The notes beneath the pieces are model-generated. The model saw only the letters and a list, made by a program, of their open reading frames with translations, was not told where the DNA came from and made no database searches. A program made the translations under genes and the position numbers. A stretch of DNA of 62,228 bases from a virus, in IMG/VR virus record IMGVR_UViG_3300040806_003816, positions 1 through 62,228 of that record, one strand, 5' to 3'. Below, in pieces: positions 1 through 62,228 of the stretch. Position 1 is the stretch's first letter. Every line of letters starts with the position of its first letter.

Positions 1-2340
1 TGTTAGTTGGAGTAAATGTTGGTGTTTCAGTGCTAGTAATAGTATTTGTGATCGTATTAGTAGGTGTGAATGTTGGAGTCTCACTATTAGTAATAGTATT
101 TGTAATTGTATTAGTAGGAGTAAACGTAGGTGTTTCAGTACTTGTCACTGTATTAGTTGGTGTAAATGTGGGTGTTTCAGTGTTTGTGACAGTGTTAGTT
201 GGTGTAAATGTTGGAGTTTCAGTACTGGTTACAGTATTGGTCGGTGTATATGTAGGAGTTTTAGTATTTGTGATCGTATTAGTTGGCGTAAATGTTGGAG
301 TTTCAGAACTAGTAACCGTATTTGTTGGGGTAAATGTTGGAGTTTCCGTACTGGTAATTGTATTGGTAATAGTATTAGTCGGAGTAAATGTCGGAGTTTC
401 AGTATTCGTAACAGTATTAGTAATTGTATTAGTTGGAGTAAACGTAGGTGTTTCAGTTTTCGTTATAGTATTTGTTGGAGTTAAAGTTGGGGTTTCAGAC
501 AAAGTAGGGGTTGGGGTTGGGGTAGGAGGATAATCGATAATTAATAAATCGTTGTCTTCTTGTAAAATGGCAAAACTATTTTCTTGTAATATAAAGTCTC
601 CGTCAGGCATTGTGGGGGATGGTGTCAAGGTGTTAGTTGGAGTAAATGTAGGTGTTTCAGTACTAGTGACTGTTTTAGTTATAGTATTAGTTGGGGTATT
701 TGTTGGAGTATATGTTGGCGTTTCAGTGCTGGTAACAGTATTGGTAACAGTATTAGTCGGAGTAAACGTTGGTGTATATGTTGGCGTTTCTGTACTGGTA
801 ATAGTATTAGTTGGGGTAAATGTAGGTGTTTCAGTACTAGTAACAGTATTTGTGATCGTATTTGTTGGAGTAAATGTTGGAGTCTCAGTACTTGTAATCG
901 TATTAGTCGGAGTAAATGTTGGAGTAACGGCTGGGGATCCACCAGGTGTTTGTGTAATAGTATTAGTTGGAGTAAATGTTGGTGTTTCAGTACTGGTGAC
1001 AGTATTTGTTGGGGTAAATGTTGGTGTTTCAGTATTGGTAATAGTATTAGTCGGTGTATATGTTGGTGTTTCTGTACTGGTAACACTATTTGTGATCGTA
1101 TTAGTTGGTGTGAATGTTGGAGTTTCAGTTCTCGTAATAGTATTAGTTGGAGTGAATGTTGGTGTTTCGGTACTGGTAATAGTATTTGTTGGTGTAAATG
1201 TAGGTGTCTCAGTACTTGTAATCGTATTAGTCGGAGTATATGTTGGAGTTTCAGTATTTGTAATAGTATTAGTTGGAGTATTAGTTGGAGTAAATGTTGG
1301 TGTTTCAGTATTGGTAATAGTATTAGTTGGAGTAAATGTTGGAGTTTCTGTACTGGTAACAGTATTGGTAATAGTATTAGTTGGGGTAAATGTTGGAGTC
1401 TCAGTACTTGTAATTGTATTAGTCGGAGTAAATGTTGGAGTCTCAGTACTTGTAATAGTATTAGTTGGGGTAAATGTTGGAGTGGCTGCTGGGGATCCAC
1501 CAGGGGTCTGTGTGATAGTCTTTGTTGGAGTAAACGTAGGTGTTTCAGTTTTCGTTATTGTATTAGTTGGAGTGAATGTTGGTGTTTCTGTACTTGTAAT
1601 CGTATTAGTCGGTGTATATGTTGGCGTTTCAGTACTTGTTACAGTATTTGTGATCGTATTAGTTGGGGTAAATGTTGGTGTTTCAGTATTAGTTACTGTA
1701 TTAGTTGGAGTGAATGTAGGGGTTTCAGTATTTGTGGCAGTATTAGTTGGAGTGAATGTAGGAGTTTCAGTATTTGTAGAAGTATTTGTTGAAGTAAATG
1801 TTGGAGTTTCAGTTCTTGTAACTGTATTTGTGATCGTATTAGTTGGAGTATATGTTGGCGTTTCTGTACTTGTTACTGTATTAGTTGGTGTAAATGTTGG
1901 TGTTTCAGTTCTCGTAACAGTATTAGTTACGGTATTTGTAATAGTATTAGTTGGGGTAAATGTTGGAGTCTCAGTATTTGTGACAGTATTAGTTGGTGTA
2001 AATGTGGGTGTTTCAGTATTTGTAGTAGTATTAGTTGGTGTAAATGTCGGTGTTTCAGTACTAGTGATTGTATTAGTTATTGTATTTGTCACTGTCTTGG
2101 TAATAGTGTTAGTTGGGGTAAATGTGGGTGTATTTGTATTAGTCGGAGTTAAAGTAGGGGTTTCGTTTGAAGTTATTGTGTTAGTAGGTGTTTTAGTAGG
2201 TCTAAATGTTGGGGTATTTGTTGGGGTATTTGTGTTAGTCGAAGTATGAGTTGGAGTCAAGGTATTAGTTGGAGTGAATGTTGGTGTATTTGTACTTGTT
2301 TTTGTATTTGTTGGTGTATTAGTTATTTTTGGAGTTTTTG
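1..2340 (-). repeat. Degenerate tandem repeat coding Thr/Pro/Asn
   Basis: Units of about 36-48 bases encode TPTFTPTNT plus a variable ITNT, VTNT or STET spacer. They recur dozens of times with mostly third-position changes. Such a tract can change length by recombination. A related but more degenerate tract lies at about 5070-5750 in the adjacent paralogue. Confidence 0.9.
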
Positions 2341-2761
2341 TTGGTGTTCTTTTTGGTGTATCAGTGACAATTATTCTTTTAGGGGTTATACCTGGAACTA
2401 CGCTTATCGTAACTTCTTGTGGTTTACAACAGGCATCCACATTACTAAACGAATCTGTGATCTCAACAGTGATGTCATCATCCGTAGGAATTTTTATTTT
2501 GTTTTCCCCTTGTTTGAGAATAAATTCACCTTCAAATGACCCGGAAAAATTTGTTTCCTTCTTATTGAATTTAAATTCAACATAATACAATCCATCAGAA
2601 AAAAAAATATTTGCGGGTTTATTAAATATTTTGTATTTGTCTTGGGATTTAAATTTTAGATTAAAAAAAGAAGAAGCACTATTAAGATCAAAAGATGGTA
2701 GATCAGGGATCTCCATCTTTAAAACTGGTAATGTACTATTTTTTCTAATATAAAAATCCAT
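1..2761 (-). CDS. Thr/Pro-rich repeat structural protein, C-terminus cut by window edge
   Basis: The frame starts with ATG at 2761 and stays open to base 1, so at least 920 residues are present and the C-terminus is missing. Residues 1 to about 110 form a non-repetitive domain resembling the start of the next gene upstream: FYI-K-STLP at residues 3-12 and FKFNKKET at 63-70. The pattern recalls BppU-type baseplate N-terminal domains (inference). From about residue 130 the protein is almost entirely Thr/Pro/Asn repeats of the type TPTFTPTNT with ITNT or VTNT spacers. The repeats are broken by one 30-residue island (bases 533-620) and two GGSPA islands near 940 and 1495. The long valine/glycine ORFs on the plus strand here are shadows of this repeat. 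It is probably a tail or surface fibre. Function is not proven. Confidence 0.8.
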
Positions 2762-2772
2762 ACATCGTTTTT

Positions 2773-5700
2773 TTAAATGTTTATCGGTGTTAAAGGAGGT
2801 AAACCTATTGTAGGATCTAATCCACATAAACTATCATTACAATTATCAGCGTACCAAGTGTACAATACGTCACTATTCCAAACGGTTAAAGTTTCGATGG
2901 AAATCGATCCTTCCCACAAATTTACACAAAACCAGTTTTCGGGTACGTCTGGAACTAAAACAGGATAGTCAAAGAGATTACCAACATAAGTATCTCCGGG
3001 TAAATATATTATATAAGATTTATTAAGACTACGATTAAAACTAGGTCTGGTGGTATCTTCAACATTTGATCCCGTAATTGCAACAACATTTTCTTCATTG
3101 TAAAGACATATACCAAAATAGTTGGGGGAATTATCCGATCCTACTGATTGGTCATACTCAATCATATTACCACCCCTTATTTTATATGTTATTGTTGGAT
3201 TACTATTATTAAAAATCATAGAAGGGGAGAAAAGAACCCTATAATTATTAGTATTGTCAATACTAAATCCATTATAATCTATATGATATCCGTAAAATAC
3301 ATCCAAAGTTTCGTATGAATAGTAAGTAGATCCATTGTCATAATTTATTTCAATATTACCCATAATAGTTGAATCATTATATCCCATGGATTTTGTTACT
3401 ATAATAACTGTAAATTCACCGTAACTTAATGTTGAACCTGGAATATTAAAAGTACCAAACGTACCATCATCATTTACTGGGATTTGTATTAATTGTGATC
3501 CTCTCTGTGTACCTAATAAAAACCCTGGCCAATCGAGGTATTTGGTTAATTTGTTAAGGCTAGTAGAGTAATAGTTAATATGGAAGGTAAATTGAAGGTC
3601 ACCCATATAATAGGACAGTGAATTAAGTTGTTCAGTTGTGGGTGGTACGGTACAAATAGTGTCGGTCAATAAACACTTTGCATTTATAAAATCCATATGG
3701 AACGGCAAAAACTCAACTAGGACTGGGTGGAATTCTAGTAACCTACCAGTAAAACAGTAACTCATAATATCACCACACGTACTATCACAAGTACCTGGAG
3801 GGTAACAACCGTAACTAGAACTTTCTATTGGGTCTGGTGCACCCGTAAGATCTTTAAACTCTACCCATCCTCTACCGAATTGAGAACTCTGGGTATGATT
3901 AAATCCGATTAAATGTCCCCATTCATGTGCTAAAGTAAGAGTGTTTTGTTCACTTACACCCTCAGGCCATAACTGGTATGATATACCAACATTTGCGGTT
4001 ATAAATGGTACATTATCTTTACAAACCATATCAGGATATGCAGAACCTAGTAACCCTGAAGAGTTAGGTCCAAATGGTCCTTGTAAATTTTGACTTAAAA
4101 TAGTAAAGGTATAAACAATATGTAAATCATATTCTAGATATAATTGAGATAATGTATCGATATCATTCCACGCATTTCTGGTTCTATTTAAGAAAGTATT
4201 ACCTTCTACAGGTCCAGGTTCTATCATGATAGGATCCTGCGTATCCCAAAGGTGAATTAAGGAAATCTGCCAGTTTACTAATCCATCCCATGTGTCTAGA
4301 TATATTGAAATTGCACCCACACAAATTGATGATACCCAAATAAGTATTTCTTCTTCATTACCATTAAAATAATTATATGTTGCGTAATCAACATCAATAC
4401 ATGTTCTTATACAATATCCGTTTTCTGGTGTTGAGGATCTTGCAGATTCTTGAATACTATTTACAATATTTTCTTCTGTCGATTCCGGTGCCCCGCAAGT
4501 AAACTCCCCAGGATTTTTTAAGTCAAGTGTGTTTTGTAATATATATTTATCATCATAATTAATATCTGGTCTTTTTATCAACTCTATTGATTGATCACCA
4601 TCTCTATATTGGGCAAAAAGTTTATCACCGAACGCGACAAATATACCTAGTCTTTCACTTGATGAGTTATATATGTTATAAGATTGTATATACTTTTTGG
4701 TGTAGAAATTATTAATAATACTGTTGTTATTACCAATAGAAAATGGAATATTGTCTGGTAATATATCTACGGGCTCAATAGATACCTTTTGATATGTGCC
4801 ATACTCATCACCAAGTTTTGGTAATTCAATTACTATACGGTTAAAACTTGAATCTTTTATTCTATTAAAATTACTTAAATCTAGATCTATTTCTGCAGAA
4901 TTTTTTGAATCATTTGTTGGTATATAAGTTCTAGAATCTCTAGAAATTCTAAACACATCGATTTCAGTATTGTCGTTAAGTCTTTCAGTACTATTGTCAT
5001 TAAAAGTAGCATCTAAAATATCATCATGTGCTAAGACGAATGCATATACGTAGTCAGTATCTGGTGGTGTTGATGATTGTGTTGGTGTTACTGTAGATGT
5101 GATTGTTGGGCTAGGTGTGTACGTTGAAGTTTGAGTGTTGGTGGGTGTATTTGTACTAGTATTTGTCGGTGTTTCTGATTGTGTTGGTGTTAGTGTTGGG
5201 GTTTCATTAATTGTCCCAGTTGGTGTAAACGTTGGTGTTTCAGAATTAGTTACTGTATTTGTAGGGGTATATGTTGGTGTGTGTGTTAGTGTGTTTGTTG
5301 GTGTATGGGTCGGAGTTTCAGAATTAGTAGGTGTAAATGTTGGAGTTTCCGTATTGGTTAAAGTTAATGTAGGTGTTGGAAGTGGGGTTCCCCCTACAGT
5401 ATATGATGGAGTTGGTGTTGGTGTATTTGTTGCGGTTATTGAAGGCGTTTGAGTATTTGTTGGTGTATTTGTTGCGGTCTGTGAATGAGTTAAAGTAAAT
5501 GTAGGTGTTTGAGTATTTGTTGGTGTTTGCGTAATCGTTTGTGTTTGTGTTGCAGTTAAAGTTGTGGTAGTAGATGGTGTCGATGTTTGTGTTGCGGTTA
5601 AAGTTGTGGTGGTGGTGTTGGTCGGTGTTTGAGTATTAGTTGCAGTTATTGAAGGTGTTAGAGTATGAGTTGCAGTTATTGAAGGTGTTGGTGTATTTGA

Positions 5701-6465
5701 AGCAGTTATTGAAGGTGTTTGAGTATTTGTTGGTGATGGTGTGGGTGTAATACACGGATATAATGATGTACAGTTTGATTCTTCATCATAAAGATCTATT
5801 TCTGATGCTGTAATAATAAAATCATAGGTTGCAATTACACCTACATCTGAGATTAAATAACAGTCACCATAAAATGACATATAATTACCGTTAATTAAAT
5901 ATAGTTGAGGTGCTATAACATTAAAACTTACATCATCACAAACTCTAGTAATAACACCAAATGAATAAGTCATATTTGGTGTGTTAGTGACTGAAGGTGT
6001 TACTGTTTGTGCTGGTGTTGATGTTATTGAAGGTGTACCTGTTGGAGTTCTTCTTGGTGTTTCTGAGACTATAATAGTGTCGTAATTAGTTTTATCTCCT
6101 TTACAACATAAATCATTATCAGAGATTGAGTCTAAAATAAATATAGGTATTTTACCCTCTCTTTTGAAAAACCTTTCACCATCGATACTATACAAATGAA
6201 ATTGTCCATAATAATCACCACTAACTGAAGTTTCTTTTTTATTAAACTTATAAGTTAAAAAAAGACCGTCCTTAATTCCGTCTTTTCTCATCTCAACCTG
6301 GGCTGGCTTTTGAAAAATTACGAAAGTACCATCTTTTTTTAAAAGAGAAAATTTACATACATAATTTTGTTCATTTAATAATGCATCTAAATTATTGATG
6401 CCGTCTTCGGTAACTTCATAACTTAGAATTGGTAATGTACTTCCTTTTTTTATGTAAAATTCCAC
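2773..6465 (-). CDS. Fibre-like structural protein with Thr-rich stalk and metzincin metalloprotease domain
   Basis: This 1230-residue protein starts at a GTG codon; no ATG lies closer. Residues 1-120 match the N-terminal domain of the downstream gene. Thr/Pro-rich stretches lie at about 135-165 and 236-473. The remaining 750 residues are non-repetitive. They contain [11 protein letters not shown] (H847, E848, H851, H857), the HExxHxxGxxH zinc site of metzincins, followed 44 residues later by a Met-turn, DIMSY with M901. Cysteine-rich sequence lies between the two motifs. The active site therefore looks complete, closest in style to the reprolysin-like M12B group. The gene ends 11 bases before the next paralogue. 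It is probably a virion-borne protease on a fibre or baseplate; the target is unknown. Confidence 0.8.
5070..5750 (-). repeat. Degenerate Thr/Pro repeat tract inside the metzincin fibre gene
   Basis: The minus strand encodes runs of TPTNTQTPS-, ITATNT- and TFTPT-type units. They are more diverged than in the downstream gene and include one GGTPLPTPT island near 5390. The tract corresponds to about residues 240-465 of the protein and would form an extended stalk. Confidence 0.8.
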
Positions 6466-6485
6466 TTTGAAATGTATCTATATTT

Positions 6486-6974
6486 TTATCCTTTACTTTG
6501 TATTCTGAACCATTCAATACCGTCAGTCCAAACCATAACACCATCGTAAGATTTATTTGTGCCTATATTGTATGAACCTGTAGAACCATCTAAATTCTGA
6601 CCAAATGAAGGTGTAACATCGAAAGTATGTTGATTATCTATAGTGCCATCACCAATAATTCTAATACATCTATTTGTGTTAGTTGTTGCGTCTGGTAAAA
6701 ATAAATTTGCAGTACCATTACCGCCAGTAAATGCTAAACGTATAAGTGCGGTTTCACTCATTCCACTTATATAATGGTTACTACCTGAACTACCAGTTAC
6801 AACAGTAGGTACTAAAAAAGTATTAGATTGTCTTTCAGAATTTAATGTTGGAATATCTTCATATAAGTTTTCGAATGTTATTTTTTTAGTTTGACTATTA
6901 TTTACTATTGCAAATACATCTGTCGTATCCGCAGAAAGTGTTTCAGGTAATTCAGAAATTTTTAAATTTGCCAT
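6486..6974 (-). CDS. Small virion-type protein with KISELPE N-terminus
   Basis: This 162-residue protein begins MANLKISELPE. Short leaders of the form K-I-S-E-L-P are common at the start of phage tail fibre and adaptor proteins. The rest is rich in Thr, Asn and Gly and looks like a beta-structured fibre domain ending in WFRIQSKG. No enzyme motif is visible. It lies 3 bases downstream of the 663-residue structural gene and 20 bases before the metzincin fibre gene, so it is probably cotranscribed with them and belongs to the tail or fibre. Function is inferred from context. Confidence 0.6.
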   Translation of the reverse strand: MANLKISELPETLSADTTDVFAIVNNSQTKKITFENLYEDIPTLNSERQSNTFLVPTVVTGSSGSNHYISGMSETALIRLAFTGGNGTANLFLPDATTNTNRCIRIIGDGTIDNQHTFDVTPSFGQNLDGSTGSYNIGTNKSYDGVMVWTDGIEWFRIQSKG

Positions 6975-6977
6975 TTT

Positions 6978-8969
6978 TTATAAATTATATATTTCAACAT
7001 CAAATACACATGATGCTTTGTTTATTACAAAATCGAAATCATAAATATCTTGGGAAGTTTCATAATCGAAGAAACAATCAGTCAAACATTCTAAACATTC
7101 TAGACACCAGAAATCATATAAATCATAACGATCTTTTAAAACTCTAAAATTATGTTGAATTTGTGGTGCGGTCAGAGGTTCAGTATACATTCTGAATTGA
7201 GATATGGCACCCATGAATGATCCTCCAAAAGTTGACTCAGCTAAAATATTTGTAGTCACTGAAGAGTATGAAGTTCCTGAAAGTGTGTTATTTGTCATAC
7301 ACAATTTATCTTGGATGTAAGGACCGTTCACCGTCTCAGTGTTAAACGGAATTATATTTTCTCTTAGTCCTTGTGTTCCACCACCCCATGATATGTTAAA
7401 CGGTACCCCAATTTGTTTTTCTTTTTCTGTTTTTAATTCTCTTGGTATAATCTCTTCGAAATCTTCAATGGTCATTAAATGATATCCATTAACGTAAACC
7501 TTGAGACTTCCTATTCTCTCTTCTTTTTCTCTCAACCATTTAGTATTCATTGAAGTCACTATTCTGGAATGTTCCTCAGTATCCCCAGTACCAGTATGAG
7601 GGGGTTTTATCAAGTTTGTGTACTTATCCTCAATTTCAGATTGATATAGACGTCTTCGAATACTACCTAGACCGCCAAAATTTAATAGATCACAATTTTC
7701 AATATAATCCTTTCTTTCAAAAACGATACTCATCATAACCCATTTTTCTTCAGTATTGGCCTGATTACATTCATTCTTTATAAGATTACAATTATCATAT
7801 ATTCCTGAAACTGAACAAATTTCATTAATACAATAACCTGAACTATAGTTTATATCATCTTCACAATTCCCATCATTAACACATGATCCTGTGATTGTTA
7901 AGTATTTCACACATACTTTAGGGTTTATTGGGTCACCCTCGAATCTTACTGATAATCCATTTGAATAAACATCCATACCCGGATCATATGTGTTTGATAA
8001 AGTTTTAGAGTCACCCGAATTCGGGTAAATTCTAATACATTCACTATTAGTTACTCCTGTGTCTGAACAGGCACAAGTCACATAATCATCATTCAAGAAT
8101 CTAGTATCTTTCGAAAAACCTGTTAACCCGTCACTAAAAATTATTTCGTTTCTATCACAATCAAAAGTTGATCCGGATGTTGTCATACCACTAGATGTAT
8201 GATAGAATTTATTTTCACTTCTAGTCCCCATATAGAAAAAGGTACCAGAATTTTCGGTATAAAGATCATTCAAATAATATTCGTCCTTTTGAAGATCGAA
8301 CTCTTGCCTTTGTCTAGGTTTCAAAACGGTCTCCATTGTCCAACCCTTTTTTACCCTTTCAGGAAATACTTCATAATCATATCCGAACAATTTATAAAAT
8401 CCCTGGAAAAATCCTCCGTATAATTCATTATAATAGCCGATTTTATCTGCGTTTTTTGACACTAAATTATAGATAGTATTAGTATTTCCACTAAATCTAG
8501 AGTTTGGGTAGTTTGCAAATGATCTAACATTATTCATTTTAAACTTTCTAGTGTAATGAAGAGGTGAGATCTCAATTGATTCATCAACACCCATAGTGAA
8601 AGTTAAAGTTTCACCAGTAACTTTATTTACTAATCCATTATCTGTGGCTGTTAAACCTAAATCACAAAGTGTCTGAGCAGAATAACAATCATCAGACTTA
8701 TCTTTTTTCAAATAACTTCTAGATATGTAAGGTATCAATTGATTATCATTCCAAAGGATATCTGATTTATTAGAACATGCAAAAGAATTTAAGTCAATAT
8801 TAATTGGTAATCTATCACCGTCATCATATCCTATTATGTTACCTCCGAAAACTACTTCTTGATCAAAATCATTTTCATCATTACCGATTGTAATGTCATA
8901 ATAATTACTGTAATCAATACGCAAATCAAATTTATTTGCACCATAATTATTAATATTTTGACTAGGCAT
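6978..8969 (-). CDS. Large structural protein with LamG/concanavalin-like C-terminal fold
   Basis: This 663-residue protein starts at ATG 8969, 12 bases after a CTATTTAT late motif. The C-terminal third contains a run typical of LamG-like phage structural proteins: a VYVNGYHL strand, then FGGSFMGAISQFRMYTEPLTAPQIQHNF, here split as FGGSFMGAIS and QFRMYTEPLT. Several cysteines lie in the middle (residues about 290-400) and at the C-terminus (CLECLECL). No catalytic motif was seen. It heads the minus-strand run of fibre genes and is probably a tail, baseplate or fibre-attachment protein. The carbohydrate-binding idea is an inference from the fold. Confidence 0.65.
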   Translation of the reverse strand: MPSQNINNYGANKFDLRIDYSNYYDITIGNDENDFDQEVVFGGNIIGYDDGDRLPINIDLNSFACSNKSDILWNDNQLIPYISRSYLKKDKSDDCYSAQTLCDLGLTATDNGLVNKVTGETLTFTMGVDESIEISPLHYTRKFKMNNVRSFANYPNSRFSGNTNTIYNLVSKNADKIGYYNELYGGFFQGFYKLFGYDYEVFPERVKKGWTMETVLKPRQRQEFDLQKDEYYLNDLYTENSGTFFYMGTRSENKFYHTSSGMTTSGSTFDCDRNEIIFSDGLTGFSKDTRFLNDDYVTCACSDTGVTNSECIRIYPNSGDSKTLSNTYDPGMDVYSNGLSVRFEGDPINPKVCVKYLTITGSCVNDGNCEDDINYSSGYCINEICSVSGIYDNCNLIKNECNQANTEEKWVMMSIVFERKDYIENCDLLNFGGLGSIRRRLYQSEIEDKYTNLIKPPHTGTGDTEEHSRIVTSMNTKWLREKEERIGSLKVYVNGYHLMTIEDFEEIIPRELKTEKEKQIGVPFNISWGGGTQGLRENIIPFNTETVNGPYIQDKLCMTNNTLSGTSYSSVTTNILAESTFGGSFMGAISQFRMYTEPLTAPQIQHNFRVLKDRYDLYDFWCLECLECLTDCFFDYETSQDIYDFDFVINKASCVFDVEIYNL

Positions 8970-8981
8970 CTCTTTTTTTTG

Positions 8982-8989
8982 ATAAATAG
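8982..8989 (-). promoter_or_regulatory. Putative late promoter element CTATTTAT
   Basis: A one-base variant of the recurrent ATATTTAT motif on the coding strand, 12 bases before the ATG at 8969. It is divergent to the motif at 9000. Confidence 0.45.
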
Positions 8990-8999
8990 TTTAAAAGAA

Positions 9000-9007
9000 G
9001 TATTTAT
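9000..9007 (+). promoter_or_regulatory. Putative late promoter element GTATTTAT
   Basis: A one-base variant of the recurrent ATATTTAT motif, 15 bases before the ATG at 9023. It forms a divergent pair with 8982-8989. Confidence 0.45.
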
Positions 9008-9022
9008 TAAGAAAGTATCTAA

Positions 9023-9709
9023 ATGAAATCACATTTATATAGAAGCAAGGATCTAGCTGAAAAACAGTCAAAAAAACTAGGATGTGAAGGATCACATAGA
9101 GTTAGAAAAAATGCTTGGAAACCATGCGGCAATAAATCAGATCTTGAAAAAGTTATAAATAAACCTCAAGGAGAGATTGATGAATTGATTGATTATGATG
9201 GTACAATGGTTTCTTCGGCAATACCAATTTTAGACCCACAAGTCTCACCTAGTAAGACTATGGACCAAACGGTTGCTGCGACTCGACAAACTCAAGACCC
9301 CCTTACTAGAGGATATAGGACTTATGTTGGTGAAGAAACAACAAAAGAAATTGATATGTCAAAAGCTTTTGGTTGGGATGAGACGTGGAAAAAATTAGAT
9401 TTCGATGACACTGTTGAAACTTTATATAAAAAATTAGGTCTTGATAAAAATGATGCTGAAGATAGGGCAGAGGAATTTGGACTTCAAGACGATAAAGAAG
9501 AATTGATATTAAAAGAGAAAAAGTTCTCTATGGAAGAAATTAATAAGATGGTTGAAGATTTGATTATTAAAAAATCTGAAGACGATGATTCTGAAATGTC
9601 TGATGGTATTGAATCCATAATAAAGAGAAATATAAGGTCTTTGAAAAACTTAGCACAATCAGAAGGATTATCTCAGGATGAATTAATCAATATGATTAAA
9701 GATGAATAA
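9023..9709 (+). CDS. Virion-associated protein candidate with GC-x-G-x-H...PC motif
   Basis: This 228-residue, charged protein begins with a short Cys/His segment: KKLGCEGSHR followed by WKPCG at residues 17-36. That segment resembles a small motif found in several proteins of T4-like marine phages. The remainder is acidic and helical with many Asp/Glu/Lys residues and no recognisable enzyme motif. The next gene overlaps its last 8 bases. Gene order in a run of small virion-type genes suggests a structural or packaged role. Function unknown. Confidence 0.55.
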   Translation: MKSHLYRSKDLAEKQSKKLGCEGSHRVRKNAWKPCGNKSDLEKVINKPQGEIDELIDYDGTMVSSAIPILDPQVSPSKTMDQTVAATRQTQDPLTRGYRTYVGEETTKEIDMSKAFGWDETWKKLDFDDTVETLYKKLGLDKNDAEDRAEEFGLQDDKEELILKEKKFSMEEINKMVEDLIIKKSEDDDSEMSDGIESIIKRNIRSLKNLAQSEGLSQDELINMIKDE

Positions 9710-10082
9710 AGAACTTTACAATAGAAAAATTAGGGTACCAGAAAAAATTCTATCACAACTAAAGACAAATTTTGATAGTATTAAGTCCGATGCGAATCTA
9801 GAGGGTCACAATAGAAATATTGAAATCAGAGAAAAAGGTTTTGTAACTTATCAAACTTTGAAAAGATGGAAAAACTGGTTTGATTCAAATACTGAAGATA
9901 ATAATTCATTTCTTCTCAATGGAGGAGAAGTAAGTAAGAACTGGGTAGATAACACACTTAACTCTTTGAGACAAGACGTGAATCAATCCAAAAAAAATAA
10001 AAAATACGGTGAAGGAAACTTAGATGTTAATGTTCAAGTAGTTGAACAAATAGACAGAATAAATAAATTAATTAATTTGTAA
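9702..10082 (+). CDS. Hypothetical phage protein
   Basis: This 126-residue basic and helical protein overlaps the preceding gene by 8 bases, with ATG inside the previous GATGAATAA end. A central segment, TYQTLKRWKNWFD, is aromatic and basic. No known domain was recognised. It is translationally coupled to both neighbours and is probably part of the same late operon. Confidence 0.5.
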   Translation: MNKELYNRKIRVPEKILSQLKTNFDSIKSDANLEGHNRNIEIREKGFVTYQTLKRWKNWFDSNTEDNNSFLLNGGEVSKNWVDNTLNSLRQDVNQSKKNKKYGEGNLDVNVQVVEQIDRINKLINL

Positions 10083-10083
10083 A

Positions 10084-10416
10084 ATGGCACAACAAAACGA
10101 TAAATTGAATTTCGAACAACCAGATAATGAGTTGACTAGAATTGCCACTGGTGAACGTGGTAAATTATTTCCTAGAAATGACTTTTCTCCGGAAACTGAA
10201 TCATATTCTGCACAACATCCAGATGCGGTTGCAGATGGAGACGATCTTGGAAGAGGTACTTCCAAATTTTTAGATATATACAATCAAAAAGGTGGTACTA
10301 AGACTGATATTAATGAAAGAAATAGTGAAATAAAAGTTAACAGATATTCTTCTGGTAATCCTTATTATGTAACTAGTGAACGTGGTGGTAATGCAAGACC
10401 TTTGGCTAACGTATGA
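10084..10416 (+). CDS. Hypothetical phage protein
   Basis: This 110-residue hydrophilic protein begins MAQQNDKLNFEQPDNELTR and ends with a Gly/Arg-containing tail. It has no hydrophobic segment and no enzyme motif. It starts one base after the previous stop and its stop overlaps the next ATG (ATGA). The low complexity and composition suggest a small virion or core protein, which is inference only. Confidence 0.5.
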   Translation: MAQQNDKLNFEQPDNELTRIATGERGKLFPRNDFSPETESYSAQHPDAVADGDDLGRGTSKFLDIYNQKGGTKTDINERNSEIKVNRYSSGNPYYVTSERGGNARPLANV

Positions 10417-10793
10417 AGTTAATTGAAACTATAAAATTATTAATTACAGAAGCAGCTAATGTTTCTGATATTGAGCGCTCAATTAAAGATAAAATAATTA
10501 CACAAATACAGTATGATGGGGATGAACCGGGAGGTAAGGGTTTAAGAACTATTGAACCTGTCTGTCTAGGTAGGAGTAAGAAAAATAATTTAGTCTTGCG
10601 AGCATGGGACTATGAGGGTTCATCTCACACTGCCGCTACTGGTGAACAACCTTTACCGGGATGGAGATTATTTAGAGTAGATAAAATATTTACATATAAA
10701 CCAACTCTTGATAACTTTTCAGAAATGAGACCTGGTTATAACCCAAATGGTGATAACAGTATGAATAGTGTCATTGTAAACTCAAAATTCTAA
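10413..10793 (+). CDS. Single-domain WYL-like protein with capsid-targeting-type leader
   Basis: This 126-residue protein starts MKLIETIKLLITE-A. The LITE-A segment closely resembles T4 internal-protein leaders, which gp21 cuts after (I/L)-x-E. Residues about 25-100 match the WYL-domain pattern: a Y-D-G turn, R-T-I-E-P-x-x-L-G, an L-R-A-W-D-Y-E-G strand and a final R-L-F-R-V-D-K-I. WYL domains usually sense ligands or nucleic acid in bacterial regulators and accessory proteins of defence systems. Here there is no HTH, so it is a stand-alone domain. A packaged, injected regulator is possible but unproven. Confidence 0.65.
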   Translation: MKLIETIKLLITEAANVSDIERSIKDKIITQIQYDGDEPGGKGLRTIEPVCLGRSKKNNLVLRAWDYEGSSHTAATGEQPLPGWRLFRVDKIFTYKPTLDNFSEMRPGYNPNGDNSMNSVIVNSKF

Positions 10794-10797
10794 AATC

Positions 10798-11340
10798 ATG
10801 GATCAATCATTAATGCAAAAATTAGCAATATCTAAACAAATAATGGATGCTCAAGAAGGTATTCCAAACTCAGGAAAAGGTTTACCTAACTATAATATAC
10901 CTCAAAATATTGTTAACGAAAATCAAGCACCTAAAAATGTTCCTGTTGATCCGATGAGTAAAAGCTTAAATGAAAGTTCAATTATGGGTTCGAACCTACC
11001 TGATGAGATAAAAAAACTTATGATTGATAATCCGATTCAAAAACCAGACCAAGGTGGTGTCACACTTAGTAACGATATAATTGAAGGTGCTGCTAAACTA
11101 ATTAATCAAAATAAAAAGTCACCTCAAGCTCAAATATCAAAAATTAAAGAAAATGACGTCGATTTAAGAAATATGATTCGAGATATAGTCAGAGATACTG
11201 TAAAAGATGTTATCAAAGAAGAATTGTCTGACAAGATAATTTTAAGTGAATCGGGTAAAGACACAAAAGAAAAGTTAGTATTCAAAGTAGGGAATCATTT
11301 ATTCGAGGGTGTCGTAACAAAAATCAAAAAAATTAAATAA
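10798..11340 (+). CDS. Hypothetical virion-type protein
   Basis: This 180-residue protein has an Asn/Pro/Gln-rich, probably disordered first half and a helical, charged second half (RDIVRDTVKDVIKEEL) ending in a small beta-rich segment, KLVFKVGNHLFEGVV. No enzyme motif was found. The C-terminal pattern, in which a helix is followed by a strand beginning LVFKVGN, is of a type seen in T4-like phage structural proteins. It closes the operon that starts at 9023. Function unknown. Confidence 0.5.
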   Translation: MDQSLMQKLAISKQIMDAQEGIPNSGKGLPNYNIPQNIVNENQAPKNVPVDPMSKSLNESSIMGSNLPDEIKKLMIDNPIQKPDQGGVTLSNDIIEGAAKLINQNKKSPQAQISKIKENDVDLRNMIRDIVRDTVKDVIKEELSDKIILSESGKDTKEKLVFKVGNHLFEGVVTKIKKIK

Positions 11341-11390
11341 GACTTTTTACTTAACACTTTTTTTTTACTATACTTTAAAAAAGTATATGA

Positions 11391-12593
11391 ATGAGTAAGA
11401 TTAATATTTTGGTGCTGCCTTCTGACACTACTGGAGTCGGAAAATTTAGGTCAGTTGATCCACATACAAAACTACAAGAACTTTATGGTGATGATTTTAA
11501 TGTTGATATAGATTACAATCCTCAAGTTAATGACCCCGACTATTGGAAAAAATATCAAATAGTTCACTTCCACCGATCGATTACTAGAAATCCGGATCAA
11601 AGTGCGCGTGTTATTAAAACACTAAATCAATTAGGGATTATTACTATTTGTGATCTAGATGATTATTGGTTACCAACAAAAGAACACCCAGCACACGCAA
11701 TTGTTATGAAAAACGGAATTCACAAAGGAATTCAGGAAAGTTTAAAATTAGCGCAATTTGTGACGACCACAACGGATATTTTTAGAAAAGAAATAGAAAA
11801 ATTTAATAAGAATGTTTTCGTACTACCAAACTGTATTGATCCAAATGAAGATCAATTTAATGAGAAAACAACAGAAAGTGATGTTTTAAGATTTGGATGG
11901 TTAGGTGGGTCATCACACTTACATGATATACAACTTCTTTCAGGTATATCAACGTTAGATAGTGTAAAAGACAAGTTTGGATTTGTTCTATGTGGATTTG
12001 ACACTAGAGGTTCAGTAACTGAAATAGGTCCAGATGGTACAGAAAAGGTTAGAGACATTAAACCATTAGAGACTGTCTGGTATGACTATGAAAAAATTGT
12101 AACAAACAACTTTAAACACGTAAAAGAAGATCATAAAGAATTCCTTCACAAATTTGTAAATGAAGAATATTCTGGTGATGACCAATCATATAAAAGAGTC
12201 TGGACATTACCTGTGACAAGTTATGCAAAAAATTATTCTAAATTCGATGTATCACTCGCACCTATCAAAGATCACATCTTTAATAAGATGAAGTCTCAAT
12301 TAAAAGTCATCGAAGCAGGATTTTACAAAAAACCGATTATTGCATCAAATTATGGACCGTATACTATAGATTTGAAACACAGTTTAGATAAGGGTAATTT
12401 TGTTGATGGTAATGCATTACTTGTTGATCCTAAAAGACCTAGAGATTGGGCTAAATTTATGAAAAAACTAATCGATAATCCTTCTTGGGTTGAAGATTTG
12501 GGTGAAAGACTATATGAAACAGTCAAAGACAAATATGATCTAAATAACATGACTAAAGTTAGGGCTGAAATATATAAAAGTTTAGTAAAATGA
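11391..12593 (+). CDS. Glycosyltransferase, GT-B fold, GT4-like
   Basis: This 400-residue protein has the architecture of GT-B glycosyltransferases. An N-terminal Rossmann half carries VHFHRS and DLDDYW. The C-terminal half carries FGWLGGSSHLHD, a donor-side segment SQLKVIEAGFYKKPIIASNYG, and GNALLVDPKRP before a final helix. The ...KVIEAGFYKKPIIAS... segment corresponds to the nucleotide-sugar-binding region of GT4 enzymes. It opens the glycan island and ends in an ATGA overlap with the exonuclease gene. Donor and acceptor cannot be told from the sequence. Confidence 0.8.
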   Translation: MSKINILVLPSDTTGVGKFRSVDPHTKLQELYGDDFNVDIDYNPQVNDPDYWKKYQIVHFHRSITRNPDQSARVIKTLNQLGIITICDLDDYWLPTKEHPAHAIVMKNGIHKGIQESLKLAQFVTTTTDIFRKEIEKFNKNVFVLPNCIDPNEDQFNEKTTESDVLRFGWLGGSSHLHDIQLLSGISTLDSVKDKFGFVLCGFDTRGSVTEIGPDGTEKVRDIKPLETVWYDYEKIVTNNFKHVKEDHKEFLHKFVNEEYSGDDQSYKRVWTLPVTSYAKNYSKFDVSLAPIKDHIFNKMKSQLKVIEAGFYKKPIIASNYGPYTIDLKHSLDKGNFVDGNALLVDPKRPRDWAKFMKKLIDNPSWVEDLGERLYETVKDKYDLNNMTKVRAEIYKSLVK

Positions 12594-13291
12594 TAGACCA
12601 CTCTTTAAATAAAATTTTATTCTTTGATATCGAAACTGTCGGTATGACACCAGATTTGAATAGTTTAGAAGAGAACTATCCTGAACATCATAGACTTTTT
12701 ATGAATTATATGGATTGGTTCAAAAGAAAATATTCAGATACTGATGGAATGACCAGTGATGAAGTTTATGAATCCAAATCTGCTTTAGTTCCTGAGTTCG
12801 GAAAAATTGTTTGTGCAAGTTTTTCATTTGTAACCCCTAAAGGGGAAACACACACCCAAACTTTTAAAAATGACAATGAAAAAGATTTACTTATGCAGAT
12901 AAAAGATCTTTTAGATAAAGTTTTTGATTTGGGATTTCATTTGTGTGGTCATAATATAAAAAGTTTTGACATACCATATTTGGGAAAAAAGTTTTTAAGT
13001 AATTCTATAAAACCTCCAAAAATCTTACCTTCATATTCCACAAAACCGTGGGAAATGAAAGCTATTGACACTAAAGAATTATGGGGATTTAATTCAAACT
13101 ATGGACTTTCATCATTGGATCTAATGAGTGTTTCTATGGGACTCGATAGTCCCAAAACGGGAAGTGTTACAGGTAAAAGTGTACATTCAAATTATTGGTA
13201 TGATGGAAAGTTAGATGAAATATCTAAATACTGTGAAGAAGATGTTAAAAGTTTATTAGAAATAATTACAAAAATTTATAAGTTAAAATGA
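12590..13291 (+). CDS. DEDDy-type 3'-5' exonuclease
   Basis: This 233-residue protein has the three exonuclease motifs of the DnaQ/PolB-exonuclease superfamily: FFDIET with D13 and E15, HNIKSFDIPYL with D127, and YCEEDV with Y214 and D218. That is a complete DEDDy active site. No polymerase domain is attached, so it is a free-standing exonuclease, probably acting on single-stranded DNA in replication or repair. It overlaps the preceding glycosyltransferase and the following dut gene by 4 bases each, so the three are translationally coupled although functionally unrelated. Confidence 0.85.
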   Translation: MIDHSLNKILFFDIETVGMTPDLNSLEENYPEHHRLFMNYMDWFKRKYSDTDGMTSDEVYESKSALVPEFGKIVCASFSFVTPKGETHTQTFKNDNEKDLLMQIKDLLDKVFDLGFHLCGHNIKSFDIPYLGKKFLSNSIKPPKILPSYSTKPWEMKAIDTKELWGFNSNYGLSSLDLMSVSMGLDSPKTGSVTGKSVHSNYWYDGKLDEISKYCEEDVKSLLEIITKIYKLK

Positions 13292-13875
13292 TTGAAAAGA
13301 TTAAAGAATTAAAACGAGTTATGGATTCATTAAGTTCTTCCAATGAAGATTTTGAGTTTGATCCTACACAATTAATTAACTCGTTAGGATTAGACATGGA
13401 AGAAATAGAGAATACGTTTAATCAAGAATTCAAAAGAAAATTAGAAGTACAATATAGTTTCGATTCTGATAATTCAGAACCGATGTACCATTACAATACA
13501 GATTCAGGATTTGATTTAAGATCAAATGAAAACCACTCCCTTCTACCTGGAGAAAGAAAATTAATACCAACAGGTTTAAGAATTGATATCCCTAATAGAT
13601 ATGAAATTCAAGTAAGACCTAAAAGTGGTTTGGCATACAAAAAAGGATTGACCGTCTTAAATACTCCGGGTACGGTAGACCAAGGATATACGGGTGAGAT
13701 CAAAGTTATCCTTATAAATTTAAGTAACGAGACTCAACAAGTGAGTGTCGGAGATAAAATCGCACAAGCGGTACTTTGTCCTGTTATTCAAGGAGGTGAA
13801 ATAGAGTTAGTCAAAGTGAACAAGATAGAAGATAAAGATAGAAACTCTAATGGTTTCGGGTCAACAGGTAACTAA
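13288..13875 (+). CDS. dut: dUTP pyrophosphatase with N-terminal extension
   Basis: All five trimeric dUTPase motifs are present: I DSGFDLRS (72-79), II RPKSGLA (110-116), III LNTPGTVDQGYTGEIKV (124-140, catalytic D131 and Y134), IV VGDKIAQAVL (154-163) and V RNSNGFGSTG (185-194). The enzyme converts dUTP to dUMP, which limits uracil in phage DNA. The protein is 195 residues because about 65 helical, acidic residues precede the core. Usual cores are about 140-150 residues. The role of the extension is unknown. Confidence 0.95.
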   Translation: MIEKIKELKRVMDSLSSSNEDFEFDPTQLINSLGLDMEEIENTFNQEFKRKLEVQYSFDSDNSEPMYHYNTDSGFDLRSNENHSLLPGERKLIPTGLRIDIPNRYEIQVRPKSGLAYKKGLTVLNTPGTVDQGYTGEIKVILINLSNETQQVSVGDKIAQAVLCPVIQGGEIELVKVNKIEDKDRNSNGFGSTGN

Positions 13876-13877
13876 AA

Positions 13878-15302
13878 ATGTATACAATAGGATTTTCTAC
13901 TCGATCAATTGATGAAGGGTATATTCAACACATAAAAAAAACGGTAGGACCTAAGAATGTTGAGATTATACCTTTTGAAAACAAAGGGACTCATTCTTTG
14001 TCAGAAGTTTATAATATCATTCTAGAAAAAGCTAGTTTCGATACGGTTATACTTATCCATGATGATTTAATCTTTGAAACTAAAAATTGGGGTTTCAAAT
14101 TAAATAATGTCATTAAAAAAAATGAAGAGTATGGAATTATTGGATTAGCCGGTTCAAAATATGTACCAGAAAGTGGTATGTGGTGGGAAGTACCTGAAAC
14201 TATGTATGGTATTGTAAATCATCAAAACGAGAATAATAAGTGGGAAAGTAGGTATTCTAGAGAAATAAAAAATAGAATAGAGTCTACTGTCATGATTGAT
14301 GGTTTATTTATGGTAGTCAGAAAATCAAAAATTGAAGAAAATTTTGATGAGAGTGTTGATGGGTTCCACTTTTACGATATGAATTTTTGTGTACCGAATT
14401 TTTTAAAAGGGGTGAATATAGGAATAACAACTGCGGTTAGAGTAACCCATTTATCAGTCGGACAGACTAATGAATCGTGGGATAAAAAAAGGTTGGATTT
14501 TAGTGAAAAATATTCTGATGTATTACCTTTGAACTTAAATTCTTTTGATGATCTTGATACATTTATTATCGTACATGATGAAAATATAATAGTTGAATAT
14601 GAAAGACACGAAAAGTATTATGGTATACCTAATTTAAAATACCTTTTTGTTGGTAAAGGTCCAATAGAAAAAATATCATCTTACGAAAATGTTATTATTT
14701 GTAGAAATTTAGAACATAATATTGAACAATATCCTAATATAAATTCTTTCACCGCTTGGTATGCTATTTGGAAGAATAATCTTTCAAATAAAAAATATAT
14801 AAGTCTTTTGGAGTACGATACAATTATCAATAATCAATCATTTCAAAAATTACCAAAACATATGGAAAATGGTGTGGATATGATAAGATTTCTACCCAGA
14901 CCTTGTAATGAACATCATTTCATAAATGATCCAAGGTGGGTAAGTGAATTATTCTTATCCATTAGTAAAGTCTACAAAAGAAATATGGAGGATGAAATAC
15001 GTAGGTCTTTACAGGACAATCCAAATATGTCTTGGACTTCAACATCTAATAGTATTTTTAAAAAATCATGTTTTGATCAGTATATGAATTGGTTCCTACC
15101 ATTATTGCCAGATATTTTAAAGTCTAATACTGCTGGTCATCAACACGAAAGATCACTTACATTTTTTACATATATGAAAAATAAAAAATTACTTGTTTTA
15201 CCTGATATGATACACCACTTCCAAATGGACTCTCACGGAACGCAAGATCATGTTGTTGATAAAAAAATTATGATAGAAAAACTGATACATAATGAACAAT
15301 AA
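13878..15302 (+). CDS. Two-domain glycosyltransferase-like protein
   Basis: This 474-residue protein looks like two GT-A-type halves. The first half (about 1-215) has TIGFSTRS at the start and LIHDDLIFET, a DxD-like acidic motif, followed by LAGSKYVPESGMWW and DGLFMVVRK. This matches glycosyltransferase-like family proteins that report the sugar with an HDD motif. The second half (about 225-470) contains an ISLLEYDT segment and a conserved H-x-H-E-R-S region (HQHERSLTFF). It ends 11 bases into the next gene. Whether both halves are catalytic is not clear. Confidence 0.65.
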   Translation: MYTIGFSTRSIDEGYIQHIKKTVGPKNVEIIPFENKGTHSLSEVYNIILEKASFDTVILIHDDLIFETKNWGFKLNNVIKKNEEYGIIGLAGSKYVPESGMWWEVPETMYGIVNHQNENNKWESRYSREIKNRIESTVMIDGLFMVVRKSKIEENFDESVDGFHFYDMNFCVPNFLKGVNIGITTAVRVTHLSVGQTNESWDKKRLDFSEKYSDVLPLNLNSFDDLDTFIIVHDENIIVEYERHEKYYGIPNLKYLFVGKGPIEKISSYENVIICRNLEHNIEQYPNINSFTAWYAIWKNNLSNKKYISLLEYDTIINNQSFQKLPKHMENGVDMIRFLPRPCNEHHFINDPRWVSELFLSISKVYKRNMEDEIRRSLQDNPNMSWTSTSNSIFKKSCFDQYMNWFLPLLPDILKSNTAGHQHERSLTFFTYMKNKKLLVLPDMIHHFQMDSHGTQDHVVDKKIMIEKLIHNEQ

Positions 15303-15966
15303 TATACTTTATGTAATTTTACATGGATCTATGAATCCTGAAAGATGGGAAAACGTAGTTAATACATGGGGTCAAGGTAAAAACTATCTATTTTACTCAG
15401 ATCATCATGATCCTGAAAATAGAATATTTAAAGTATCCAATAGAACTGATTATTTATCTAACGAAGACAAACATGTCAATGTATGGAAGTTAATTGATAC
15501 CCATAAACTCTATCAAATATATGAGTGGTTTTTTTTCTGTGATGACGATACTTTCGTAAATACAAAACTTTTAGAATCAAATTTGAACAATTTTGATAAA
15601 AACAAAATACATGGTCATGTGATGCAAAATTACTCCCAGGACCCATTCTTAAATTACTGTTCTGGTGGTGCAGGTTACTTAATCAACAAAAAAAGGGTTG
15701 AATATATATCAAAAGGTATTAAGTTTTTGGATACTGGTTATTCAGACGTGACTTTAGGGATGTTTTGTAGAGAAAATAAAATAAAATTTGTCAATGACGA
15801 TAGATTCAATCCTCATGATGAAAAAGGAAAAGACCGAATCGGGGTTGAAACTCTAGATGATAGATATAACAATATAATAAATCCTATTGAATTCTTTACC
15901 CATCATTATGTAAAGAATTTTAATCAAATGAATGACTTATATAAATTAATGAATATTATAAATTAA
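15292..15966 (+). CDS. Fringe/GT31-like glycosyltransferase
   Basis: This 224-residue protein has the landmarks of Fringe and core-1 galactosyltransferase-type GT31 enzymes: a W-x-x-V-x-x-T-W-G segment near residues 19-28, the metal-binding triad FFCDDDTFVN with D84-D86, the Y-C-S-G-G-A-G-Y-L-I motif at 122-131, and SDVTLGMFCRE. These are typical of animal and protist enzymes and less common in phages. There is no membrane anchor, so it would act in the cytoplasm. Sugar and acceptor are unknown. It overlaps the previous gene by 11 bases. Confidence 0.75.
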   Translation: MNNNILYVILHGSMNPERWENVVNTWGQGKNYLFYSDHHDPENRIFKVSNRTDYLSNEDKHVNVWKLIDTHKLYQIYEWFFFCDDDTFVNTKLLESNLNNFDKNKIHGHVMQNYSQDPFLNYCSGGAGYLINKKRVEYISKGIKFLDTGYSDVTLGMFCRENKIKFVNDDRFNPHDEKGKDRIGVETLDDRYNNIINPIEFFTHHYVKNFNQMNDLYKLMNIIN

Positions 15967-15971
15967 TATAT

Positions 15972-16637
15972 ATGAATTACGTAAGTTTTAGTTTGTGGTC
16001 TAAACAAACAATTTATAATGAAGGGGCAATCAGAAACGCTGAAATTATTCAGGATATTTATCCTGGGTGGAAAATGGTAGTTTATTATGATAATACTGTA
16101 CCAACTGAAACAATTGATAAATTAAATGAACTAGATGTATTGACCATCGACATTACTGATAAAAATCTATACGGTATGTTCTGGAGATTTTTAGCATCAG
16201 ATATTGATGACTGTGAATATGTTGTCTTTAGGGATTGTGATTCTAGAGTTTCTATAAGGGAAAAAATGGCAGTAGACGAATGGATAGACAGTGGAAAATC
16301 AATCCATGTAATGAGAGATCATCCTGCACATGCGATTCCATATGGAAACGACCGTCCTGGAATTTTAGGTGGAATGTGGGGAATAAAATCTAAAATTTTA
16401 CCTCTCACCGATATGGTTTCGAAATGGCACGAGTCAAAACCAATAGGTTACGGAGCAGATCAAATGTTTTTGAAATCCGTTTATGAAAGTTACACAAATG
16501 ATATGGTAATTCATGATGAGTTTGGTAATGGAAGACCCTTCCCAATCGAAAGGGATCCTGAAGGTCGTTTTATAGGTGAAAGAATTGATGAAAATGATTT
16601 ACCATTAACCAATGATCACATGATATTGAAAAAATGA
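15972..16637 (+). CDS. GT-A-like glycosyltransferase candidate
   Basis: This 221-residue protein starts NYVSFSLWSKQTIYNEGAIRNA, here split as NYVSFSLWSK and QTIYNEGAIRNA. It carries VVFRDCDSRVS, whose D-C-D resembles the DxD metal site of GT-A enzymes. It then has an HVMRDHPAHAIP segment, GGMWGIK, and GADQMFL, a pattern seen in family-8-like and other retaining transferases in which a late D-Q-x-x-L completes the site. The exact family was not identified. Its stop overlaps the start of the sugar kinase gene. Confidence 0.6.
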   Translation: MNYVSFSLWSKQTIYNEGAIRNAEIIQDIYPGWKMVVYYDNTVPTETIDKLNELDVLTIDITDKNLYGMFWRFLASDIDDCEYVVFRDCDSRVSIREKMAVDEWIDSGKSIHVMRDHPAHAIPYGNDRPGILGGMWGIKSKILPLTDMVSKWHESKPIGYGADQMFLKSVYESYTNDMVIHDEFGNGRPFPIERDPEGRFIGERIDENDLPLTNDHMILKK

Positions 16638-17377
16638 TTTTAGTTATTGGAGACTCATGTATCGATAAATTTGTTTATGGGAAATGTAACCGGTTATGTC
16701 CTGAAGCGCCTGTACCAGTTTTCTTACCTTCAGATTATACAACAAATCCAGGTATGGCTGCAAATGTAAAAGAGAATTTGAGTTCTTTCGGTCTTGAAGT
16801 CGATCTGGTAACAAATCAGAGTACAATACACAAAATTAGATATGTTGATAAGTCAAGTAATCAACTGATAATAAGAGTAGATGAAAACGATAAATGTGAT
16901 CGGATAGATAGATCAATTCTATATGAAAAATTAAATCTTCAGTGGGATGCGGTTGTCATTTCTGATTACAATAAAGGTTTTTTAAATGAAAAGGATATAC
17001 AATACATAAGTGAAAATGTGAAGTGCCCAGTATTTTTAGACACAAAAAAATTATTAGGTAAGTATTGTGAAAATATTGATTTTATCAAGATCAACGAAAC
17101 TGAATATAACAAAAATTTAGAGTTACATGGAAACTTAGAATTTTTAGATAAAAAAATGATTGTCACTTTAGGAGGTAAAGGATGTCAATACGATAATGTA
17201 ATTTATGAAACAGAACCTATTAATACTTTTGATGTAAGTGGTGCTGGTGATACATTTCTAAGTTCATTTATTTATTTTTATTTAAATACTAAAGATATTC
17301 CAAATTCAATTATTTTTGCAAATAAAAAAGCTAGAGAAGTTGTTCAGATAAAAGGAGTTGCAACAGTAAAAAAATGA
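16634..17377 (+). CDS. PfkB-family sugar kinase, HldE kinase-domain-like
   Basis: The 247 residues match the kinase half of HldE/RfaE. The start VIGDSCIDKFVYGKCNRLCP reads like GD-x-x-x-D-x-y-x-x-G-x-x-x-R-x-x-P, with PEAPVPV at 23-29. NPGMAANV at 38-45 is the substrate-side GG/NP region. VTLGGKG lies at 177-183 and FDVSGAGDTF at 199-208, with catalytic D206. Family kinases are usually about 300-315 residues, so this one is shortened. The nucleotidyltransferase half of HldE is absent. Phosphorylation of heptose-7-phosphate or a related sugar is the best guess. Confidence 0.75.
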   Translation: MILVIGDSCIDKFVYGKCNRLCPEAPVPVFLPSDYTTNPGMAANVKENLSSFGLEVDLVTNQSTIHKIRYVDKSSNQLIIRVDENDKCDRIDRSILYEKLNLQWDAVVISDYNKGFLNEKDIQYISENVKCPVFLDTKKLLGKYCENIDFIKINETEYNKNLELHGNLEFLDKKMIVTLGGKGCQYDNVIYETEPINTFDVSGAGDTFLSSFIYFYLNTKDIPNSIIFANKKAREVVQIKGVATVKK

Positions 17378-18060
17378 ATATAAACTACATACACCAACAT
17401 TTAGGATTAGGGGATCATTTAATTTGTAATGGTTTAATAAGGAATTTAATTAGAGATTACGATAAAACATATTTGTTTGTTAAACATCATAATTTACCTA
17501 GTGTCCAGTTTATGTTCAGAGATCTTTCTAATTTAGAATTGATTGCGGTAAATGATGATTTCGGGGTTAACGACTACATTTCCAAAAATAATTTAAGTCA
17601 AAAATTAACCATAATAGGTCACCATAATACTTTTTGTTGTGGACCAATGTGGGATGAAAATTTTTATAAAAGTATGAATGTTGACCATCAAAAAAGGTGG
17701 ACTGATTTTTATGTTGAAAGAGACTTTATAAAGGAGAATAATCAGTATGAAAAATTAAATCCTAATGATGAAAAATATGCATTAATACATAATAAACATA
17801 GTGGGGGATTAGATGGAATAAATTATGACTTAATTGGTAATAATTTGAAAAGGATATTTGTAGAACAAGCCGATACAATATTTGATTATCTCAAACTAAT
17901 AGATAACGCAGAAGAAGTTCATTGTGTTAACTCATCATTCTTTCATTTAGTAGACTTACACACAACCACTCCAAATCAGAATTTAGTTTTTCATAAAAAT
18001 TACAAAAGTAGAGATGATGATTGGGGAGTATGTGTTTCTGATAAATGGAAAGTAATTTAA
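17374..18060 (+). CDS. Putative GT-B-like protein of the glycan island
   Basis: The 228 residues begin INYIHQHLGLGDHLICNGLIR. This resembles the first strand-loop-helix of heptosyltransferase/GT9-like and related GT-B proteins, in which a G-L-G-D-x-L loop follows strand one. A late VHCVNSSFFHLVDL segment fits the acceptor/donor-binding helix of such folds. It overlaps the kinase gene by 4 bases. Family membership is uncertain because the protein is short, and it may be only a sugar-binding relative. Confidence 0.5.
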   Translation: MNINYIHQHLGLGDHLICNGLIRNLIRDYDKTYLFVKHHNLPSVQFMFRDLSNLELIAVNDDFGVNDYISKNNLSQKLTIIGHHNTFCCGPMWDENFYKSMNVDHQKRWTDFYVERDFIKENNQYEKLNPNDEKYALIHNKHSGGLDGINYDLIGNNLKRIFVEQADTIFDYLKLIDNAEEVHCVNSSFFHLVDLHTTTPNQNLVFHKNYKSRDDDWGVCVSDKWKVI

Positions 18061-18063
18061 AGT

Positions 18064-18960
18064 ATGAGGTTAATAACAGGAAATGGTTTAGTAGGTTCAT
18101 GTCTTGATGGAGACGTAAAAATATCATCTAAGGATTATAATTTAACTAAAACCAATGAGGTGATTAAAATGTATAAAAAATATAAACCTACTGAAGTCAT
18201 ACATACGGCCGCAAAAGTTGGTGGATTAGGATCTAATATGAATTTCAAAGGTGAATATTTTTATGATAATATCATGATAAACACTAATGTGATTGAACAA
18301 GCAAGAAATCATGGTGTTAAAAATCTAGTTACTTTTTTATCCACCTGTATTTTTCCTGATAACACCAAATATCCACTTAAGGAAGAATACATTCATTTGG
18401 GTCCTCCTCATTTTTCGAATGATGCTTACGCATATGCTAAAAGGATGGCGGATATACAGATTAGATCTTATAAAGAACAGTATGGATTAAATTATAAATC
18501 AGTTGTTCCAACAAATATTTATGGACCAAATGACAATTTTTCTTTAACTCACGGTCATGTAGTTCCGATGCTGATACATAAAATGTATATTTCACAAATT
18601 GATAATAGACCATTTGAGGTATGGGGATCAGGTAAACCTTTAAGAGAATTTATTTATTCTGAAGATGTTAGTCATTTGACTGAATGGGTTTTAAAAAATT
18701 ACAATGATCCCGAACCAATTATTTTATCGACTTCACAAGAAATTTCAATTAGAGATTTAGTTGATTTATTAGTACAAGAGTTTAATTTTAAAGGGGAAGT
18801 ATTATTCGACAAGTCAAAACCTGATGGTCAGTTTAGAAAACCATCAGACAATTCAAAGATTAAAGAATATTTACCTGAATTTGAATTTACACCAATTGAA
18901 GTTGGAATAAAAAAAACAATAAAATGGTTTTTAGAAAATTATGAAAAATCAAGAAAATAA
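18064..18960 (+). CDS. fcl: GDP-L-fucose synthase
   Basis: This 298-residue extended SDR is of the GDP-fucose synthase type: GNGLVG at 6-11 for NADP, HTAAKVGG at 47-54, the STCIFP strand (93-98), and the catalytic Y122-x-x-x-K126 in AYAYAKRM. It also has PTNIYGPNDNF and WGSGKPLREFIYSEDV, both diagnostic of Fcl/WcaG. It epimerises and reduces GDP-4-keto-6-deoxymannose to GDP-L-fucose. Its stop codon lies 20 bases inside the next gene, which encodes the enzyme that makes its substrate. Confidence 0.9.
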   Translation: MRLITGNGLVGSCLDGDVKISSKDYNLTKTNEVIKMYKKYKPTEVIHTAAKVGGLGSNMNFKGEYFYDNIMINTNVIEQARNHGVKNLVTFLSTCIFPDNTKYPLKEEYIHLGPPHFSNDAYAYAKRMADIQIRSYKEQYGLNYKSVVPTNIYGPNDNFSLTHGHVVPMLIHKMYISQIDNRPFEVWGSGKPLREFIYSEDVSHLTEWVLKNYNDPEPIILSTSQEISIRDLVDLLVQEFNFKGEVLFDKSKPDGQFRKPSDNSKIKEYLPEFEFTPIEVGIKKTIKWFLENYEKSRK

Positions 18961-19927
18961 AGTCGCATTAATTACAGGTATTAATGGCCAAGATGGTTCA
19001 TATCTTGCAGAATTTTTGATAGAAAAAGGATATGAAGTATGGGGTACTGTGAAAAGAAACTCAGTGGCGGAAAACCAAACTAATCGACTGGATAATGTAT
19101 ATCATGCAATTAGTTCTAATTTAGAATATGTTGACATGACAGACTTATCATCATTAATAAGGATCATACAAAAATGTAATCCAGATGAGATTTATAATTT
19201 GGCGGCACAATCACACGTTCGAATTTCCTTCGATCAACCAATTTACACTGCAAATGTAACAGGTTTAGGTGCTCTGAACCTATTAGAAGCTGTAAAATTA
19301 GTAAATCCTAATATTAAGGTATATCAAGCGTCATCTTCAGAAATGTTTGGAAATAACATTGATGATGATGGATATCAACGTGAGACAACACCAATGAATC
19401 CAGTTTCTCCTTATGGTTGTTCTAAAGTTTTTGCATATAACATAAGTAGAAATTATAGGAATTCTTATCAGATGTTTGTTTCTAATGGTATATTATTTAA
19501 TCACGAGTCACCTAGACGAGGGACTAATTTTGTAACTAATAAAGTGGTAAAAGCTGCGGTCAAAATAAAAAAAGGATTATCCAAAACATTGTCTTTAGGT
19601 AATATGGAAGCCACAAGAGATTGGGGACACGCTAAAGATTATGTGGAAGCCATGTGGTTAATACTACAACAAAACAACCCAGATGATTTTGTTTGTTCAA
19701 CTGGAATTTCTCATTCTGTTAGAGATTTAGTGGAATATGTTTTCAAAAAACTAGATTTGGATATTGACAAACATTTAATTATTGATGAGAAATATTTCAG
19801 ACCTGAAGAGTTAGAAGATTTGAAAGGTGATTGTTCTAAACTCAAACAAAAAACAGGTTGGGAACCTAAATATACATTTGAATCTATGTTAGATGAAATG
19901 ATAGATTACTGGCAAGAAAAATTATAA
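18941..19927 (+). CDS. gmd: GDP-mannose 4,6-dehydratase
   Basis: The 328 residues carry GINGQDGSY (13-21) for nucleotide binding, NLAAQSHVRISF (86-97), QASSSEMFG (129-137) and the catalytic Y158-x-x-x-K162. NHESPRRGTNFVT and the GNMEATRDWGHAKDYVEAMW region (split as GNMEATRDWG and HAKDYVEAMW) are hallmarks of Gmd. It converts GDP-D-mannose to GDP-4-keto-6-deoxy-D-mannose, which Fcl then turns into GDP-fucose. It overlaps fcl by 20 bases. GDP-mannose must come from the host, because no mannose pathway gene is visible here. Confidence 0.93.
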   Translation: MKNQENKVALITGINGQDGSYLAEFLIEKGYEVWGTVKRNSVAENQTNRLDNVYHAISSNLEYVDMTDLSSLIRIIQKCNPDEIYNLAAQSHVRISFDQPIYTANVTGLGALNLLEAVKLVNPNIKVYQASSSEMFGNNIDDDGYQRETTPMNPVSPYGCSKVFAYNISRNYRNSYQMFVSNGILFNHESPRRGTNFVTNKVVKAAVKIKKGLSKTLSLGNMEATRDWGHAKDYVEAMWLILQQNNPDDFVCSTGISHSVRDLVEYVFKKLDLDIDKHLIIDEKYFRPEELEDLKGDCSKLKQKTGWEPKYTFESMLDEMIDYWQEKL

Positions 19928-19928
19928 T

Positions 19929-20612
19929 ATGACGAATATAAGTAAAAAAAAACAAGAAATAAAATCAATTGTCGGACGTCAACCGAAACAAAAATTTTTA
20001 AGTAAATCACAAAAAGAATATTACGATATCCTCAAAGAAAAAGAAATTGTAATATGTTCAGGACCCGCGGGAGTAGGTAAATCCTACATTTCAATGAAAG
20101 CCGCAGTCGATTTATTATTAGATCCAGAAAATGATTATGAAAAAATTATAATCGTAAGACCTGCAGTTGAAGCTGAAGAAAAATTAGGGTCATTACCTGG
20201 AAATTTGGAAGAAAAATTAGATCCATATATATTTCCTTCATATTACTTACTAAATAAAATAATTGGAAAAGAAAAGAGGGAAAAACTTAAGGAATTCGAA
20301 TTTATCGAAGTCTTTGCATTGGCATATATGAGAGGTATGAATATAGATAATGCCATACTAGTTTTTGAAGAAGCACAAAACACAACAAAAAGTCAAATGA
20401 AATTATTACTGACTAGAATTGGATTTAATTCAAAATTTTTCATATCTGGTGATATTGAACAAACAGATAGATTTAGAGATAAAACACAATCAGGTCTTTA
20501 TGATGCCATAAACAGGTTCGATAACATAGAAAATATAGGGATTTACAAATTTGATAAAAGTAATATCATTAGAAATCCTTTGATCACACAAATTTTAGAT
20601 AAATACGAATGA
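19929..20612 (+). CDS. phoH: PhoH-like ATPase
   Basis: This 227-residue P-loop protein has Walker A GPAGVGKS at 45-52, the PhoH-specific VRPAVEAEEKLGSLPG segment (77-91), Walker B ILVFEEAQN at 143-151 and the sensor-like FISGDIEQTD (171-180). This is the PhoH core found in many marine and T4-like phages. Its biochemical job in phages is unsettled; an RNA-related ATPase or helicase is the usual proposal. It starts one base after gmd and overlaps the following HAD-like gene by 4 bases. Confidence 0.9.
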   Translation: MTNISKKKQEIKSIVGRQPKQKFLSKSQKEYYDILKEKEIVICSGPAGVGKSYISMKAAVDLLLDPENDYEKIIIVRPAVEAEEKLGSLPGNLEEKLDPYIFPSYYLLNKIIGKEKREKLKEFEFIEVFALAYMRGMNIDNAILVFEEAQNTTKSQMKLLLTRIGFNSKFFISGDIEQTDRFRDKTQSGLYDAINRFDNIENIGIYKFDKSNIIRNPLITQILDKYE

Positions 20613-21226
20613 AAAAGTTAGCTTTCGATATAAATCATGTCTTAAGAGATACATTCGCGAAGGCAGAACAGATTTATCAAAAATTTTACATTGATGAGTA
20701 TGAAGGTGATGAATTCGAATATGGATTAAATCTTCCTGTCACTAATCTCAATGATTTAAAGTCACACTTCAAATTCAAAGACGATCAAGAACTATTTTCT
20801 TTTTTTTATGAAGATTTCACTATGCAAATTTTTGGTAATTCACCTAGTTCTGAAATGACAACTTTCAATCAATTGAATAAAATTTATGAAGATCTACGTG
20901 ATGAAAATGAAATATTAATTATATCAGATGAGATCGGAAAATCTAAGCCAGCATCTCTATTTTTCTTATCAAAATATGGTTGTCTAGTTGAGAAAATTAA
21001 ATTTTTCTCAAAAATCACCATCGATAGTCTCTGGGATGAGTGTGATATTATCGTCACCGCAAATCCGGAATTATTAATTAATTCACCTGAAAATATTCAG
21101 TTGGTAAAATTCGAATCAACATATAATAAAAGTATTGAAACAGATATTTCAATAAATTCTCTTGAAGAATTTGAAAAACTATATAAACAATTAAAACTTA
21201 AAGAAAATGATTTCGATTTTAGGTGA
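20609..21226 (+). CDS. HAD-like protein with degenerate first motif
   Basis: The 205 residues begin KKLAFDINHVLRDTF. D7 sits where HAD phosphatases have the nucleophile of DxDxT/V, but the second Asp is replaced by Asn. A later LIISDEIGKSKPASLFFLSK region, here LIISDEIG then KSKPASLFFL, fits motif II (Ser) and the conserved Lys. DECDIIVTANPELL may be a motif III/IV remnant. It may be a nucleotide- or sugar-phosphatase relative with altered chemistry. It is coupled to phoH by a 4-base overlap. Confidence 0.5.
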   Translation: MKKLAFDINHVLRDTFAKAEQIYQKFYIDEYEGDEFEYGLNLPVTNLNDLKSHFKFKDDQELFSFFYEDFTMQIFGNSPSSEMTTFNQLNKIYEDLRDENEILIISDEIGKSKPASLFFLSKYGCLVEKIKFFSKITIDSLWDECDIIVTANPELLINSPENIQLVKFESTYNKSIETDISINSLEEFEKLYKQLKLKENDFDFR

Positions 21227-21476
21227 AAATTATTATATCGATTTAAAAGAAATCGATTCTCTTGTTGGTATTGCAACAAGTAATGAAGAGGGTCATGTAG
21301 AAAAACAGACAGATGTTGTTAAGTATGACTTCGTAAAATTAATGATCGAAGTCTTATTGACGGAAAGAGAGGAAATAGATGAAAACTTAGGAATTCACTC
21401 TAGTAAAAATTTAAGTCTTCCCTTTAAATTCGCCTTCAATACATTATTATTAAATAAAATTTTGAAAAAAATATGA
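21207..21476 (+). CDS. Hypothetical small phage protein
   Basis: The 89 residues have no known motif. The gene overlaps the HAD-like gene by 20 bases in another frame, and its stop overlaps the next start by 4 bases, which supports it being a real coupled gene. It has a beta-rich N-terminus (ILGENYYIDLKEIDSLVGI) and a helical C-terminus. Confidence 0.45.
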   Translation: MISILGENYYIDLKEIDSLVGIATSNEEGHVEKQTDVVKYDFVKLMIEVLLTEREEIDENLGIHSSKNLSLPFKFAFNTLLLNKILKKI

Positions 21477-22453
21477 AATACTTAGTTACTGGAATAACAG
21501 GATTTGCTGGTCCAAATCTTGCGAAACTATTGTTAGAAAAAGGACATGAAGTTCATGGAGTAGTAAGAACTGCTAATGGTCGAGAAACAGATTTGTTGGA
21601 TATTCTTACTCCAGAAGAATTGGATAAAATAACTTTTCATTATCTAGATTTGAAACATTTTTACGGTGTAAAAAAATTGATTGATCGAGAAGAGTTTGAT
21701 GGAGTGTTTCATCTAGCCGCACAATCTCATCCACCAACAAGCTTCAAAGATCCAATTTTAACATGGGAAGAAAATGTATCTGCAACTATGAACTTAATAA
21801 CTTCTTTGGAAAATAGTAAAACTAGATTCATGTTCTGTTCTACCAGTGAAGTGTATGGTGACGAATGTAAAGATGTTGGGACTTTGTCGATTGACACACC
21901 TTTGAAACCTAGTAATCCTTATGGTTCATCGAAGGCTGCTATGGATTTATATGTTCAAGAGAGAGCTAGTAATGGTTTCTTAGATGGTTTTGTAACAAGA
22001 GCTTTTAGTCATACAGGTCCAAGAAGGGGTAAAATTTTCAGCATAAGTTCCGATGCATATCAAATTGCGGCAATGGAACTTGGGTTACAAGAAAAAGTTT
22101 TGAAAATTGGTAATCTCGAGACAGAAAGAGTTGTAATAGATGTAAGAGATTGTGTAAACGCATATTATTTGTTAATGATAAATCCAGAAACTAAAGGAAA
22201 AGTTTTCAACGTATGTGGTAGTGAAGTAAATAAAATGCAACACTATACAGATTTACTTATCGAATGTTCCAAATTCGACTATGATGAGGTTGAACAGAAA
22301 ATTTACGAACCTTACTATAGACCAATCGATATCCAAGTACAAATTGGTGATTCGAAAGAATTAGTTGAAATGACTGGATGGGAACCTAAGATTGAATTGA
22401 AACAAACAATGAATGATCTTTTAGATTATTGGAGGAATAAATTAAAAAAATAA
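21473..22453 (+). CDS. NAD-dependent sugar-nucleotide epimerase/dehydratase
   Basis: This 326-residue extended SDR has TGITGFAG at 6-13, HLAAQSHPPTSF at 80-91, CSTSEVYG at 122-129 and the catalytic Y150-x-x-x-K154. It also has RAFSHTGPRRG and an RVVIDVRDCVNAY segment. The overall pattern is closest to the GDP-mannose 4,6-dehydratase / GDP-4-keto-6-deoxymannose reductase branch. It may divert the Gmd product to GDP-rhamnose or another deoxysugar, or be a second dehydratase. Exact substrate is not decidable from the sequence. Confidence 0.8.
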   Translation: MKYLVTGITGFAGPNLAKLLLEKGHEVHGVVRTANGRETDLLDILTPEELDKITFHYLDLKHFYGVKKLIDREEFDGVFHLAAQSHPPTSFKDPILTWEENVSATMNLITSLENSKTRFMFCSTSEVYGDECKDVGTLSIDTPLKPSNPYGSSKAAMDLYVQERASNGFLDGFVTRAFSHTGPRRGKIFSISSDAYQIAAMELGLQEKVLKIGNLETERVVIDVRDCVNAYYLLMINPETKGKVFNVCGSEVNKMQHYTDLLIECSKFDYDEVEQKIYEPYYRPIDIQVQIGDSKELVEMTGWEPKIELKQTMNDLLDYWRNKLKK

Positions 22454-22459
22454 ACTGAA

Positions 22460-23524
22460 ATGGAAGATATAAAGTTAGAAAAAATAAAAAAAAGTATTTC
22501 TAATTTAAGAGATAAAAAAAATAAATTTTACTTCTTTGTGTTAGACAGTAAAGGATATGCTAAAGGATCTGTCAGATACATTTATGAATTTGCAATGTCT
22601 TTGAATAATTCGGGTTATCAACCGGTTATTTTACACGAAAAAGATGACTATAAAGGTGTTGGTGATTGGTTAGGGACCGATTATACTGAATTAGAACATT
22701 TGAGTTTAGAATCACAAAAGTTAGAGGTAAGTCCGGAGGATTTTATTTTTATCCCAGAGGTTTTCGGTCATGTTATCGAACAAGTGTCAAAATTACCTTG
22801 TGGTAAAATCGTACTTTCACAATCTTATGATGCAATTCTTGAAACCCTCAAACCAGGAACTGAATGGACTGACTATGGTTTTTACAAGTGTTTAACTACG
22901 ACAGAAAAACAAAAAGAATTTGTTAAGGATTTGATGAGAAATGTTAGTGTTGACGTTTTAGAACCAACAATTTCAGAAGTATTCACTGAAAAAAAATTCC
23001 CTTGTAAACCGATCATTTCTATACACACTAGAGACCAAAGGGATACTATGATTATAATCAAAACTTTTTACATAAGGTATCCGCAGTATCGTTGGGTCAC
23101 TTTTAGAGATATGCGTGGAATTTCTATGGAAAAATTTTCTGAATACTTACAAGATTCTTTTGTATCTGTATGGATCGATGATTCATCATCATTTGGAACC
23201 TTCCCACTAGAGTCTATGAAATGTGGTACACCTGTTATTGGTAAAGTGCCAAATATGAAACCAGACTGGATGAACGATAATAATGGAATTTGGTATTTTG
23301 ATAAATTACAAACTGTAGACATAATAGCAGACTTTATTCAAAACTGGTTAGAAGATAATATATCTGAAGATCTTTATAATGCAGGGAAAGAAACCTCGGA
23401 AAAATATTCAGATAAAAATTCATTTGATTATAATGTTGTCCAGTTAATTAGTTCCTATTGTGATTCCCGTTTAAAATCATTTGAGAATCAAATAAATATA
23501 AACGAATTAGAAGAAGTAGAATAA
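22460..23524 (+). CDS. Glycosyltransferase, GT-B-like
   Basis: The 354 residues suggest a GT-B fold. The N-terminal half has FFVLDSKGYAKGSVRYIYEF and FIFIPEVFGHVIEQ. The C-terminal half has PIISIHTRDQRD, SVWIDDSSSFGTFPLESMKCGTPVIG, here SVWIDDSSSFGTFPLESMK and CGTPVIG, with the E-x-M-x-C-G-T-P-V-I-G signature of GT4-type donor sites, followed by a WYFDKLQTVDIIADFI helix. It starts 6 bases after the SDR gene and ends 1 base before the next GT. Substrates unknown. Confidence 0.75.
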   Translation: MEDIKLEKIKKSISNLRDKKNKFYFFVLDSKGYAKGSVRYIYEFAMSLNNSGYQPVILHEKDDYKGVGDWLGTDYTELEHLSLESQKLEVSPEDFIFIPEVFGHVIEQVSKLPCGKIVLSQSYDAILETLKPGTEWTDYGFYKCLTTTEKQKEFVKDLMRNVSVDVLEPTISEVFTEKKFPCKPIISIHTRDQRDTMIIIKTFYIRYPQYRWVTFRDMRGISMEKFSEYLQDSFVSVWIDDSSSFGTFPLESMKCGTPVIGKVPNMKPDWMNDNNGIWYFDKLQTVDIIADFIQNWLEDNISEDLYNAGKETSEKYSDKNSFDYNVVQLISSYCDSRLKSFENQININELEEVE

Positions 23525-23525
23525 T

Positions 23526-24338
23526 ATGAAAAAAGAAGATAATTTTTTGATTTCTGTGGTTTTACCCATCGAATCAACAAAACATAAAGATTTTGAAACA
23601 TTTTTTAGTAAGTCAGTACAATCTGTTTTACATCAGGAAGAACCAGTAGATGAATTGATTATTGTTCACACTGATGAAGAAAGTTTAATCAATTATTTAG
23701 ATGACTTTGATTTTAGTGGATTGACAGTAAATAGAGTTTTGAATGAAGGAGATTCGGACTTTCAATCTCAAGTCAACTTAGGTATCAAATCAACCAAAAA
23801 TGATCTTGTATCAATTTTAGAGTTTGATGATGAATACTCCAAAATATGGTTTAAAAGTGTAAAAAGATATTTCGAGTCATACCCTGATTTTGATGGGTTT
23901 TTACCATTAGTTGTTGATGTAGATGAAAAACAATCGTTCGCAGGATTTACGAATGAAGCAACTTTCGCAGCTAATATGAACACTGAAATAGGTATATTGA
24001 CTAATGAAGTCTTATTAAACTACCAAAATTTCCAATCTAGTGGATTAGTATTTAAGAAAAAAATAATAGATTCTTTTGGTGGATTCAAACAAAGTTTAAA
24101 ACTTTCATTTGTTTATGAATTCTTACTAAGAATGACATATAATTCTGTAAAATTTATGACTATTCCTAGAATAGGTTACAAACATGTGAATATGAGAGAA
24201 GGGTCTATTTTTTGGAATTACAAGTTTGGTGAGAATGTAATCACATCGGATGAAGCTAGTTTTTGGATTGATACCGCTAAAAAACAACAATTTTTTAAGG
24301 AAGATAATAAAATTACATATGAACCTGAAAACACTTAA
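23526..24338 (+). CDS. Family 2-like glycosyltransferase
   Basis: The 270 residues read as a GT2 fold. LISVVLPIES is the first strand, followed by SVQSVLHQEEPVDELIIVHTDEE. An acidic LEFDDEY replaces the usual DxD near residue 100. A later SGLVFKKKIIDSFGGF segment matches the usual conserved turn in GT2 enzymes. It is the last gene of the glycan island, 3 bases before the late sigma factor gene. Confidence 0.75.
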   Translation: MKKEDNFLISVVLPIESTKHKDFETFFSKSVQSVLHQEEPVDELIIVHTDEESLINYLDDFDFSGLTVNRVLNEGDSDFQSQVNLGIKSTKNDLVSILEFDDEYSKIWFKSVKRYFESYPDFDGFLPLVVDVDEKQSFAGFTNEATFAANMNTEIGILTNEVLLNYQNFQSSGLVFKKKIIDSFGGFKQSLKLSFVYEFLLRMTYNSVKFMTIPRIGYKHVNMREGSIFWNYKFGENVITSDEASFWIDTAKKQQFFKEDNKITYEPENT

Positions 24339-24341
24339 ATT

Positions 24342-25070
24342 TTGTCTGGAGAAACAAGTGGAAATACTAAGACTAAAAAAAAATCTACAAGTAACTATTT
24401 CGATGTAAGAGAAGAAAATGCTGTAAGACTTTTTATTAGTGCAACAACTCAAGAGGAGCGTAATGTAATTTACGCTACCTACTTGAGGGCACCAGTTGAT
24501 AAAATGATTGACAGTATTATAAGAAGATATAAATTGTATCGCAAAGGTATGGATTTCAGAGAAATTCATAATGATACTCACTCTTTTTTAATGACTAAGA
24601 TTGAGAAATTTAAACCAGATAAAAACAAAAAAGCTTATTCATACTTTGGTACTATTTGCAAAAATTATTTGATGGGTCAAATAATAAAAGATCAAAAAGA
24701 GCAAAATAGAAAAATATCTTACGAGGACATTTCAACAAAGATCGAAAATCGTCCAGACATGATATATTATTTAGAAAATGAAAAAGTAGAAACCACTCAA
24801 TTAATAAAAAAATTTGTTAAAGAATTAGAAGAGTATATTGAAGAACAAGATCTAAATGAAAACGAAACTAAGTTGGGTTACGCACTTGTCGAACTGTTTG
24901 AAAATTATGAAATAATATTTTTAGGTACTGATAATAATAAATTTAATAAGAACGTAATTCTACTATCTTTACGTGAGATGACTAATATGAATACCAAAGA
25001 GATAAGATCTTCTATGGTAAAATTCAAGGATTTGTATTATGAGATAAATGCAAAATTAAACGAACTTTAA
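24342..25070 (+). CDS. gp55: gp55-like late transcription sigma factor
   Basis: The 242-residue reading frame starts at TTG; no ATG lies near. The core (about 15-125) matches phage late sigma factors. An NYFDVREENAVRLFI start is followed by a YATYLRAPVDKMIDSIIRRY helix, and then the strongly conserved EIHNDTHSFLMTKIEKFKP (split as EIHNDTHSFL and MTKIEKFKP), KAYSYFGTICKNYLMGQI and a basic KDQKEQNRK. This is sigma region 2, which contacts core RNA polymerase and the -10-type late promoter. A C-terminal extension of about 110 residues could hold a further DNA- or clamp-binding segment. The recurrent ATATTTAT motif in this window is its likely target. Confidence 0.8.
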   Translation: MSGETSGNTKTKKKSTSNYFDVREENAVRLFISATTQEERNVIYATYLRAPVDKMIDSIIRRYKLYRKGMDFREIHNDTHSFLMTKIEKFKPDKNKKAYSYFGTICKNYLMGQIIKDQKEQNRKISYEDISTKIENRPDMIYYLENEKVETTQLIKKFVKELEEYIEEQDLNENETKLGYALVELFENYEIIFLGTDNNKFNKNVILLSLREMTNMNTKEIRSSMVKFKDLYYEINAKLNEL

Positions 25071-25077
25071 TATTTAT
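25070..25077 (+). promoter_or_regulatory. Putative late promoter element ATATTTAT
   Basis: Exact motif, with only four bases (AGGT) between it and the ATG at 25082. This spacing would give a leaderless transcript. Confidence 0.55.
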
Positions 25078-25081
25078 AGGT

Positions 25082-25444
25082 ATGCCAAGACCTAAAAAGA
25101 AAGAAATATCATTAAACAAAAATTCTGTTTTATCTTTAATGCAGGAAATTTATAATGAATTAGTTGAACAAAGATCTACCGCAATCAGAGTTCAGAATAA
25201 GATGTTGAATCTATTAAAAGGACCGGAAGATATGACATTGATAGGTCCAGTACTAAAGGAACAACAAAAAATAATTAACGATACGATTGAAAAGAAACTA
25301 ACTCTTTCAAAGTTACAATCCTCAATCTGGGAAAAAAGTTCCAGTAATTCCGAAGAATCATTTGATTTATCAGAGATGGATGAAGATGTACTTCAAGCTT
25401 TGATAAGTAAAGATGTTGATAATTCTTCTGAATACAAACTATAA
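25082..25444 (+). CDS. Hypothetical helical phage protein
   Basis: The 120 residues begin with a basic MPRPKKKE and continue as two probable helices. The C-terminus is acidic (DLSEMDEDVLQALIS). The small size and position next to the late sigma gene are reminiscent of T4 gp33, the late co-activator, but no diagnostic sequence match was seen. It ends where the next gene begins (TAATG overlap). Confidence 0.5.
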   Translation: MPRPKKKEISLNKNSVLSLMQEIYNELVEQRSTAIRVQNKMLNLLKGPEDMTLIGPVLKEQQKIINDTIEKKLTLSKLQSSIWEKSSSNSEESFDLSEMDEDVLQALISKDVDNSSEYKL

Positions 25445-27360
25445 TGGCTTTAGATCTTAATCAAAGTTATAATGACATAAATTCGAAGATTTCATCCTTC
25501 AAATCTACGGTCAATTTAAAAAAGGATGAGGCTAAATCTAAACTAAACTCTGCAGGAAATACTTTTGAACAAAGTAAAAGTGACGCACTAAAACAACTAA
25601 ATAATTTAGGTGATACGTCACAAAGATTACAAAATCAAATCAAAAGTCAATTTGATCAAATTGTTGGTATGATAAAGTCTACCATGCCTAATGACCCTAC
25701 ATCCGGATCCGATACTGTAAGTTTCTTAATAGAACTATTATTGAATTCCGCCAAAAATACAAAACATAGAATTTCTGAAGTATTTTTATCTGAAACAATT
25801 TCCACAATAGGTTGTTCTCAGGAACAAACCTTCGAAGTGGAAAATTCTATATATATCGATATTAGGAGTATAGACTTATTTAGATTACTACCCAATTCAT
25901 ATGAATTGAAACCATTTGATATTTTTTATGAGAAAAATGATCCTGTAAGTGGTCAAATTCCATTTTCTATGGATAAAAAATTATATGATCTTACTCAAAA
26001 TGGTGGTGTAAATACAATATTAGGAGTATCACAAAATCCTTTATTTGATATTCAATATGTTACAGAATATACAGAAAATGGTATCCCTTATTTTGGTGAT
26101 TTCTACAAAATAGATTTAAAGCAAAGAGTTAACGGAAATAATATTTCAGATTTTTTGGTCGAATACTACAAAACAATAGATATTGTAAATTTTGATGTAG
26201 TTCTTGCCAGAATTTTTGATTCATTACAAAATATTGTGAGTATTAAAGGTGGTGTCTCTATCGATCAAGTCGAGAAACAAACAAAATTTGACAAGATGAT
26301 TCAAAGAATTCTTGGACTTTGTTTCGATTCCAATACTGAAATTGACGTTAGTGGAAATGCAAAACAATCGGTATTAGATCAAATTGATGAATCATTTTTT
26401 GACTTCACATCATCTGATTTAAATGATATTGATAGTAAAATAGAAAATATAAAACAAGGTGTAACCGAATTTACTGACTGTGAAAATATTAAATTTCCAG
26501 TAAATGTTGATTCGATATTGGATTCAATTGATGTGATTCGTGAAGTTCCAGATAATCGTAAAACAGAGGTTTTTATGGGGGAACTAGATAAAATGATTAA
26601 TGATGAAGAATGGAAAAAATTAGGTCTTAATTTGGACTTAAATGTTAAAATTAAAACCGATATTCTAAATCAAATAATACAGTCAGTAAGTTTTGCAGTA
26701 TTATCTCCGAAATCAGTTTTAGGATTAATGATTGGTTTGAAATCACTCAAAAATGAATTAGCCGATAATGTTGAAGACATAGAAGATTTTATGAAAGACT
26801 TCAAAAGTTTTTTCATTGAACTGTGTAGTAAAATAGGTGCGATTTTCATAGAAGAACTGGTAAAAATATTGAAAAGAAATATTCGTCGATTAGTAGAAAC
26901 TCTATTAAAGGAGATTGCTACTGAAGCAAAAGATGCTAGAATCAAAATGATCGCATCAATTTTGTTTATTTTATTACAAGTAGTTTCAGCGATAATTGAT
27001 TTTAGACAATGTAAATCTTTAGTCGATGAAATTCAGAATCTTTTAAACTTAGCCAGATCATCGATTGGTGTTAGTTTACCAAGCTTTGCCTTAGCTAATG
27101 CAGGAATTTTAGGAGGATTTTCACCAACCAGAGCATTATCTAATGTTGTGGGTAACCTTGAATCACAAGGAATCCCAACTGGTGCATTACCTGATGGATC
27201 CCCAAATGTCGCTTTGAATGCTATGCAACAAATGATTAAAGGTGTGAATGACGAGGAATTGGCAAATAGTAAAGTTGAAGTTTTTATACCTCCATTGGCA
27301 GTTGCAGCTTTGGGTGGGGGAACAACTTTACCAGGTAGAGGTATTGGAAAAAAAATGTGA
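25444..27360 (+). CDS. Large baseplate- or hub-type structural protein
   Basis: The 638 residues start with a coiled-coil-like region (about 1-75, repeated KSKL/SKSDALKQL). The protein continues with a mixed domain and a segment of repeated amphipathic helices. It includes a hydrophobic stretch near residues 498-520 (MIASILFILLQVVSAIIDF) and ends with a Gly-rich tail ALGGGTTLPG. It sits directly before the OB-fold spike gene, where T4-like phages of this type often have hub or wedge proteins. No enzyme motif was seen. Baseplate assignment is contextual. Confidence 0.55.
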   Translation: MALDLNQSYNDINSKISSFKSTVNLKKDEAKSKLNSAGNTFEQSKSDALKQLNNLGDTSQRLQNQIKSQFDQIVGMIKSTMPNDPTSGSDTVSFLIELLLNSAKNTKHRISEVFLSETISTIGCSQEQTFEVENSIYIDIRSIDLFRLLPNSYELKPFDIFYEKNDPVSGQIPFSMDKKLYDLTQNGGVNTILGVSQNPLFDIQYVTEYTENGIPYFGDFYKIDLKQRVNGNNISDFLVEYYKTIDIVNFDVVLARIFDSLQNIVSIKGGVSIDQVEKQTKFDKMIQRILGLCFDSNTEIDVSGNAKQSVLDQIDESFFDFTSSDLNDIDSKIENIKQGVTEFTDCENIKFPVNVDSILDSIDVIREVPDNRKTEVFMGELDKMINDEEWKKLGLNLDLNVKIKTDILNQIIQSVSFAVLSPKSVLGLMIGLKSLKNELADNVEDIEDFMKDFKSFFIELCSKIGAIFIEELVKILKRNIRRLVETLLKEIATEAKDARIKMIASILFILLQVVSAIIDFRQCKSLVDEIQNLLNLARSSIGVSLPSFALANAGILGGFSPTRALSNVVGNLESQGIPTGALPDGSPNVALNAMQQMIKGVNDEELANSKVEVFIPPLAVAALGGGTTLPGRGIGKKM

Positions 27361-27555
27361 ATGAGTATGGATAATTTGAAAGATATAATTAAAAAACCAT
27401 CAGAATTTTCTAATAAAGATTTAGAAAATTCTTTAAGTTATTTGTCGGATAATTTCGAAAAAACAAAAGTCGAGATTCTAAATCTAACACAAATTTTGGA
27501 TTTTACTGAAAATTCATACAATAAAATTTTAAAAGAATATAACAAAAGAAGATGA
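27361..27555 (+). CDS. Small helical protein between baseplate genes
   Basis: The 64 residues are mostly helical and charged. The ATG directly follows the stop of the preceding gene, and the stop overlaps the next ATG by 4 bases, so it is well embedded in the operon. MSM at the start leaves two possible initiation codons, 27361 or 27367. Function unknown; it could be a small chaperone or assembly factor. Confidence 0.5.
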   Translation: MSMDNLKDIIKKPSEFSNKDLENSLSYLSDNFEKTKVEILNLTQILDFTENSYNKILKEYNKRR

Positions 27556-29114
27556 GTCAGATTATTTTTAGAGGTGTGGTTACTGATGTTGATGATCCTA
27601 AAAATTTAGGTAGAATCAGAGTGGAACCAATAATCGAAAACACAGCCCAAAAGAAAAATGCTAGTTTGACTTACGGTGAACAGTTATGGGATTTTTGGGA
27701 CAAAAAAGATCCGTTCGTCTTTCATCCACTAAATCCCTTTTTTACAAACCTTGTACCGAAAGTAGGGGAATATGTTAACCTAATTTATGCTAATCCTGAT
27801 AAAACTGAAAATTTAGATCGTTATTACATTGGTCCTATTTATTCTTCCGCTCTTTTAGTCGAAAATGAACCTTACAATAGTGCAGTGACTAATTTAGAAA
27901 TAGGTTCAAGAAATTTACCACCACCAGATATATTCAAATCTTCTGGAGGTCTAACTAATGAATTAAGTGAAGGGGTTTTTATTAAACCTGAAGATGTTGG
28001 AGTTCAAGGGAGAGGTGGATCTGATATTGTAGTGAAAAAAAACCATATTTTACTGAGATCTGGAAAATATGTAGAAAATCCTAATAAAAAAGTACCGCCT
28101 AATTCTTATATAGGAAGGGGATTTTTACAAATATCAAAATTTGAAAAAAACATCTCTTTTGGGTTACCTTCAAAAAAGAAAAAATTGAAAACTGTCTACG
28201 ATGATCTAAAAATTTTAGTCGAATACTATGTTGAAAATTCATCTAGTACTCAGGGTCAATTTACAGGTAATATTTCAATATATAAAGTAAAACCCGGACC
28301 AAGAACATCCACTAAAAATTTCAGAATTAGCGGTACGAAAGTTGATTTAAATGTAGGTGAAGACCTAGGTTTAGGTTCTAGTATACAAATAAATACTCCT
28401 CTTAACCACGAAGAGTATTCTGAATTAGTTAATAAAATTATAAAATCGATTGTTGACGAAAAGGACTTTAATGAAATAAAATCACTTAATGACAAATATA
28501 ATACACTTTCGATTTCAGGTCAAAAAATTTATAGAGTTGATAATATACCTCTTTATTTTAGACCTAATCCAGAACAGTATAAAAAATCTACTCAAAGTTT
28601 CAATCCTGTTGAAAAACAAAATTTGAACTCGATTTTCAATAAAATAAATGTTAATTCAGGTTGTAGTAAAAAGGGATATAATTTAGTTTTTGATAAAAAG
28701 TATTCTTGTAAAGCCCCGACTGAGACTCAAGAAATTACAATTGTACCCCAAAATACATCAACAGAAGTTAATACTTCTGCGTTAATGGGTGCGGATACCA
28801 TTTACTTACTTTCACATAAATCTAACAAGTCTAACAATGGACAAAAAATTGATTTAGATGGTACTTTATATGGTATAGATAGAGATAGAATTGCTAATGA
28901 GATTGAACCTAAGACATCTAGTATGGTGAGGGGTGAAGAAATGTTAGAGTTATTAGAAATGATTGTAGAATTTTTATTTAAACATGTTCACCCATATCCA
29001 GGTTTACCCCCTATACCTGTGGGATATAACAGTACAATTACTATGGATCAAATCCAAAGAGAACTACTCAATGCAAATCAAAAAGTCTTGAATAAGAATA
29101 TTCGTATAAATTGA
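27552..29114 (+). CDS. OB-fold baseplate spike/hub protein (gp5-like, no lysozyme seen)
   Basis: The 520 residues open with QIIFRGVVTDVDDPKNLGRIRVE, here FRGVVTDVDDPKN and LGRIRVE, the signature of the gp5/VgrG-type N-terminal OB fold. WDKKDPFVFHPLNPFFTNLVPKVGEYV fits the same fold (LVPKVGEYV). GSDIVVKKNHILLRSG and the later ADTIYLLSH strand suggest a beta-helical or beta-strand continuation. The C-terminus (EEMLELLEMIVEFLFKHVHPYPGLPP) is found near the ends of related phage spike proteins. No lysozyme catalytic motif was recognised, so the cell-wall activity may reside elsewhere. Confidence 0.7.
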   Translation: MSQIIFRGVVTDVDDPKNLGRIRVEPIIENTAQKKNASLTYGEQLWDFWDKKDPFVFHPLNPFFTNLVPKVGEYVNLIYANPDKTENLDRYYIGPIYSSALLVENEPYNSAVTNLEIGSRNLPPPDIFKSSGGLTNELSEGVFIKPEDVGVQGRGGSDIVVKKNHILLRSGKYVENPNKKVPPNSYIGRGFLQISKFEKNISFGLPSKKKKLKTVYDDLKILVEYYVENSSSTQGQFTGNISIYKVKPGPRTSTKNFRISGTKVDLNVGEDLGLGSSIQINTPLNHEEYSELVNKIIKSIVDEKDFNEIKSLNDKYNTLSISGQKIYRVDNIPLYFRPNPEQYKKSTQSFNPVEKQNLNSIFNKINVNSGCSKKGYNLVFDKKYSCKAPTETQEITIVPQNTSTEVNTSALMGADTIYLLSHKSNKSNNGQKIDLDGTLYGIDRDRIANEIEPKTSSMVRGEEMLELLEMIVEFLFKHVHPYPGLPPIPVGYNSTITMDQIQRELLNANQKVLNKNIRIN

Positions 29115-29122
29115 ATATTTAT
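29115..29122 (+). promoter_or_regulatory. Putative late promoter element ATATTTAT
   Basis: Exact motif, 14 bases before the ATG at 29137. Confidence 0.5.
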
Positions 29123-29136
29123 TATAAAAGTCTTAA

Positions 29137-30651
29137 ATGTCAGTTCACAAGTCTTACTTCTCGAGAAATAATACCATCATTTATGGATCTACGACCAACA
29201 CAGGTCAAAGTCCTTTTACTGAACTTTTTTTCGGATCTGTAGATAATGTTATCTCACCTGTAGGATTTTCTAGATTTATATTTGATTTAGATCTAAAAGA
29301 TTTAAGATCGAAAGTCGCTGATGGTACTATTCGGTTACCCATAGCAAGTCAACCATGTTCTGGAGAAACTTCTCACATATTAAGGATGACAAATACATCT
29401 GCCTTTGACAAAGAGTTATTAAATGATAAGTGGTCGAATGGAAAAAGAAGGGCAAGTTCTTTTACTTTAAATTTATATCGTATTCCTTATACTTCTGGGA
29501 CCAGGGGTGAACCCCAATATTGGGACGAAGGTGTTGGTTTTGATTATTATTCTAATACAAATAATGATAATGGTAGTACACAATATTATACTCAGGAATT
29601 AGCAACTGACAAAACTTATTCTGATAGACCATCTAATTATTTTAACAGTACAACTACAACTAGTTGGAGTACTCCCGGGATATATTCTAATGTACTTGGA
29701 GATTTTGCGACAGTAACGGAAAATGATCTAGTATTGGTTGATTCTCAGTCTTTTGAATTTGGTAATGAAGATATTAGTTTTGATATGTCTAAAGAGATAA
29801 CCGAGATTCTAAGAGGACGGCTTGTTACAACGGGATATATAATCGCATTCCCTGGACAAATAGAAAATATTTCCGGAATGACTGAATCTCATTCTGTAGG
29901 GTTTTTTACAAGACACACTCAAACATTCTATGAACCATATCTAGAAACGACTTATGATGACTTAATAGAAGATGATAGAAATTTATTTATCAATGGTCAC
30001 AAAAATAAGTTATATTTATATTCCTACGAAAACGGAGTTCCAAAAAATTTAGATAGAAATCCTTTTGTGGATATCTTAGATTTAAACTATGAACCTATTC
30101 AAGGTTTCACTGGTTTAAGTACTTGTAGAGTGACAAAGGGTGTTTATGTTTGTGAAATCGATGGTCTAACTGGTGAAACAATACCATGTATGTATTATGA
30201 CAATTGGAATGGAATTGAAATCGATCAAAAACCACTTAGAGATGTTGAAAATTCTTTTATAATTAAAGAAGAATCAGAAAAGTATAATATTGGAATTTCA
30301 ACTTACAATCCAAAAAGATATTCATTTAATTTTACAGGTATAAAGCAAGATGAAAAGATATTGACATCGGATATAAGAAAAATTGAGGTCGATGTCAAAG
30401 AAGCTTATTCAACTAATAAACAATTAGTTGATTTTCTAGGACATTATAGGTTGTATGTCAAAGAGGGTACTACTGAAGTTATGGTTCAGGACTGGACAAG
30501 GATAAATCGCACAAATGATGGTAATCACTTTTATTTGGATATGAATGATAAAATACCAAACGAATACTTTTTAGACATCAAAGTTGAAACCGATGGTGAG
30601 ACTAATACTTATAAAAGAGAACTCAAATTTCAAATCGTTAACAGAAAATGA
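29137..30651 (+). CDS. Virion structural protein, tail-associated candidate
   Basis: The 504 residues are rich in Thr, Ser, Tyr and Asn with a beta-structure look. The first 250 residues contain a TIRLPIASQPCSG and LNLYRIPYT pattern. The C-terminal part has a repeated Ig-like or beta-sandwich organisation (FNFTGIKQDEKILTSDIRKIEV, split as FNFTGIKQDEK and ILTSDIRKIEV). No enzyme motif was found. It lies in the baseplate operon, has its own late motif and overlaps the next gene by 4 bases. A tail or neck role is likely but unproven. Confidence 0.55.
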   Translation: MSVHKSYFSRNNTIIYGSTTNTGQSPFTELFFGSVDNVISPVGFSRFIFDLDLKDLRSKVADGTIRLPIASQPCSGETSHILRMTNTSAFDKELLNDKWSNGKRRASSFTLNLYRIPYTSGTRGEPQYWDEGVGFDYYSNTNNDNGSTQYYTQELATDKTYSDRPSNYFNSTTTTSWSTPGIYSNVLGDFATVTENDLVLVDSQSFEFGNEDISFDMSKEITEILRGRLVTTGYIIAFPGQIENISGMTESHSVGFFTRHTQTFYEPYLETTYDDLIEDDRNLFINGHKNKLYLYSYENGVPKNLDRNPFVDILDLNYEPIQGFTGLSTCRVTKGVYVCEIDGLTGETIPCMYYDNWNGIEIDQKPLRDVENSFIIKEESEKYNIGISTYNPKRYSFNFTGIKQDEKILTSDIRKIEVDVKEAYSTNKQLVDFLGHYRLYVKEGTTEVMVQDWTRINRTNDGNHFYLDMNDKIPNEYFLDIKVETDGETNTYKRELKFQIVNRK

Positions 30652-30842
30652 AAAAGATAAGAATTACCGAAACTGAATTGATTGAATTGATAGAGAAAGT
30701 CATTTCAGAAAAGAAAAAGAAAAAAAAGGATAGATGTCACAGATGTGCTGATCAATCATACGGACCAGAAACTTCGGCATATAAAAGTGGTGCAATGGTC
30801 CAATGTAGAAAAGGTGAAATCTGGAAAGGAAAAAAATGTTAA
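30648..30842 (+). CDS. Small basic Cys-containing protein with capsid-targeting-type leader
   Basis: The 64 residues start KKIRITETELIELIEKVISE, then a run of lysines. The leader ends in I-S-E at residue 21, a gp21-type cleavage site. The rest has a C-x-x-C pair and the string SAYKSGAMVQCRKGEIWKG, which resembles a short motif repeated among proteins of T4-like marine phages. The matured product would be very basic and fits a DNA-condensing internal protein (inference). Confidence 0.6.
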   Translation: MKKIRITETELIELIEKVISEKKKKKKDRCHRCADQSYGPETSAYKSGAMVQCRKGEIWKGKKC

Positions 30843-30846
30843 AATC

Positions 30847-31158
30847 ATGAAAAAATTTCGTATGACAGAATCGCAACTTGTAGAGTTGATCAAACAAATT
30901 ATTGACGAAAAAACCGATTACTCTAAGGAAAAAAAAAGTGGACTACATGGATGGTTTAGTAGACAAGGAGGTAAAGGGAAAAGTAGTGGATGGGTAGATT
31001 GTAATACTTGTCGTAAAGATTCTAAAACGGGTCGAAAAAAGTGTAAGCCTTGTGGTAGAGAAAAAGGAGAAAAAAGAGCAAAGTATCCATCATGTAGACC
31101 GACACCCTCAGCATGTTCAACAAAAGGTAAAGGTAAAAAATGGGGAAAAAAGAAATAA
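30847..31158 (+). CDS. Basic Cys/Gly-rich protein with capsid-targeting-type leader
   Basis: ATG 30847 was chosen over the longer frame starting at 30745, because that extension runs through the previous gene and the leader begins here. The 103 residues start MKKFRMTESQLVELIKQIIDE-K, with the cut expected after residue 21, the same position as in the preceding protein. The mature part contains GLHGWFSRQGGKGKSSGW, a cluster of cysteines and CRPTPSAC, a viral small-domain pattern (DUF5872-like by memory, unverified). It is strongly basic, so packaged DNA-binding is plausible. Confidence 0.65.
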   Translation: MKKFRMTESQLVELIKQIIDEKTDYSKEKKSGLHGWFSRQGGKGKSSGWVDCNTCRKDSKTGRKKCKPCGREKGEKRAKYPSCRPTPSACSTKGKGKKWGKKK

Positions 31159-31170
31159 AATATTTTGATT

Positions 31171-31200
31171 TTTGAATTAGTTTTTTTACATTTACACTTG
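31171..31200 (+). promoter_or_regulatory. Putative Bacteroidota-type promoter
   Basis: TTTG at 31171-31174, an 18-base spacer, then TACACTTG at 31193-31200 approximates the -33 TTTG / -7 TAnnTTTG promoter with one mismatch. It sits 3 bases before the ATG of the small gene at 31204. Confidence 0.4.
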
Positions 31201-31203
31201 TAA

Positions 31204-31374
31204 ATGGAACACACTCAACGCACATATCAATTAATCAAAGAAGGTAAAATTATTATGGAAACTCAATCTGCGAGTTTCGATAGTGCACTTGATTACTTTT
31301 TTGAATTTTATCCAGACGCTTACGTCGATTCGAATTACACATTCAAAACGGTTAAGTTACCCCACGAACGTTAA
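31204..31374 (+). CDS. Small hypothetical protein (56 aa)
   Basis: A short frame beginning ATG-GAA-CAC and ending TAA at 31374 encodes 56 residues: a polar start (MEHTQRTYQLIKEG), an aromatic DYFFEFYPDAYVDSNY core and a PHER end. It is preceded by a promoter-like sequence and ends 4 bases inside the convergent minus-strand gene. Codon use looks like that of the neighbours. No family was recognised. Confidence 0.45.
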   Translation: MEHTQRTYQLIKEGKIIMETQSASFDSALDYFFEFYPDAYVDSNYTFKTVKLPHER

Positions 31375-31634
31375 TATTCCTCAATAAGGATTTTAAGAGA
31401 TCCTGTACCCTTAATTACTCTATGAAAGGTCTCTTTAGGTATTTCAAATTTAAGTCCTTTTACGAGGGTCCTAGGTAGTTCATTATCCATTTGGAACTTC
31501 CAATCACTATCCTCTAGAACTTCAACCAACCTATTTTCAGCATCCATATGCCAGACTAACTCTGAACTGTCTATATCTGATGAAAAAGTTCTAGTAAATT
31601 TATTATCTGAAATATCGTTTTGAATATAAATCAT
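31371..31634 (-). CDS. Small cupin-like phage protein
   Basis: ATG at 31634 (TAATG overlap with the upstream stop) is preferred to the TTG six bases earlier. The 87 residues carry a beta-barrel pattern: LVWHMDAENRLVEVLEDSDW, then FQMDNELPRTLVKGLKFEIP, then FHRVIKGTGSLKILIEE. The P-x-x-x-x-H-R-V-I-K-G motif resembles the end of a cupin metal site, and the first WHMD contributes a second histidine. Small proteins of this type occur in T4-like phages without known function. Confidence 0.6.
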   Translation of the reverse strand: MIYIQNDISDNKFTRTFSSDIDSSELVWHMDAENRLVEVLEDSDWKFQMDNELPRTLVKGLKFEIPKETFHRVIKGTGSLKILIEEY

Positions 31635-32191
31635 TACCAAAATCTACCAGATACATTTTTACCGAAATCTTTATGTGCCCTACAAGCCCAATAACCTGCT
31701 TTAGTTTTGTCTTTTTTCTTTGCACACTGATGTCTAGCGGCAAATGACTTTCTAGCTTGAGGGTCATTCCATTTCGCAGTCATAACAGGAGAACCATAAC
31801 TAACTTTTTTTACTTTATCACCATCCTTTACATAAACGTACCATTTTTTTGATCCTCCAGTTTTTGGATCATTTAAATTAACTTTTTTTCCTTGATATTC
31901 AGCCTCATTGACAGATCCATATTCAAATGGCATATCTAAAGGAATCTTTTTTCCTGATTTTGTTTTGACTATTGTACCTAAATCTGATTCTAGTATTTCA
32001 CGATCAAACTCATCGAAATTATATCCTAACTTATAAAGTTTTCTTGCTTCATTAATAACTTCAAAATATTTATCACTACCATATCTAAAAACATTTTCAG
32101 TCAACGAAATATTATTATCTACGTGATATTTTAATTCTTCTGACATTACTTTTTTAAGTAAAGATTCTCTTATAGTTTTTTTTAGGTTCAT
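31634..32191 (-). CDS. Packaged-protein candidate with Arg/Cys-rich phage C-terminal domain
   Basis: The 185 residues start MNLKKTIRESLLKKVMSE-E, a leader whose putative cut M-S-E is slightly off the (I/L)-x-E consensus. The C-terminal 90 residues match a domain seen in T4-like phages: YQGKKVNLNDPKTGGSKKWY, then YVKDGDKVKKVSYGSPVM, then ARKSFAARHQCAKKKDKTKA and GYWACRAH. This part is basic with Cys and His residues. It is probably a virion or packaged protein. Function unknown. Confidence 0.6.
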   Translation of the reverse strand: MNLKKTIRESLLKKVMSEELKYHVDNNISLTENVFRYGSDKYFEVINEARKLYKLGYNFDEFDREILESDLGTIVKTKSGKKIPLDMPFEYGSVNEAEYQGKKVNLNDPKTGGSKKWYVYVKDGDKVKKVSYGSPVMTAKWNDPQARKSFAARHQCAKKKDKTKAGYWACRAHKDFGKNVSGRFW

Positions 32192-32262
32192 GTCTTCTTT
32201 CTTTGAGGATTTATACTATATTATGATTGTATACAAATAAATATCATTAAATATAGATTAAA

Positions 32263-32592
32263 ATGAGTGAATTAGAAAATACAAAAACAAGAAAAAGGAG
32301 ATCTAAGAATGTTTCTGAGATTGAAAAAAAATATAATGAAATTTACGAGTCCCTAAAAAATAATGTCCAGACAAACCCAATGGGTACATTATATAATTCT
32401 ATAAACTATACTAGTACTGATGATCTAGATCGTTTCATAAATAATTTAAGTGTCAATCAAGCACTATTTTGTTTGATTGAAGCATCCAAAATGGCTCACA
32501 ATAGAAATATATTTACAATTGAAGAATCCGAATTATTATCCAAATCAATTAGGATGTTGAAAAAACATAATGAAGATCTTAATATAAATTAA
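32263..32592 (+). CDS. Hypothetical phage protein
   Basis: The 109 residues have a basic N-terminal tail (TRKRRSKN) and a helical body with SVNQALFCLIEASKMAHNRN. No motif was recognised. It is followed 6 bases downstream by an intrinsic terminator, so it probably forms a short transcription unit on its own. Confidence 0.5.
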   Translation: MSELENTKTRKRRSKNVSEIEKKYNEIYESLKNNVQTNPMGTLYNSINYTSTDDLDRFINNLSVNQALFCLIEASKMAHNRNIFTIEESELLSKSIRMLKKHNEDLNIN

Positions 32593-32598
32593 ATTAAT

Positions 32599-32626
32599 AA
32601 AGGAAGTTTATCTTCCTTTTTTTTTT
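32599..32626 (+). terminator. Intrinsic terminator
   Basis: Stem AAAGGAAG (32599-32606) pairs with CTTCCTTT (32612-32619) around a 5-base loop and is followed by an uninterrupted T-run to 32626. Confidence 0.8.
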
Positions 32627-32629
32627 GAT

Positions 32630-32818
32630 ATGACAAAAGACGAACTACTAAGTGAAATCGTGAAATTGCAGAGTGAAATTACATCTGAAGTAATTTTAGG
32701 TTATGATAAGTCATCAGTTGATGATCATTTTAAATCTCATAGAGAAAAACTAAAATTATACAGATGTTTATATTTTGGACCAGATTCCAAATATTGTGAA
32801 ATAAAAAAGGGGGACTAA
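32630..32818 (+). CDS. Small hypothetical protein
   Basis: The 62 residues form a helical, charged protein with two cysteines near the end (KLYRCLYFGPDSKYCEIKK). The stop codon lies in the loop of the following bidirectional terminator. It begins right after the previous terminator, so it may depend on read-through or an internal promoter that was not recognised. Confidence 0.4.
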   Translation: MTKDELLSEIVKLQSEITSEVILGYDKSSVDDHFKSHREKLKLYRCLYFGPDSKYCEIKKGD

Positions 32819-32836
32819 TGTCCCCCTTTAATTTTT
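32806..32836. terminator. Bidirectional terminator between convergent genes
   Basis: Stem AAAGGGGGAC (32806-32815) pairs with GTCCCCCTTT (32820-32829) around the loop TAAT. A T-run follows on the plus strand and an A-run precedes it, so it can end both the 32630 gene and the capsid gene on the minus strand. Confidence 0.8.
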
Positions 32837-32851
32837 TCAAAACTTTAATTA

Positions 32852-34603
32852 TTATCTTAAAGAGTTGAGGTCGAATGTTCTAACACCATCAACCTGAATC
32901 ACACCATAGAATCTGTTGTTAACCATCTTCTTAGCGTATCTTGTCATGATACCCTTAATTGGTGTGAAGTTGAATGGGTTGTACATAGTTGGTGTTAACT
33001 GGAGTGGTACATACGGTGCGTATACATATCCAGTATCCAACATTGAATTACCCTTGTGACCTAACAATACCATGTTTGGTGGGAAGTATGGGTCACGGTA
33101 CACTTGGTATCTTCCAGAAAGAGTACCAACTCTTTCAATACCCATGTTGTAGTTATCCTGATCAGGAGCCGCGTTTGAAACGTGGAAGTACTCTAGATCG
33201 TCAAAGATTGCTGAAACCTCTGAAGAGCAAACTACCCAGTTAGCACCACCTCTCAATGTTGATTTGTGGATTTGAGCTGAAATCTGGTTGATCGCAGTGA
33301 TCAATGTCTGGTTCCAGTCCTTCTGGTTGTATGCTGTAGAAGTTGTTGATAATCTTCTCCATCCGTCATAGTCCCATCTTAGTTTCCAAGCCGCACCTTT
33401 TCTCAAGTCTCTTAAGATCTCACGATCAATTTCTGCTGCCACTTGCTCTGACAATAAAGCTGTCAATTCAGCTTCAGCGTCAATGTTGTGGAATGCAGAA
33501 ACGTCTTGTGCGAGTTCTGGAGACCATTGTGCTCTTAGTTTTCTTTCGATTGCTGTTACAGTAACCGCTTCAAGATCGAACGATACTTCACCGATCTTGT
33601 CTTCGAATTCGAGTTCTTCATATACTCTGTATGTTGCCTGGAATCCAGCGAAAGCCGCTGTGAATGATGTACCTGTGTAACCATCAAGTGAACTACTATC
33701 GTCTGTTGGTGTCTTCAAGTCAACAACGACACGTAAAATACCATTAGCGTCACATAGATCTTGATATCTACCTCCGTTACCGTCAGAGAATGTAGATGTC
33801 TGAGTATCACCATATTCAACAATACCCTTACCATACTTCTGAGTAAGAACGTTTACTGGGAATGCAGAACCCTCACCTTGAACATTTAAGTAAGATAGGA
33901 ATTCTTCAGTATCCATTTCGTTACCGCTTGGACCAATCATTCTACCAGCAGCAACATTACTAAATCCAGAGAATGCAACAACAACAGACTTAGGGAATGA
34001 TGTTCCACCAGTAAATGCCGCATCAGTCACTACAGTACCATAGCTACTACCAGAAACGATAGTACCTTGGATGGTGTGTGCACTGAATCTACCCTTAGAG
34101 TAGTCAAACAATCCTTCAGGATCAACACCTGATCCAGCAGTACCTGGAACAGATCCTTCGTAGAATCTATCGTATAGGTTAACCGAACTTTCAGAGTATC
34201 CAGAATATGGAGTAGTAGGACCATTAGGTGCTCCGAATGGAGGAACGTGCTCGTTAGCAGCACCTCTAGCCTGAATTTTAGGTACAAAGTAGAACAACTT
34301 ACCGATTGGTAGGTTCATAGCCTGTACAGAAACGATATCGTTAGCCAACAACTTAGAGAATACTCTTCTGATGATTGGGAAAACGACTGTTTCAAATGAT
34401 CCGCCAGCGTCAGATGTCGCAGCTTCGTTGATTAGGTGAGATGCTTGGTTCTCATATAACTGAGCCATGTTCTCTTTTAATTGACCATTGAGGCCATCTA
34501 GGAACCCTAACTTGTCCCATTTGTTTACTGTGTCTTCCTTGATAACTTTGAGGTGCTTAAGACCAATGTTACCAACGAGACCTGATTCTAATAATGCTCC
34601 CAT
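32852..34603 (-). CDS. gp23: Major capsid protein, gp23-like
   Basis: The 583 residues match the T4 gp23 family in length and layout. An N-terminal scaffold-interacting helix region includes the segment YENQASHLINE-AA, followed by a long HK97-like body (RRVFSKLLANDIVSVQAMN). The putative prohead cleavage is after E60 (I-N-E), parallel to T4 processing after E65. The C-terminus ends RFYGVIQVDGVRTFDLNSL. The gene uses more C-ending codons than its neighbours, as expected of a highly expressed gene. It is the last gene of the head block, directly downstream of the scaffold gene. Confidence 0.92.
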   Translation of the reverse strand: MGALLESGLVGNIGLKHLKVIKEDTVNKWDKLGFLDGLNGQLKENMAQLYENQASHLINEAATSDAGGSFETVVFPIIRRVFSKLLANDIVSVQAMNLPIGKLFYFVPKIQARGAANEHVPPFGAPNGPTTPYSGYSESSVNLYDRFYEGSVPGTAGSGVDPEGLFDYSKGRFSAHTIQGTIVSGSSYGTVVTDAAFTGGTSFPKSVVVAFSGFSNVAAGRMIGPSGNEMDTEEFLSYLNVQGEGSAFPVNVLTQKYGKGIVEYGDTQTSTFSDGNGGRYQDLCDANGILRVVVDLKTPTDDSSSLDGYTGTSFTAAFAGFQATYRVYEELEFEDKIGEVSFDLEAVTVTAIERKLRAQWSPELAQDVSAFHNIDAEAELTALLSEQVAAEIDREILRDLRKGAAWKLRWDYDGWRRLSTTSTAYNQKDWNQTLITAINQISAQIHKSTLRGGANWVVCSSEVSAIFDDLEYFHVSNAAPDQDNYNMGIERVGTLSGRYQVYRDPYFPPNMVLLGHKGNSMLDTGYVYAPYVPLQLTPTMYNPFNFTPIKGIMTRYAKKMVNNRFYGVIQVDGVRTFDLNSLR

Positions 34604-34629
34604 TTTTATAATTTTTTAAGTTATTTTTA

Positions 34630-36081
34630 TTATAGTTTTTTCATGAGGTCCCTCATTCTCATAAATTGAGGGTTCTCATAAGTTTTATTTTCGATAAGGT
34701 TTGTAGCTGAACCCGTAGTTGGAGTTTTTTCAACTTTGTTTTCAATTGTTTCCTTAACGAGGGTTGAATCATCACTTAAAGATTTTTTGACACTCTTATA
34801 TAATGATTTTGATTCTTTTAACGTATCGACACCATCGAAACGTCTTAATATATTTATTTTCTCTTGCTTAGTTGTAGTGTGTTCAGTGAACAATCTAGTA
34901 GCGTAAGCTAAGTTTGAATTAAAAACTGCAACTTCAGTTAACTTCTCTTGGAAAACACCTAGAGCTTGTTTGTACTCTTGATTCTTTTCTCTAAGTTGTT
35001 TCACTTCATTTTGAAGTTTTCTATACAATAATTTATTTGGAACTGGACCAGTACCTGGTTTAGAACCACCTTTAGGACTACCGTCAGGATTTACACCTTT
35101 TCTTTGTCCTTGTGCTAAAGATCTTTCTTCAACCTCACCTTCGTCAACTTCTTCAGTTTCCTCGATTTCTTCTACTTCATCCATTTCCGTCTTTTCATAT
35201 CCTTCTTCAACTTCTACAGTTTCTTCTTCAGTAGACATCATTTCAGTGACTTTTTTCATCATCTCTTTCATGTCATCATCTAAATCTTCTCTTTCCATCA
35301 TTTCTTTCATTTTGTCCATTATCTCTCTCATTTCATGTGTTTCACCTTCGTGCTCTTCACCTTCATGAGTTCCACAACTAGCTTCATCCATTTCTTCGTT
35401 GTAACCTTCTTCTACTTCATTGTAACCTTCTTCGGTTTCTTCTTCAGTAAATTCAATTTCATAAAGAATTTCATCTGATTCATCAGATTCAGTTGATTCC
35501 ATTTTGATTTCATATTCAACATCTTCAGTGTCATCTTTAATGTTAACACCAGAATCTGTTTGTTGAACAATGATACCATCTTCTTCACCCATTTTTTTGA
35601 ACACCTGAATAATTTCATCATCAGTTGCCATTGTGAGATCTAAAGGTGCTAAAATTTCTTCTTCAGAATCGACTTCCAAGTCGTCACCAGGTAAGTCAGT
35701 CAACATCAGATCATCGATTTCAACGTCGTCTTCCACATCAGTGTCCATACCCATATCATCAAGATCTAATTCAACTTCTTCATCATCAGAATCATCATCT
35801 AAATCTAAGTTATCCAAATCTACATCAATTTCGAGATCTTCGGTGTCATCACCGACTTCTTCTTGTTCATCAATTTCTTTATGAACTGCTTCTTCTGTCT
35901 CGTCCTTTTCAGATTCTTCGATTTCAACCTCTTCTTCTTTTAGAGATTCTTTTACTAATTGACTGATTTCTTCCTTCATTGTTGAAGCAAGTATTCCTTT
36001 TGCGTTTTCAGTTACGGCTTCTTTCAAATTCTCCATTTGTAAAAGTGCCTCTTCAACCAAAGATTGTTTTTTATCTGCCAT
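34630..36081 (-). CDS. gp22: Prohead core scaffolding protein, gp22-like
   Basis: The 483 residues contain an extremely acidic middle (Asp/Glu-rich blocks from about 45 to 330, with EEGYNE repeats) between helical ends. The last 130 residues are basic and coiled (LLYRKLQNEVKQLREKNQEY). The position between protease and capsid genes, the charge pattern and the size support the gp22 assembly-core role. It would be degraded by gp21 during head maturation. Direct sequence identity to T4 gp22 is weak. Confidence 0.8.
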   Translation of the reverse strand: MADKKQSLVEEALLQMENLKEAVTENAKGILASTMKEEISQLVKESLKEEEVEIEESEKDETEEAVHKEIDEQEEVGDDTEDLEIDVDLDNLDLDDDSDDEEVELDLDDMGMDTDVEDDVEIDDLMLTDLPGDDLEVDSEEEILAPLDLTMATDDEIIQVFKKMGEEDGIIVQQTDSGVNIKDDTEDVEYEIKMESTESDESDEILYEIEFTEEETEEGYNEVEEGYNEEMDEASCGTHEGEEHEGETHEMREIMDKMKEMMEREDLDDDMKEMMKKVTEMMSTEEETVEVEEGYEKTEMDEVEEIEETEEVDEGEVEERSLAQGQRKGVNPDGSPKGGSKPGTGPVPNKLLYRKLQNEVKQLREKNQEYKQALGVFQEKLTEVAVFNSNLAYATRLFTEHTTTKQEKINILRRFDGVDTLKESKSLYKSVKKSLSDDSTLVKETIENKVEKTPTTGSATNLIENKTYENPQFMRMRDLMKKL

Positions 36082-36108
36082 TTTTTTATTAATAAGGTTT
36101 ATTTCTAA

Positions 36109-36116
36109 ATAAATAT
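36109..36116 (-). promoter_or_regulatory. Putative late promoter element ATATTTAT
   Basis: Exact motif on the coding strand, 27 bases before the ATG of the scaffold gene at 36081. It probably drives scaffold and capsid genes. Confidence 0.5.
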
Positions 36117-36156
36117 GTGAAAAACTAAAAAAAATCTGGCCATCTATTTCTAGAAA

Positions 36157-36184
36157 ACAAAAAAGTCGAGTTTTACCTCGACTT
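36157..36184 (-). terminator. Intrinsic terminator after the small gene at 36208
   Basis: On the minus strand, AAGTCGAG (36184-36177) pairs with CTCGACTT (36170-36163) around a 6-base loop, followed by a T-run. It separates the protease transcript from the scaffold-capsid transcript. Confidence 0.7.
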
Positions 36185-36207
36185 GTAATTTGTTAGTTGT
36201 AGAAAGT

Positions 36208-36423
36208 TTATTCGAAAACTTCGTCAATCTTACTTTCACTGACTGAAGTAATTCTCCAATCCAATGAAATATTACCCATTCTTTCCATAACTTTAGCTTC
36301 ACAATCAGTGACACTAATAGCATTGACTAACTTTTCTTCACGTAGTTTTTTAATTCTTCCTGTTTGTGGATCTACGTCATCAATCTGTATTTTGACCACA
36401 AAGTATTTTTCAGCTGTAACCAT
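36208..36423 (-). CDS. Small DUF4494-like protein
   Basis: The 71 residues resemble a small Bacteroidota domain with pattern K-Y-F-V-V-K-I-x-x-D-D-V-D-P-x-T-G-R-x-K-K, then V-x-A-x-S-V-T-D-C-E-A, then I-T-S-V. From memory this is the DUF4494 family; I could not verify it. It sits between the prohead protease and scaffold genes, where T4 has small head genes, and is followed by a terminator. Confidence 0.5.
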   Translation of the reverse strand: MVTAEKYFVVKIQIDDVDPQTGRIKKLREEKLVNAISVTDCEAKVMERMGNISLDWRITSVSESKIDEVFE

Positions 36424-36430
36424 AATAATA

Positions 36431-37147
36431 TTATTTATCTAAATAATCGGATAACTTTGTCATCAAATCAAGTGAACGTGTAAATTTATCTGTATTTACC
36501 TCTTTTTCTTGATTTTTTTCTTCATCTAGTTTTTCATCATACTTACCTCTATCATCAGGATTTAAGTATAAGTAAGCTCCTGGAGTTGAAGGTGCCGAAA
36601 CCAAATCAAAACATATTAATTCGAAATCATCTTGAACTTCATTTTTTTCTCCTTTATTTACAAGTGATCCAACACCTCTTGATGACACACCCATCGTAAC
36701 ACCTTGTCTCATTAAATTTGCCGCTTGATCACCTGGTGTTGAAACAACACCTCTTTCATGGAAACCAGGTGAGGTTAATAACTTTATCTTACCCATCAAT
36801 GTGTTTCCTTCCCACCAAACGTCAGTTATTAAATGAGAAACTCTATCTAAGTCAATTAATGAAGATTCTGGGTGGTTTAACTCAGAAATTGCCAAACCTT
36901 TTTGAATGTTATTTTTATACTTTTCAACTTCTCTTCTCAATATTTTTTCTGGATAAGTTCTACCGTTTCTATTTGGTATATCATACTTTTGTAAAGTCGC
37001 GTAAAAAACAAACGGCTTGGAGTGATCTAAGTCACCATAAGATTCTTTGATAACTTGGGCATTTCTTGAATCTCCTGGTGAGATCGATCCGGCATCATAC
37101 TCAATTAATATACCTTTTCCTATATCTGAGGGTCCTAAAACTTTCAT
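36431..37147 (-). CDS. gp21: Prohead core protease, gp21-like
   Basis: The 238 residues show the gp21 landmarks: QKYDIPNRNGRTYP at 53-66, ISELNHPE at 88-94 with the probable catalytic H92, and GVSSRGVGS at 153-161 containing the probable nucleophile serine (155 or 156). A late LVSAPSTPGAYLY segment follows. The enzyme matures proheads by cutting after (I/L)-x-E. Its presence makes the many leaders ending in that motif meaningful. The gene has a late motif 13 bases upstream. Confidence 0.9.
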   Translation of the reverse strand: MKVLGPSDIGKGILIEYDAGSISPGDSRNAQVIKESYGDLDHSKPFVFYATLQKYDIPNRNGRTYPEKILRREVEKYKNNIQKGLAISELNHPESSLIDLDRVSHLITDVWWEGNTLMGKIKLLTSPGFHERGVVSTPGDQAANLMRQGVTMGVSSRGVGSLVNKGEKNEVQDDFELICFDLVSAPSTPGAYLYLNPDDRGKYDEKLDEEKNQEKEVNTDKFTRSLDLMTKLSDYLDK

Positions 37148-37160
37148 ATCAAATTTATTT

Positions 37161-37168
37161 ATAAATAG
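37161..37168 (-). promoter_or_regulatory. Putative late promoter element CTATTTAT
   Basis: One-base variant of the motif, 13 bases before the ATG of the protease gene. Confidence 0.45.
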
Positions 37169-37180
37169 TTTGAATTTGAT

Positions 37181-37627
37181 TTAAGATGAAACTTTGATTG
37201 ATTTAGACTTATGTATTTTGAAATATTTTGATTTCATAAGATCTTCTTTATAAATCTGACCTATAATATTTTTTATTTTATTTCTTAATATTAAGGATTT
37301 GAAATTTTCGTTTTCTTCATTTAGAAATAGTGTAATTTCAAGATTCGCAAAACTTCTCTTACCTTCTTTTATACCACTACTTCTGATGTCTAGATCTATG
37401 ATATTATATTTTTTGAATGTTATTAAATCCATAGACTCCAAGACTGTATGTTTTATTTTTCTCTCCAAATTACCTACGATTCTTTCCCAATTCTCGTAAT
37501 GATCTGTTGGTTCGATCCAGCATTGTAAAACGATATATAATGATTTTAATTTTTTAGCGTCAACTGTACCAAAAAAACATGTCGCATTTTGTAAAAAATT
37601 CAACCGACTGGTTTTTCCTTTTTTCAT
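37181..37627 (-). CDS. Hypothetical head-region protein
   Basis: The 148 residues begin KKGKTSRLNFLQNATCFFGTVD and contain an LYIVLQCWIEPTDHYENWERI segment (LYIVLQCW then IEPTDHYENWERI) and a DLDIRSSGIKEGKRSFANLEITLFL segment (DLDIRSSGI then KEGKRSFANLEITLFL). No enzyme motif was recognised. It is located where small head completion or assembly genes lie in T4-like genomes, just upstream of the protease. Confidence 0.5.
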   Translation of the reverse strand: MKKGKTSRLNFLQNATCFFGTVDAKKLKSLYIVLQCWIEPTDHYENWERIVGNLERKIKHTVLESMDLITFKKYNIIDLDIRSSGIKEGKRSFANLEITLFLNEENENFKSLILRNKIKNIIGQIYKEDLMKSKYFKIHKSKSIKVSS

Positions 37628-37673
37628 ATTTTAAACATAATAATAGTTTATTTTTATAATTAAAAATATAAGT

Positions 37674-37681
37674 TATATTTG
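37674..37681 (+). promoter_or_regulatory. Putative host-type -7 element before bS21
   Basis: TATATTTG fits the Bacteroidota -7 consensus TAnnTTTG and lies 31 bases before the bS21 start. No clear -33 TTTG was found upstream, so this is tentative. Confidence 0.35.
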
Positions 37682-37699
37682 TACATTTGTCAAAAGAAA

Positions 37700-37707
37700 C
37701 TATTTAT
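37700..37707 (+). promoter_or_regulatory. Putative late promoter element CTATTTAT before bS21
   Basis: One-base variant of the late motif, only 5 bases before the bS21 ATG at 37713. With the host-type element upstream, the gene could be transcribed both early and late. Confidence 0.4.
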
Positions 37708-37712
37708 ATAAC

Positions 37713-37901
37713 ATGCTAATAGTCAAAGTAAATAAAAAAGATGGGATAGAGAGGGCTCTGAAAATTTACAAGAACAAAGTTCAAAAAGTTAAACAGAATG
37801 AAAAGATTCGTTCTAATATGTTTTTTGAGAAAAAAAGTGTTAAAAAAAGAAAATCTAAAAAGAAGGCGATTTACTTACACAAAAAATCACAGATTTTCTG
37901 A
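37713..37901 (+). CDS. rpsU: Ribosomal protein bS21 homologue
   Basis: The 62 residues align along their whole length with bacterial bS21: MLIVKVNKKDGIERALKIYK at the start, then FFEKKSVKKRKSKKKAIY. The conserved I-E-R-A-L-K-x-Y-K and F-E-K-x-S-V-K-K-R blocks are intact. Tyr54 lies at the position that, in Flavobacterium ribosomes, helps hold the anti-Shine-Dalgarno tail of 16S rRNA (established for that host; the correspondence is by residue number and context). The gene is inserted alone on the plus strand inside the minus-strand head block and overlaps the end of the 37887 gene by 15 bases. It could replace host bS21 on infected ribosomes. Confidence 0.85.
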   Translation: MLIVKVNKKDGIERALKIYKNKVQKVKQNEKIRSNMFFEKKSVKKRKSKKKAIYLHKKSQIF

Positions 37902-38612
37902 TAACTGTTTCAATTGAAATAAAGAAAATAAGTTTACTTCATTAGAATTAATTTTCTCGATTGTCTTATCAACTTTTGTTTTCAATTCTTGGTCACTAGA
38001 TGATTCATTTAGTTGTAAATTAAGACTTTCGAAAATTTTAGTCTTTTCATTTTCATACTCTACCTTTAATTCATCATTACTCATCGATAAATATTTTTTT
38101 ACCTGATTTAGATCTGACTCACTCAAGTTCGAAAAATTTCTATCGAATGTTTTTGCGGCAATGACTTTCATTGAAGAAAGAGGTAAATCTATTTTAGAAG
38201 TTGGTATGTCGACCTTACTTTCTTGTAATAAAGATTTAATCTTATTTTTTGATTCAATTCTTTCTAGAATTTTATCGGATGTTTTATGGTAAACTAGATT
38301 ATCAATATCAATATAATTATTAACATCCAATTTCAAACCTTCAGAGAGTTTACCGATCTTATCTTTGTTACTTATCAGAATATTCTCTAAAATGGTTAAA
38401 CTTTCTTCCAAATATTCTCCTGATACTGTTTGATCTAATTCTTGTGATTCACTTAGGTTATCGTAAATACTGTAAGCTTCACAAATTTGTTTGTCAGATA
38501 ATACGTTATCTTTGAAAAATTTCATGTTTGTTTTAAATTCATTAGTACCATATGATTCCGTCAATGAATTTTCGATATATGTCTTGAGTTGTCCAAAAGT
38601 TTTCATAGCCAT
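37887..38612 (-). CDS. Helical protein with capsid-targeting-type leader
   Basis: The 241 residues start MAMKTFGQLKTYIENSLTE-S, with a putative gp21 cut after L-T-E at residue 19. This fits T4 internal protein leaders such as MKTYQEFI-type sequences. The rest is almost wholly helical, with repeated LSESD, LQES and LNES strings, some of which (SLLQE, SLNLQLNE) could be further cleavage sites. The position directly after the portal gene parallels the T4 small core genes 67 and 68. A prohead core component is the best guess. Confidence 0.6.
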   Translation of the reverse strand: MAMKTFGQLKTYIENSLTESYGTNEFKTNMKFFKDNVLSDKQICEAYSIYDNLSESQELDQTVSGEYLEESLTILENILISNKDKIGKLSEGLKLDVNNYIDIDNLVYHKTSDKILERIESKNKIKSLLQESKVDIPTSKIDLPLSSMKVIAAKTFDRNFSNLSESDLNQVKKYLSMSNDELKVEYENEKTKIFESLNLQLNESSSDQELKTKVDKTIEKINSNEVNLFSLFQLKQLSENL

Positions 38613-38619
38613 TTTATTT

Positions 38620-38627
38620 ATAAATAT
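38620..38627 (-). promoter_or_regulatory. Putative late promoter element ATATTTAT
   Basis: Exact motif, 7 bases before the ATG at 38612, touching the end of the portal gene. Confidence 0.5.
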
Positions 38628-40477
38628 TACAATAAAAGTTTATTGAGTTTTTCTTCGATTTCTTTCAAGTCTTCACGACCTTTAGATAGATCAATAGAAT
38701 CTTTACCATTTAGTAATGAATCCTCTAAAATTAAATCAAGATCCTTATTTTTTACAAATGATTCTATGGGTGTTTCTTCAGTACCACCACCTTCATCACC
38801 TCCTAAATCACCACCTAAGTCTCCACCTAAATCTCCACCTAAATCAGGAGGAGGTCCTCCACCCAAATCTCCAAATCCAGAATCAGATGGTTCTGAAACC
38901 TCACCTTCTTGTTCACCCGTATCTTGATCAACCTTATTACCGTAAAGTTTGTCAATGTTGGCGAACAATCCAGTCTTAGAAATAACTTCAGGTGTTTTTT
39001 CTAATTCAGCAGCTACGGCTTTTTCAATTCTTTGTTGTTGTATATCCAACTTAATTTCGTCATCTGAAAGACCAAGAATATGTTTCTTAGCCCATGAGCT
39101 GGATACTGCTTGGATTCCATTACCAGGATCAGAGACCGCATCTCTATATAGTTGAATTTTAGATTGCCAATTTTCTACTTTGAGTAGGTCTGCTTGAGTT
39201 GATGGGTTAGTCAGTGAAAGAGTAAAGTTTGTTAGTTCATCTTCAAATCCTAATATGTAAAGGTGAATAATAGCAATTTTATTCAATTCTGCTATCATAG
39301 ACTTTTGTATTTTATTAATTGTTCTTGCAAACCTGATATCTTGTAAAGCTAAAGTTTTACCGTCACCCACCACTTCTTCAAAACCTAGGAATGCTTTAGG
39401 AACCCTTAGTGCTGTCAATAACTTTTTTTGGATGTACTCAATATCCGCTATTTCAGATAAGTTTTGTGCTCCTGGTAAAGTATCGATTGGATTAGGTGCG
39501 TTAGGGTCCCTGACAGGTATGAAATAATCTTGATCGACAGCCATCTGATTGTATCTCAAATCAACATTACCATTTTGAGGATCTGCAACTTGATCTCTCT
39601 TGAATTTATTCGCAACTCTTTGGATATATGGTTCAACATCCTTATCGTCCATATTTCCCACGAAAACTTTAAAGACTCTTCTTTCTGGTGCCCTAGATGT
39701 TCTGTAAATTAACATCGCATCTTCAGACAAGATTAATTGTTTCCAAATCCTTCTAGCTTTTTCTAACATGGAAGTACCATAGGGTAACTTTCTATCGTCA
39801 CCTAATAATCTGAAGTGAGCAATTTCCCATGTGTTAAAACTCATGTCCTTAACTTGCCAAAGAAACTTTAACGAATCATTTTCAGTATCGGTAGTGTTTC
39901 TTTCAGGACGTAGTTTCATACCTCTCTCTAATCTTTGTATTTCAATGTTAGGTAATTGTTGTCCTCCCATTACACCTTTTTCTGGGTCAAGTTTTAAAAA
40001 TACAAAGTTATCTCCATACTTACATGTGTTTCTAGTCCACATTTGAAGATTCGTATTAATATCCAATTTGTTATTGAACAAATCAGCGAGTATAGACTTT
40101 ATTCTTTTACTTTCAGAATATATCTGTAAAATAAATCCATCTTCATTAGGTGTTGTAGATTCTTCGGCGTATATGTCTAATGCGGCAGATATTTCAGGAG
40201 TATACTCCATAGATTCATAATCATAAAAAGATGCTAACCTAGTAGGTTCATAATAGACGGCTTGTGTGTATAAATTATTTTCAATTTTTTGCCACTGTTG
40301 ACCTAAATAGTAAGTTTGTTGTGCTTGTAGTTTTTCCTTCTCATACTCACTCTTGTTAGTCGTCTTTAATAATTCTTGTTTATCAAATTTGAAAACTGGT
40401 GGTTGCTGATCCAAGGTTGAATCAGGTCCAAAAACCTTTGTTAGTCTTTGCCAAATTGTATAATTGTTATCTGCCAT
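38627..40477 (-). CDS. gp20: Portal vertex protein, gp20-like
   Basis: The 616 residues match gp20-type portals. The clip/wing region has TRLASFYDYESMEYTPEISA then ALDIYAEESTTPNEDG. A central TRNTCKYGDNFVFLKL segment follows. The later LTALRVPKAFLGFEEVVGDG, then KTLALQDIRFARTINKIQ and a coiled Q-rich helix, forms the stem/crown. The C-terminus carries a Gly/Asp low-complexity tail (DLGG repeated) absent from T4. It forms the dodecameric DNA entry ring. The start is supported by a late motif four bases upstream. Confidence 0.92.
   Translation of the reverse strand: MADNNYTIWQRLTKVFGPDSTLDQQPPVFKFDKQELLKTTNKSEYEKEKLQAQQTYYLGQQWQKIENNLYTQAVYYEPTRLASFYDYESMEYTPEISAALDIYAEESTTPNEDGFILQIYSESKRIKSILADLFNNKLDINTNLQMWTRNTCKYGDNFVFLKLDPEKGVMGGQQLPNIEIQRLERGMKLRPERNTTDTENDSLKFLWQVKDMSFNTWEIAHFRLLGDDRKLPYGTSMLEKARRIWKQLILSEDAMLIYRTSRAPERRVFKVFVGNMDDKDVEPYIQRVANKFKRDQVADPQNGNVDLRYNQMAVDQDYFIPVRDPNAPNPIDTLPGAQNLSEIADIEYIQKKLLTALRVPKAFLGFEEVVGDGKTLALQDIRFARTINKIQKSMIAELNKIAIIHLYILGFEDELTNFTLSLTNPSTQADLLKVENWQSKIQLYRDAVSDPGNGIQAVSSSWAKKHILGLSDDEIKLDIQQQRIEKAVAAELEKTPEVISKTGLFANIDKLYGNKVDQDTGEQEGEVSEPSDSGFGDLGGGPPPDLGGDLGGDLGGDLGGDEGGGTEETPIESFVKNKDLDLILEDSLLNGKDSIDLSKGREDLKEIEEKLNKLLL
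38799..38846 (-). repeat. 12-bp tandem repeat coding DLGG in the portal tail
   Basis: Four near-identical 12-base units encode D-L-G-G four times in a row in the C-terminal tail of the portal protein, flanked by Pro/Gly-rich sequence. This is a likely hot spot for length variation. Confidence 0.8.
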
Positions 40478-40481
40478 ACTG

Positions 40482-40489
40482 ATAAATAT
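40482..40489 (-). promoter_or_regulatory. Putative late promoter element ATATTTAT
   Basis: Exact motif with only four bases (CAGT) before the portal ATG at 40477, the same spacing as at 25070 and 57677. Confidence 0.55.
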
Positions 40490-40507
40490 AAAGAAATATA
40501 CTATTAC

Positions 40508-42277
40508 TTAAATAGAACCTCTACCAAAAAGCCAAGAATATTCTCTATAATCTTTCTTCAAAGCATCTCTTTGGTGACCCTCACTTCTATAGTAGTTTGG
40601 TATTGATGGATTAAAATCTGCAACTTTTTGACTTTGGTCACTTTCTTGTAACGACCAACTGTCAACCATTGCTTTAGTTTGTTCGGTCAATTTATTAAGT
40701 TGTGTAAATGAATTTTCACCGACGTAAATTGCCATTGCCATAGCCATTATCAAATCATCATGTTGTCCCTTCATATGGTCTGGTCTACCATTTATATATA
40801 CAAAAGTGTTAAGTTCATTCAAAAGTCTGATTGATCTTACAGTAAACTTATGTCTCAAACACTCCTCAAATGACGAAATTATTTGTACTCTTTTTGAGTT
40901 GAAATTTAGACCTGGTATTTTTTCGTTAACTTTCGGATCATATTTCCATTTGTTGAATACATCTTTTCCCTCTACGTATAAGTCTTTGTAACCTAGTTCT
41001 TGTAATTTACGTGAAGTAGAAACTCCCATACCTCCAGTAATATCGATAACAACAAATGCGGAATACATTGTTGCCCATTTGTAAGCGACTTCAGCTGCGA
41101 CATCTGGTGGTATCTTACCTAAGTATTCTAAAACTTGTTCCCTTTCATCGAAATCTATGATACAAAATGTCGTAAAATCTTCACTATCACCTCGAGAAAC
41201 ATCTATACCCATAATGTATTTGTGACCTATGACCGGTTCTTTCCATTGCCAAAGAGCACCACCCATAAATTTATTTTCAGGTTCCCTTATACAATTGTCT
41301 TTTAGATATTCAACAGTTTCAGAGGGAATAACATTATCACCAGATCCAAGAAAATTACATTCAAGTTCTTGAGAAATTTTTCGTCTGTCAAACTTGAGTT
41401 TTTTAGCCATAGCTTCGAACCAAGAGGACAATGGTTTATATCCTTTTTCAAAATGTGATTTGATCTCATCAAAGTCTCTTTCTCTGGGATTTATGTGTGA
41501 ATAATCTATTGTTATTTCACTGTCATTATAGTCTTCTCTATTCAACAAATAATGAACTATATCTTTAGTTTGAACCAACTTTAAGTCAGAAGTGTATCTT
41601 GGATCCCGATACCAAAACATTTCGGTGACTTGGAAATCATTCATACCCTTCAATGACTGATCATATATCTGATAATATATGGGGTCAAACCCATTAGGTG
41701 TTGAAATTACAATCACTTTACCCCCTGTTGAGAGGGAAGCCATACAAGCTGCCCAAAAATCATCATCAGCTTCAATATAAGCCGCCTCATCAAAAATTAG
41801 TGTGGTAGGTGTATATCCCCTAAGTGCGTCCTTTGATGTTGCAACCGCCTTAACTTCACAACCGTTACTTAGTTTAAAATGTCTCTGTGAATTTTTTTCG
41901 TTAGAGAAATTAATACCTAACCAATCTGGCCATTGATCAACAAACCCTCTGATTTTATTGGCCATCTCAACCGCAGTATCTAATTTATTTGCGATTATCA
42001 GAATTTTTTCTGGTCTACTTTTGGAAGCAAATACAATTTTCTTGGATACCCAAGCCGATGTGACTGTGGATACACCTGCTTGTCTATATTTCAGAGCAAT
42101 ATTTTCTTCATGTTTTTCAAAATCTTCTATCAATTTTTTTTGATCAGGAAATAATTTTAAAGGTACGTATCCCTTTTGAGTATTATCATATGTTTGTAGA
42201 TAAGTACTCATAGCATAGTCAGTATCTCTGACACACTTAGCGTATTCTAGTAAAACTTTTTCCTTTGTCAGACCCAT
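40508..42277 (-). CDS. gp17: Terminase large subunit, gp17-like
   Basis: The 589 residues contain an ATPase half with a variant Walker A (ALKYRQAGVST, 61-71), Walker B TLIFDEAAY (159-167, D163 and E164) and ISTPNGF coupling motif (191-197). The nuclease half has MGIDVSRGD (D359), VVIDITGGMG (D412) and GQHDDLIMA (D507/D508), the three acidic sites of the RNase H-like fold. It packages and cuts DNA at the portal. Its start overlaps the stop of the upstream gene (TAATG). All catalytic residues are present. Confidence 0.94.
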   Translation of the reverse strand: MGLTKEKVLLEYAKCVRDTDYAMSTYLQTYDNTQKGYVPLKLFPDQKKLIEDFEKHEENIALKYRQAGVSTVTSAWVSKKIVFASKSRPEKILIIANKLDTAVEMANKIRGFVDQWPDWLGINFSNEKNSQRHFKLSNGCEVKAVATSKDALRGYTPTTLIFDEAAYIEADDDFWAACMASLSTGGKVIVISTPNGFDPIYYQIYDQSLKGMNDFQVTEMFWYRDPRYTSDLKLVQTKDIVHYLLNREDYNDSEITIDYSHINPRERDFDEIKSHFEKGYKPLSSWFEAMAKKLKFDRRKISQELECNFLGSGDNVIPSETVEYLKDNCIREPENKFMGGALWQWKEPVIGHKYIMGIDVSRGDSEDFTTFCIIDFDEREQVLEYLGKIPPDVAAEVAYKWATMYSAFVVIDITGGMGVSTSRKLQELGYKDLYVEGKDVFNKWKYDPKVNEKIPGLNFNSKRVQIISSFEECLRHKFTVRSIRLLNELNTFVYINGRPDHMKGQHDDLIMAMAMAIYVGENSFTQLNKLTEQTKAMVDSWSLQESDQSQKVADFNPSIPNYYRSEGHQRDALKKDYREYSWLFGRGSI

Positions 42278-43548
42278 TATGTAAGAGAGATTCCTAAATC
42301 ACCTAAGAAATCTTCTAATCCTCCTTCATCATCGTCGTCATCATCTGAGTATTGACTCATTGCATCCTCATAATCATATCCTTTTAATTCGTCTATGATT
42401 TCATCAACCATGTTAGATACAATTTTCTTACCCTCTTCAGATCCTGAAAGTATCATTCTAGCAACCTCGAAGAATTCATCGGTAGTCAAAGATGAAAATC
42501 TTGAGAATAGATAGTTTTGAATTTCTCTCATATCATCTTCGAAAAGTTTATCTGGATAGGACTCAGTGAACTTTTCCCAAATGACTGGTCCAAGTCTTAA
42601 ATCCCAAACTTCATATGGTAATGTATCTTCAGCACCCATAACCATTTCCGCAGCTCTAGGATCATCAGGTAAACCTTGAGTTCCTAAAACTTCGTAAACT
42701 CCTTTAATCAATTCATGAATAAGGACTGGAAAAAAGAGACCTTTAGCTCTGATCGTAGGTGGATCAGTAGTTTCATCAATTTCTTCGGAACCCTGTACTC
42801 CTTCACCACCCTCAGCGGCTGACATAGTCATTTGGTCTGGCATAATCCAATATAGAAGATCATTAATAGACATTAGTACACCATATAGATTTAGAAGTTC
42901 TGGATTGATATTATTTATTTCTTCACTAACGAGATTGAACATATAGTGACCCTTTTTTGATGCTCCTTGAATCAATGAGTTTATGAATCTCCTTTTAGCC
43001 TTCTCAAGATCAAATTTCTCAAATGCTGCCATAAAGTTTTCAAGGTCATCTTCGGCTTCATTACTTTCAATACCGAATACATCCTGAATTTCCTCATCTT
43101 CAAATTCTTCAGGTTGTCCTTGCATTTTTGAAGTGTCAATACCGCCTGGCATCGACATTAATTCTACGTCATATTGAAAAGCATCGTCCGGTAAAGACAT
43201 TTCTTTTTTTACGAGATCGACAGCTAATTGTTCTAAAAAACCCTCATTATTTGATTCTAATTCCTTTACACGTCTTACGGCATTCATCAACATCATCTGT
43301 AATTGCATGAAAGCATTTTGACCCGCAACTTCTTGCATTCCAGTATATTGTTTAACCTTTTCAACAACATCTTTAAATCTCTTAGAAGCTACAAGTTCCG
43401 CAAAACTATTATCAAACTCATCCTCTTCTTTTCCTGGAAAAGCTGGATTGTCTGACAGAGGTGTATCACCACTTGAAATCTTTCTTTCGATATCTTGATC
43501 CATTCTTTCTGGACCGTCATATTGTATTTGTTCTTTAATCTTGCTCAT
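42277..43548 (-). CDS. Conserved head-block protein upstream of terminase
   Basis: The 423 residues are acidic and helical, with a poly-Asp tail (YSDDDDDDEGGLEDFLGDLG). The middle contains a LKGLFFPVLIHELIKGVYE-like stretch (GLFFPVLIHELIKGVYEVLG), which recurs in hypothetical proteins next to terminase in Bacteroidota T4-like phages by my recollection. It does not resemble a small terminase subunit. It is translationally coupled to gp17 and overlaps the next upstream gene by 14 bases. Function unknown. Confidence 0.6.
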   Translation of the reverse strand: MSKIKEQIQYDGPERMDQDIERKISSGDTPLSDNPAFPGKEEDEFDNSFAELVASKRFKDVVEKVKQYTGMQEVAGQNAFMQLQMMLMNAVRRVKELESNNEGFLEQLAVDLVKKEMSLPDDAFQYDVELMSMPGGIDTSKMQGQPEEFEDEEIQDVFGIESNEAEDDLENFMAAFEKFDLEKAKRRFINSLIQGASKKGHYMFNLVSEEINNINPELLNLYGVLMSINDLLYWIMPDQMTMSAAEGGEGVQGSEEIDETTDPPTIRAKGLFFPVLIHELIKGVYEVLGTQGLPDDPRAAEMVMGAEDTLPYEVWDLRLGPVIWEKFTESYPDKLFEDDMREIQNYLFSRFSSLTTDEFFEVARMILSGSEEGKKIVSNMVDEIIDELKGYDYEDAMSQYSDDDDDDEGGLEDFLGDLGISLT

Positions 43549-44392
43549 CTTTAAATGTAATATTGATATTATCGAATTTGAAAAAATCTGGAATTGATTG
43601 ATCCTCGGCCTTAGGCTTCGGTGAATGTTTTGGTTTGTAAGGAGTACCTCTTTTTGGTTTTTCTTTTGTTCCTGGTTTTACTCTTGTAGGTGCAGTCTCA
43701 GTGTTTCCCGCTTTTGGTTTGGGTGAATGTTTTGGTTTATAAGGTGTACCTCTTTTGGGTTTTTCTTTTGTACCAGGCTTAACCCTTGTAGGTGCAACTT
43801 CTTGTTCGATCAAATCTTTTTTTGTAATCATACCTTCAGTTTCTAAAATTAAAGATACTAAAGATTCTTCTAATTTCCTAATACTTTCTTTTTTAACATC
43901 TAAAACACATCTTTCAAACTTCTTAGATTCTTCTTTAGAATAGGAATCTCTTTTTCTACCAACTAACCCTAAAGAAGATGTGCAGATAGCATATGGATTA
44001 TCTTCTTCCTCATCAATCATCCCATCTTGATAATTATCCATACCGTCATCCGTACTTGGACCTACTTGTTTAGGGTCCTGAGTTTGTTGACCGTCATACG
44101 GGTTAATTGTGTTGATATCTGATTCTCCCATTTCACCTTCTTGTGTGGTCACTGTCACTGAACCATCGTCATTTGGAACTACAGTACCATCATCAACTTT
44201 TATACCGGCATTTTTATTTTTCATTGACTGTACGTCTTGTTTTGAATACGTGGTCTTTTGAACTGTAGTGGTTGTGGATTCACCGATAATTTTATTATAT
44301 AATTGATGAATGTCACTATTAGTCATTTCTTTAAGTGTGTTATACTTAAATCCCTCACTTACCAATTTCAATATTTTTCTATTTTTATTCAT
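43535..44392 (-). CDS. Virion-type protein with two basic Pro/Lys repeats
   Basis: ATG 44392 is preferred to TTG 44398; the 285 residues begin MNKNRKILKLVSE-G, another short leader ending in x-S-E. Then come FKYNTLKEMT and helical sequence, an acidic Asp/Gln-rich middle, and two identical 29-residue repeats beginning APTRVKPGTKEKPKRGTPYK that are very basic. The C-terminus is short and acidic. The repeats suggest nucleic acid or capsid binding. Position upstream of the terminase block suggests a head role. Confidence 0.55.
   Translation of the reverse strand: MNKNRKILKLVSEGFKYNTLKEMTNSDIHQLYNKIIGESTTTTVQKTTYSKQDVQSMKNKNAGIKVDDGTVVPNDDGSVTVTTQEGEMGESDINTINPYDGQQTQDPKQVGPSTDDGMDNYQDGMIDEEEDNPYAICTSSLGLVGRKRDSYSKEESKKFERCVLDVKKESIRKLEESLVSLILETEGMITKKDLIEQEVAPTRVKPGTKEKPKRGTPYKPKHSPKPKAGNTETAPTRVKPGTKEKPKRGTPYKPKHSPKPKAEDQSIPDFFKFDNINITFKDEQD
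43607..43795 (-). repeat. Two 87-bp direct repeats coding a basic 29-residue unit
   Basis: Units at 43709-43795 and 43607-43693 encode the same 29 residues (APTRV...KPKA) with many silent differences, separated by a 5-codon linker (GNTET). The silent divergence suggests the repeat is old and maintained at the protein level. Confidence 0.85.
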
Positions 44393-44792
44393 TTCCAATC
44401 AAAATTTTATCATCCATCAAGATTAGATCTCTTTCATAAATCTTATCTTCAATACTTTGTACTGTTTCACCATAAGAAAATACTAATCTATCAAATTTTT
44501 TATTAACTACATAATGAGAATCCTCGTTTTCCCAAGCAAGTGCAATGACTCCATCAATTGAGTCATAAAAAGAGAAAAAATCAGAGTCTTGAATTAGATT
44601 TAGTTCAAGACCTGAATTTTTCAAAATTTTAACAAGTGATATAAATTCTAAATTAGGTGGTTCTGGTTTTGACATTGCGGGACTTTCATCCCATCCTTCT
44701 CCCCAAACGTTTTCTTTATCAGAAAAGATAAATTCATAAACATTATCACCCCTATAGTTAGGTCCTAATTCATTTACATATACAAGTTTCAT
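44385..44792 (-). CDS. Conserved hypothetical phage protein
   Basis: The 135 residues begin MKLVYVNELGPNYRGDNVYE, continue FIFSDKENVWGEGWDESPA and end with GVIALAWENED and a short basic tail. This looks like a compact alpha/beta protein. I recall similar proteins in T4-like phages without known function. It overlaps the upstream acidic gene by 4 bases and the downstream gene by 8 bases. Confidence 0.55.
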   Translation of the reverse strand: MKLVYVNELGPNYRGDNVYEFIFSDKENVWGEGWDESPAMSKPEPPNLEFISLVKILKNSGLELNLIQDSDFFSFYDSIDGVIALAWENEDSHYVVNKKFDRLVFSYGETVQSIEDKIYERDLILMDDKILIGNE

Positions 44793-45964
44793 AATAATTC
44801 ACCCGATGGACTTATTTTAAACTTTTTATCCTCTGTTTCGAAAACTAAATTTTTTAAATTTGTTCTTCCAACTAATTTAATATTCTTGTTTTCATTTACA
44901 ATTGACTCCGAAACTACCTGTTGTTCTACAGAGGTAGAAAGTCTATTGATTTCTTTTTTCAATTTTACTTTTTCGATTGTCTCCTTCAAGTAAGATTTAT
45001 TTTTGATTTCTTCGTCAACTTCTTTGTCGTAATACTTAGATATTACTTCTTCAGCCTTTGATTCTGAAAAAATTTCATCCATGACCATTTCTAATGGTTC
45101 TCCCATTTCACCTTCGTCACCACCTGCGTCAAGATCCAAATCAAGATCTAATTCATCACCAGTAGAATCGATATCAATATCACCTTCTAAATCATCATAT
45201 TCAACTTCCTCTTCGAAGTTTTCCAAAATGTCATCTTTATCTTCCTCAGTTAGAGTCTCTAAATTAACCGCTGAAATAACTGAATTTAAAACGTATTTAA
45301 TTTCCTCTGAAGTTAGACCTTGTTGACTTTCTAATGATCTAACCTTTTGTCCTAATTTACCGACTAATTTTTGTACTGATTTAAAACTCGCTTCCTCATC
45401 ACCTTCTTCACCAGCTGGAGTTGTTTCAGTATCTAAATCCAAATCTAAATCACCCATAGTATCTTCATCATCTAAGTCCATATCTAATTCTGTGTCACCT
45501 TCATCAGATGTCATATCTAAATCTAGACTTAGATCATCACCACCATCGTCCATTGGTTCATCCATTGCTGGTTCATCACTTACTTCTGGTTTTGGAGTTT
45601 TGAGAACAAATTTCTTCTGTTCAACAAATAAGTCAATATTTTCACTGTTCTCGTTTAGTCTGTTCAACTCTTTTGCTAACAAATTCATTTCTTTCAGAGC
45701 CTGAGAAAATGATTTATGGTATCTTCTATTTTTTATATTAGTACGATATTCAAAATCACTAGATTCATCTATCTGTACCTTTACAATATAACCTCCCTTT
45801 TCTTTTTCGATACCGTAAGTTTTACCATCGGCTAGAGTAACTACAGATTCAGTTATATTTTTATTTTTTACATCGTTTTTTTTGAAATTAGCAATTTCTA
45901 GGATTCTTTGAATCTTATCATCACCAGTTAATTTTTCACTTCCTAAAGGTCTTAAATCTGACAT
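44789..45964 (-). CDS. Second acidic scaffold-like protein
   Basis: The 391 residues include a basic/helical N-terminal part, then two strongly acidic Asp-Leu blocks (LDLDLDTET and ELDLDLDLDAGG types) either side of a coiled region, SFKSVQKLVGKLGQKVRSLE, and a helical C-terminal part ending KKFKISPSGEL. The composition mirrors the gp22-like scaffold 9 kb away, but the two do not align outside the acidic runs. It heads the terminase-portal operon. A prohead core or assembly role is plausible. Confidence 0.6.
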   Translation of the reverse strand: MSDLRPLGSEKLTGDDKIQRILEIANFKKNDVKNKNITESVVTLADGKTYGIEKEKGGYIVKVQIDESSDFEYRTNIKNRRYHKSFSQALKEMNLLAKELNRLNENSENIDLFVEQKKFVLKTPKPEVSDEPAMDEPMDDGGDDLSLDLDMTSDEGDTELDMDLDDEDTMGDLDLDLDTETTPAGEEGDEEASFKSVQKLVGKLGQKVRSLESQQGLTSEEIKYVLNSVISAVNLETLTEEDKDDILENFEEEVEYDDLEGDIDIDSTGDELDLDLDLDAGGDEGEMGEPLEMVMDEIFSESKAEEVISKYYDKEVDEEIKNKSYLKETIEKVKLKKEINRLSTSVEQQVVSESIVNENKNIKLVGRTNLKNLVFETEDKKFKISPSGELL

Positions 45965-45982
45965 TTTCTAAATTTTTTTATT

Positions 45983-46165
45983 TTAATTTTGTAATCCGTC
46001 TGGTCCTAGTCGAACTGTTGCACATTGTGATCTTGTATCGCCCGATGAGTCATTGTCATAGACCCAGGTTCTAAAAATAGCATGTTCAACATCCTGACGT
46101 GTCCCACCAGTAATTGGAGGAACTTTTGCTTCGTTAACAACTGTACATGCGGTATAAGCGGTCAT
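45983..46165 (-). CDS. Small hypothetical protein with Cys residues
   Basis: The 60 residues (MTAYTACTVVNEAKV at the start) include two cysteines and a VYDNDSSGDTRSQCATVRLG segment. The gene has its own late motif 15 bases upstream, which supports it being real. No family was recognised. It could be a head decoration or cement protein, by analogy with small abundant virion proteins (speculative). Confidence 0.5.
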   Translation of the reverse strand: MTAYTACTVVNEAKVPPITGGTRQDVEHAIFRTWVYDNDSSGDTRSQCATVRLGPDGLQN

Positions 46166-46180
46166 TATATTATTTTATTA

Positions 46181-46188
46181 ATAAATAT
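46181..46188 (-). promoter_or_regulatory. Putative late promoter element ATATTTAT
   Basis: Exact motif, 15 bases before the ATG at 46165. Confidence 0.5.
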
Positions 46189-46206
46189 GTAGTTTTTATG
46201 TAATTA

Positions 46207-46935
46207 TCACAAAGAAAGTGATTTATCGGTTATTTGATTACTAAAATCGAATAATTTATCAATATATCCATTTCTTCTTAAAAACTTAAACGTGAGATTT
46301 TCATAAGAATATTCACCACCATCCTCTAAACCAGAACCTCTAAAATCTTTTAATTTTGTTTTTAGATTATCAATTGATTTCAAAACTTGATCTAAATCAT
46401 TATCTTCATAATTTTCAATTAAGTTGTCAATTTTATCCATCCACAATTGTGATTTTTCTAAGATTTTTTCATATTGAATTTTTACTGATTCTCTTTCAGG
46501 TTTCTCGATCCAACTATTATACAGTACAGAATATACACCAGTAGAAAAATGTGGTTCGTTTGAATCCTGAACATATAATTCAACTTCATATCCTTTAACT
46601 GTTATATCATGAGTTGAATTATATACAGTCTTTTTCAACTTAAAAAGATCCTTGAATATTTCTTCCTGTTCTCCAGCATCTTTGTAATTGAATATTATAT
46701 GTAAATCAATATCTGAAAATGATGACCAGTTATAGTTTGCTAAAGACCCTGTCATTGTAATGTCTTGAACAAAAATATCAAACCCTAAGAATGAAATGAA
46801 ATTTTCAGCAATATCTAATAAAGAATTTCTTACATCAGAATGCATCGTTGGGGTTTTCTTACTTAGATCCCAGATTTCATCATTCATTTTGTCTTTAACT
46901 TTGAATGAACTTAATATTTTTGTATTAGTCTCCAT
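46207..46935 (-). CDS. Nucleotidyltransferase-fold protein
   Basis: ATG 46935 (TGATG overlap with the upstream stop) is preferred to TTG 46938. The 242 residues contain TMTGSLANYNWSSFSDIDLH, the G-S-(10)-D-x-D signature of the Pol-beta-type nucleotidyltransferase superfamily. A third acidic residue probably lies on the strand GYEVELYVQD. The rest is helical. Such proteins occur widely in T4-like marine phages. Substrate unknown; tRNA, protein or antibiotic-like targets are all possible. Confidence 0.75.
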   Translation of the reverse strand: METNTKILSSFKVKDKMNDEIWDLSKKTPTMHSDVRNSLLDIAENFISFLGFDIFVQDITMTGSLANYNWSSFSDIDLHIIFNYKDAGEQEEIFKDLFKLKKTVYNSTHDITVKGYEVELYVQDSNEPHFSTGVYSVLYNSWIEKPERESVKIQYEKILEKSQLWMDKIDNLIENYEDNDLDQVLKSIDNLKTKLKDFRGSGLEDGGEYSYENLTFKFLRRNGYIDKLFDFSNQITDKSLSL

Positions 46936-47186
46936 CAATTCATAGAAATCTTTTTGTATTTATATTCTTTCGATATTTCATAGTTAAAGAATCTTCCCTG
47001 TGATTCTGCCATTCTCAATTTAGTAAATACTTGGTGAGGTACTTTATAATACTCATATTCATTTCCATTTTTGAAAGTGACGGTGAGTGTTTTAGATAAT
47101 GTATCATAGATTGCTTTCATCAAGTTGGATGAATCTATTTCACATATAATTTTCTTTCCTTCAATTTTTTCTGATTTTATCGACAT
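46935..47186 (-). CDS. KTSC-domain protein
   Basis: The 83 residues are nearly all KTSC domain: SSNLMKAIYDTLSKTLTVTF, then a KNGNEYEYYKVPHQVF turn and LRMAESQGRFFN before a Y-K-Y-K-K end. KTSC domains are small and of unknown function; they occur in bacteria and phages, and in lysyl-tRNA synthetase-like contexts. It starts at TAATG overlapping the upstream stop. Confidence 0.75.
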   Translation of the reverse strand: MSIKSEKIEGKKIICEIDSSNLMKAIYDTLSKTLTVTFKNGNEYEYYKVPHQVFTKLRMAESQGRFFNYEISKEYKYKKISMN

Positions 47187-47668
47187 TATGAAAGTTTTTT
47201 CTTTAAAATATATGTTATATAGTTGTTTCCTACTAAAAATACTTTTTTAATTTCTGTTGCGTAATTCCCTTTTCTTCCAAATGATTTGTCAGCATTATCA
47301 TTAGCTATTTTTGATGAAGTAGCTTGACTCATACTCTCACCAACACCAAATTGAAGTGTTTCTCCATTTACATCAATTGTACCGAAATCTTCATTCTCTT
47401 CTTTTATCTTTTCTTTTATCTCTTCCAAAATTTCTGATATAGGTTTTCCATTGTAGTCACCTAAATCATCTACTCCAGTATCTTCGTCAGATTTATTGAT
47501 CAAGTCTTTGATTTTATTCGATCCTTTTTTTAAAGTTTCTTTAGCCTTATCTGAACCTTTTTTTATTGCTGACATTGCTGTCTGAAAAACTTGTTCATCG
47601 ACTTCGGATTCTGTCAGACCCATCATATGCTTAATTTCCTTGATTTCATTTAAAATTTTGTTGTACAT
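47186..47668 (-). CDS. Helical protein with capsid-targeting-type leader
   Basis: ATG 47668 is preferred to the 26-residue longer frame, since it follows a late motif by 18 bases and gives the leader MYNKILNEIKEIKHMMGLTE-S, cut expected after residue 20 (L-T-E). The 160-residue product is helical and basic in the first half (KKGSDKAKETLKKGSNKIKD) and acidic in the second. No enzyme motif. The IKHMMGLTE string resembles the leaders at 55871 (IHEIMG) and 57672 (IKGLMTE). Confidence 0.6.
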   Translation of the reverse strand: MYNKILNEIKEIKHMMGLTESEVDEQVFQTAMSAIKKGSDKAKETLKKGSNKIKDLINKSDEDTGVDDLGDYNGKPISEILEEIKEKIKEENEDFGTIDVNGETLQFGVGESMSQATSSKIANDNADKSFGRKGNYATEIKKVFLVGNNYITYILKKKLS

Positions 47669-47686
47669 AATTACTGATGTTTTGTT

Positions 47687-47694
47687 ATAAATAT
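47687..47694 (-). promoter_or_regulatory. Putative late promoter element ATATTTAT
   Basis: Exact motif, 18 bases before the ATG at 47668. Confidence 0.5.
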
Positions 47695-47699
47695 CATGA

Positions 47700-47726
47700 G
47701 AAAAAAAAACACCCCGAAGGGTGTTT
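47700..47726 (-). terminator. Intrinsic terminator of the small heat-shock gene
   Basis: On the minus strand AAACACCC (47726-47719) and GGGTGTTT (47714-47707) form a stem around a UUCG tetraloop, followed by a T-run. It ends transcription from 48107. Confidence 0.85.
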
Positions 47727-47729
47727 AAT

Positions 47730-48107
47730 TTAGAGTGTGACCACACGTTTCTTTTTCTTTTTTATTTCTGAATACGGAAACTTAATTCTAAGTATTCCAT
47801 CTTTTATGTTAGCACTTATTTGTGATTGGTCCACATCTATGGGAACTTTATATTTTTTTGTATATGAATAGGACATATCTGAGGTTATTTCATTTTTACT
47901 ATTATAATCACCTATGATCGACACTATATCATCATCAATTTCAATGGTAAGATTTTTTTTATTCATCCCGGGAAGGAATGACTCAAAAAAATAACCCTCT
48001 TCATTTTTTACAATATAATCGGTATTTTGTTTATCTTCATTAAAGAAGTAAGGATCATCAAAGATCGAATCGAATAGAGTTTTAGAATTTAAAATTAAAC
48101 TTTTCAT
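47730..48107 (-). CDS. Small heat-shock protein (Hsp20/alpha-crystallin)
   Basis: The 125 residues have the Hsp20 pattern: a short N-terminal region (LFDSIFDDPYFF), a YFFESFLPGMNKKNLTIEID strand pair, IVSIIGDY, SYSYTKKYKVPIDVD and the GILRIKFP strand with the G-x-L motif at 104-106. The usual C-terminal I-x-I/V tail is not evident; KKKKRVVTL ends the protein. It would hold unfolding proteins in solution. It is transcribed divergently from the ClpC-like gene across a 162-base region. Confidence 0.85.
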   Translation of the reverse strand: MKSLILNSKTLFDSIFDDPYFFNEDKQNTDYIVKNEEGYFFESFLPGMNKKNLTIEIDDDIVSIIGDYNSKNEITSDMSYSYTKKYKVPIDVDQSQISANIKDGILRIKFPYSEIKKKKKRVVTL

Positions 48108-48269
48108 AATTTTATTAAATTTATTTTTTATTTACCTCTGATATAGTAAAAATTGTACCTTTTGATAATTTACTGACATTTTGTCATGCGCAAATAAAAT
48201 ACCCTGACAAATTGAGAATTAAATTGATTATATACCAAATTCATTTATCTTTAACTAAAAACCAAGGAT
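48108..48269. promoter_or_regulatory. Divergent control region between hsp20 and clpC
   Basis: This 162-base non-coding stretch contains an inverted repeat TGACA-TTT-TGTCA (48174-48186) and, further right, a Bacteroidota-like promoter facing clpC (TTG at 48224-48226, 19 bases, TATCTTTA at 48246-48253). The palindrome could be an operator for both genes. Confidence 0.45.
48224..48253 (+). promoter_or_regulatory. Putative Bacteroidota-type promoter of clpC
   Basis: TTG, 19-base spacer, then TATCTTTA, one mismatch from TAnnTTTG. It is 16 bases before the ATG at 48270, which is preceded by AAGGAT. Confidence 0.45.
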
Positions 48270-50285
48270 ATGATAGAGTCGATTGACCCAAATGAAAAAA
48301 GTGAAAAAGAAAGTAGTAATACTAATTCGAATACACCAGTTTTAGATAACTTTTCACGGGACTTAATTAAGTTAGCTGAAGAAGGAAAATTAGATCCCGT
48401 AATTGGTAGAGATAGAGAAATTACAAGAATTGCTCAAGTACTCTCGAGACGTAAAAAGAATAATCCAATTATAATTGGTGAACCAGGATGCGGTAAGACT
48501 GCGATTGTTGAAGGTTTAGCGATGAAAATACTTAATGGTGAGTGTCCTCAGAGTCTAACAGAAAAAAGAATATTATCTCTTGATATGACTTCTATTGTTG
48601 CTGGTACAAAATACAGGGGTCAATTTGAGGAAAGATTAAAAGTAATTTTAGAAGAATTACAAAATGCTGATGATATTATAATTTTTATTGATGAGATTCA
48701 CACCATCATAGGTGCTGGTAATACTTCTGGTTCTTTGGATGCATCAAATATATTCAAACCTGCATTAGCTAGAGGTGAATTGCAGTGTATCGGTGCGACA
48801 ACTTTGGATGAGTATCGTGAAAATATCGAAAAGGATGGTGCATTAGAAAGAAGATTTCAAAAGATTATGGTTGATGGATCAACTCCTGAAGAAACTTTAG
48901 AGATTTTGAATAATTTGAAGGACAAATATGAGTACCACCACAAAGTTATTTATACTGATGAGTCTATTCAAGCTTGTGTTTCTTTGGCGGACAGATACAT
49001 AACTGATAGAGAATTTCCAGATAAGGCTATTGATATATTAGATGAAGTCGGTGCAAGAGCACAGATAAATGTCAAATATCCTGAAAGTATAGAGAAACTT
49101 AAACTCGATTCCAAAGAGATTAAAAAACAAAAAATTGAAGTTGTCAAAAGTCAGAAGTATGAAGAAGCTGCTGAATTAAGAGATAAAGAACGTAAAATAT
49201 TACGTAAACTCGAACAAGAAAAGAAAGAATTCGAAGAGGAAAAAAATACAACTAGAAAACCAATTACTGAAGAGATGGTTTATGATGTTGTATCTAACAT
49301 GACTAAAATACCAATTTCGAAACTTACCGCTGATGACAAAAAAGGTTTGTTGAATTTGGAAGAAAATCTTAATAATAAGGTTATTGGTCAAGAACAGGCT
49401 GTTGAAAAGATTTCTAAGGCGATTAGGAGAAATAGAATTGGTATCAAAGACCCTAATAGACCAATAGGTTCATTTATATTCTTAGGTTCTACTGGTATTG
49501 GTAAAACTTATTTGGCGAAACAATTGGCTAAAGAGATTTTTGGATCTGAAGATTGTCTTATAAGAGTTGATATGTCTGAATATCAAGAAAAACACTCAAT
49601 GAGTAGATTGATCGGATCTCCTCCAGGATATGTTGGTCACAATGATGGAGGTCAGTTAACTGAGGCGGTAAAGAATAAACCATATTCTGTTGTATTATTT
49701 GACGAGATTGAAAAAGCAAATAAGGACATCTTTTCACTACTATTACAATTACTTGATGATGGTCATTTGACTGATAGTTTTGGTCGTAAGATTAATTTCA
49801 AGAATTGTTTGATTATTATGACTTCTAATTTAGGTGTGAAGAAATTACAAGATTTTGGAGTAGGTGTTGGTTTTGATACAAAAAACAGAATGAGTAATAA
49901 CGAAGAAATTAAGAAATCTTTGTTAAGAAAAGAACTTAAAAATTACTTTACACCTGAGTTTTTGAATAGGGTAGATGAAATTATTATATTTAACCAACTG
50001 AAAGAAAATGAAGTTAATAGGATTGTATCTATTGAATTATATAAGTTGAATGAAAGATTGGATTCTTTGAACTACAACGTTGAGGTCTCAGATGAAGTTA
50101 AATCATACATACAAAAAATAGGTTTTGATGAGAAGTTCGGGGCTAGACCTATTAAAAGAGCAATTCAAGAAAAGATTGAAGATTTAATATCTGAAGAAGT
50201 CCTTAGAGGTAATATCAAAGAGAATTTAAAATATCTACTTGATATAGACAAAGAAGAAAAGTTATTTATAAAAAAGTCCAAGTAA
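48270..50285 (+). CDS. clpC: ClpC-like AAA+ unfoldase lacking the N-terminal domain
   Basis: The 671 residues hold two AAA+ modules: Walker A GEPGCGKT (70-77) with Walker B IIIFIDE (136-142), and GSTGIGKT (406-413) with VVLFDEIEK (474-482). Between them a short coiled region contains [15 protein letters not shown] (293-307), a UVR-type motif typical of Clp[13 protein letters not shown] (526-537) contains VGF, the ClpP-docking loop of ClpC, and its context is flavobacterial in style. The Clp_N repeats are missing: only 24 residues precede the first module. It may work with host ClpP on substrates chosen by the phage. Confidence 0.9.
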
Positions 50286-50306
50286 GTTTGTTTACTTGGA
50301 CTTTTT
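50271..50306 (+). terminator. Intrinsic terminator of clpC
   Basis: A 15-bp stem, AAAAAGTCCAAGTAA (50271-50285) with TTACTTGGACTTTTT (50292-50306), contains the clpC stop codon and ends in a T-run. Confidence 0.85.
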
Positions 50307-50318
50307 GTTCTATATTTG
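50287..50318 (+). promoter_or_regulatory. Bacteroidota housekeeping promoter
   Basis: TTTG at 50287-50290, a 20-base spacer and TATATTTG at 50311-50318 match the -33 TTTG / -7 TAnnTTTG promoter exactly. It overlaps the clpC terminator and drives the gene starting at 50334. It is the clearest host signature in the window. Confidence 0.75.
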
Positions 50319-50333
50319 TAGAAATAATTAACT

Positions 50334-51377
50334 ATGAATATCGAAAAGGCAAATCGTTTTAAAAACCTCTTGAGTGTCCCAACCAAAACTTATAGGGAGG
50401 AAATGATGATCGATTATGTTGTTAACTTTTTGACTAAGATCCCAAATGTCAATTTTGAAACTGATCATATGGGAAATATCTATGTCACGAAAGGTGTTCT
50501 GGATCAAGGTGAATACTACCCAATGTTCATCGCACATACAGATACAGTTCACGATATTCAGAAAGAAATCGTTGTCAAAGATGAATTTCTTTCGAAACCA
50601 ACTACCTTTGGTAAGTCATTTGGTAATCAGACGTATGCGTCATATAAGGCATACACTACGGGCGGACTTCCAACAGGTATTGGTGGAGATGACAAGTGTG
50701 GGATCTTTTTGTGTCTCGAACTCCTGATGGAACTTCCGAAAGTAAAGATCGGTTTATTCGTATCAGAGGAAACTGGTTGTCACGGTTCTCAGCAATGTGA
50801 TGAAGAGTTTCTCAAAGATGTAGGATATGCGATTCAGTTTGATGCTCCCGGAAATCACCTTATTACGGAAGTTTGTTCAGGTGTTAGATTGTTTGATCGG
50901 GATGGTGAATTTATTAATAAAATTATCCCAGTTTTTACAAAGTACATGAAAACTGATCCCATGCTTCAGTCCCATCCTTACACGGATGTGTCACAAATCA
51001 AAAGAAAAGGAGACTTTTCTTGCATCAACCTCTCATGTGGTTACTATAATATGCATTCTGTCCAAGAGTTTGTTGTATTGGAAGACGTAGAGAATGCATT
51101 TTATATGGCAAAAGAGATTGTTAACCGATTGGGATATGTGAAATATGATTTTGAGTATCGTAACCCAATGTCTAGCTCTTTCTTCGATTTGTTCCAGAAC
51201 AATGAAGAAGACAATTCTGATGATGAACTTGACGAATATGAGGTGGACATGTATTATATGGGTAACAATCTGGTGATCGAAAATGAACTTACTGGTGATG
51301 GAGTAACTCTGTCACCGAATGATATCGATCGACTTTTGGATTTGATCGAGGAACGGTTTGTTGATTATGAAGAATAA
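50334..51377 (+). CDS. Di-metal aminopeptidase-like hydrolase (M20/M28/M42 clan)
   Basis: The 347 residues show a full set of candidate metal ligands: H68 and D70 in AHTDTVHD, D119/D120 in GIGGDDKCG, the acid pair E145/E146 in SEETGCHGS, D170 in FDAPGN and H241 in YYNMHS. This is the layout of peptidase T-like and M42-like di-zinc exopeptidases (family length about 340-410). An acidic C-terminal extension of about 60 residues follows. Codon use is visibly less AT-rich than in neighbouring genes. It could finish peptide breakdown after Clp proteolysis (inference). Confidence 0.8.
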   Translation: MNIEKANRFKNLLSVPTKTYREEMMIDYVVNFLTKIPNVNFETDHMGNIYVTKGVLDQGEYYPMFIAHTDTVHDIQKEIVVKDEFLSKPTTFGKSFGNQTYASYKAYTTGGLPTGIGGDDKCGIFLCLELLMELPKVKIGLFVSEETGCHGSQQCDEEFLKDVGYAIQFDAPGNHLITEVCSGVRLFDRDGEFINKIIPVFTKYMKTDPMLQSHPYTDVSQIKRKGDFSCINLSCGYYNMHSVQEFVVLEDVENAFYMAKEIVNRLGYVKYDFEYRNPMSSSFFDLFQNNEEDNSDDELDEYEVDMYYMGNNLVIENELTGDGVTLSPNDIDRLLDLIEERFVDYEE

Positions 51378-51409
51378 GAAAGATACTTATCAATAAGTTC
51401 TTTACATAT

Positions 51410-51797
51410 GGGGATGATTATGGATTTGACTGGTGTCATCAGTCACAAAGGGCACGTAGTGAGAGGTTACCTATCACTTTAATCCACGGTTTCAAAACAC
51501 AAATGGCGAAACTTTCGCAAAACTTCAGACTCTCGGTTTGATCCGTACTGAAGAGGTATACGCAGCCTAAGGCGACGTATCCAGCGGGTCGGTCAGGACA
51601 TGTACCTATGAACAGAAGTCCGTTGTTGTGGTGGAGAAATGACTAAACCCTAAATTGAGTCATACATCTATTGGTGACGGAGGATGTAAAAATTCAATCA
51701 CCTATTTCGGATTGTTGAGAATCAATAATGACCTAAACGTGTAGTCCTTTCTGTTTGGGACAATCAGGACCTGGGTTCGAGGCCCAGCATCTCCACA
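51410..51797 (+). ncRNA. ssrA: tmRNA (SsrA RNA)
   Basis: The 5' end GGGGATGATTATGGATTTGA and the 3' end are those of a tmRNA. GGGGATG (51410-51416) pairs with CATCTCC (51788-51794) as a 7-bp acceptor stem. The T arm CTGGG-TTCGAGG-CCCAG lies just before, and the start has the usual tmRNA G-A-x-x-x-x-G-G-A-x-x-x-G-A-C form. CCA is not encoded. The mRNA-like part contains an open tag frame, 51505-51570. The RNA tags proteins on stalled ribosomes. The region is clearly less AT-rich than the surrounding genes, as expected of a structured RNA. Confidence 0.92.
51505..51570 (+). other. tmRNA tag reading frame (21 codons and TAA)
   Basis: If translation resumes at GGC 51505, the tag begins GETFAKL and ends TEEVYAA before TAA at 51568. 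The start GE and final AA fit Bacteroidota tags, but 21 residues is about twice the usual length and the end is VYAA instead of ALAA. The resume codon is inferred from frame and from the expected AA end. Confidence 0.65.
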
Positions 51798-51830
51798 AAA
51801 GATCGACTTGAAAAAGTCGATCTTTTTTTT
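51797..51830 (+). terminator. Intrinsic terminator of the tmRNA
   Basis: AAAAGATCGACTT (51797-51809) pairs with AAGTCGATCTTTT (51814-51826) around GAAA, followed by a T-run. Confidence 0.85.
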
Positions 51831-51844
51831 TATAGTTTAAAAAA

Positions 51845-51852
51845 ATATTTAT
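51845..51852 (+). promoter_or_regulatory. Putative late promoter element ATATTTAT
   Basis: Exact motif, 15 bases before the ATG at 51868. The gap also contains AAAGGGGAT, which may act as a weak ribosome-binding site. Confidence 0.5.
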
Positions 51853-51867
51853 TTAAAAAAGGGGATT

Positions 51868-52371
51868 ATGAGAAATAATTTAGTATTAGTATTAAATGCA
51901 GATTTTTCACCATTAAACATTACGTCATTACACAGAGGTTTTGTACTTGTAGATAAAGGTAAAGCTGAGGTAGTAAAAAAAGGGGAAAATGATATAGTAA
52001 CATCAGTGGGTAATTTTGTGAGACCAGTGATTATAAGGTTACTAAACTATATAAGATTCAGAAGAGAAGGTCTAAGGGTGAATCGTAGAAGAATATTCAA
52101 GAGAGATAAAAATACATGTCAATATTGTGGAACTAAGAAGAATCTAACAATAGACCATGTAATTCCTAGATCTAAGGGGGGTGAAAATACCTGGGTTAAT
52201 ATGGTGACGTGTTGTTCCAGATGTAACACATATAAAGGAAATAAGACACTCAAAGAAGCAGGTTTGAAGTTACTTAACAAACCTAAAGAACCCACAATAT
52301 TCTCGAATATAATTTATGATGAGGTAGAGTCTATTTGGAATAATTATACAAAGTCTTTCAATAGTATATAA
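51868..52371 (+). CDS. HNH endonuclease-domain protein
   Basis: The 167 residues have an N-terminal LVLNADFSPLNITSLHRG segment found in a common bacterial and phage HNH family. The HNH domain follows: C84-x-x-C87, LTIDHVIPRSKGG with H97, NTWVNMVTCCSRC with N111 and C116-x-x-C119, and YKGNKT. The metal and catalytic residues are complete. It stands alone as a transcription unit with its own terminator. This family is often a resident gene and not a homing enzyme; no interrupted gene is seen nearby. Confidence 0.85.
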   Translation: MRNNLVLVLNADFSPLNITSLHRGFVLVDKGKAEVVKKGENDIVTSVGNFVRPVIIRLLNYIRFRREGLRVNRRRIFKRDKNTCQYCGTKKNLTIDHVIPRSKGGENTWVNMVTCCSRCNTYKGNKTLKEAGLKLLNKPKEPTIFSNIIYDEVESIWNNYTKSFNSI

Positions 52372-52375
52372 AAAA

Positions 52376-52399
52376 AAGGTGTCTTTCGACACCTTCTTT
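52376..52399. terminator. Bidirectional terminator after the HNH gene
   Basis: AAGGTGTC (52376-52383) pairs with GACACCTT (52388-52395) around TTTC, with an A-run before and T-rich sequence after. It lies between the convergent genes at 51868 and 53060. Confidence 0.75.
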
Positions 52400-52433
52400 A
52401 ATAGACTTGATTATCCCCTTTTATTTTTCAAGT

Positions 52434-53060
52434 TTATGATATGATACCATCTCTGATATCGCTCAGTTTCAATTCCATTTTGGAATTTATATCACCCATG
52501 ATTGGACGAAGTTGATCTACAATTTTATCTTCGAGTTCCGATTGCCCACTTGAAATCTGACTAGATACTGTCGGCCCTGAAAGACTAGAAAGATCAAGTG
52601 ACATTTCGTTATATTTTGTAGAGTAGATTTCTGCTAATTTTTTGGCTAGGAATCTGGTATCGGTAAATAACTTGGATATATCATCCAATTCAGTATCACC
52701 TATTGCCATTTCGATAGCTTCCCGATCAAAATCGGTCCCTTGTAATTTCGAGACTAAAAAGTCGGTAAGTTTATCTTTTATTGTATCCAAAAATTTATCA
52801 CTATCCTCATTGAACATTTGTCCTAAAACATCAACTAAATTTTCATTTAAAAATGGAATTCCTATATCATTTGAATTGTAGAATTTTATTTCTTCAAATA
52901 ATTTATTGAATGCATCTGTCACTTGAATTTTTGAATTCTTGTTGACATTTTTAGGTAAAAGGTTTAATCGTGATTTTACAATTTTTTCTTCTATAAGGAA
53001 CCTCTCTTTTCCTTCCTTCAGAAGATATAGATTTTTCTTTAATTTCTTTTTTAAATCCAT
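52434..53060 (-). CDS. Helical protein with capsid-targeting-type leader
   Basis: ATG 53060 is preferred: the longer frame starts at TTG and reads through the late motif. The 208 residues begin MDLKKKLKKNLYLLKE-G with a putative cut after L-K-E at residue 16. The rest is helical with an acidic middle and a C-terminal repeat-like LDLSSLSGPT and LKLSDIRDG. No enzyme motif was seen. It directly follows the 924-residue gene and is probably packaged or part of the same complex. Confidence 0.55.
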   Translation of the reverse strand: MDLKKKLKKNLYLLKEGKERFLIEEKIVKSRLNLLPKNVNKNSKIQVTDAFNKLFEEIKFYNSNDIGIPFLNENLVDVLGQMFNEDSDKFLDTIKDKLTDFLVSKLQGTDFDREAIEMAIGDTELDDISKLFTDTRFLAKKLAEIYSTKYNEMSLDLSSLSGPTVSSQISSGQSELEDKIVDQLRPIMGDINSKMELKLSDIRDGIIS

Positions 53061-53085
53061 AACTATAACTTGATTGTTACTATTG

Positions 53086-53093
53086 ATAAATAT
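53086..53093 (-). promoter_or_regulatory. Putative late promoter element ATATTTAT
   Basis: Exact motif, 25 bases before the ATG at 53060 and just inside the intergenic gap after the 924-residue gene. Confidence 0.45.
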
Positions 53094-53096
53094 CAA

Positions 53097-55871
53097 TTAG
53101 TTTATGTTTTTCCTGTAAATTTCTAAAATATTTTCTAATCCTGAAAAAGTTTTGTTTACAGTATCGGTAGACTCAGAAACATTACCATGGTACTTGTTGA
53201 AGAAATCTAACCACTGTCCATTTTCCATAAAAACCCAATCTCTATTTCCACCATTTACTACTTTTTTAAGTTGTAAATCATCCTTTGTTTCTTGGTCTTT
53301 TTTCTCACCTAAAACGTATAATAAATTATTTTCTTCTTGTAGTTGTGATTTTCCTACCGAGAATTTTGGGTCATCACCAAACCTACATGCCATTTTGTTC
53401 GATAATTCATTTGAGATTTTCTTTTTATCAAAGTCGAAACATTTTCCAGTATATAAATCATTACCCCATAGTTGATCACATTCACTTATCGAGTTTCCAT
53501 TTTCACATCTTTTACAGAAAAAACTTTCTGATAACGTTTCAACACAACGACTGCTTTCAGTATCTGGAGTATCTGGGTTACTTGGTGTTGGTGGAGTTGG
53601 ATCATCAGGTTGAGTTGGTTCTGCAGATGATCCATCTCCAGTTGCACTTTCAGAATCATCTGTACCTGGTACTGGTGCGGTTCTTTGTTCTAATAATACA
53701 TTAATTAAACCTTCATTTGATTCATTTACTGACCAACTACTTACAGGACTACAATAATCCGTTGCTAAATTATTTTCTCCTCCTTCTCCAAATTTATAAT
53801 TACCTCCACTTCCAAAGTCCATATACCATCTTCCACCACTAGGCCTCAATACACCTTTATAGTCACCACATTTGAAGTATACTTTCCCGTTTTCAACTTT
53901 TAGATATTGATTCACTAGATTTTTTAATTCACTACTAGTTTCAGATATTCTTAGATCAGACGCGATATCGCCAATTATTCCACGTAGTTCAGGGCTTGTT
54001 CTGATTGTATTAAATGATCCTGAAGAAGATCTAGGAGTGTCATTATCTATCTCTTGATCTATTTCTCTTTCAGCCTGTCTTAAATCGTCTTCTAATTCTT
54101 CTTCCGTTTGATTCCAACGGTCTTCCATATTGTCCGCAGTTTCTTGATTTAGAAACCCTTTCCTAACTTCATTTAGATAATAAATCAAATCGTCAATTAA
54201 TGTCGGTGATCCTTTCATAACTTCTCTCGTTAAATCACCACTAAAATCATCAGTACTTTGCCCTAAAAAATCTTCTAACATTTCTTTTAAAAAAGGTGAA
54301 GACTCACCTTCTTCCATGATGTCCATAGCCCAAGCTAACCAAGGTAAAAATGATTTATCATTTGCTATTTTTTTACAAGCTTCATTTTCCGGATTTCTAC
54401 CGGAAGATAAACAAGAATTTATAATGTCCCTACCTTCTTTACCTGAAACATAAAAAGCAAATGAATTTCTCATTGTCTCAGCAAAGGCATATAAAATTCT
54501 AATTTTGATTAGTCTACCTAAAAGTGCAATCAAAAATGATGCTCTCGCAGCTTTTTTACCACCAGCCCTTACAAGTTCAGCATATGCGGGATTATCTTGT
54601 GTTGGTACACCTCTATAATCTCCATACACCGCTCTTTTCCACCATGCTTCACTAGGGAAAGATTCTTTAAAACCTGTTATGGTAGTATCTAGAATTTTAG
54701 ATCTACCTAAACTTACGCCTTTTAAACTAGATCTTAATTGTTTGAGAAATGGTCTAAAGGTATTCGACATGAAAGCTTCTTTCAAAACTAAAGTTGTAGG
54801 AAATCTATCACCATAAAGTAATTTTGATATTCCTAAAAAATCTCTGAAATTGTTTGTACCCCCTTTCAGGTCGTTATATAACTTTTCCAAAGACCTAATT
54901 CCCGGATCTTCTATAGTTCCTCCTCTTCCTCTTGGAGCTTGATCAATAACAAGTTCTAGTTGTTCTCTAACACCATCCAAAGCAGACGACTGGTCGTCTG
55001 CTAATTTTAGAATATCCTCGTTAATTTTTTTTCTGAGTCTAGCTTTAATTGTTGGATCTTTTGTCTCAGCGAATTTTCTTGAATTACGTAATAATCTTTC
55101 CGCCCTTTCTTTAACTTTAGTTGATGGTACCTTAAAAACGTTCCTTAGTCTTGCTCCGATACCTCCCTCTTGTTTTAATAATTGGTCAATCTCTTCATCC
55201 GAATAAGATGGAACATTAACCCACGAAGATTCTTCAGTAAAATCCTCCATATCTGCGATATCTTTTTCAGACACATTTGGTTCAGGTGAAGGAGTTTCAG
55301 GTTCGTCAGCTTTTGGAGTTGTTGTATCGTCAGTTGCTTTAGCTAGTTCGGAGGTTCTTTTTTCAAATCTTTCTCTAGTTTGTTTATTGACTTCCCTTAA
55401 GATCTGATTGTCAAGTACCTCACCTTTAGATTGGGTTCTTAATACTTTATTTCCAAATTCATTTACCATTCTAGCGGCAGCACTTTCGGGAGTAAATCCA
55501 GATTCTATCATTTCATCTAAGAATTTTTTCACTTCTGCATTTCTGAAAAAATCGTTGACTAGTTTCGAAACAAATCCAGGATCTTTCAATATTTGCGCTG
55601 TTATCACATCAACCAGTTCTGTATTATTTAACTTTTTAGCTGTTGTGACAATATCATTTAAAGTTTTTCTTTTTGCTGCGGTTGAAGTTGACGCATCGGC
55701 AACTTGATTTTCTAACTTTGTAATTAAAGGTGCAAGTTCATCAATACTTCTAGCACCTCTGGAAATAAGAAATTGTAATAAGTCATCAATATATGCTTGT
55801 TCAACGATGACTTTTTTATTAACACCCATTATTTCATGTATTCTTTTTATATTATCCTTTTCTTTCATCAT
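53097..55871 (-). CDS. Large internal/ejection protein candidate with capsid-targeting-type leader
   Basis: The 924 residues start MMKEKDNIKRIHEIMGVNKK, then VIVE-Q, giving a putative cut at residue 24. The protein is helical and charged, with a Pro/Thr-rich acidic linker near 190-215 and a basic helical region. A hydrophobic segment near 445-475 (ASFLIALLGRLIKIRILYAF) could be a membrane helix. There is a second linker rich in Pro/Asp near 725-765 and a Cys-containing C-terminal domain. No enzyme motif was recognised. The size and membrane-like helix suggest an ejected protein. It overlaps the next gene upstream by 20 bases. Confidence 0.6.
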   Translation of the reverse strand: MMKEKDNIKRIHEIMGVNKKVIVEQAYIDDLLQFLISRGARSIDELAPLITKLENQVADASTSTAAKRKTLNDIVTTAKKLNNTELVDVITAQILKDPGFVSKLVNDFFRNAEVKKFLDEMIESGFTPESAAARMVNEFGNKVLRTQSKGEVLDNQILREVNKQTRERFEKRTSELAKATDDTTTPKADEPETPSPEPNVSEKDIADMEDFTEESSWVNVPSYSDEEIDQLLKQEGGIGARLRNVFKVPSTKVKERAERLLRNSRKFAETKDPTIKARLRKKINEDILKLADDQSSALDGVREQLELVIDQAPRGRGGTIEDPGIRSLEKLYNDLKGGTNNFRDFLGISKLLYGDRFPTTLVLKEAFMSNTFRPFLKQLRSSLKGVSLGRSKILDTTITGFKESFPSEAWWKRAVYGDYRGVPTQDNPAYAELVRAGGKKAARASFLIALLGRLIKIRILYAFAETMRNSFAFYVSGKEGRDIINSCLSSGRNPENEACKKIANDKSFLPWLAWAMDIMEEGESSPFLKEMLEDFLGQSTDDFSGDLTREVMKGSPTLIDDLIYYLNEVRKGFLNQETADNMEDRWNQTEEELEDDLRQAEREIDQEIDNDTPRSSSGSFNTIRTSPELRGIIGDIASDLRISETSSELKNLVNQYLKVENGKVYFKCGDYKGVLRPSGGRWYMDFGSGGNYKFGEGGENNLATDYCSPVSSWSVNESNEGLINVLLEQRTAPVPGTDDSESATGDGSSAEPTQPDDPTPPTPSNPDTPDTESSRCVETLSESFFCKRCENGNSISECDQLWGNDLYTGKCFDFDKKKISNELSNKMACRFGDDPKFSVGKSQLQEENNLLYVLGEKKDQETKDDLQLKKVVNGGNRDWVFMENGQWLDFFNKYHGNVSESTDTVNKTFSGLENILEIYRKNIN

Positions 55872-57198
55872 ATAAACTTTTTAATTTAGTTGATGTCTCT
55901 TTTCCAACAATACCATCTAACCCATCTAAATCATAATCAATTTGAAAATCAATTACAGCGTCTTGTGTAACTTTTCCAAAATCACTATCTATGCCTGATT
56001 CACCTAGATCATAACCTAGTGTATTTAACATTATTTGAATGTCTCTAACAAATTTACCCTTTGATCCTAATTTGGCTATTTTATCTCCCGATAATAAATC
56101 ATTAAAGGTTGTCTGTTGTTTTGTACCTTGTTCTAAGTTAGACCATCTATTGTCAATCAAATCGAACGTAATGTTATCGTATGTATCATTGAAACTATCT
56201 TGAATTTGATCTGCGATATCACTATCTGTAAAATCTATGTCACTATTTTCGATAATTTCTATGATCAATTCTTGTTCCTTACTTTTATCTATATTACCAT
56301 CAGAATCAGTCAAACTTAACCATAGATCATAAAGTCCATCGATTATAGTTGGTCCTAAAGTACCATCATATAACATGTCCATAATCTTCGAGAATTCTGA
56401 CTTATCTCTCATTCTTTTTCGGTATCCTTCTGGAGCTGCTAAAAGTGTCCATAATAAATCTACACTGACGGCTATACGACCTATTTTAACAACTAATTGA
56501 AGACCCTTACCACTAACTTTTGCTAAAGTTCCTAGAGTCCACAATAATCCTTTACTGACCATATGTTTATTTAGAAATTTCAATGAGTTTCTAGCACTAG
56601 TCTTTAATATTTCAGGTGCATTTTCTACGAATGATTTTGAAAATCTTTGCCATAATTCACCTTCTAAATCAGTTAAGACTTTATTATTGGAAATTTTTTG
56701 TAATAACGCTGGTAACTTTTTTAATTCCTGTTCAGTAATTTCTTTACCGGCTTTCTTACCAAGTGCACTCACTAACTCACCACCTGGTATCAATGAGAGT
56801 GCTAACATCATACTACCCATATAAGGATCTTTTTCCTGAACGAAATACGCAGCGGCATCAGCAACACCAATAGTAGTACCTGCAGCTAACATAGCAGCCC
56901 CTATTGGTGCTCCAACACCTGTAGCAACAGCTAATATACCACCAATTGTAAGTCCTATTTCTAAGTAACCTGCCAAATCATGATTCCATTTAATATTATC
57001 TAAGGAATCCTTACCGTACATTTTATCTTCATATTCCTTATCAGTCATATTAAGTGCACGTGCATTTCTCCTTGATATCCCTAGGTTTCTGTCCGAAACA
57101 GAGTCAGGTTTTTGTTCTAATAGAGTTTTAGACCTATCATAATTGATAAGTCTATTCATCTCACTGACTTGTGTTGATATTTTTTGGTCGTAGGTCAT
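55852..57198 (-). CDS. Membrane-active peptidoglycan-binding virion protein candidate
   Basis: The 448 residues start with a leader ending T-L-L-E-Q (putative cut after residue 28). A Gly/Ala-rich hydrophobic region, about 75-145 (LEIGLTIGGILAVATGVGAP, then IGAAMLAAGTTIGVADAAAY), resembles membrane-inserting hairpins. The C-terminus (about 378-445) matches the PG_binding_1 fold: LGSKGKFVRDIQIMLNTLGY, then DSDFGKVTQDAVIDFQ and GIVGKETSTKL. A protein that both inserts in membranes and binds cell wall fits a DNA-ejection role. Overlaps the 924-residue gene. Confidence 0.7.
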   Translation of the reverse strand: MTYDQKISTQVSEMNRLINYDRSKTLLEQKPDSVSDRNLGISRRNARALNMTDKEYEDKMYGKDSLDNIKWNHDLAGYLEIGLTIGGILAVATGVGAPIGAAMLAAGTTIGVADAAAYFVQEKDPYMGSMMLALSLIPGGELVSALGKKAGKEITEQELKKLPALLQKISNNKVLTDLEGELWQRFSKSFVENAPEILKTSARNSLKFLNKHMVSKGLLWTLGTLAKVSGKGLQLVVKIGRIAVSVDLLWTLLAAPEGYRKRMRDKSEFSKIMDMLYDGTLGPTIIDGLYDLWLSLTDSDGNIDKSKEQELIIEIIENSDIDFTDSDIADQIQDSFNDTYDNITFDLIDNRWSNLEQGTKQQTTFNDLLSGDKIAKLGSKGKFVRDIQIMLNTLGYDLGESGIDSDFGKVTQDAVIDFQIDYDLDGLDGIVGKETSTKLKSLYDERKG

Positions 57199-57207
57199 AT
57201 ATTTTAT

Positions 57208-57215
57208 ATAAATAT
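57208..57215 (-). promoter_or_regulatory. Putative late promoter element ATATTTAT
   Basis: Exact motif, 9 bases before the ATG at 57198. Confidence 0.5.
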
Positions 57216-57216
57216 C

Positions 57217-57672
57217 TTACCAAAGAGGATTTCCTTTACCCCTGGTGATACCATAAGAATCTTGCCATTTAGAATTTTGATCAATAGGATTTGCGGGTCC
57301 TCTAGAAACTCCACTGTCCCAAGTTGAAATCCCAGCATTAGTTGCATCTGAATCACCTGTTGTATCTCCTCCACCATCTTCTTGTTCTGCCATTTCTTCA
57401 CCATACACATCAACGTCACCACCATCCGAATCGAAATTATATGCTGGTTTTATTCCCAATAGTGAATCTAAACTAAAATCTACTGGTTCTTCGAATTGTT
57501 CTGGACCACCAGAATCGAAGTTATAACCAGATTCCACATCTGATACATCCATATCATCAGTTTCTTCTTCTTTTATTTTGTTTTTAGACTTTGATTCCTT
57601 ATCTTTATAAAGTTGATTTTCACCCTCAGTCATTAATCCCTTAATACGGGAAATTTCGGTTTTTAAATTCAT
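57217..57672 (-). CDS. Acidic Gly/Asp-rich protein with capsid-targeting-type leader
   Basis: ATG 57672 is preferred to the longer frame because ATATTTAT ends four bases upstream and the leader MNLKTEISRIKGLMTE-G starts there. The 151 residues continue with a Lys/Glu-rich part and two copies of a YNFDSGG/YNFDSDGG motif in an acidic Gly/Asp-rich region. The end is Trp-containing (SKWQDSYGITRGKGNPLW). No domain was recognised. It starts the minus-strand run of leader-bearing genes and lies 15 bases from the divergent lipoprotein gene. Confidence 0.6.
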   Translation of the reverse strand: MNLKTEISRIKGLMTEGENQLYKDKESKSKNKIKEEETDDMDVSDVESGYNFDSGGPEQFEEPVDFSLDSLLGIKPAYNFDSDGGDVDVYGEEMAEQEDGGGDTTGDSDATNAGISTWDSGVSRGPANPIDQNSKWQDSYGITRGKGNPLW

Positions 57673-57676
57673 ATCT

Positions 57677-57684
57677 ATAAATAT
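57677..57684 (-). promoter_or_regulatory. Putative late promoter element ATATTTAT
   Basis: Exact motif, four bases (AGAT) before the ATG at 57672. On the plus strand the same bases read ATAAATAT, four bases (less one) before the divergent lipoprotein gene. Confidence 0.5.
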
Positions 57685-57687
57685 ATC

Positions 57688-58212
57688 ATGTTTAACAAAG
57701 TAATTGTACCTCTTTTTTTCATTGTCGCAACAATTTGTACTGGTTGTTACCAATATTCAGAACCTACCTTTCCTACCTTGGATGGTACGTATATTCTTCG
57801 GTCTGTCACCATCAATCGTAGTAACGTATATACTAGTGAGATTGGTGATACGACAATCTACCACGGTGACTTCTCATATCTCAACCCAGCAGGTCCACTA
57901 GATTCAATGAAAGTAGGTAAAACACGTATTCACTTTAGTGGGAATAAATTGTACACAGGTTATTATCTTCAGAATGGAGGTGATCATTGGCACTATGATT
58001 ATGATTTCACTCTTCAACAAGATTTTATCACTAATCGTTGGGTTGCAATCAATGTCGAATACGTAACACCTATTCTTAACAGTCTCCGTCGTTATATGAT
58101 CATTGAAGATGGTATGGAATATTTGATGCTGGAGGGTCCAACTGAATATGAAGATCCCATCACTGGTTTTAAGTGTAATTATCAACTAGAATTTATTAGA
58201 GTAGGTGCATAA
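57688..58212 (+). CDS. Phage-encoded lipoprotein
   Basis: The 174 residues begin with a signal peptide, FNKVIVPLFFIVATICTGC, in which C20 follows C-T-G and fits a lipobox. The mature part is beta-rich with Tyr and aromatic residues (DGTYILRSVTIN, GDHWHYDYDFTLQ, TGFKCNYQLEFI), like small outer-membrane or periplasmic lipocalin-type lipoproteins. Such phage lipoproteins often block superinfection, but no such evidence is visible here. The gene is less AT-rich than its neighbours and ends in a bidirectional terminator. Confidence 0.75.
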   Translation: MFNKVIVPLFFIVATICTGCYQYSEPTFPTLDGTYILRSVTINRSNVYTSEIGDTTIYHGDFSYLNPAGPLDSMKVGKTRIHFSGNKLYTGYYLQNGGDHWHYDYDFTLQQDFITNRWVAINVEYVTPILNSLRRYMIIEDGMEYLMLEGPTEYEDPITGFKCNYQLEFIRVGA

Positions 58213-58247
58213 TAAAATGAGGGGACTTCCCCTCATTTTATTTTTTT
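58213..58247. terminator. Bidirectional terminator after the lipoprotein gene
   Basis: TAAAATGAGGGG (58213-58224) pairs with CCCCTCATTTTA (58229-58240) around ACTT and is followed by TTTTTTT. It overlaps the end of the convergent gene at 58233. Confidence 0.85.
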
Positions 58248-58709
58248 AAATATTTCAATAATATTAGTTTTGAACCATTCCTGATTATCTAAGGCTTTGT
58301 TTTTTATGTTATCAGGTAATCTCGACTCTACAATATAATCATCAAAAGTCTTTTCATTCAAAGAATCGTTAAGGACCCTAGAAAATTTATAATATAATAT
58401 CCTATTAAGTTTTGGAGTCGGTGCCTCAAATGTGATTACAAAATCATTATCATTAGCCCAATCCATAATTGGTTCAGCATCCAATTTAGTGTCTACTTTT
58501 TGAGGAAAATTACTCAATAGTTTGTTTTGAGTTGCACCGACATGTAAGACTTTGAGTGTAGGACTCACGATAATTATTATTTGCTTACTATCTAAACCAA
58601 AAAAAGTAGGTTTTGTTAAATACACTTTTCCGAGCAGAGAGTACACCATCCCCTTTATATCTGAGATCCTCTTTTGATTACTATCTGGTATGTTTATTAC
58701 TCCACTCAT
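58233..58709 (-). CDS. Hypothetical phage protein
   Basis: The 158 residues have a beta-rich core (KQIIIIVSPTLKVLHVGATQ, VITFEAPTPKLNRILYYKF) and a helical C-terminus (WFKTNIIEIFKKIK). No known motif. It is followed by a terminator and preceded by an 11-base gap from the acidic gene, so the two are probably cotranscribed. Confidence 0.45.
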   Translation of the reverse strand: MSGVINIPDSNQKRISDIKGMVYSLLGKVYLTKPTFFGLDSKQIIIIVSPTLKVLHVGATQNKLLSNFPQKVDTKLDAEPIMDWANDNDFVITFEAPTPKLNRILYYKFSRVLNDSLNEKTFDDYIVESRLPDNIKNKALDNQEWFKTNIIEIFKKIK

Positions 58710-58720
58710 ATTTTTTATTT

Positions 58721-58999
58721 TTAATCGATAGGAATTCTATCGGGAAAAGTTGTATAATACTCATTTAAAAATGAAACGAGATTTTCAACATCAATTTCGT
58801 TTTGATCAATGAATTCTTCCCAATCGGTATCATCATTGAAATCAAAAACCTCTAATTCTTCTTCGACATAACCAAAATCAATCAAATGATTATATTCGAT
58901 TTTGTCTGAAAATACATTTTCATCCTCATCCAAAAATTCAACTTCGATAGAATTTTCAAATGAATCGAAATTCTGATATATTACTTCGAGAACTTTCAT
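58721..58999 (-). CDS. Small acidic protein
   Basis: The 92 residues are strongly acidic (about one third Asp/Glu) with repeated aromatic-acid pairs such as VFDFNDDTDWEEF and NEYYTTF. Small acidic phage proteins can mimic DNA and inhibit host DNA-binding enzymes, but nothing specific supports this here. The late motif upstream is degenerate (ATATTTGT). Confidence 0.45.
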   Translation of the reverse strand: MKVLEVIYQNFDSFENSIEVEFLDEDENVFSDKIEYNHLIDFGYVEEELEVFDFNDDTDWEEFIDQNEIDVENLVSFLNEYYTTFPDRIPID

Positions 59000-59059
59000 A
59001 ACATTTATTTTTTATACAAATATCTATAAAAGTTTCAAAAATCAAGTTTTCTTAAAAAA

Positions 59060-59410
59060 TTATTGATTCGAATGATAAGCGTCGAGAATTTCTTCACAGT
59101 GTTTCTTAGAATCACATTTTCTCCAAACACCTCCTTTCTTATTATTCATTACAACCCAACCACCATCTTTCTTTCTGATACATCCAGCTTCGGTGTCAGC
59201 ACAACCTTTACCGTCTTGTTCATTAACAATATTGGTGTACTCCTTTACATCACCTTTACCATCGACAGTAATTCCTTTTTTGTCTGTGGCTAAATCTTCT
59301 TCTTCTAAAGGAGTCAAGTTATCAGTTTTTTGTAACATTACTTGTTTTTCGAAAGCAACTCTGTGACTTTCCAAAATAATTTTTCTTTCTTCTTCAGTTA
59401 TTCTAATCAT
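59060..59410 (-). CDS. Small protein with capsid-targeting-type leader and Cys-rich end
   Basis: The 116 residues start MIRITEEERKIILE-S (cut after residue 14 expected). The middle is Asp/Lys-rich. The C-terminal half holds two Cys pairs in KGCADTEAGCIRKKDGGWVV and VWRKCDSKKHCEE, which may bind zinc or form a small fold. No family recognised. It belongs to the leader-bearing group on the minus strand. Confidence 0.55.
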   Translation of the reverse strand: MIRITEEERKIILESHRVAFEKQVMLQKTDNLTPLEEEDLATDKKGITVDGKGDVKEYTNIVNEQDGKGCADTEAGCIRKKDGGWVVMNNKKGGVWRKCDSKKHCEEILDAYHSNQ

Positions 59411-59429
59411 TGTAATAATTTTTTATTTT

Positions 59430-60077
59430 TTATAATAAAGTTCCAAATTCCATATAGAATGTATGAACTTCTTTGGCTAGTTTAAATAGTTCGTCATTTA
59501 TCTGATTCAAGTTCAAATCATCTTCACTGTTTCTTACTGCGTTCATTGCACCTCTTGCCATAATGTTTCTCATTTCATCGGCCTTATCTAAAACTTCGTC
59601 TAAATTTTCATTATCTTCAGGTAATTCTAGTCGATTTGTGTTCTTGAAGTTTTCAGCTTTGACCCAGTTTTCTATCCAATCTCTTCCAGAATAAATAAAA
59701 GGAGCTGCACCCCACATGTTAGTTATTCCGCTGTCTCTAAGATCTAATAAAAATTGATTTAATTTTCTTAAGTCTGATCCACTTAATTTCTTTAGGAGAT
59801 TTACAATATCTTTATATCTGTCAGGATTTCCTCCGACTTGTTCCAATAATTGGTCAACAATCATCCAACTATCCTCTGGCATAAGATTCAGACTTCTACC
59901 ATTTTCCCAATCAACCCCATACATAAATTCTCCTTCTTTAGAAAATGGATCTTTGTTTTTTCTCGTTACTTTTCCAGTCGTACCAACAGTGATAGGTGAG
60001 AATGGATCGTCCATATGGATCAATCTTATAGTGTCACCTACTTTTAATTCTGGATTTAATTTTGACTCTTGCTTCAT
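59430..60077 (-). CDS. DUF4314-like N-terminal domain protein
   Basis: The 215 residues begin with VGDTIRLIHMDDPFSPITVG, then TTGKVT, DPFSKEGEFMYGVDWENGRS and LNLMPEDSW. This is the small beta-barrel pattern of DUF4314 that binds or shapes nucleic-acid or protein partners in phages and bacteria. The remainder (about 80-215) is helical. Function unknown. The upstream region holds late motifs for this gene and the divergent 60113 gene. Confidence 0.6.
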   Translation of the reverse strand: MKQESKLNPELKVGDTIRLIHMDDPFSPITVGTTGKVTRKNKDPFSKEGEFMYGVDWENGRSLNLMPEDSWMIVDQLLEQVGGNPDRYKDIVNLLKKLSGSDLRKLNQFLLDLRDSGITNMWGAAPFIYSGRDWIENWVKAENFKNTNRLELPEDNENLDEVLDKADEMRNIMARGAMNAVRNSEDDLNLNQINDELFKLAKEVHTFYMEFGTLL

Positions 60078-60083
60078 ATGTTT

Positions 60084-60091
60084 ATAAATAT
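60084..60091 (-). promoter_or_regulatory. Putative late promoter element ATATTTAT (minus direction)
   Basis: Exact motif, 6 bases before the ATG at 60077. It pairs with the divergent motif at 60094. Confidence 0.55.
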
Positions 60092-60093
60092 GT

Positions 60094-60101
60094 ATATTTA
60101 T
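60094..60101 (+). promoter_or_regulatory. Putative late promoter element ATATTTAT (plus direction)
   Basis: Exact motif, 11 bases before the ATG at 60113. Two motifs, each oriented to its own gene, fill this divergent gap. Confidence 0.55.
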
Positions 60102-60112
60102 ATTAATAGATC

Positions 60113-60730
60113 ATGAAAATATTAATATCAGAAACTCAGTACAGAACTTTAATTGTTGAATCATCAAAAGAAAAGATTATATCAACAACTCAAGAAAACT
60201 TTCAGTCTTTTTTATCTATACTAAAGACAGCACAAGAACAATTGAAAGATTCGTTTAGATTCCTAATAACTTACGGAGCAGGTATTGGTGCATTAGTAGG
60301 TCCTGTAACGCAATATTTACAAGGTGAATTTCCTACTTTAAATAGAGAACAAATAGCATCTTTATTTATCATGGCAGTTTCTATAGTATTTTTTGAAAAA
60401 CAGAATCTAAAGGTTAATAAAGAATGGTTTGAAACAAGAACTTTGGGGGATGAATTAGAAACCGCAATTGAATATCTAGAAAGAATGAAAGCTAAAGTGA
60501 GTAATATTCTTAAAATTACTGGGTCCTCGATTTATAGAAGTATGGATATATTATCTTACACATTTCTCTTACCAATATTTTCAGTTTTGTTGAATTTAAT
60601 AACAGACCAAAATGTAAACAGTGATACTTTAAATGATATTATAGAACCATTAGTCTCTTCTGGACTAATTACATTGAGTGGTGCCGCAATCAAAGAATTT
60701 ATTGATAGACTTGTAAATAAGTTACAATAA
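60113..60730 (+). CDS. Membrane protein with capsid-targeting-type leader
   Basis: The 205 residues begin MKILISETQYRTLIVE-S (cut expected after residue 16). Hydrophobic stretches lie at about 48-70 (FLITYGAGIGALVGPVTQYL), 83-98 (ASLFIMAVSIVFFE), 147-166 (SYTFLLPIFSVLLNLI) and near 185. A cleaved, packaged membrane protein could help the genome cross the inner membrane, as proposed for other ejection proteins. No catalytic motif. Confidence 0.6.
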   Translation: MKILISETQYRTLIVESSKEKIISTTQENFQSFLSILKTAQEQLKDSFRFLITYGAGIGALVGPVTQYLQGEFPTLNREQIASLFIMAVSIVFFEKQNLKVNKEWFETRTLGDELETAIEYLERMKAKVSNILKITGSSIYRSMDILSYTFLLPIFSVLLNLITDQNVNSDTLNDIIEPLVSSGLITLSGAAIKEFIDRLVNKLQ

Positions 60731-60766
60731 TTTTTTTTTCTGAACAGTTTTTTGTATATTAGTAAT

Positions 60767-61153
60767 ATGAAAAACGTATTAGTCCTCTTACTCTCTTTTA
60801 TTTCTCTACAGTCAATTGCTCAGAATGACTTTGTTATTTCATGTTGGGTATCAATTAATGATCTGGAAGATGTTTATATTGATAGTCTTACTCAACATTA
60901 TGATCTTAACATTTCTGATATGATGTTTATTCATGATGAAGATTCACTTTACAAAGAGTTGACACATGGTGATTATTTTTGTACAGGTTACCACTGTTTT
61001 AAATATGGTAATGACAATGTAACATCATTTGTCAAAGAAGAATACGGTACACCAGAATACAAGATGGATTCTAAGTATGTTTTTATCGAGACTAGAGAAT
61101 ATACAGATGAAAAGTATGGTCGAAATAGAACGACCATCTATATCTTTAATTAA
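60767..61153 (+). CDS. Small secreted/periplasmic protein
   Basis: ATG 60767 is preferred over the TTG frame at 60752. The 128 residues start with a signal peptide, KNVLVLLLSFISLQSIAQ, with predicted cleavage after A-Q, a common Bacteroidota form. The mature part is acidic, with two adjacent Cys (FCTGYHCF) and a beta-rich C-terminus (YVFIETREYTDE). Function unknown. With the lipoprotein gene it makes two phage genes for exported host-envelope proteins. Confidence 0.65.
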   Translation: MKNVLVLLLSFISLQSIAQNDFVISCWVSINDLEDVYIDSLTQHYDLNISDMMFIHDEDSLYKELTHGDYFCTGYHCFKYGNDNVTSFVKEEYGTPEYKMDSKYVFIETREYTDEKYGRNRTTIYIFN

Positions 61154-62228
61154 TTTGACTAGTGTACTTGGGAAGTTTCACTTCAAATCGTCTGTCCATT
61201 GCAGTTTGCTTCGAGTCATGATTCTTCTTACCGGGTTTCCAACAATTTCCACTATCACAATTCTCACCCATACCTTTTGGATTGAATTTTAGATCTGGAT
61301 ATTTTGCACTCAACAACTCAGCAACTCTTTCAGCTCTTTTTTGTGATAAACAAAGGTTGTAGTCTTTTCTTTTTGATCTATTAGAACAAGGACTAAATGG
61401 CCAACCCTGACTTGGTCTAGGACCTTCTGGATCATCATCACGGGATGAGAAACCAAGTATATTTATTGGATTTTGTTTCAAAAACTCCTTGTAATCTGGT
61501 TGTTCCTCGAATATTGCATTTAGTTCTTGAATTTTCTTATCAAATTCTGATTGACCTTGAGGTAAGAAATCAACTGAGTTGAACACGAATGGGTTTCCGA
61601 TTCTAAATTGTATTTCAATTGGTCTTCTTACTTGTTTTTCTGCGGGTCCAAACTCCTCCGCTCTCGGACCCATACCATTTGGTTCTAAAAAGTAACAACC
61701 TTTTCCTTTTCCAGGTTTTCCTTTTTCACACCAATATTGACCAAATCTAATTTGAGGAGAATCTACACGTCTGTTTTTTGGTAATCCAGTACCCATCTCT
61801 GTTGAAGATTTTTTGACACAAAGTAATCTTATTGTAGGATATTTGATATTTGGATTTTTTACATTTCTTGGTATATCTAAAACATAAAAACTTTTTCCTG
61901 TATAAAGTGATACTCCACCGGCCAATGCTGACTGTCCTTGACTACCTCTTTTACAAGGTTTCTGATCTGGATATTTATCTCTATCAAATTGAATTTCATT
62001 CGCAATCTGATAATTTTTGAAACCTGGTGTCCCTTCTCCAACGGCAGTTCCAGTGGTGATATCATAAACTACACTTCTAGCATTTCCAATATCAGTATAC
62101 TTCTTAGGTCCTGAAGTATCATTTGCAACTTCTAGAGAATTACCATTACCATTATCTGAAATTTTAAAAATCAGATCTCCACCGAGCTTGAATCTGAATT
62201 CAGCTCTTTTATTTTCTTGTTCTAAAAT
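61146..62228 (-). CDS. OmpA-like peptidoglycan-binding protein, N-terminus cut by window edge
   Basis: The frame is open from the window edge to the stop at 61146; 360 residues are seen and the start is missing. The first visible codons read ILE-QENKRAEF, which again looks like a cleavage site for gp21. The C-terminus has an OmpA-like pattern: INILGFSSRDDD, then LCLSQKRAERVAELLSAKYP, FNPKGMGENC and a TAMDRRFEVKLP end. This fold binds diaminopimelate peptides in peptidoglycan. It overlaps the secreted-protein gene by 8 bases at its 3' end. An outer-envelope or virion role is likely. Confidence 0.7.
   Translation of the reverse strand: MLEQENKRAEFRFKLGGDLIFKISDNGNGNSLEVANDTSGPKKYTDIGNARSVVYDITTGTAVGEGTPGFKNYQIANEIQFDRDKYPDQKPCKRGSQGQSALAGGVSLYTGKSFYVLDIPRNVKNPNIKYPTIRLLCVKKSSTEMGTGLPKNRRVDSPQIRFGQYWCEKGKPGKGKGCYFLEPNGMGPRAEEFGPAEKQVRRPIEIQFRIGNPFVFNSVDFLPQGQSEFDKKIQELNAIFEEQPDYKEFLKQNPINILGFSSRDDDPEGPRPSQGWPFSPCSNRSKRKDYNLCLSQKRAERVAELLSAKYPDLKFNPKGMGENCDSGNCWKPGKKNHDSKQTAMDRRFEVKLPKYTSQIN

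Follow-up and report, generated by a model that had tools for sequence, protein, structure and literature searches.

According to the accessible parts of the sources cited here, the propeptides of phage T4 comprise 10-19 residues and are cut after L/I-x-E (PMC9026906), and the ejection proteins of phages phiKZ and SPN3US carry propeptides that are cut after Glu by the prohead protease (PMC5694885). In phage P1, several internal proteins of the Dar system are co-ejected with the DNA and DarA is processed by the P1 protease (PMC12810830). The present study started from IMG/VR virus record IMGVR_UViG_3300040806_003816, of which one strand of 62,228 nt was analysed (this whole stretch is called the window), and its main finding extends far outside the window: dozens of unrelated proteins in large bacterial viruses have the same short N-terminal tag.

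This leader is best read as working like the CTS of T4, with another sequence and on a larger scale. As in the CTS of IPI, IPII, IPIII and Alt, which are cut by gp21, a short N-terminal leader that ends in (L/I)-x-E is present on unrelated proteins (PMC9026906); as judged from sequence, the S77 protease has its counterpart here too, and so does a gp23 that carries a site of this type. The difference is that the leader has four dialects (classes I-IV, for example MKKxIRLTESDLxRIVKRVIxE) of about 14-38 residues, and that a single genome can have as many as 34 leader ORFs. T4 propeptide sequences are unlike the leaders of this phage group. With phiKZ and SPN3US the leader shares a Glu at the cut site, which is a predicted one in our case, and the occurrence of a common N-terminus on diverged proteins, since two such SPN3US proteins are identical over their first 15 residues; however, the propeptides of these phages are mostly much longer (PMC5694885) and the phiKZ motif is S/A-x-E (PMC9026906). 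For P1, a short leader shared by unrelated proteins is not described in the accessible part of the source (PMC12810830). A search of the literature, in which subscription journals and bioRxiv were mostly outside reach, gave no description of the leader, and it may have been noticed elsewhere before.

The head module of the window

The gp21 homologue that the preliminary description had placed at 36431 is confirmed by its Pfam match (Table 1). Of the 31 aligned rows of the gp23-type capsid protein, all but one have the LINE↓A site (30 of 31). The gene in the prohead-core slot encodes a product rich in [LI]xE (12 versus 5.1 expected), while the gp22-like product of 34630-36081 shows no such excess (11 versus 12.4 expected). 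A class II leader is carried by the gene immediately upstream of gp21 in 18 of 80 relatives, and the length of this leader shifts by one helical turn with E↓(A/S/G)N remaining constant. Of the leader-bearing records, 37 reach at least 80 kb, and an S77 protease was detected in 28 of these; the link between protease and leader is only moderate, because 6 of 14 random large contigs also have S77, and the 9 of 37 leader records without it apparently miss the head module. Flavobacterium phage immuto has an S77 protease, and a leader pattern search found none of these leaders in it.

The bS21 gene of the window (37713-37901) is placed as in predicted phages of freshwater Bacteroidetes, on the opposite strand within the TerL-portal-protease-capsid region (PMC9723584); the accessible part of that source differs in that leaders or packaged cargo are not mentioned. 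Of 14 records tested for bS21, all of them leader-bearing or related, 9 contain the gene.

Table 1. Head genes and leader genes of the window. Predicted cuts are marked by ↓; genes and leaders are present at these coordinates, and minus-strand gene starts are quoted in the text as the highest base.
Feature	Gene	Strand	Evidence
Leader MKLIETIKLLITE↓A (10413-10451), then lone WYL-fold domain	10413..10793	+	homologues, AF2 model, fold comparison
Class I leader MKKIRITETELIELIEKVISE↓K (30648-30710) on small Lys/Cys protein	30648..30842	+	homologues
Class I leader MKKFRMTESQLVELIKQIIDE↓K (30847-30909) on small basic Cys protein	30847..31158	+	homologues
gp23-type major capsid protein; LINE↓A at residue 60, propeptide 34603-34424	32852..34603	-	PF07068 1.3e-74
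gp21-type prohead protease (Peptidase S77)	36431..37147	-	PF03420 4.9e-26; phrog_207 2.3e-46
Conserved protein, prohead-core gene slot between portal and protease	37887..38612	-	
T4-type portal (gp20)	38627..40477	-	PF07230 2.6e-77
Longer leader ending IGE↓S at residue 38 (44392-44279), not the site first proposed	43535..44392	-	homologues
Class IV leader MYNKILNEIKEIKHMMGLTE↓S (47668-47609)	47186..47668	-	one homologue
Class IV leader MMKEKDNIKRIHEIMGVNKKVIVE↓Q (55871-55800) on 924-aa protein	53097..55871	-	one homologue
Leader ending YDRSKTLLE↓Q (57198-57115); C-terminal PG_binding_1 domain	55852..57198	-	homologues, Pfam
Class IV leader MNLKTEISRIKGLMTE↓G (57672-57625)	57217..57672	-	homologues
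Class III targeting motif MIRITEEERKIIL; cut site uncertain	59060..59410	-	G002-trained matrix
Class II leader MKILISETQYRTLIVE↓S (60113-60160) on helical, probably membrane-bound protein	60113..60730	+	homologues
ORF open at contig end, starts ILEQ; remainder of any leader beyond the record	61146..62228	-	

Distribution and proposed function of the leader

From related large phages, 263 leader proteins were collected that fall into 186 cargo clusters, and 140 of the collected set align only within MKKxIRLTESDLxRIVKRVIxE. A search of N-termini in related genomes, suggested in the preliminary description, covered 4,337 N-terminal and 7,093 internal ATGs of eight genomes and placed the leader patterns mostly at ORF starts (100, versus 4 of the 7,093 internal ATGs). 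A matrix trained on 12 leaders of one genome, G002, gave top matches in genome G001 and in the window mostly at gene starts; genome G022, with 6 internal versus 9 N-terminal matches, counts against this placement. The strict class I core pattern occurs in 8 of 14 class-IV-bearing contigs versus 0 of 14 random contigs. It has no match in the two huge GenBank phages LR756502 and LR756508; nonetheless the leader protein of L178 matched LR756502 at residues 5-84. By tblastn against GenBank phages neither a 23-residue leader consensus nor a 75-residue leader protein found a match, nor did a 212-aa class II protein against phages, and a PDB sequence search with a leader consensus returned a single match (E 0.3).

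We consider it probable, judging from the sequences, that the leaders are capsid-targeting propeptides which are cut by the gp21-type protease, and that their cargo is packaged and ejected with the DNA. The start of the leader, hydrophobic-x-hydrophobic-(T/S)-E followed by an amphipathic helix or the EIxRIKxMMG helix, would bind to the prohead core during assembly. The protease would then cut after the final (I/L/V)-x-E, and the mature cargo would stay inside the capsid until it is ejected along with the DNA. A gene would turn into cargo by gaining a leader, and one genome could thus hold tens of unrelated packaged proteins. Since the same tag stands on unrelated proteins and ends at the expected cut of the capsid protease, we infer that these proteins bind to the core, are cut and packed, and are probably delivered into the next host cell.

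Conservation of the leader falls away directly after the final E, with an information content of 2.47 bits at this residue and 0.84, 0.27 and 0.15 bits thereafter (leader ORF set). At the expected distance past the anchor, [LIVMF]xE is found in 204 of 247 class I leaders (control 12%) and in 53 of 69 class III leaders (control 18%). LxE is present in 69 of 74 class IV leaders, a count that is not independent as the class IV pattern partly required LxE, and in only 51 of 85 class II leaders. This frequent lack of a clear LxE in class II, together with an information content that lies mostly in the N-terminal half of the leader and with one family each of baseplate hub and tape measure proteins among the PHROG matches of leader proteins, would suit a tag that docks proteins, uncut, to some other structure of the phage (the tail, a membrane assembly site or a replication centre), in which the final E is the end of a helix only. 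Such a tag is nevertheless rather unlikely, because conservation ends exactly at E, the class I/IV and I/III junctions coincide with it, and the capsid protein carries a site of the same kind.

The leader is also modular. In 4 of 19 cross-class pairs, representing 3 cargos, the same cargo stands behind different dialects and is joined at E, and a further cargo was found behind class I and class II leaders (one pair); the E's are not aligned in the other 15 pairs, 8 of which align otherwise and 7 of which have no predicted site. The C-terminal domain of the L178 protein is present in HTVC023P from residue 2 onward, so that there is no space for a leader. Swapped leaders, unrelated cargo folds and this copy without a leader largely refute the view of the leader proteins as a single paralogous family that diverges fast, without a modular tag. 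We regard such a family as very improbable despite the clustering of leader genes in genome G021, where 13 of 33 neighbouring leader genes are less than 1.5 kb apart (5.3 expected; maximum 14 in 5,000 permutations).

Beyond the reading as capsid-targeting propeptides, we lean slightly towards a wider one. Large T4-like phages, probably of Bacteroidetes, would possess a general protein-addressing system with four dialects that any gene can acquire, by which unrelated proteins would enter the capsid, tens of them in each genome (34 leader ORFs being the highest count) and families numbering well above a hundred in all. The virion would then be an effector delivery vehicle, also for a lone WYL domain, whose possible targets are BrxR, CapW and similar WYL regulators of defence systems, with which it could interfere. 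If this is true, the leader is a sequence label by which genome data alone show which of the many unknown proteins that large uncultured phages encode accompany the DNA into the cell, and the question of what virions inject besides DNA becomes directly testable. Candidate effectors, both anti-defence and cell-wall ones, could then be listed, and the leader would suggest a tag to load proteins into capsids.

Predicted cut sites and cargo in the window

A bare (I/L)xE close to the N-terminus is weak evidence: [ILV]xE within residues 12-30 was counted in 29 of 64 window genes (45%) versus 30% of 2,186 internal windows, and in immuto in 63 of 186 genes (34%) versus 25% internally. Chance occurrence of the sites in a proteome rich in E, I and L, as this modest excess and the loss of the 38612, 32191, 53060 and 59410 sites in homologues might suggest, is retained for these four and rejected as hardly conceivable for the leader set as a whole, since it leaves the common leader and its N-terminal placement unexplained.

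Each predicted cut site was tested by comparing the rest of the protein with its homologues, of which at most nine distinct ones were listed per gene. The preliminary description had proposed about a dozen leaders with gp21-type sites, and homologues keep 7 of its 10 main ones (10413, 30648, 30847, 47668, 55871, 57198 and 60113) and not the remaining three; among its weaker sites 57672 stood, 32191 did not and 44392 did so only at another E. The large cargo set that it assumed turned out to be bigger than thought, and the common targeting motif before the E had gone unnoticed.

In the 10413 product, L10 and E13 are invariant in 7 aligned sequences, from which a longer homologue (L299) was left out, and residues 5-13 of the AF2 model have pLDDT <50 in front of a folded body. 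The 30648 product has 2 homologues, one in L009 with the leader kept and one in the cultured phage immuto, KNV73_gp084 at 111184-111654, with ILSE↓KK instead of VISE↓KK behind a different N-terminus. E↓KTDYSKEK of the 30847 product is kept behind diverged leaders in 2 of 4 homologues (L007 and L009), the other two being unaligned there. The 47668 and 55871 products have a single homologue each, which retains INE↓S (G001, 127325-127834) and carries LLNE↓Q (L375), respectively. TL(x)E↓Q is found in all 4 listed homologues of the 57198 product (5 found). E16 of the 60113 product is invariant in 5/5 aligned sequences, with E in 6 of 7 homologues; its AF2 model is poor (pLDDT 47.9). E-G of the 57672 product occurs in 5 of 9 listed homologues, while the remaining 4 have other N-termini, and E38 of the 44392 product is present in 8 of 9 listed.

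The N-terminal LTE of the 38612 product is found in only 1 of 9 listed homologues (78 found). At 53060, LKE-G as such is not retained and LQE occurs in 1 of 3 homologues; an LxE about ten residues downstream is retained in all three. The 59410 product is the best window match of the G002-trained matrix, and its targeting motif fits, but ILE-S is absent from its 3 homologues.

Cargo domains of the leader proteins comprise amidase Tae4, SLT, LysM, PG_binding_1, abhydrolase, endonuclease VII, P-loop kinase and WYL. A peptidoglycan-binding function had been proposed for the 55852-57198 product and agrees with a match to PF01471 (4.5e-12; 46.4 bits, cut-off 23), whereas the OmpA-like character proposed for 61146-62228 is not supported by Pfam, as PF00691 reached 14.5 bits on 61146-61925 with a cut-off of 27.2. 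The WYL domain suggested earlier for the 10413 product stays under the Pfam cut-off at the sequence level (PF13280, 13.8 versus 21.8 bits), and Foldseek on its model gave no E-value ≤0.001. Fold comparison supports it: the model matches BrxR (7qfz_A) with Z 10.8 and an rmsd of 2.0 over 81 aligned residues, and the WYL proteins BrxR, PafBC, CapW and DriD occupy rows 1-13. The lone WYL domain protein is present in the window and in 6 relatives.

A common leader on otherwise unrelated proteins

Taken alone, a bare (I/L)xE near the N-terminus is poor evidence of a leader; it occurs in 29 of the 64 window genes versus 30% of internal windows. Several leaders have, in addition, a common motif upstream of the final E. 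We trained a matrix on 12 leaders of a 158-kb relative (G002) and scored it at all positions of other genomes. In the window, the best matches were the leaders of 59410, 60113 and 30847 (genes are named by start base), and in a second related record, G001, 12 of the 20 matches scoring at least 10, including most top-scoring ones, fell within the first 12 residues of an ORF.

Degenerate DNA patterns run against IMG/VR found at least 120 stretches in their first form, 58 in the second and 47 in the third. With wider patterns, 263 leader ORFs (205 class I, 58 class III) were gathered from loci of the first two scans; BLASTP at 1e-3 grouped their parts after residue 28 into 186 clusters, of which 142 hold a single sequence. 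We aligned 140 representatives, one per cluster and the longest among 174 that reach 90 aa; they share the class I consensus MKKxIRLTESDLxRIVKRVIxE and have practically none beyond it. In class I, the information content per column reaches 3.6 bits at the T-E anchor and 2.47 at the last E, falling to 0.84 at the next residue, where Q, S or N is favoured, and then to 0.27 and 0.15. Three further dialects were distinguished: class II (MKILITExQxxxLxxE), class III (MKKFIITEEEKxxILxxH/Y, with LxE further on) and class IV (MNLQEEIxRIKSMMGLINE), the motif of the latter lying at most 8 residues from an ATG in all 32 distinct class IV ORFs of one set.

Across eight genomes (the window, the cultured Flavobacterium phage immuto, five relatives in full and a 400-kb part of one more) the leader patterns matched 100 ORF starts versus 4 of 7,093 internal ATGs; these patterns were partly developed on the same genomes, and the G002-trained matrix is the cleaner cross-test. 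The matched starts numbered 34 in G021, 22 in G014, 16 in G002, 13 in G001, 9 in G022, 5 in the window, 1 in G003 and none in immuto. A second matrix, covering classes I and III, matched 28 times at N-termini versus once internally in G021, 16 versus 3 in G014 and 9 versus 6 in the gut-type G022, and some 'internal' matches sit directly at an in-frame ATG. Leader-like copies also lie deep in long ORFs, at residue 450 in G001 (241396-243396, minus strand) and residue 273 in G014 (QLSEEDMIDLIEKIIEEQ, QLTEDELIDLIEKIVNEQ), possibly as internal cut sites of a polyprotein. A pair of class I core sequences, one on each strand and 153 bp apart, is present in identical form in three leader-bearing contigs (G058, G067, G071).

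The final glutamate and the prohead protease

In the T4 system, internal proteins reach the prohead core by means of propeptides 10-19 residues long, which gp21 cleaves after L/I-x-E; the review describing this suggests that such a capsid targeting sequence may let T4-like phages package various proteins (PMC9026906). The leaders of the window and its relatives fit the same logic, as putative short propeptides with a predicted gp21 cut after L/I-x-E, but have other sequences, four dialects and an apparently far larger cargo set. On this reading, the leader would bind the prohead core and be cut off, and the cargo would be packaged and injected.

Five observations make the final E resemble a cut site: its spacing, cargo junctions aligned on it, the gene upstream of gp21, the capsid protein and a structure model. 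The anchors defining classes I and III exclude this residue, and [LIVMF]xE stands at the expected distance past the anchor in 204 of 247 class I leaders (83%; control windows 12%) and in 53 of 69 of class III (77%; control 18%), with Q directly following in 27 of these 53. Class II is weaker (51/85, control 18%); for class IV (69/74) the scan pattern partly demanded the E. The same cargo, VINE-GLHDTSW (hyphens mark the predicted cut), follows class I and class IV leaders and is alike from the E; an E-SGIR cargo stands behind a class I leader of 21 and a class II leader of 16 residues, and VIQE-QSEH and LLIE-ASEH have different leaders and are likewise alike from the E. Among 19 cross-class pairs scored by script, the E's share one column in 4 (three cargos), 8 align otherwise, and in 7 one partner has no predicted site. 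Among 80 relatives retrieved with gp21, 18 have a class II leader at the start of the gene immediately upstream of gp21; the leader's length differs by one helical turn (MKILITEKQLKRLSE-AN, MKIKITESQLQKLRKVISE-AN) while the E stays beside the cargo. The major capsid protein gp23 has LINE-A at residue 60, followed by a variable stretch, in 30 of 31 aligned rows, which include single records fetched twice and leave out T4; immuto has IVSE-A, and T4 gp23 loses 65 residues (PMC9026906). For the 10413 product, AF2 gives pLDDT <50 at residues 5-13, and its model becomes a confident fold past the E.

The preliminary description had marked ten main and three weaker sites in the window and one ORF at its edge. 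Homologues bear out 10413, 30648, 30847, 47668, 55871, 57198 and 60113, with one homologue each for 47668 and 55871 and one relative for 30648. They speak against three sites: 38612, whose LTE is conserved in 1 of the 9 homologues shown (78 found), 53060, where the conserved LxE sits ~10 residues downstream, and 59410, whose motif fits but whose ILE-S is not conserved. As to the weaker sites, 57672 stands, 32191 does not and 44392 holds only at a different E. The edge ORF is truncated by the end of the record.

The gp21 homologue noted at 36431 was confirmed as an S77 protease in a T4-type head module. Of the 37 leader-bearing records that reach 80 kb, near-identical ones included, 28 encode S77. 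The other nine seem to be fragments that miss the head module: a T4 portal is absent from eight and partial, at the contig end, in the ninth, and terminase gave no match in seven and only a weak one in two. Possibly they are phages with another head type. S77 alone discriminates only moderately, because 6 of 14 random contigs of like size have it; the class I core pattern was found in none of these 14, and in immuto S77 occurs without any of these leaders.

Cargo proteins

Among the 140 proteins scanned, Pfam at 0.001 recognised nine families, each represented once (PG_binding_1, Tae4 amidase, SLT, LysM, abhydrolase, UPF0227 and three of unknown function). PHROGs gave at least 26 families, again one member each, among the matches listed, including endonuclease VII, endolysin, transglycosylase, baseplate hub and tape measure. 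A shikimate-kinase-like match lay above the cut-off, DHH-like (0.0012) and ParB-like (0.017) matches below; the majority of cargos had no match. A cargo domain of a protein of the leader-bearing record L178 recurs leaderless in Pelagibacter phage HTVC023P, where it occupies the gene from its residue 2. A small Cys/Lys domain around YPSAYANGYAVQVCKG (L178 2562-3050, G002 51541-52041, G001 110015-110269) stands behind leaders of differing length and is leaderless in a pelagiphage.

The WYL domain proposed among the leader-bearing products was recovered by structure comparison in the 10413 product, as a lone domain. In Foldseek, BrxR and PafBC take up rows 1-11 (none at 1e-3; best E 5e-3, with probability 1.00), and in a second comparison rows 1-13 go to BrxR, PafBC, CapW and DriD (Z from 10.8 down to 7.5; best rmsd 2.0, for 81 residues); Sm and Hfq folds come next, at Z ~7. 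Homologues occur in six relatives, and none was found in immuto at 1e-5. BREX and CBASS reportedly have WYL regulators, with which, speculatively, an injected WYL domain might interfere.

The virus and its other genes

The 62-kb record of this uncultured virus carries its head module on the minus strand. Its bS21 placement, an arrangement also known from bS21 phages with predicted Bacteroidetes hosts (PMC9723584), together with the nearness of its capsid protein to that of immuto, among the nearest isolates (42% identity, 59% of query), suggests a Bacteroidetes host. The capsid protein of Microcystis phage Mel-JY01 has 33% identity over 95% of query. Of 14 tested records that are related or bear leaders, 9 encode bS21, 8 of them above the cut-off.

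Coordinates of selected features in the window
Feature	Position	Strand	Remarks
dUTPase	13288-13875	+	Pfam
PhoH	19929-20612	+	Pfam
gp23	32852-34603	-	head module
S77 protease	36431-37147	-	head module
bS21 gene	37713-37901	+	opposite to head module, between portal and protease; PF01165 1.5e-8
Portal	38627-40477	-	head module
Terminase	40508-42277	-	head module
Hsp20 gene	47730-48107		near tmRNA gene
ClpA/ClpB-like double AAA protein	48270-50285		upstream of tmRNA gene
M42-like peptidase	50334-51377		upstream of tmRNA gene
tmRNA gene	51410-51796	+	ARAGORN tag GETFAKLQTLGLIRTEEVYAA; Rfam RF00023, 99.3 bits
HNH gene	51868-52371		near tmRNA gene

Positions 30-2585 are strongly repetitive and read on the plus strand as VGVNVGVSV-like repeats. 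In a plus-strand gene run at 11391-24338 the N-termini resemble, by eye, glycosyltransferases and nucleotide-sugar enzymes.
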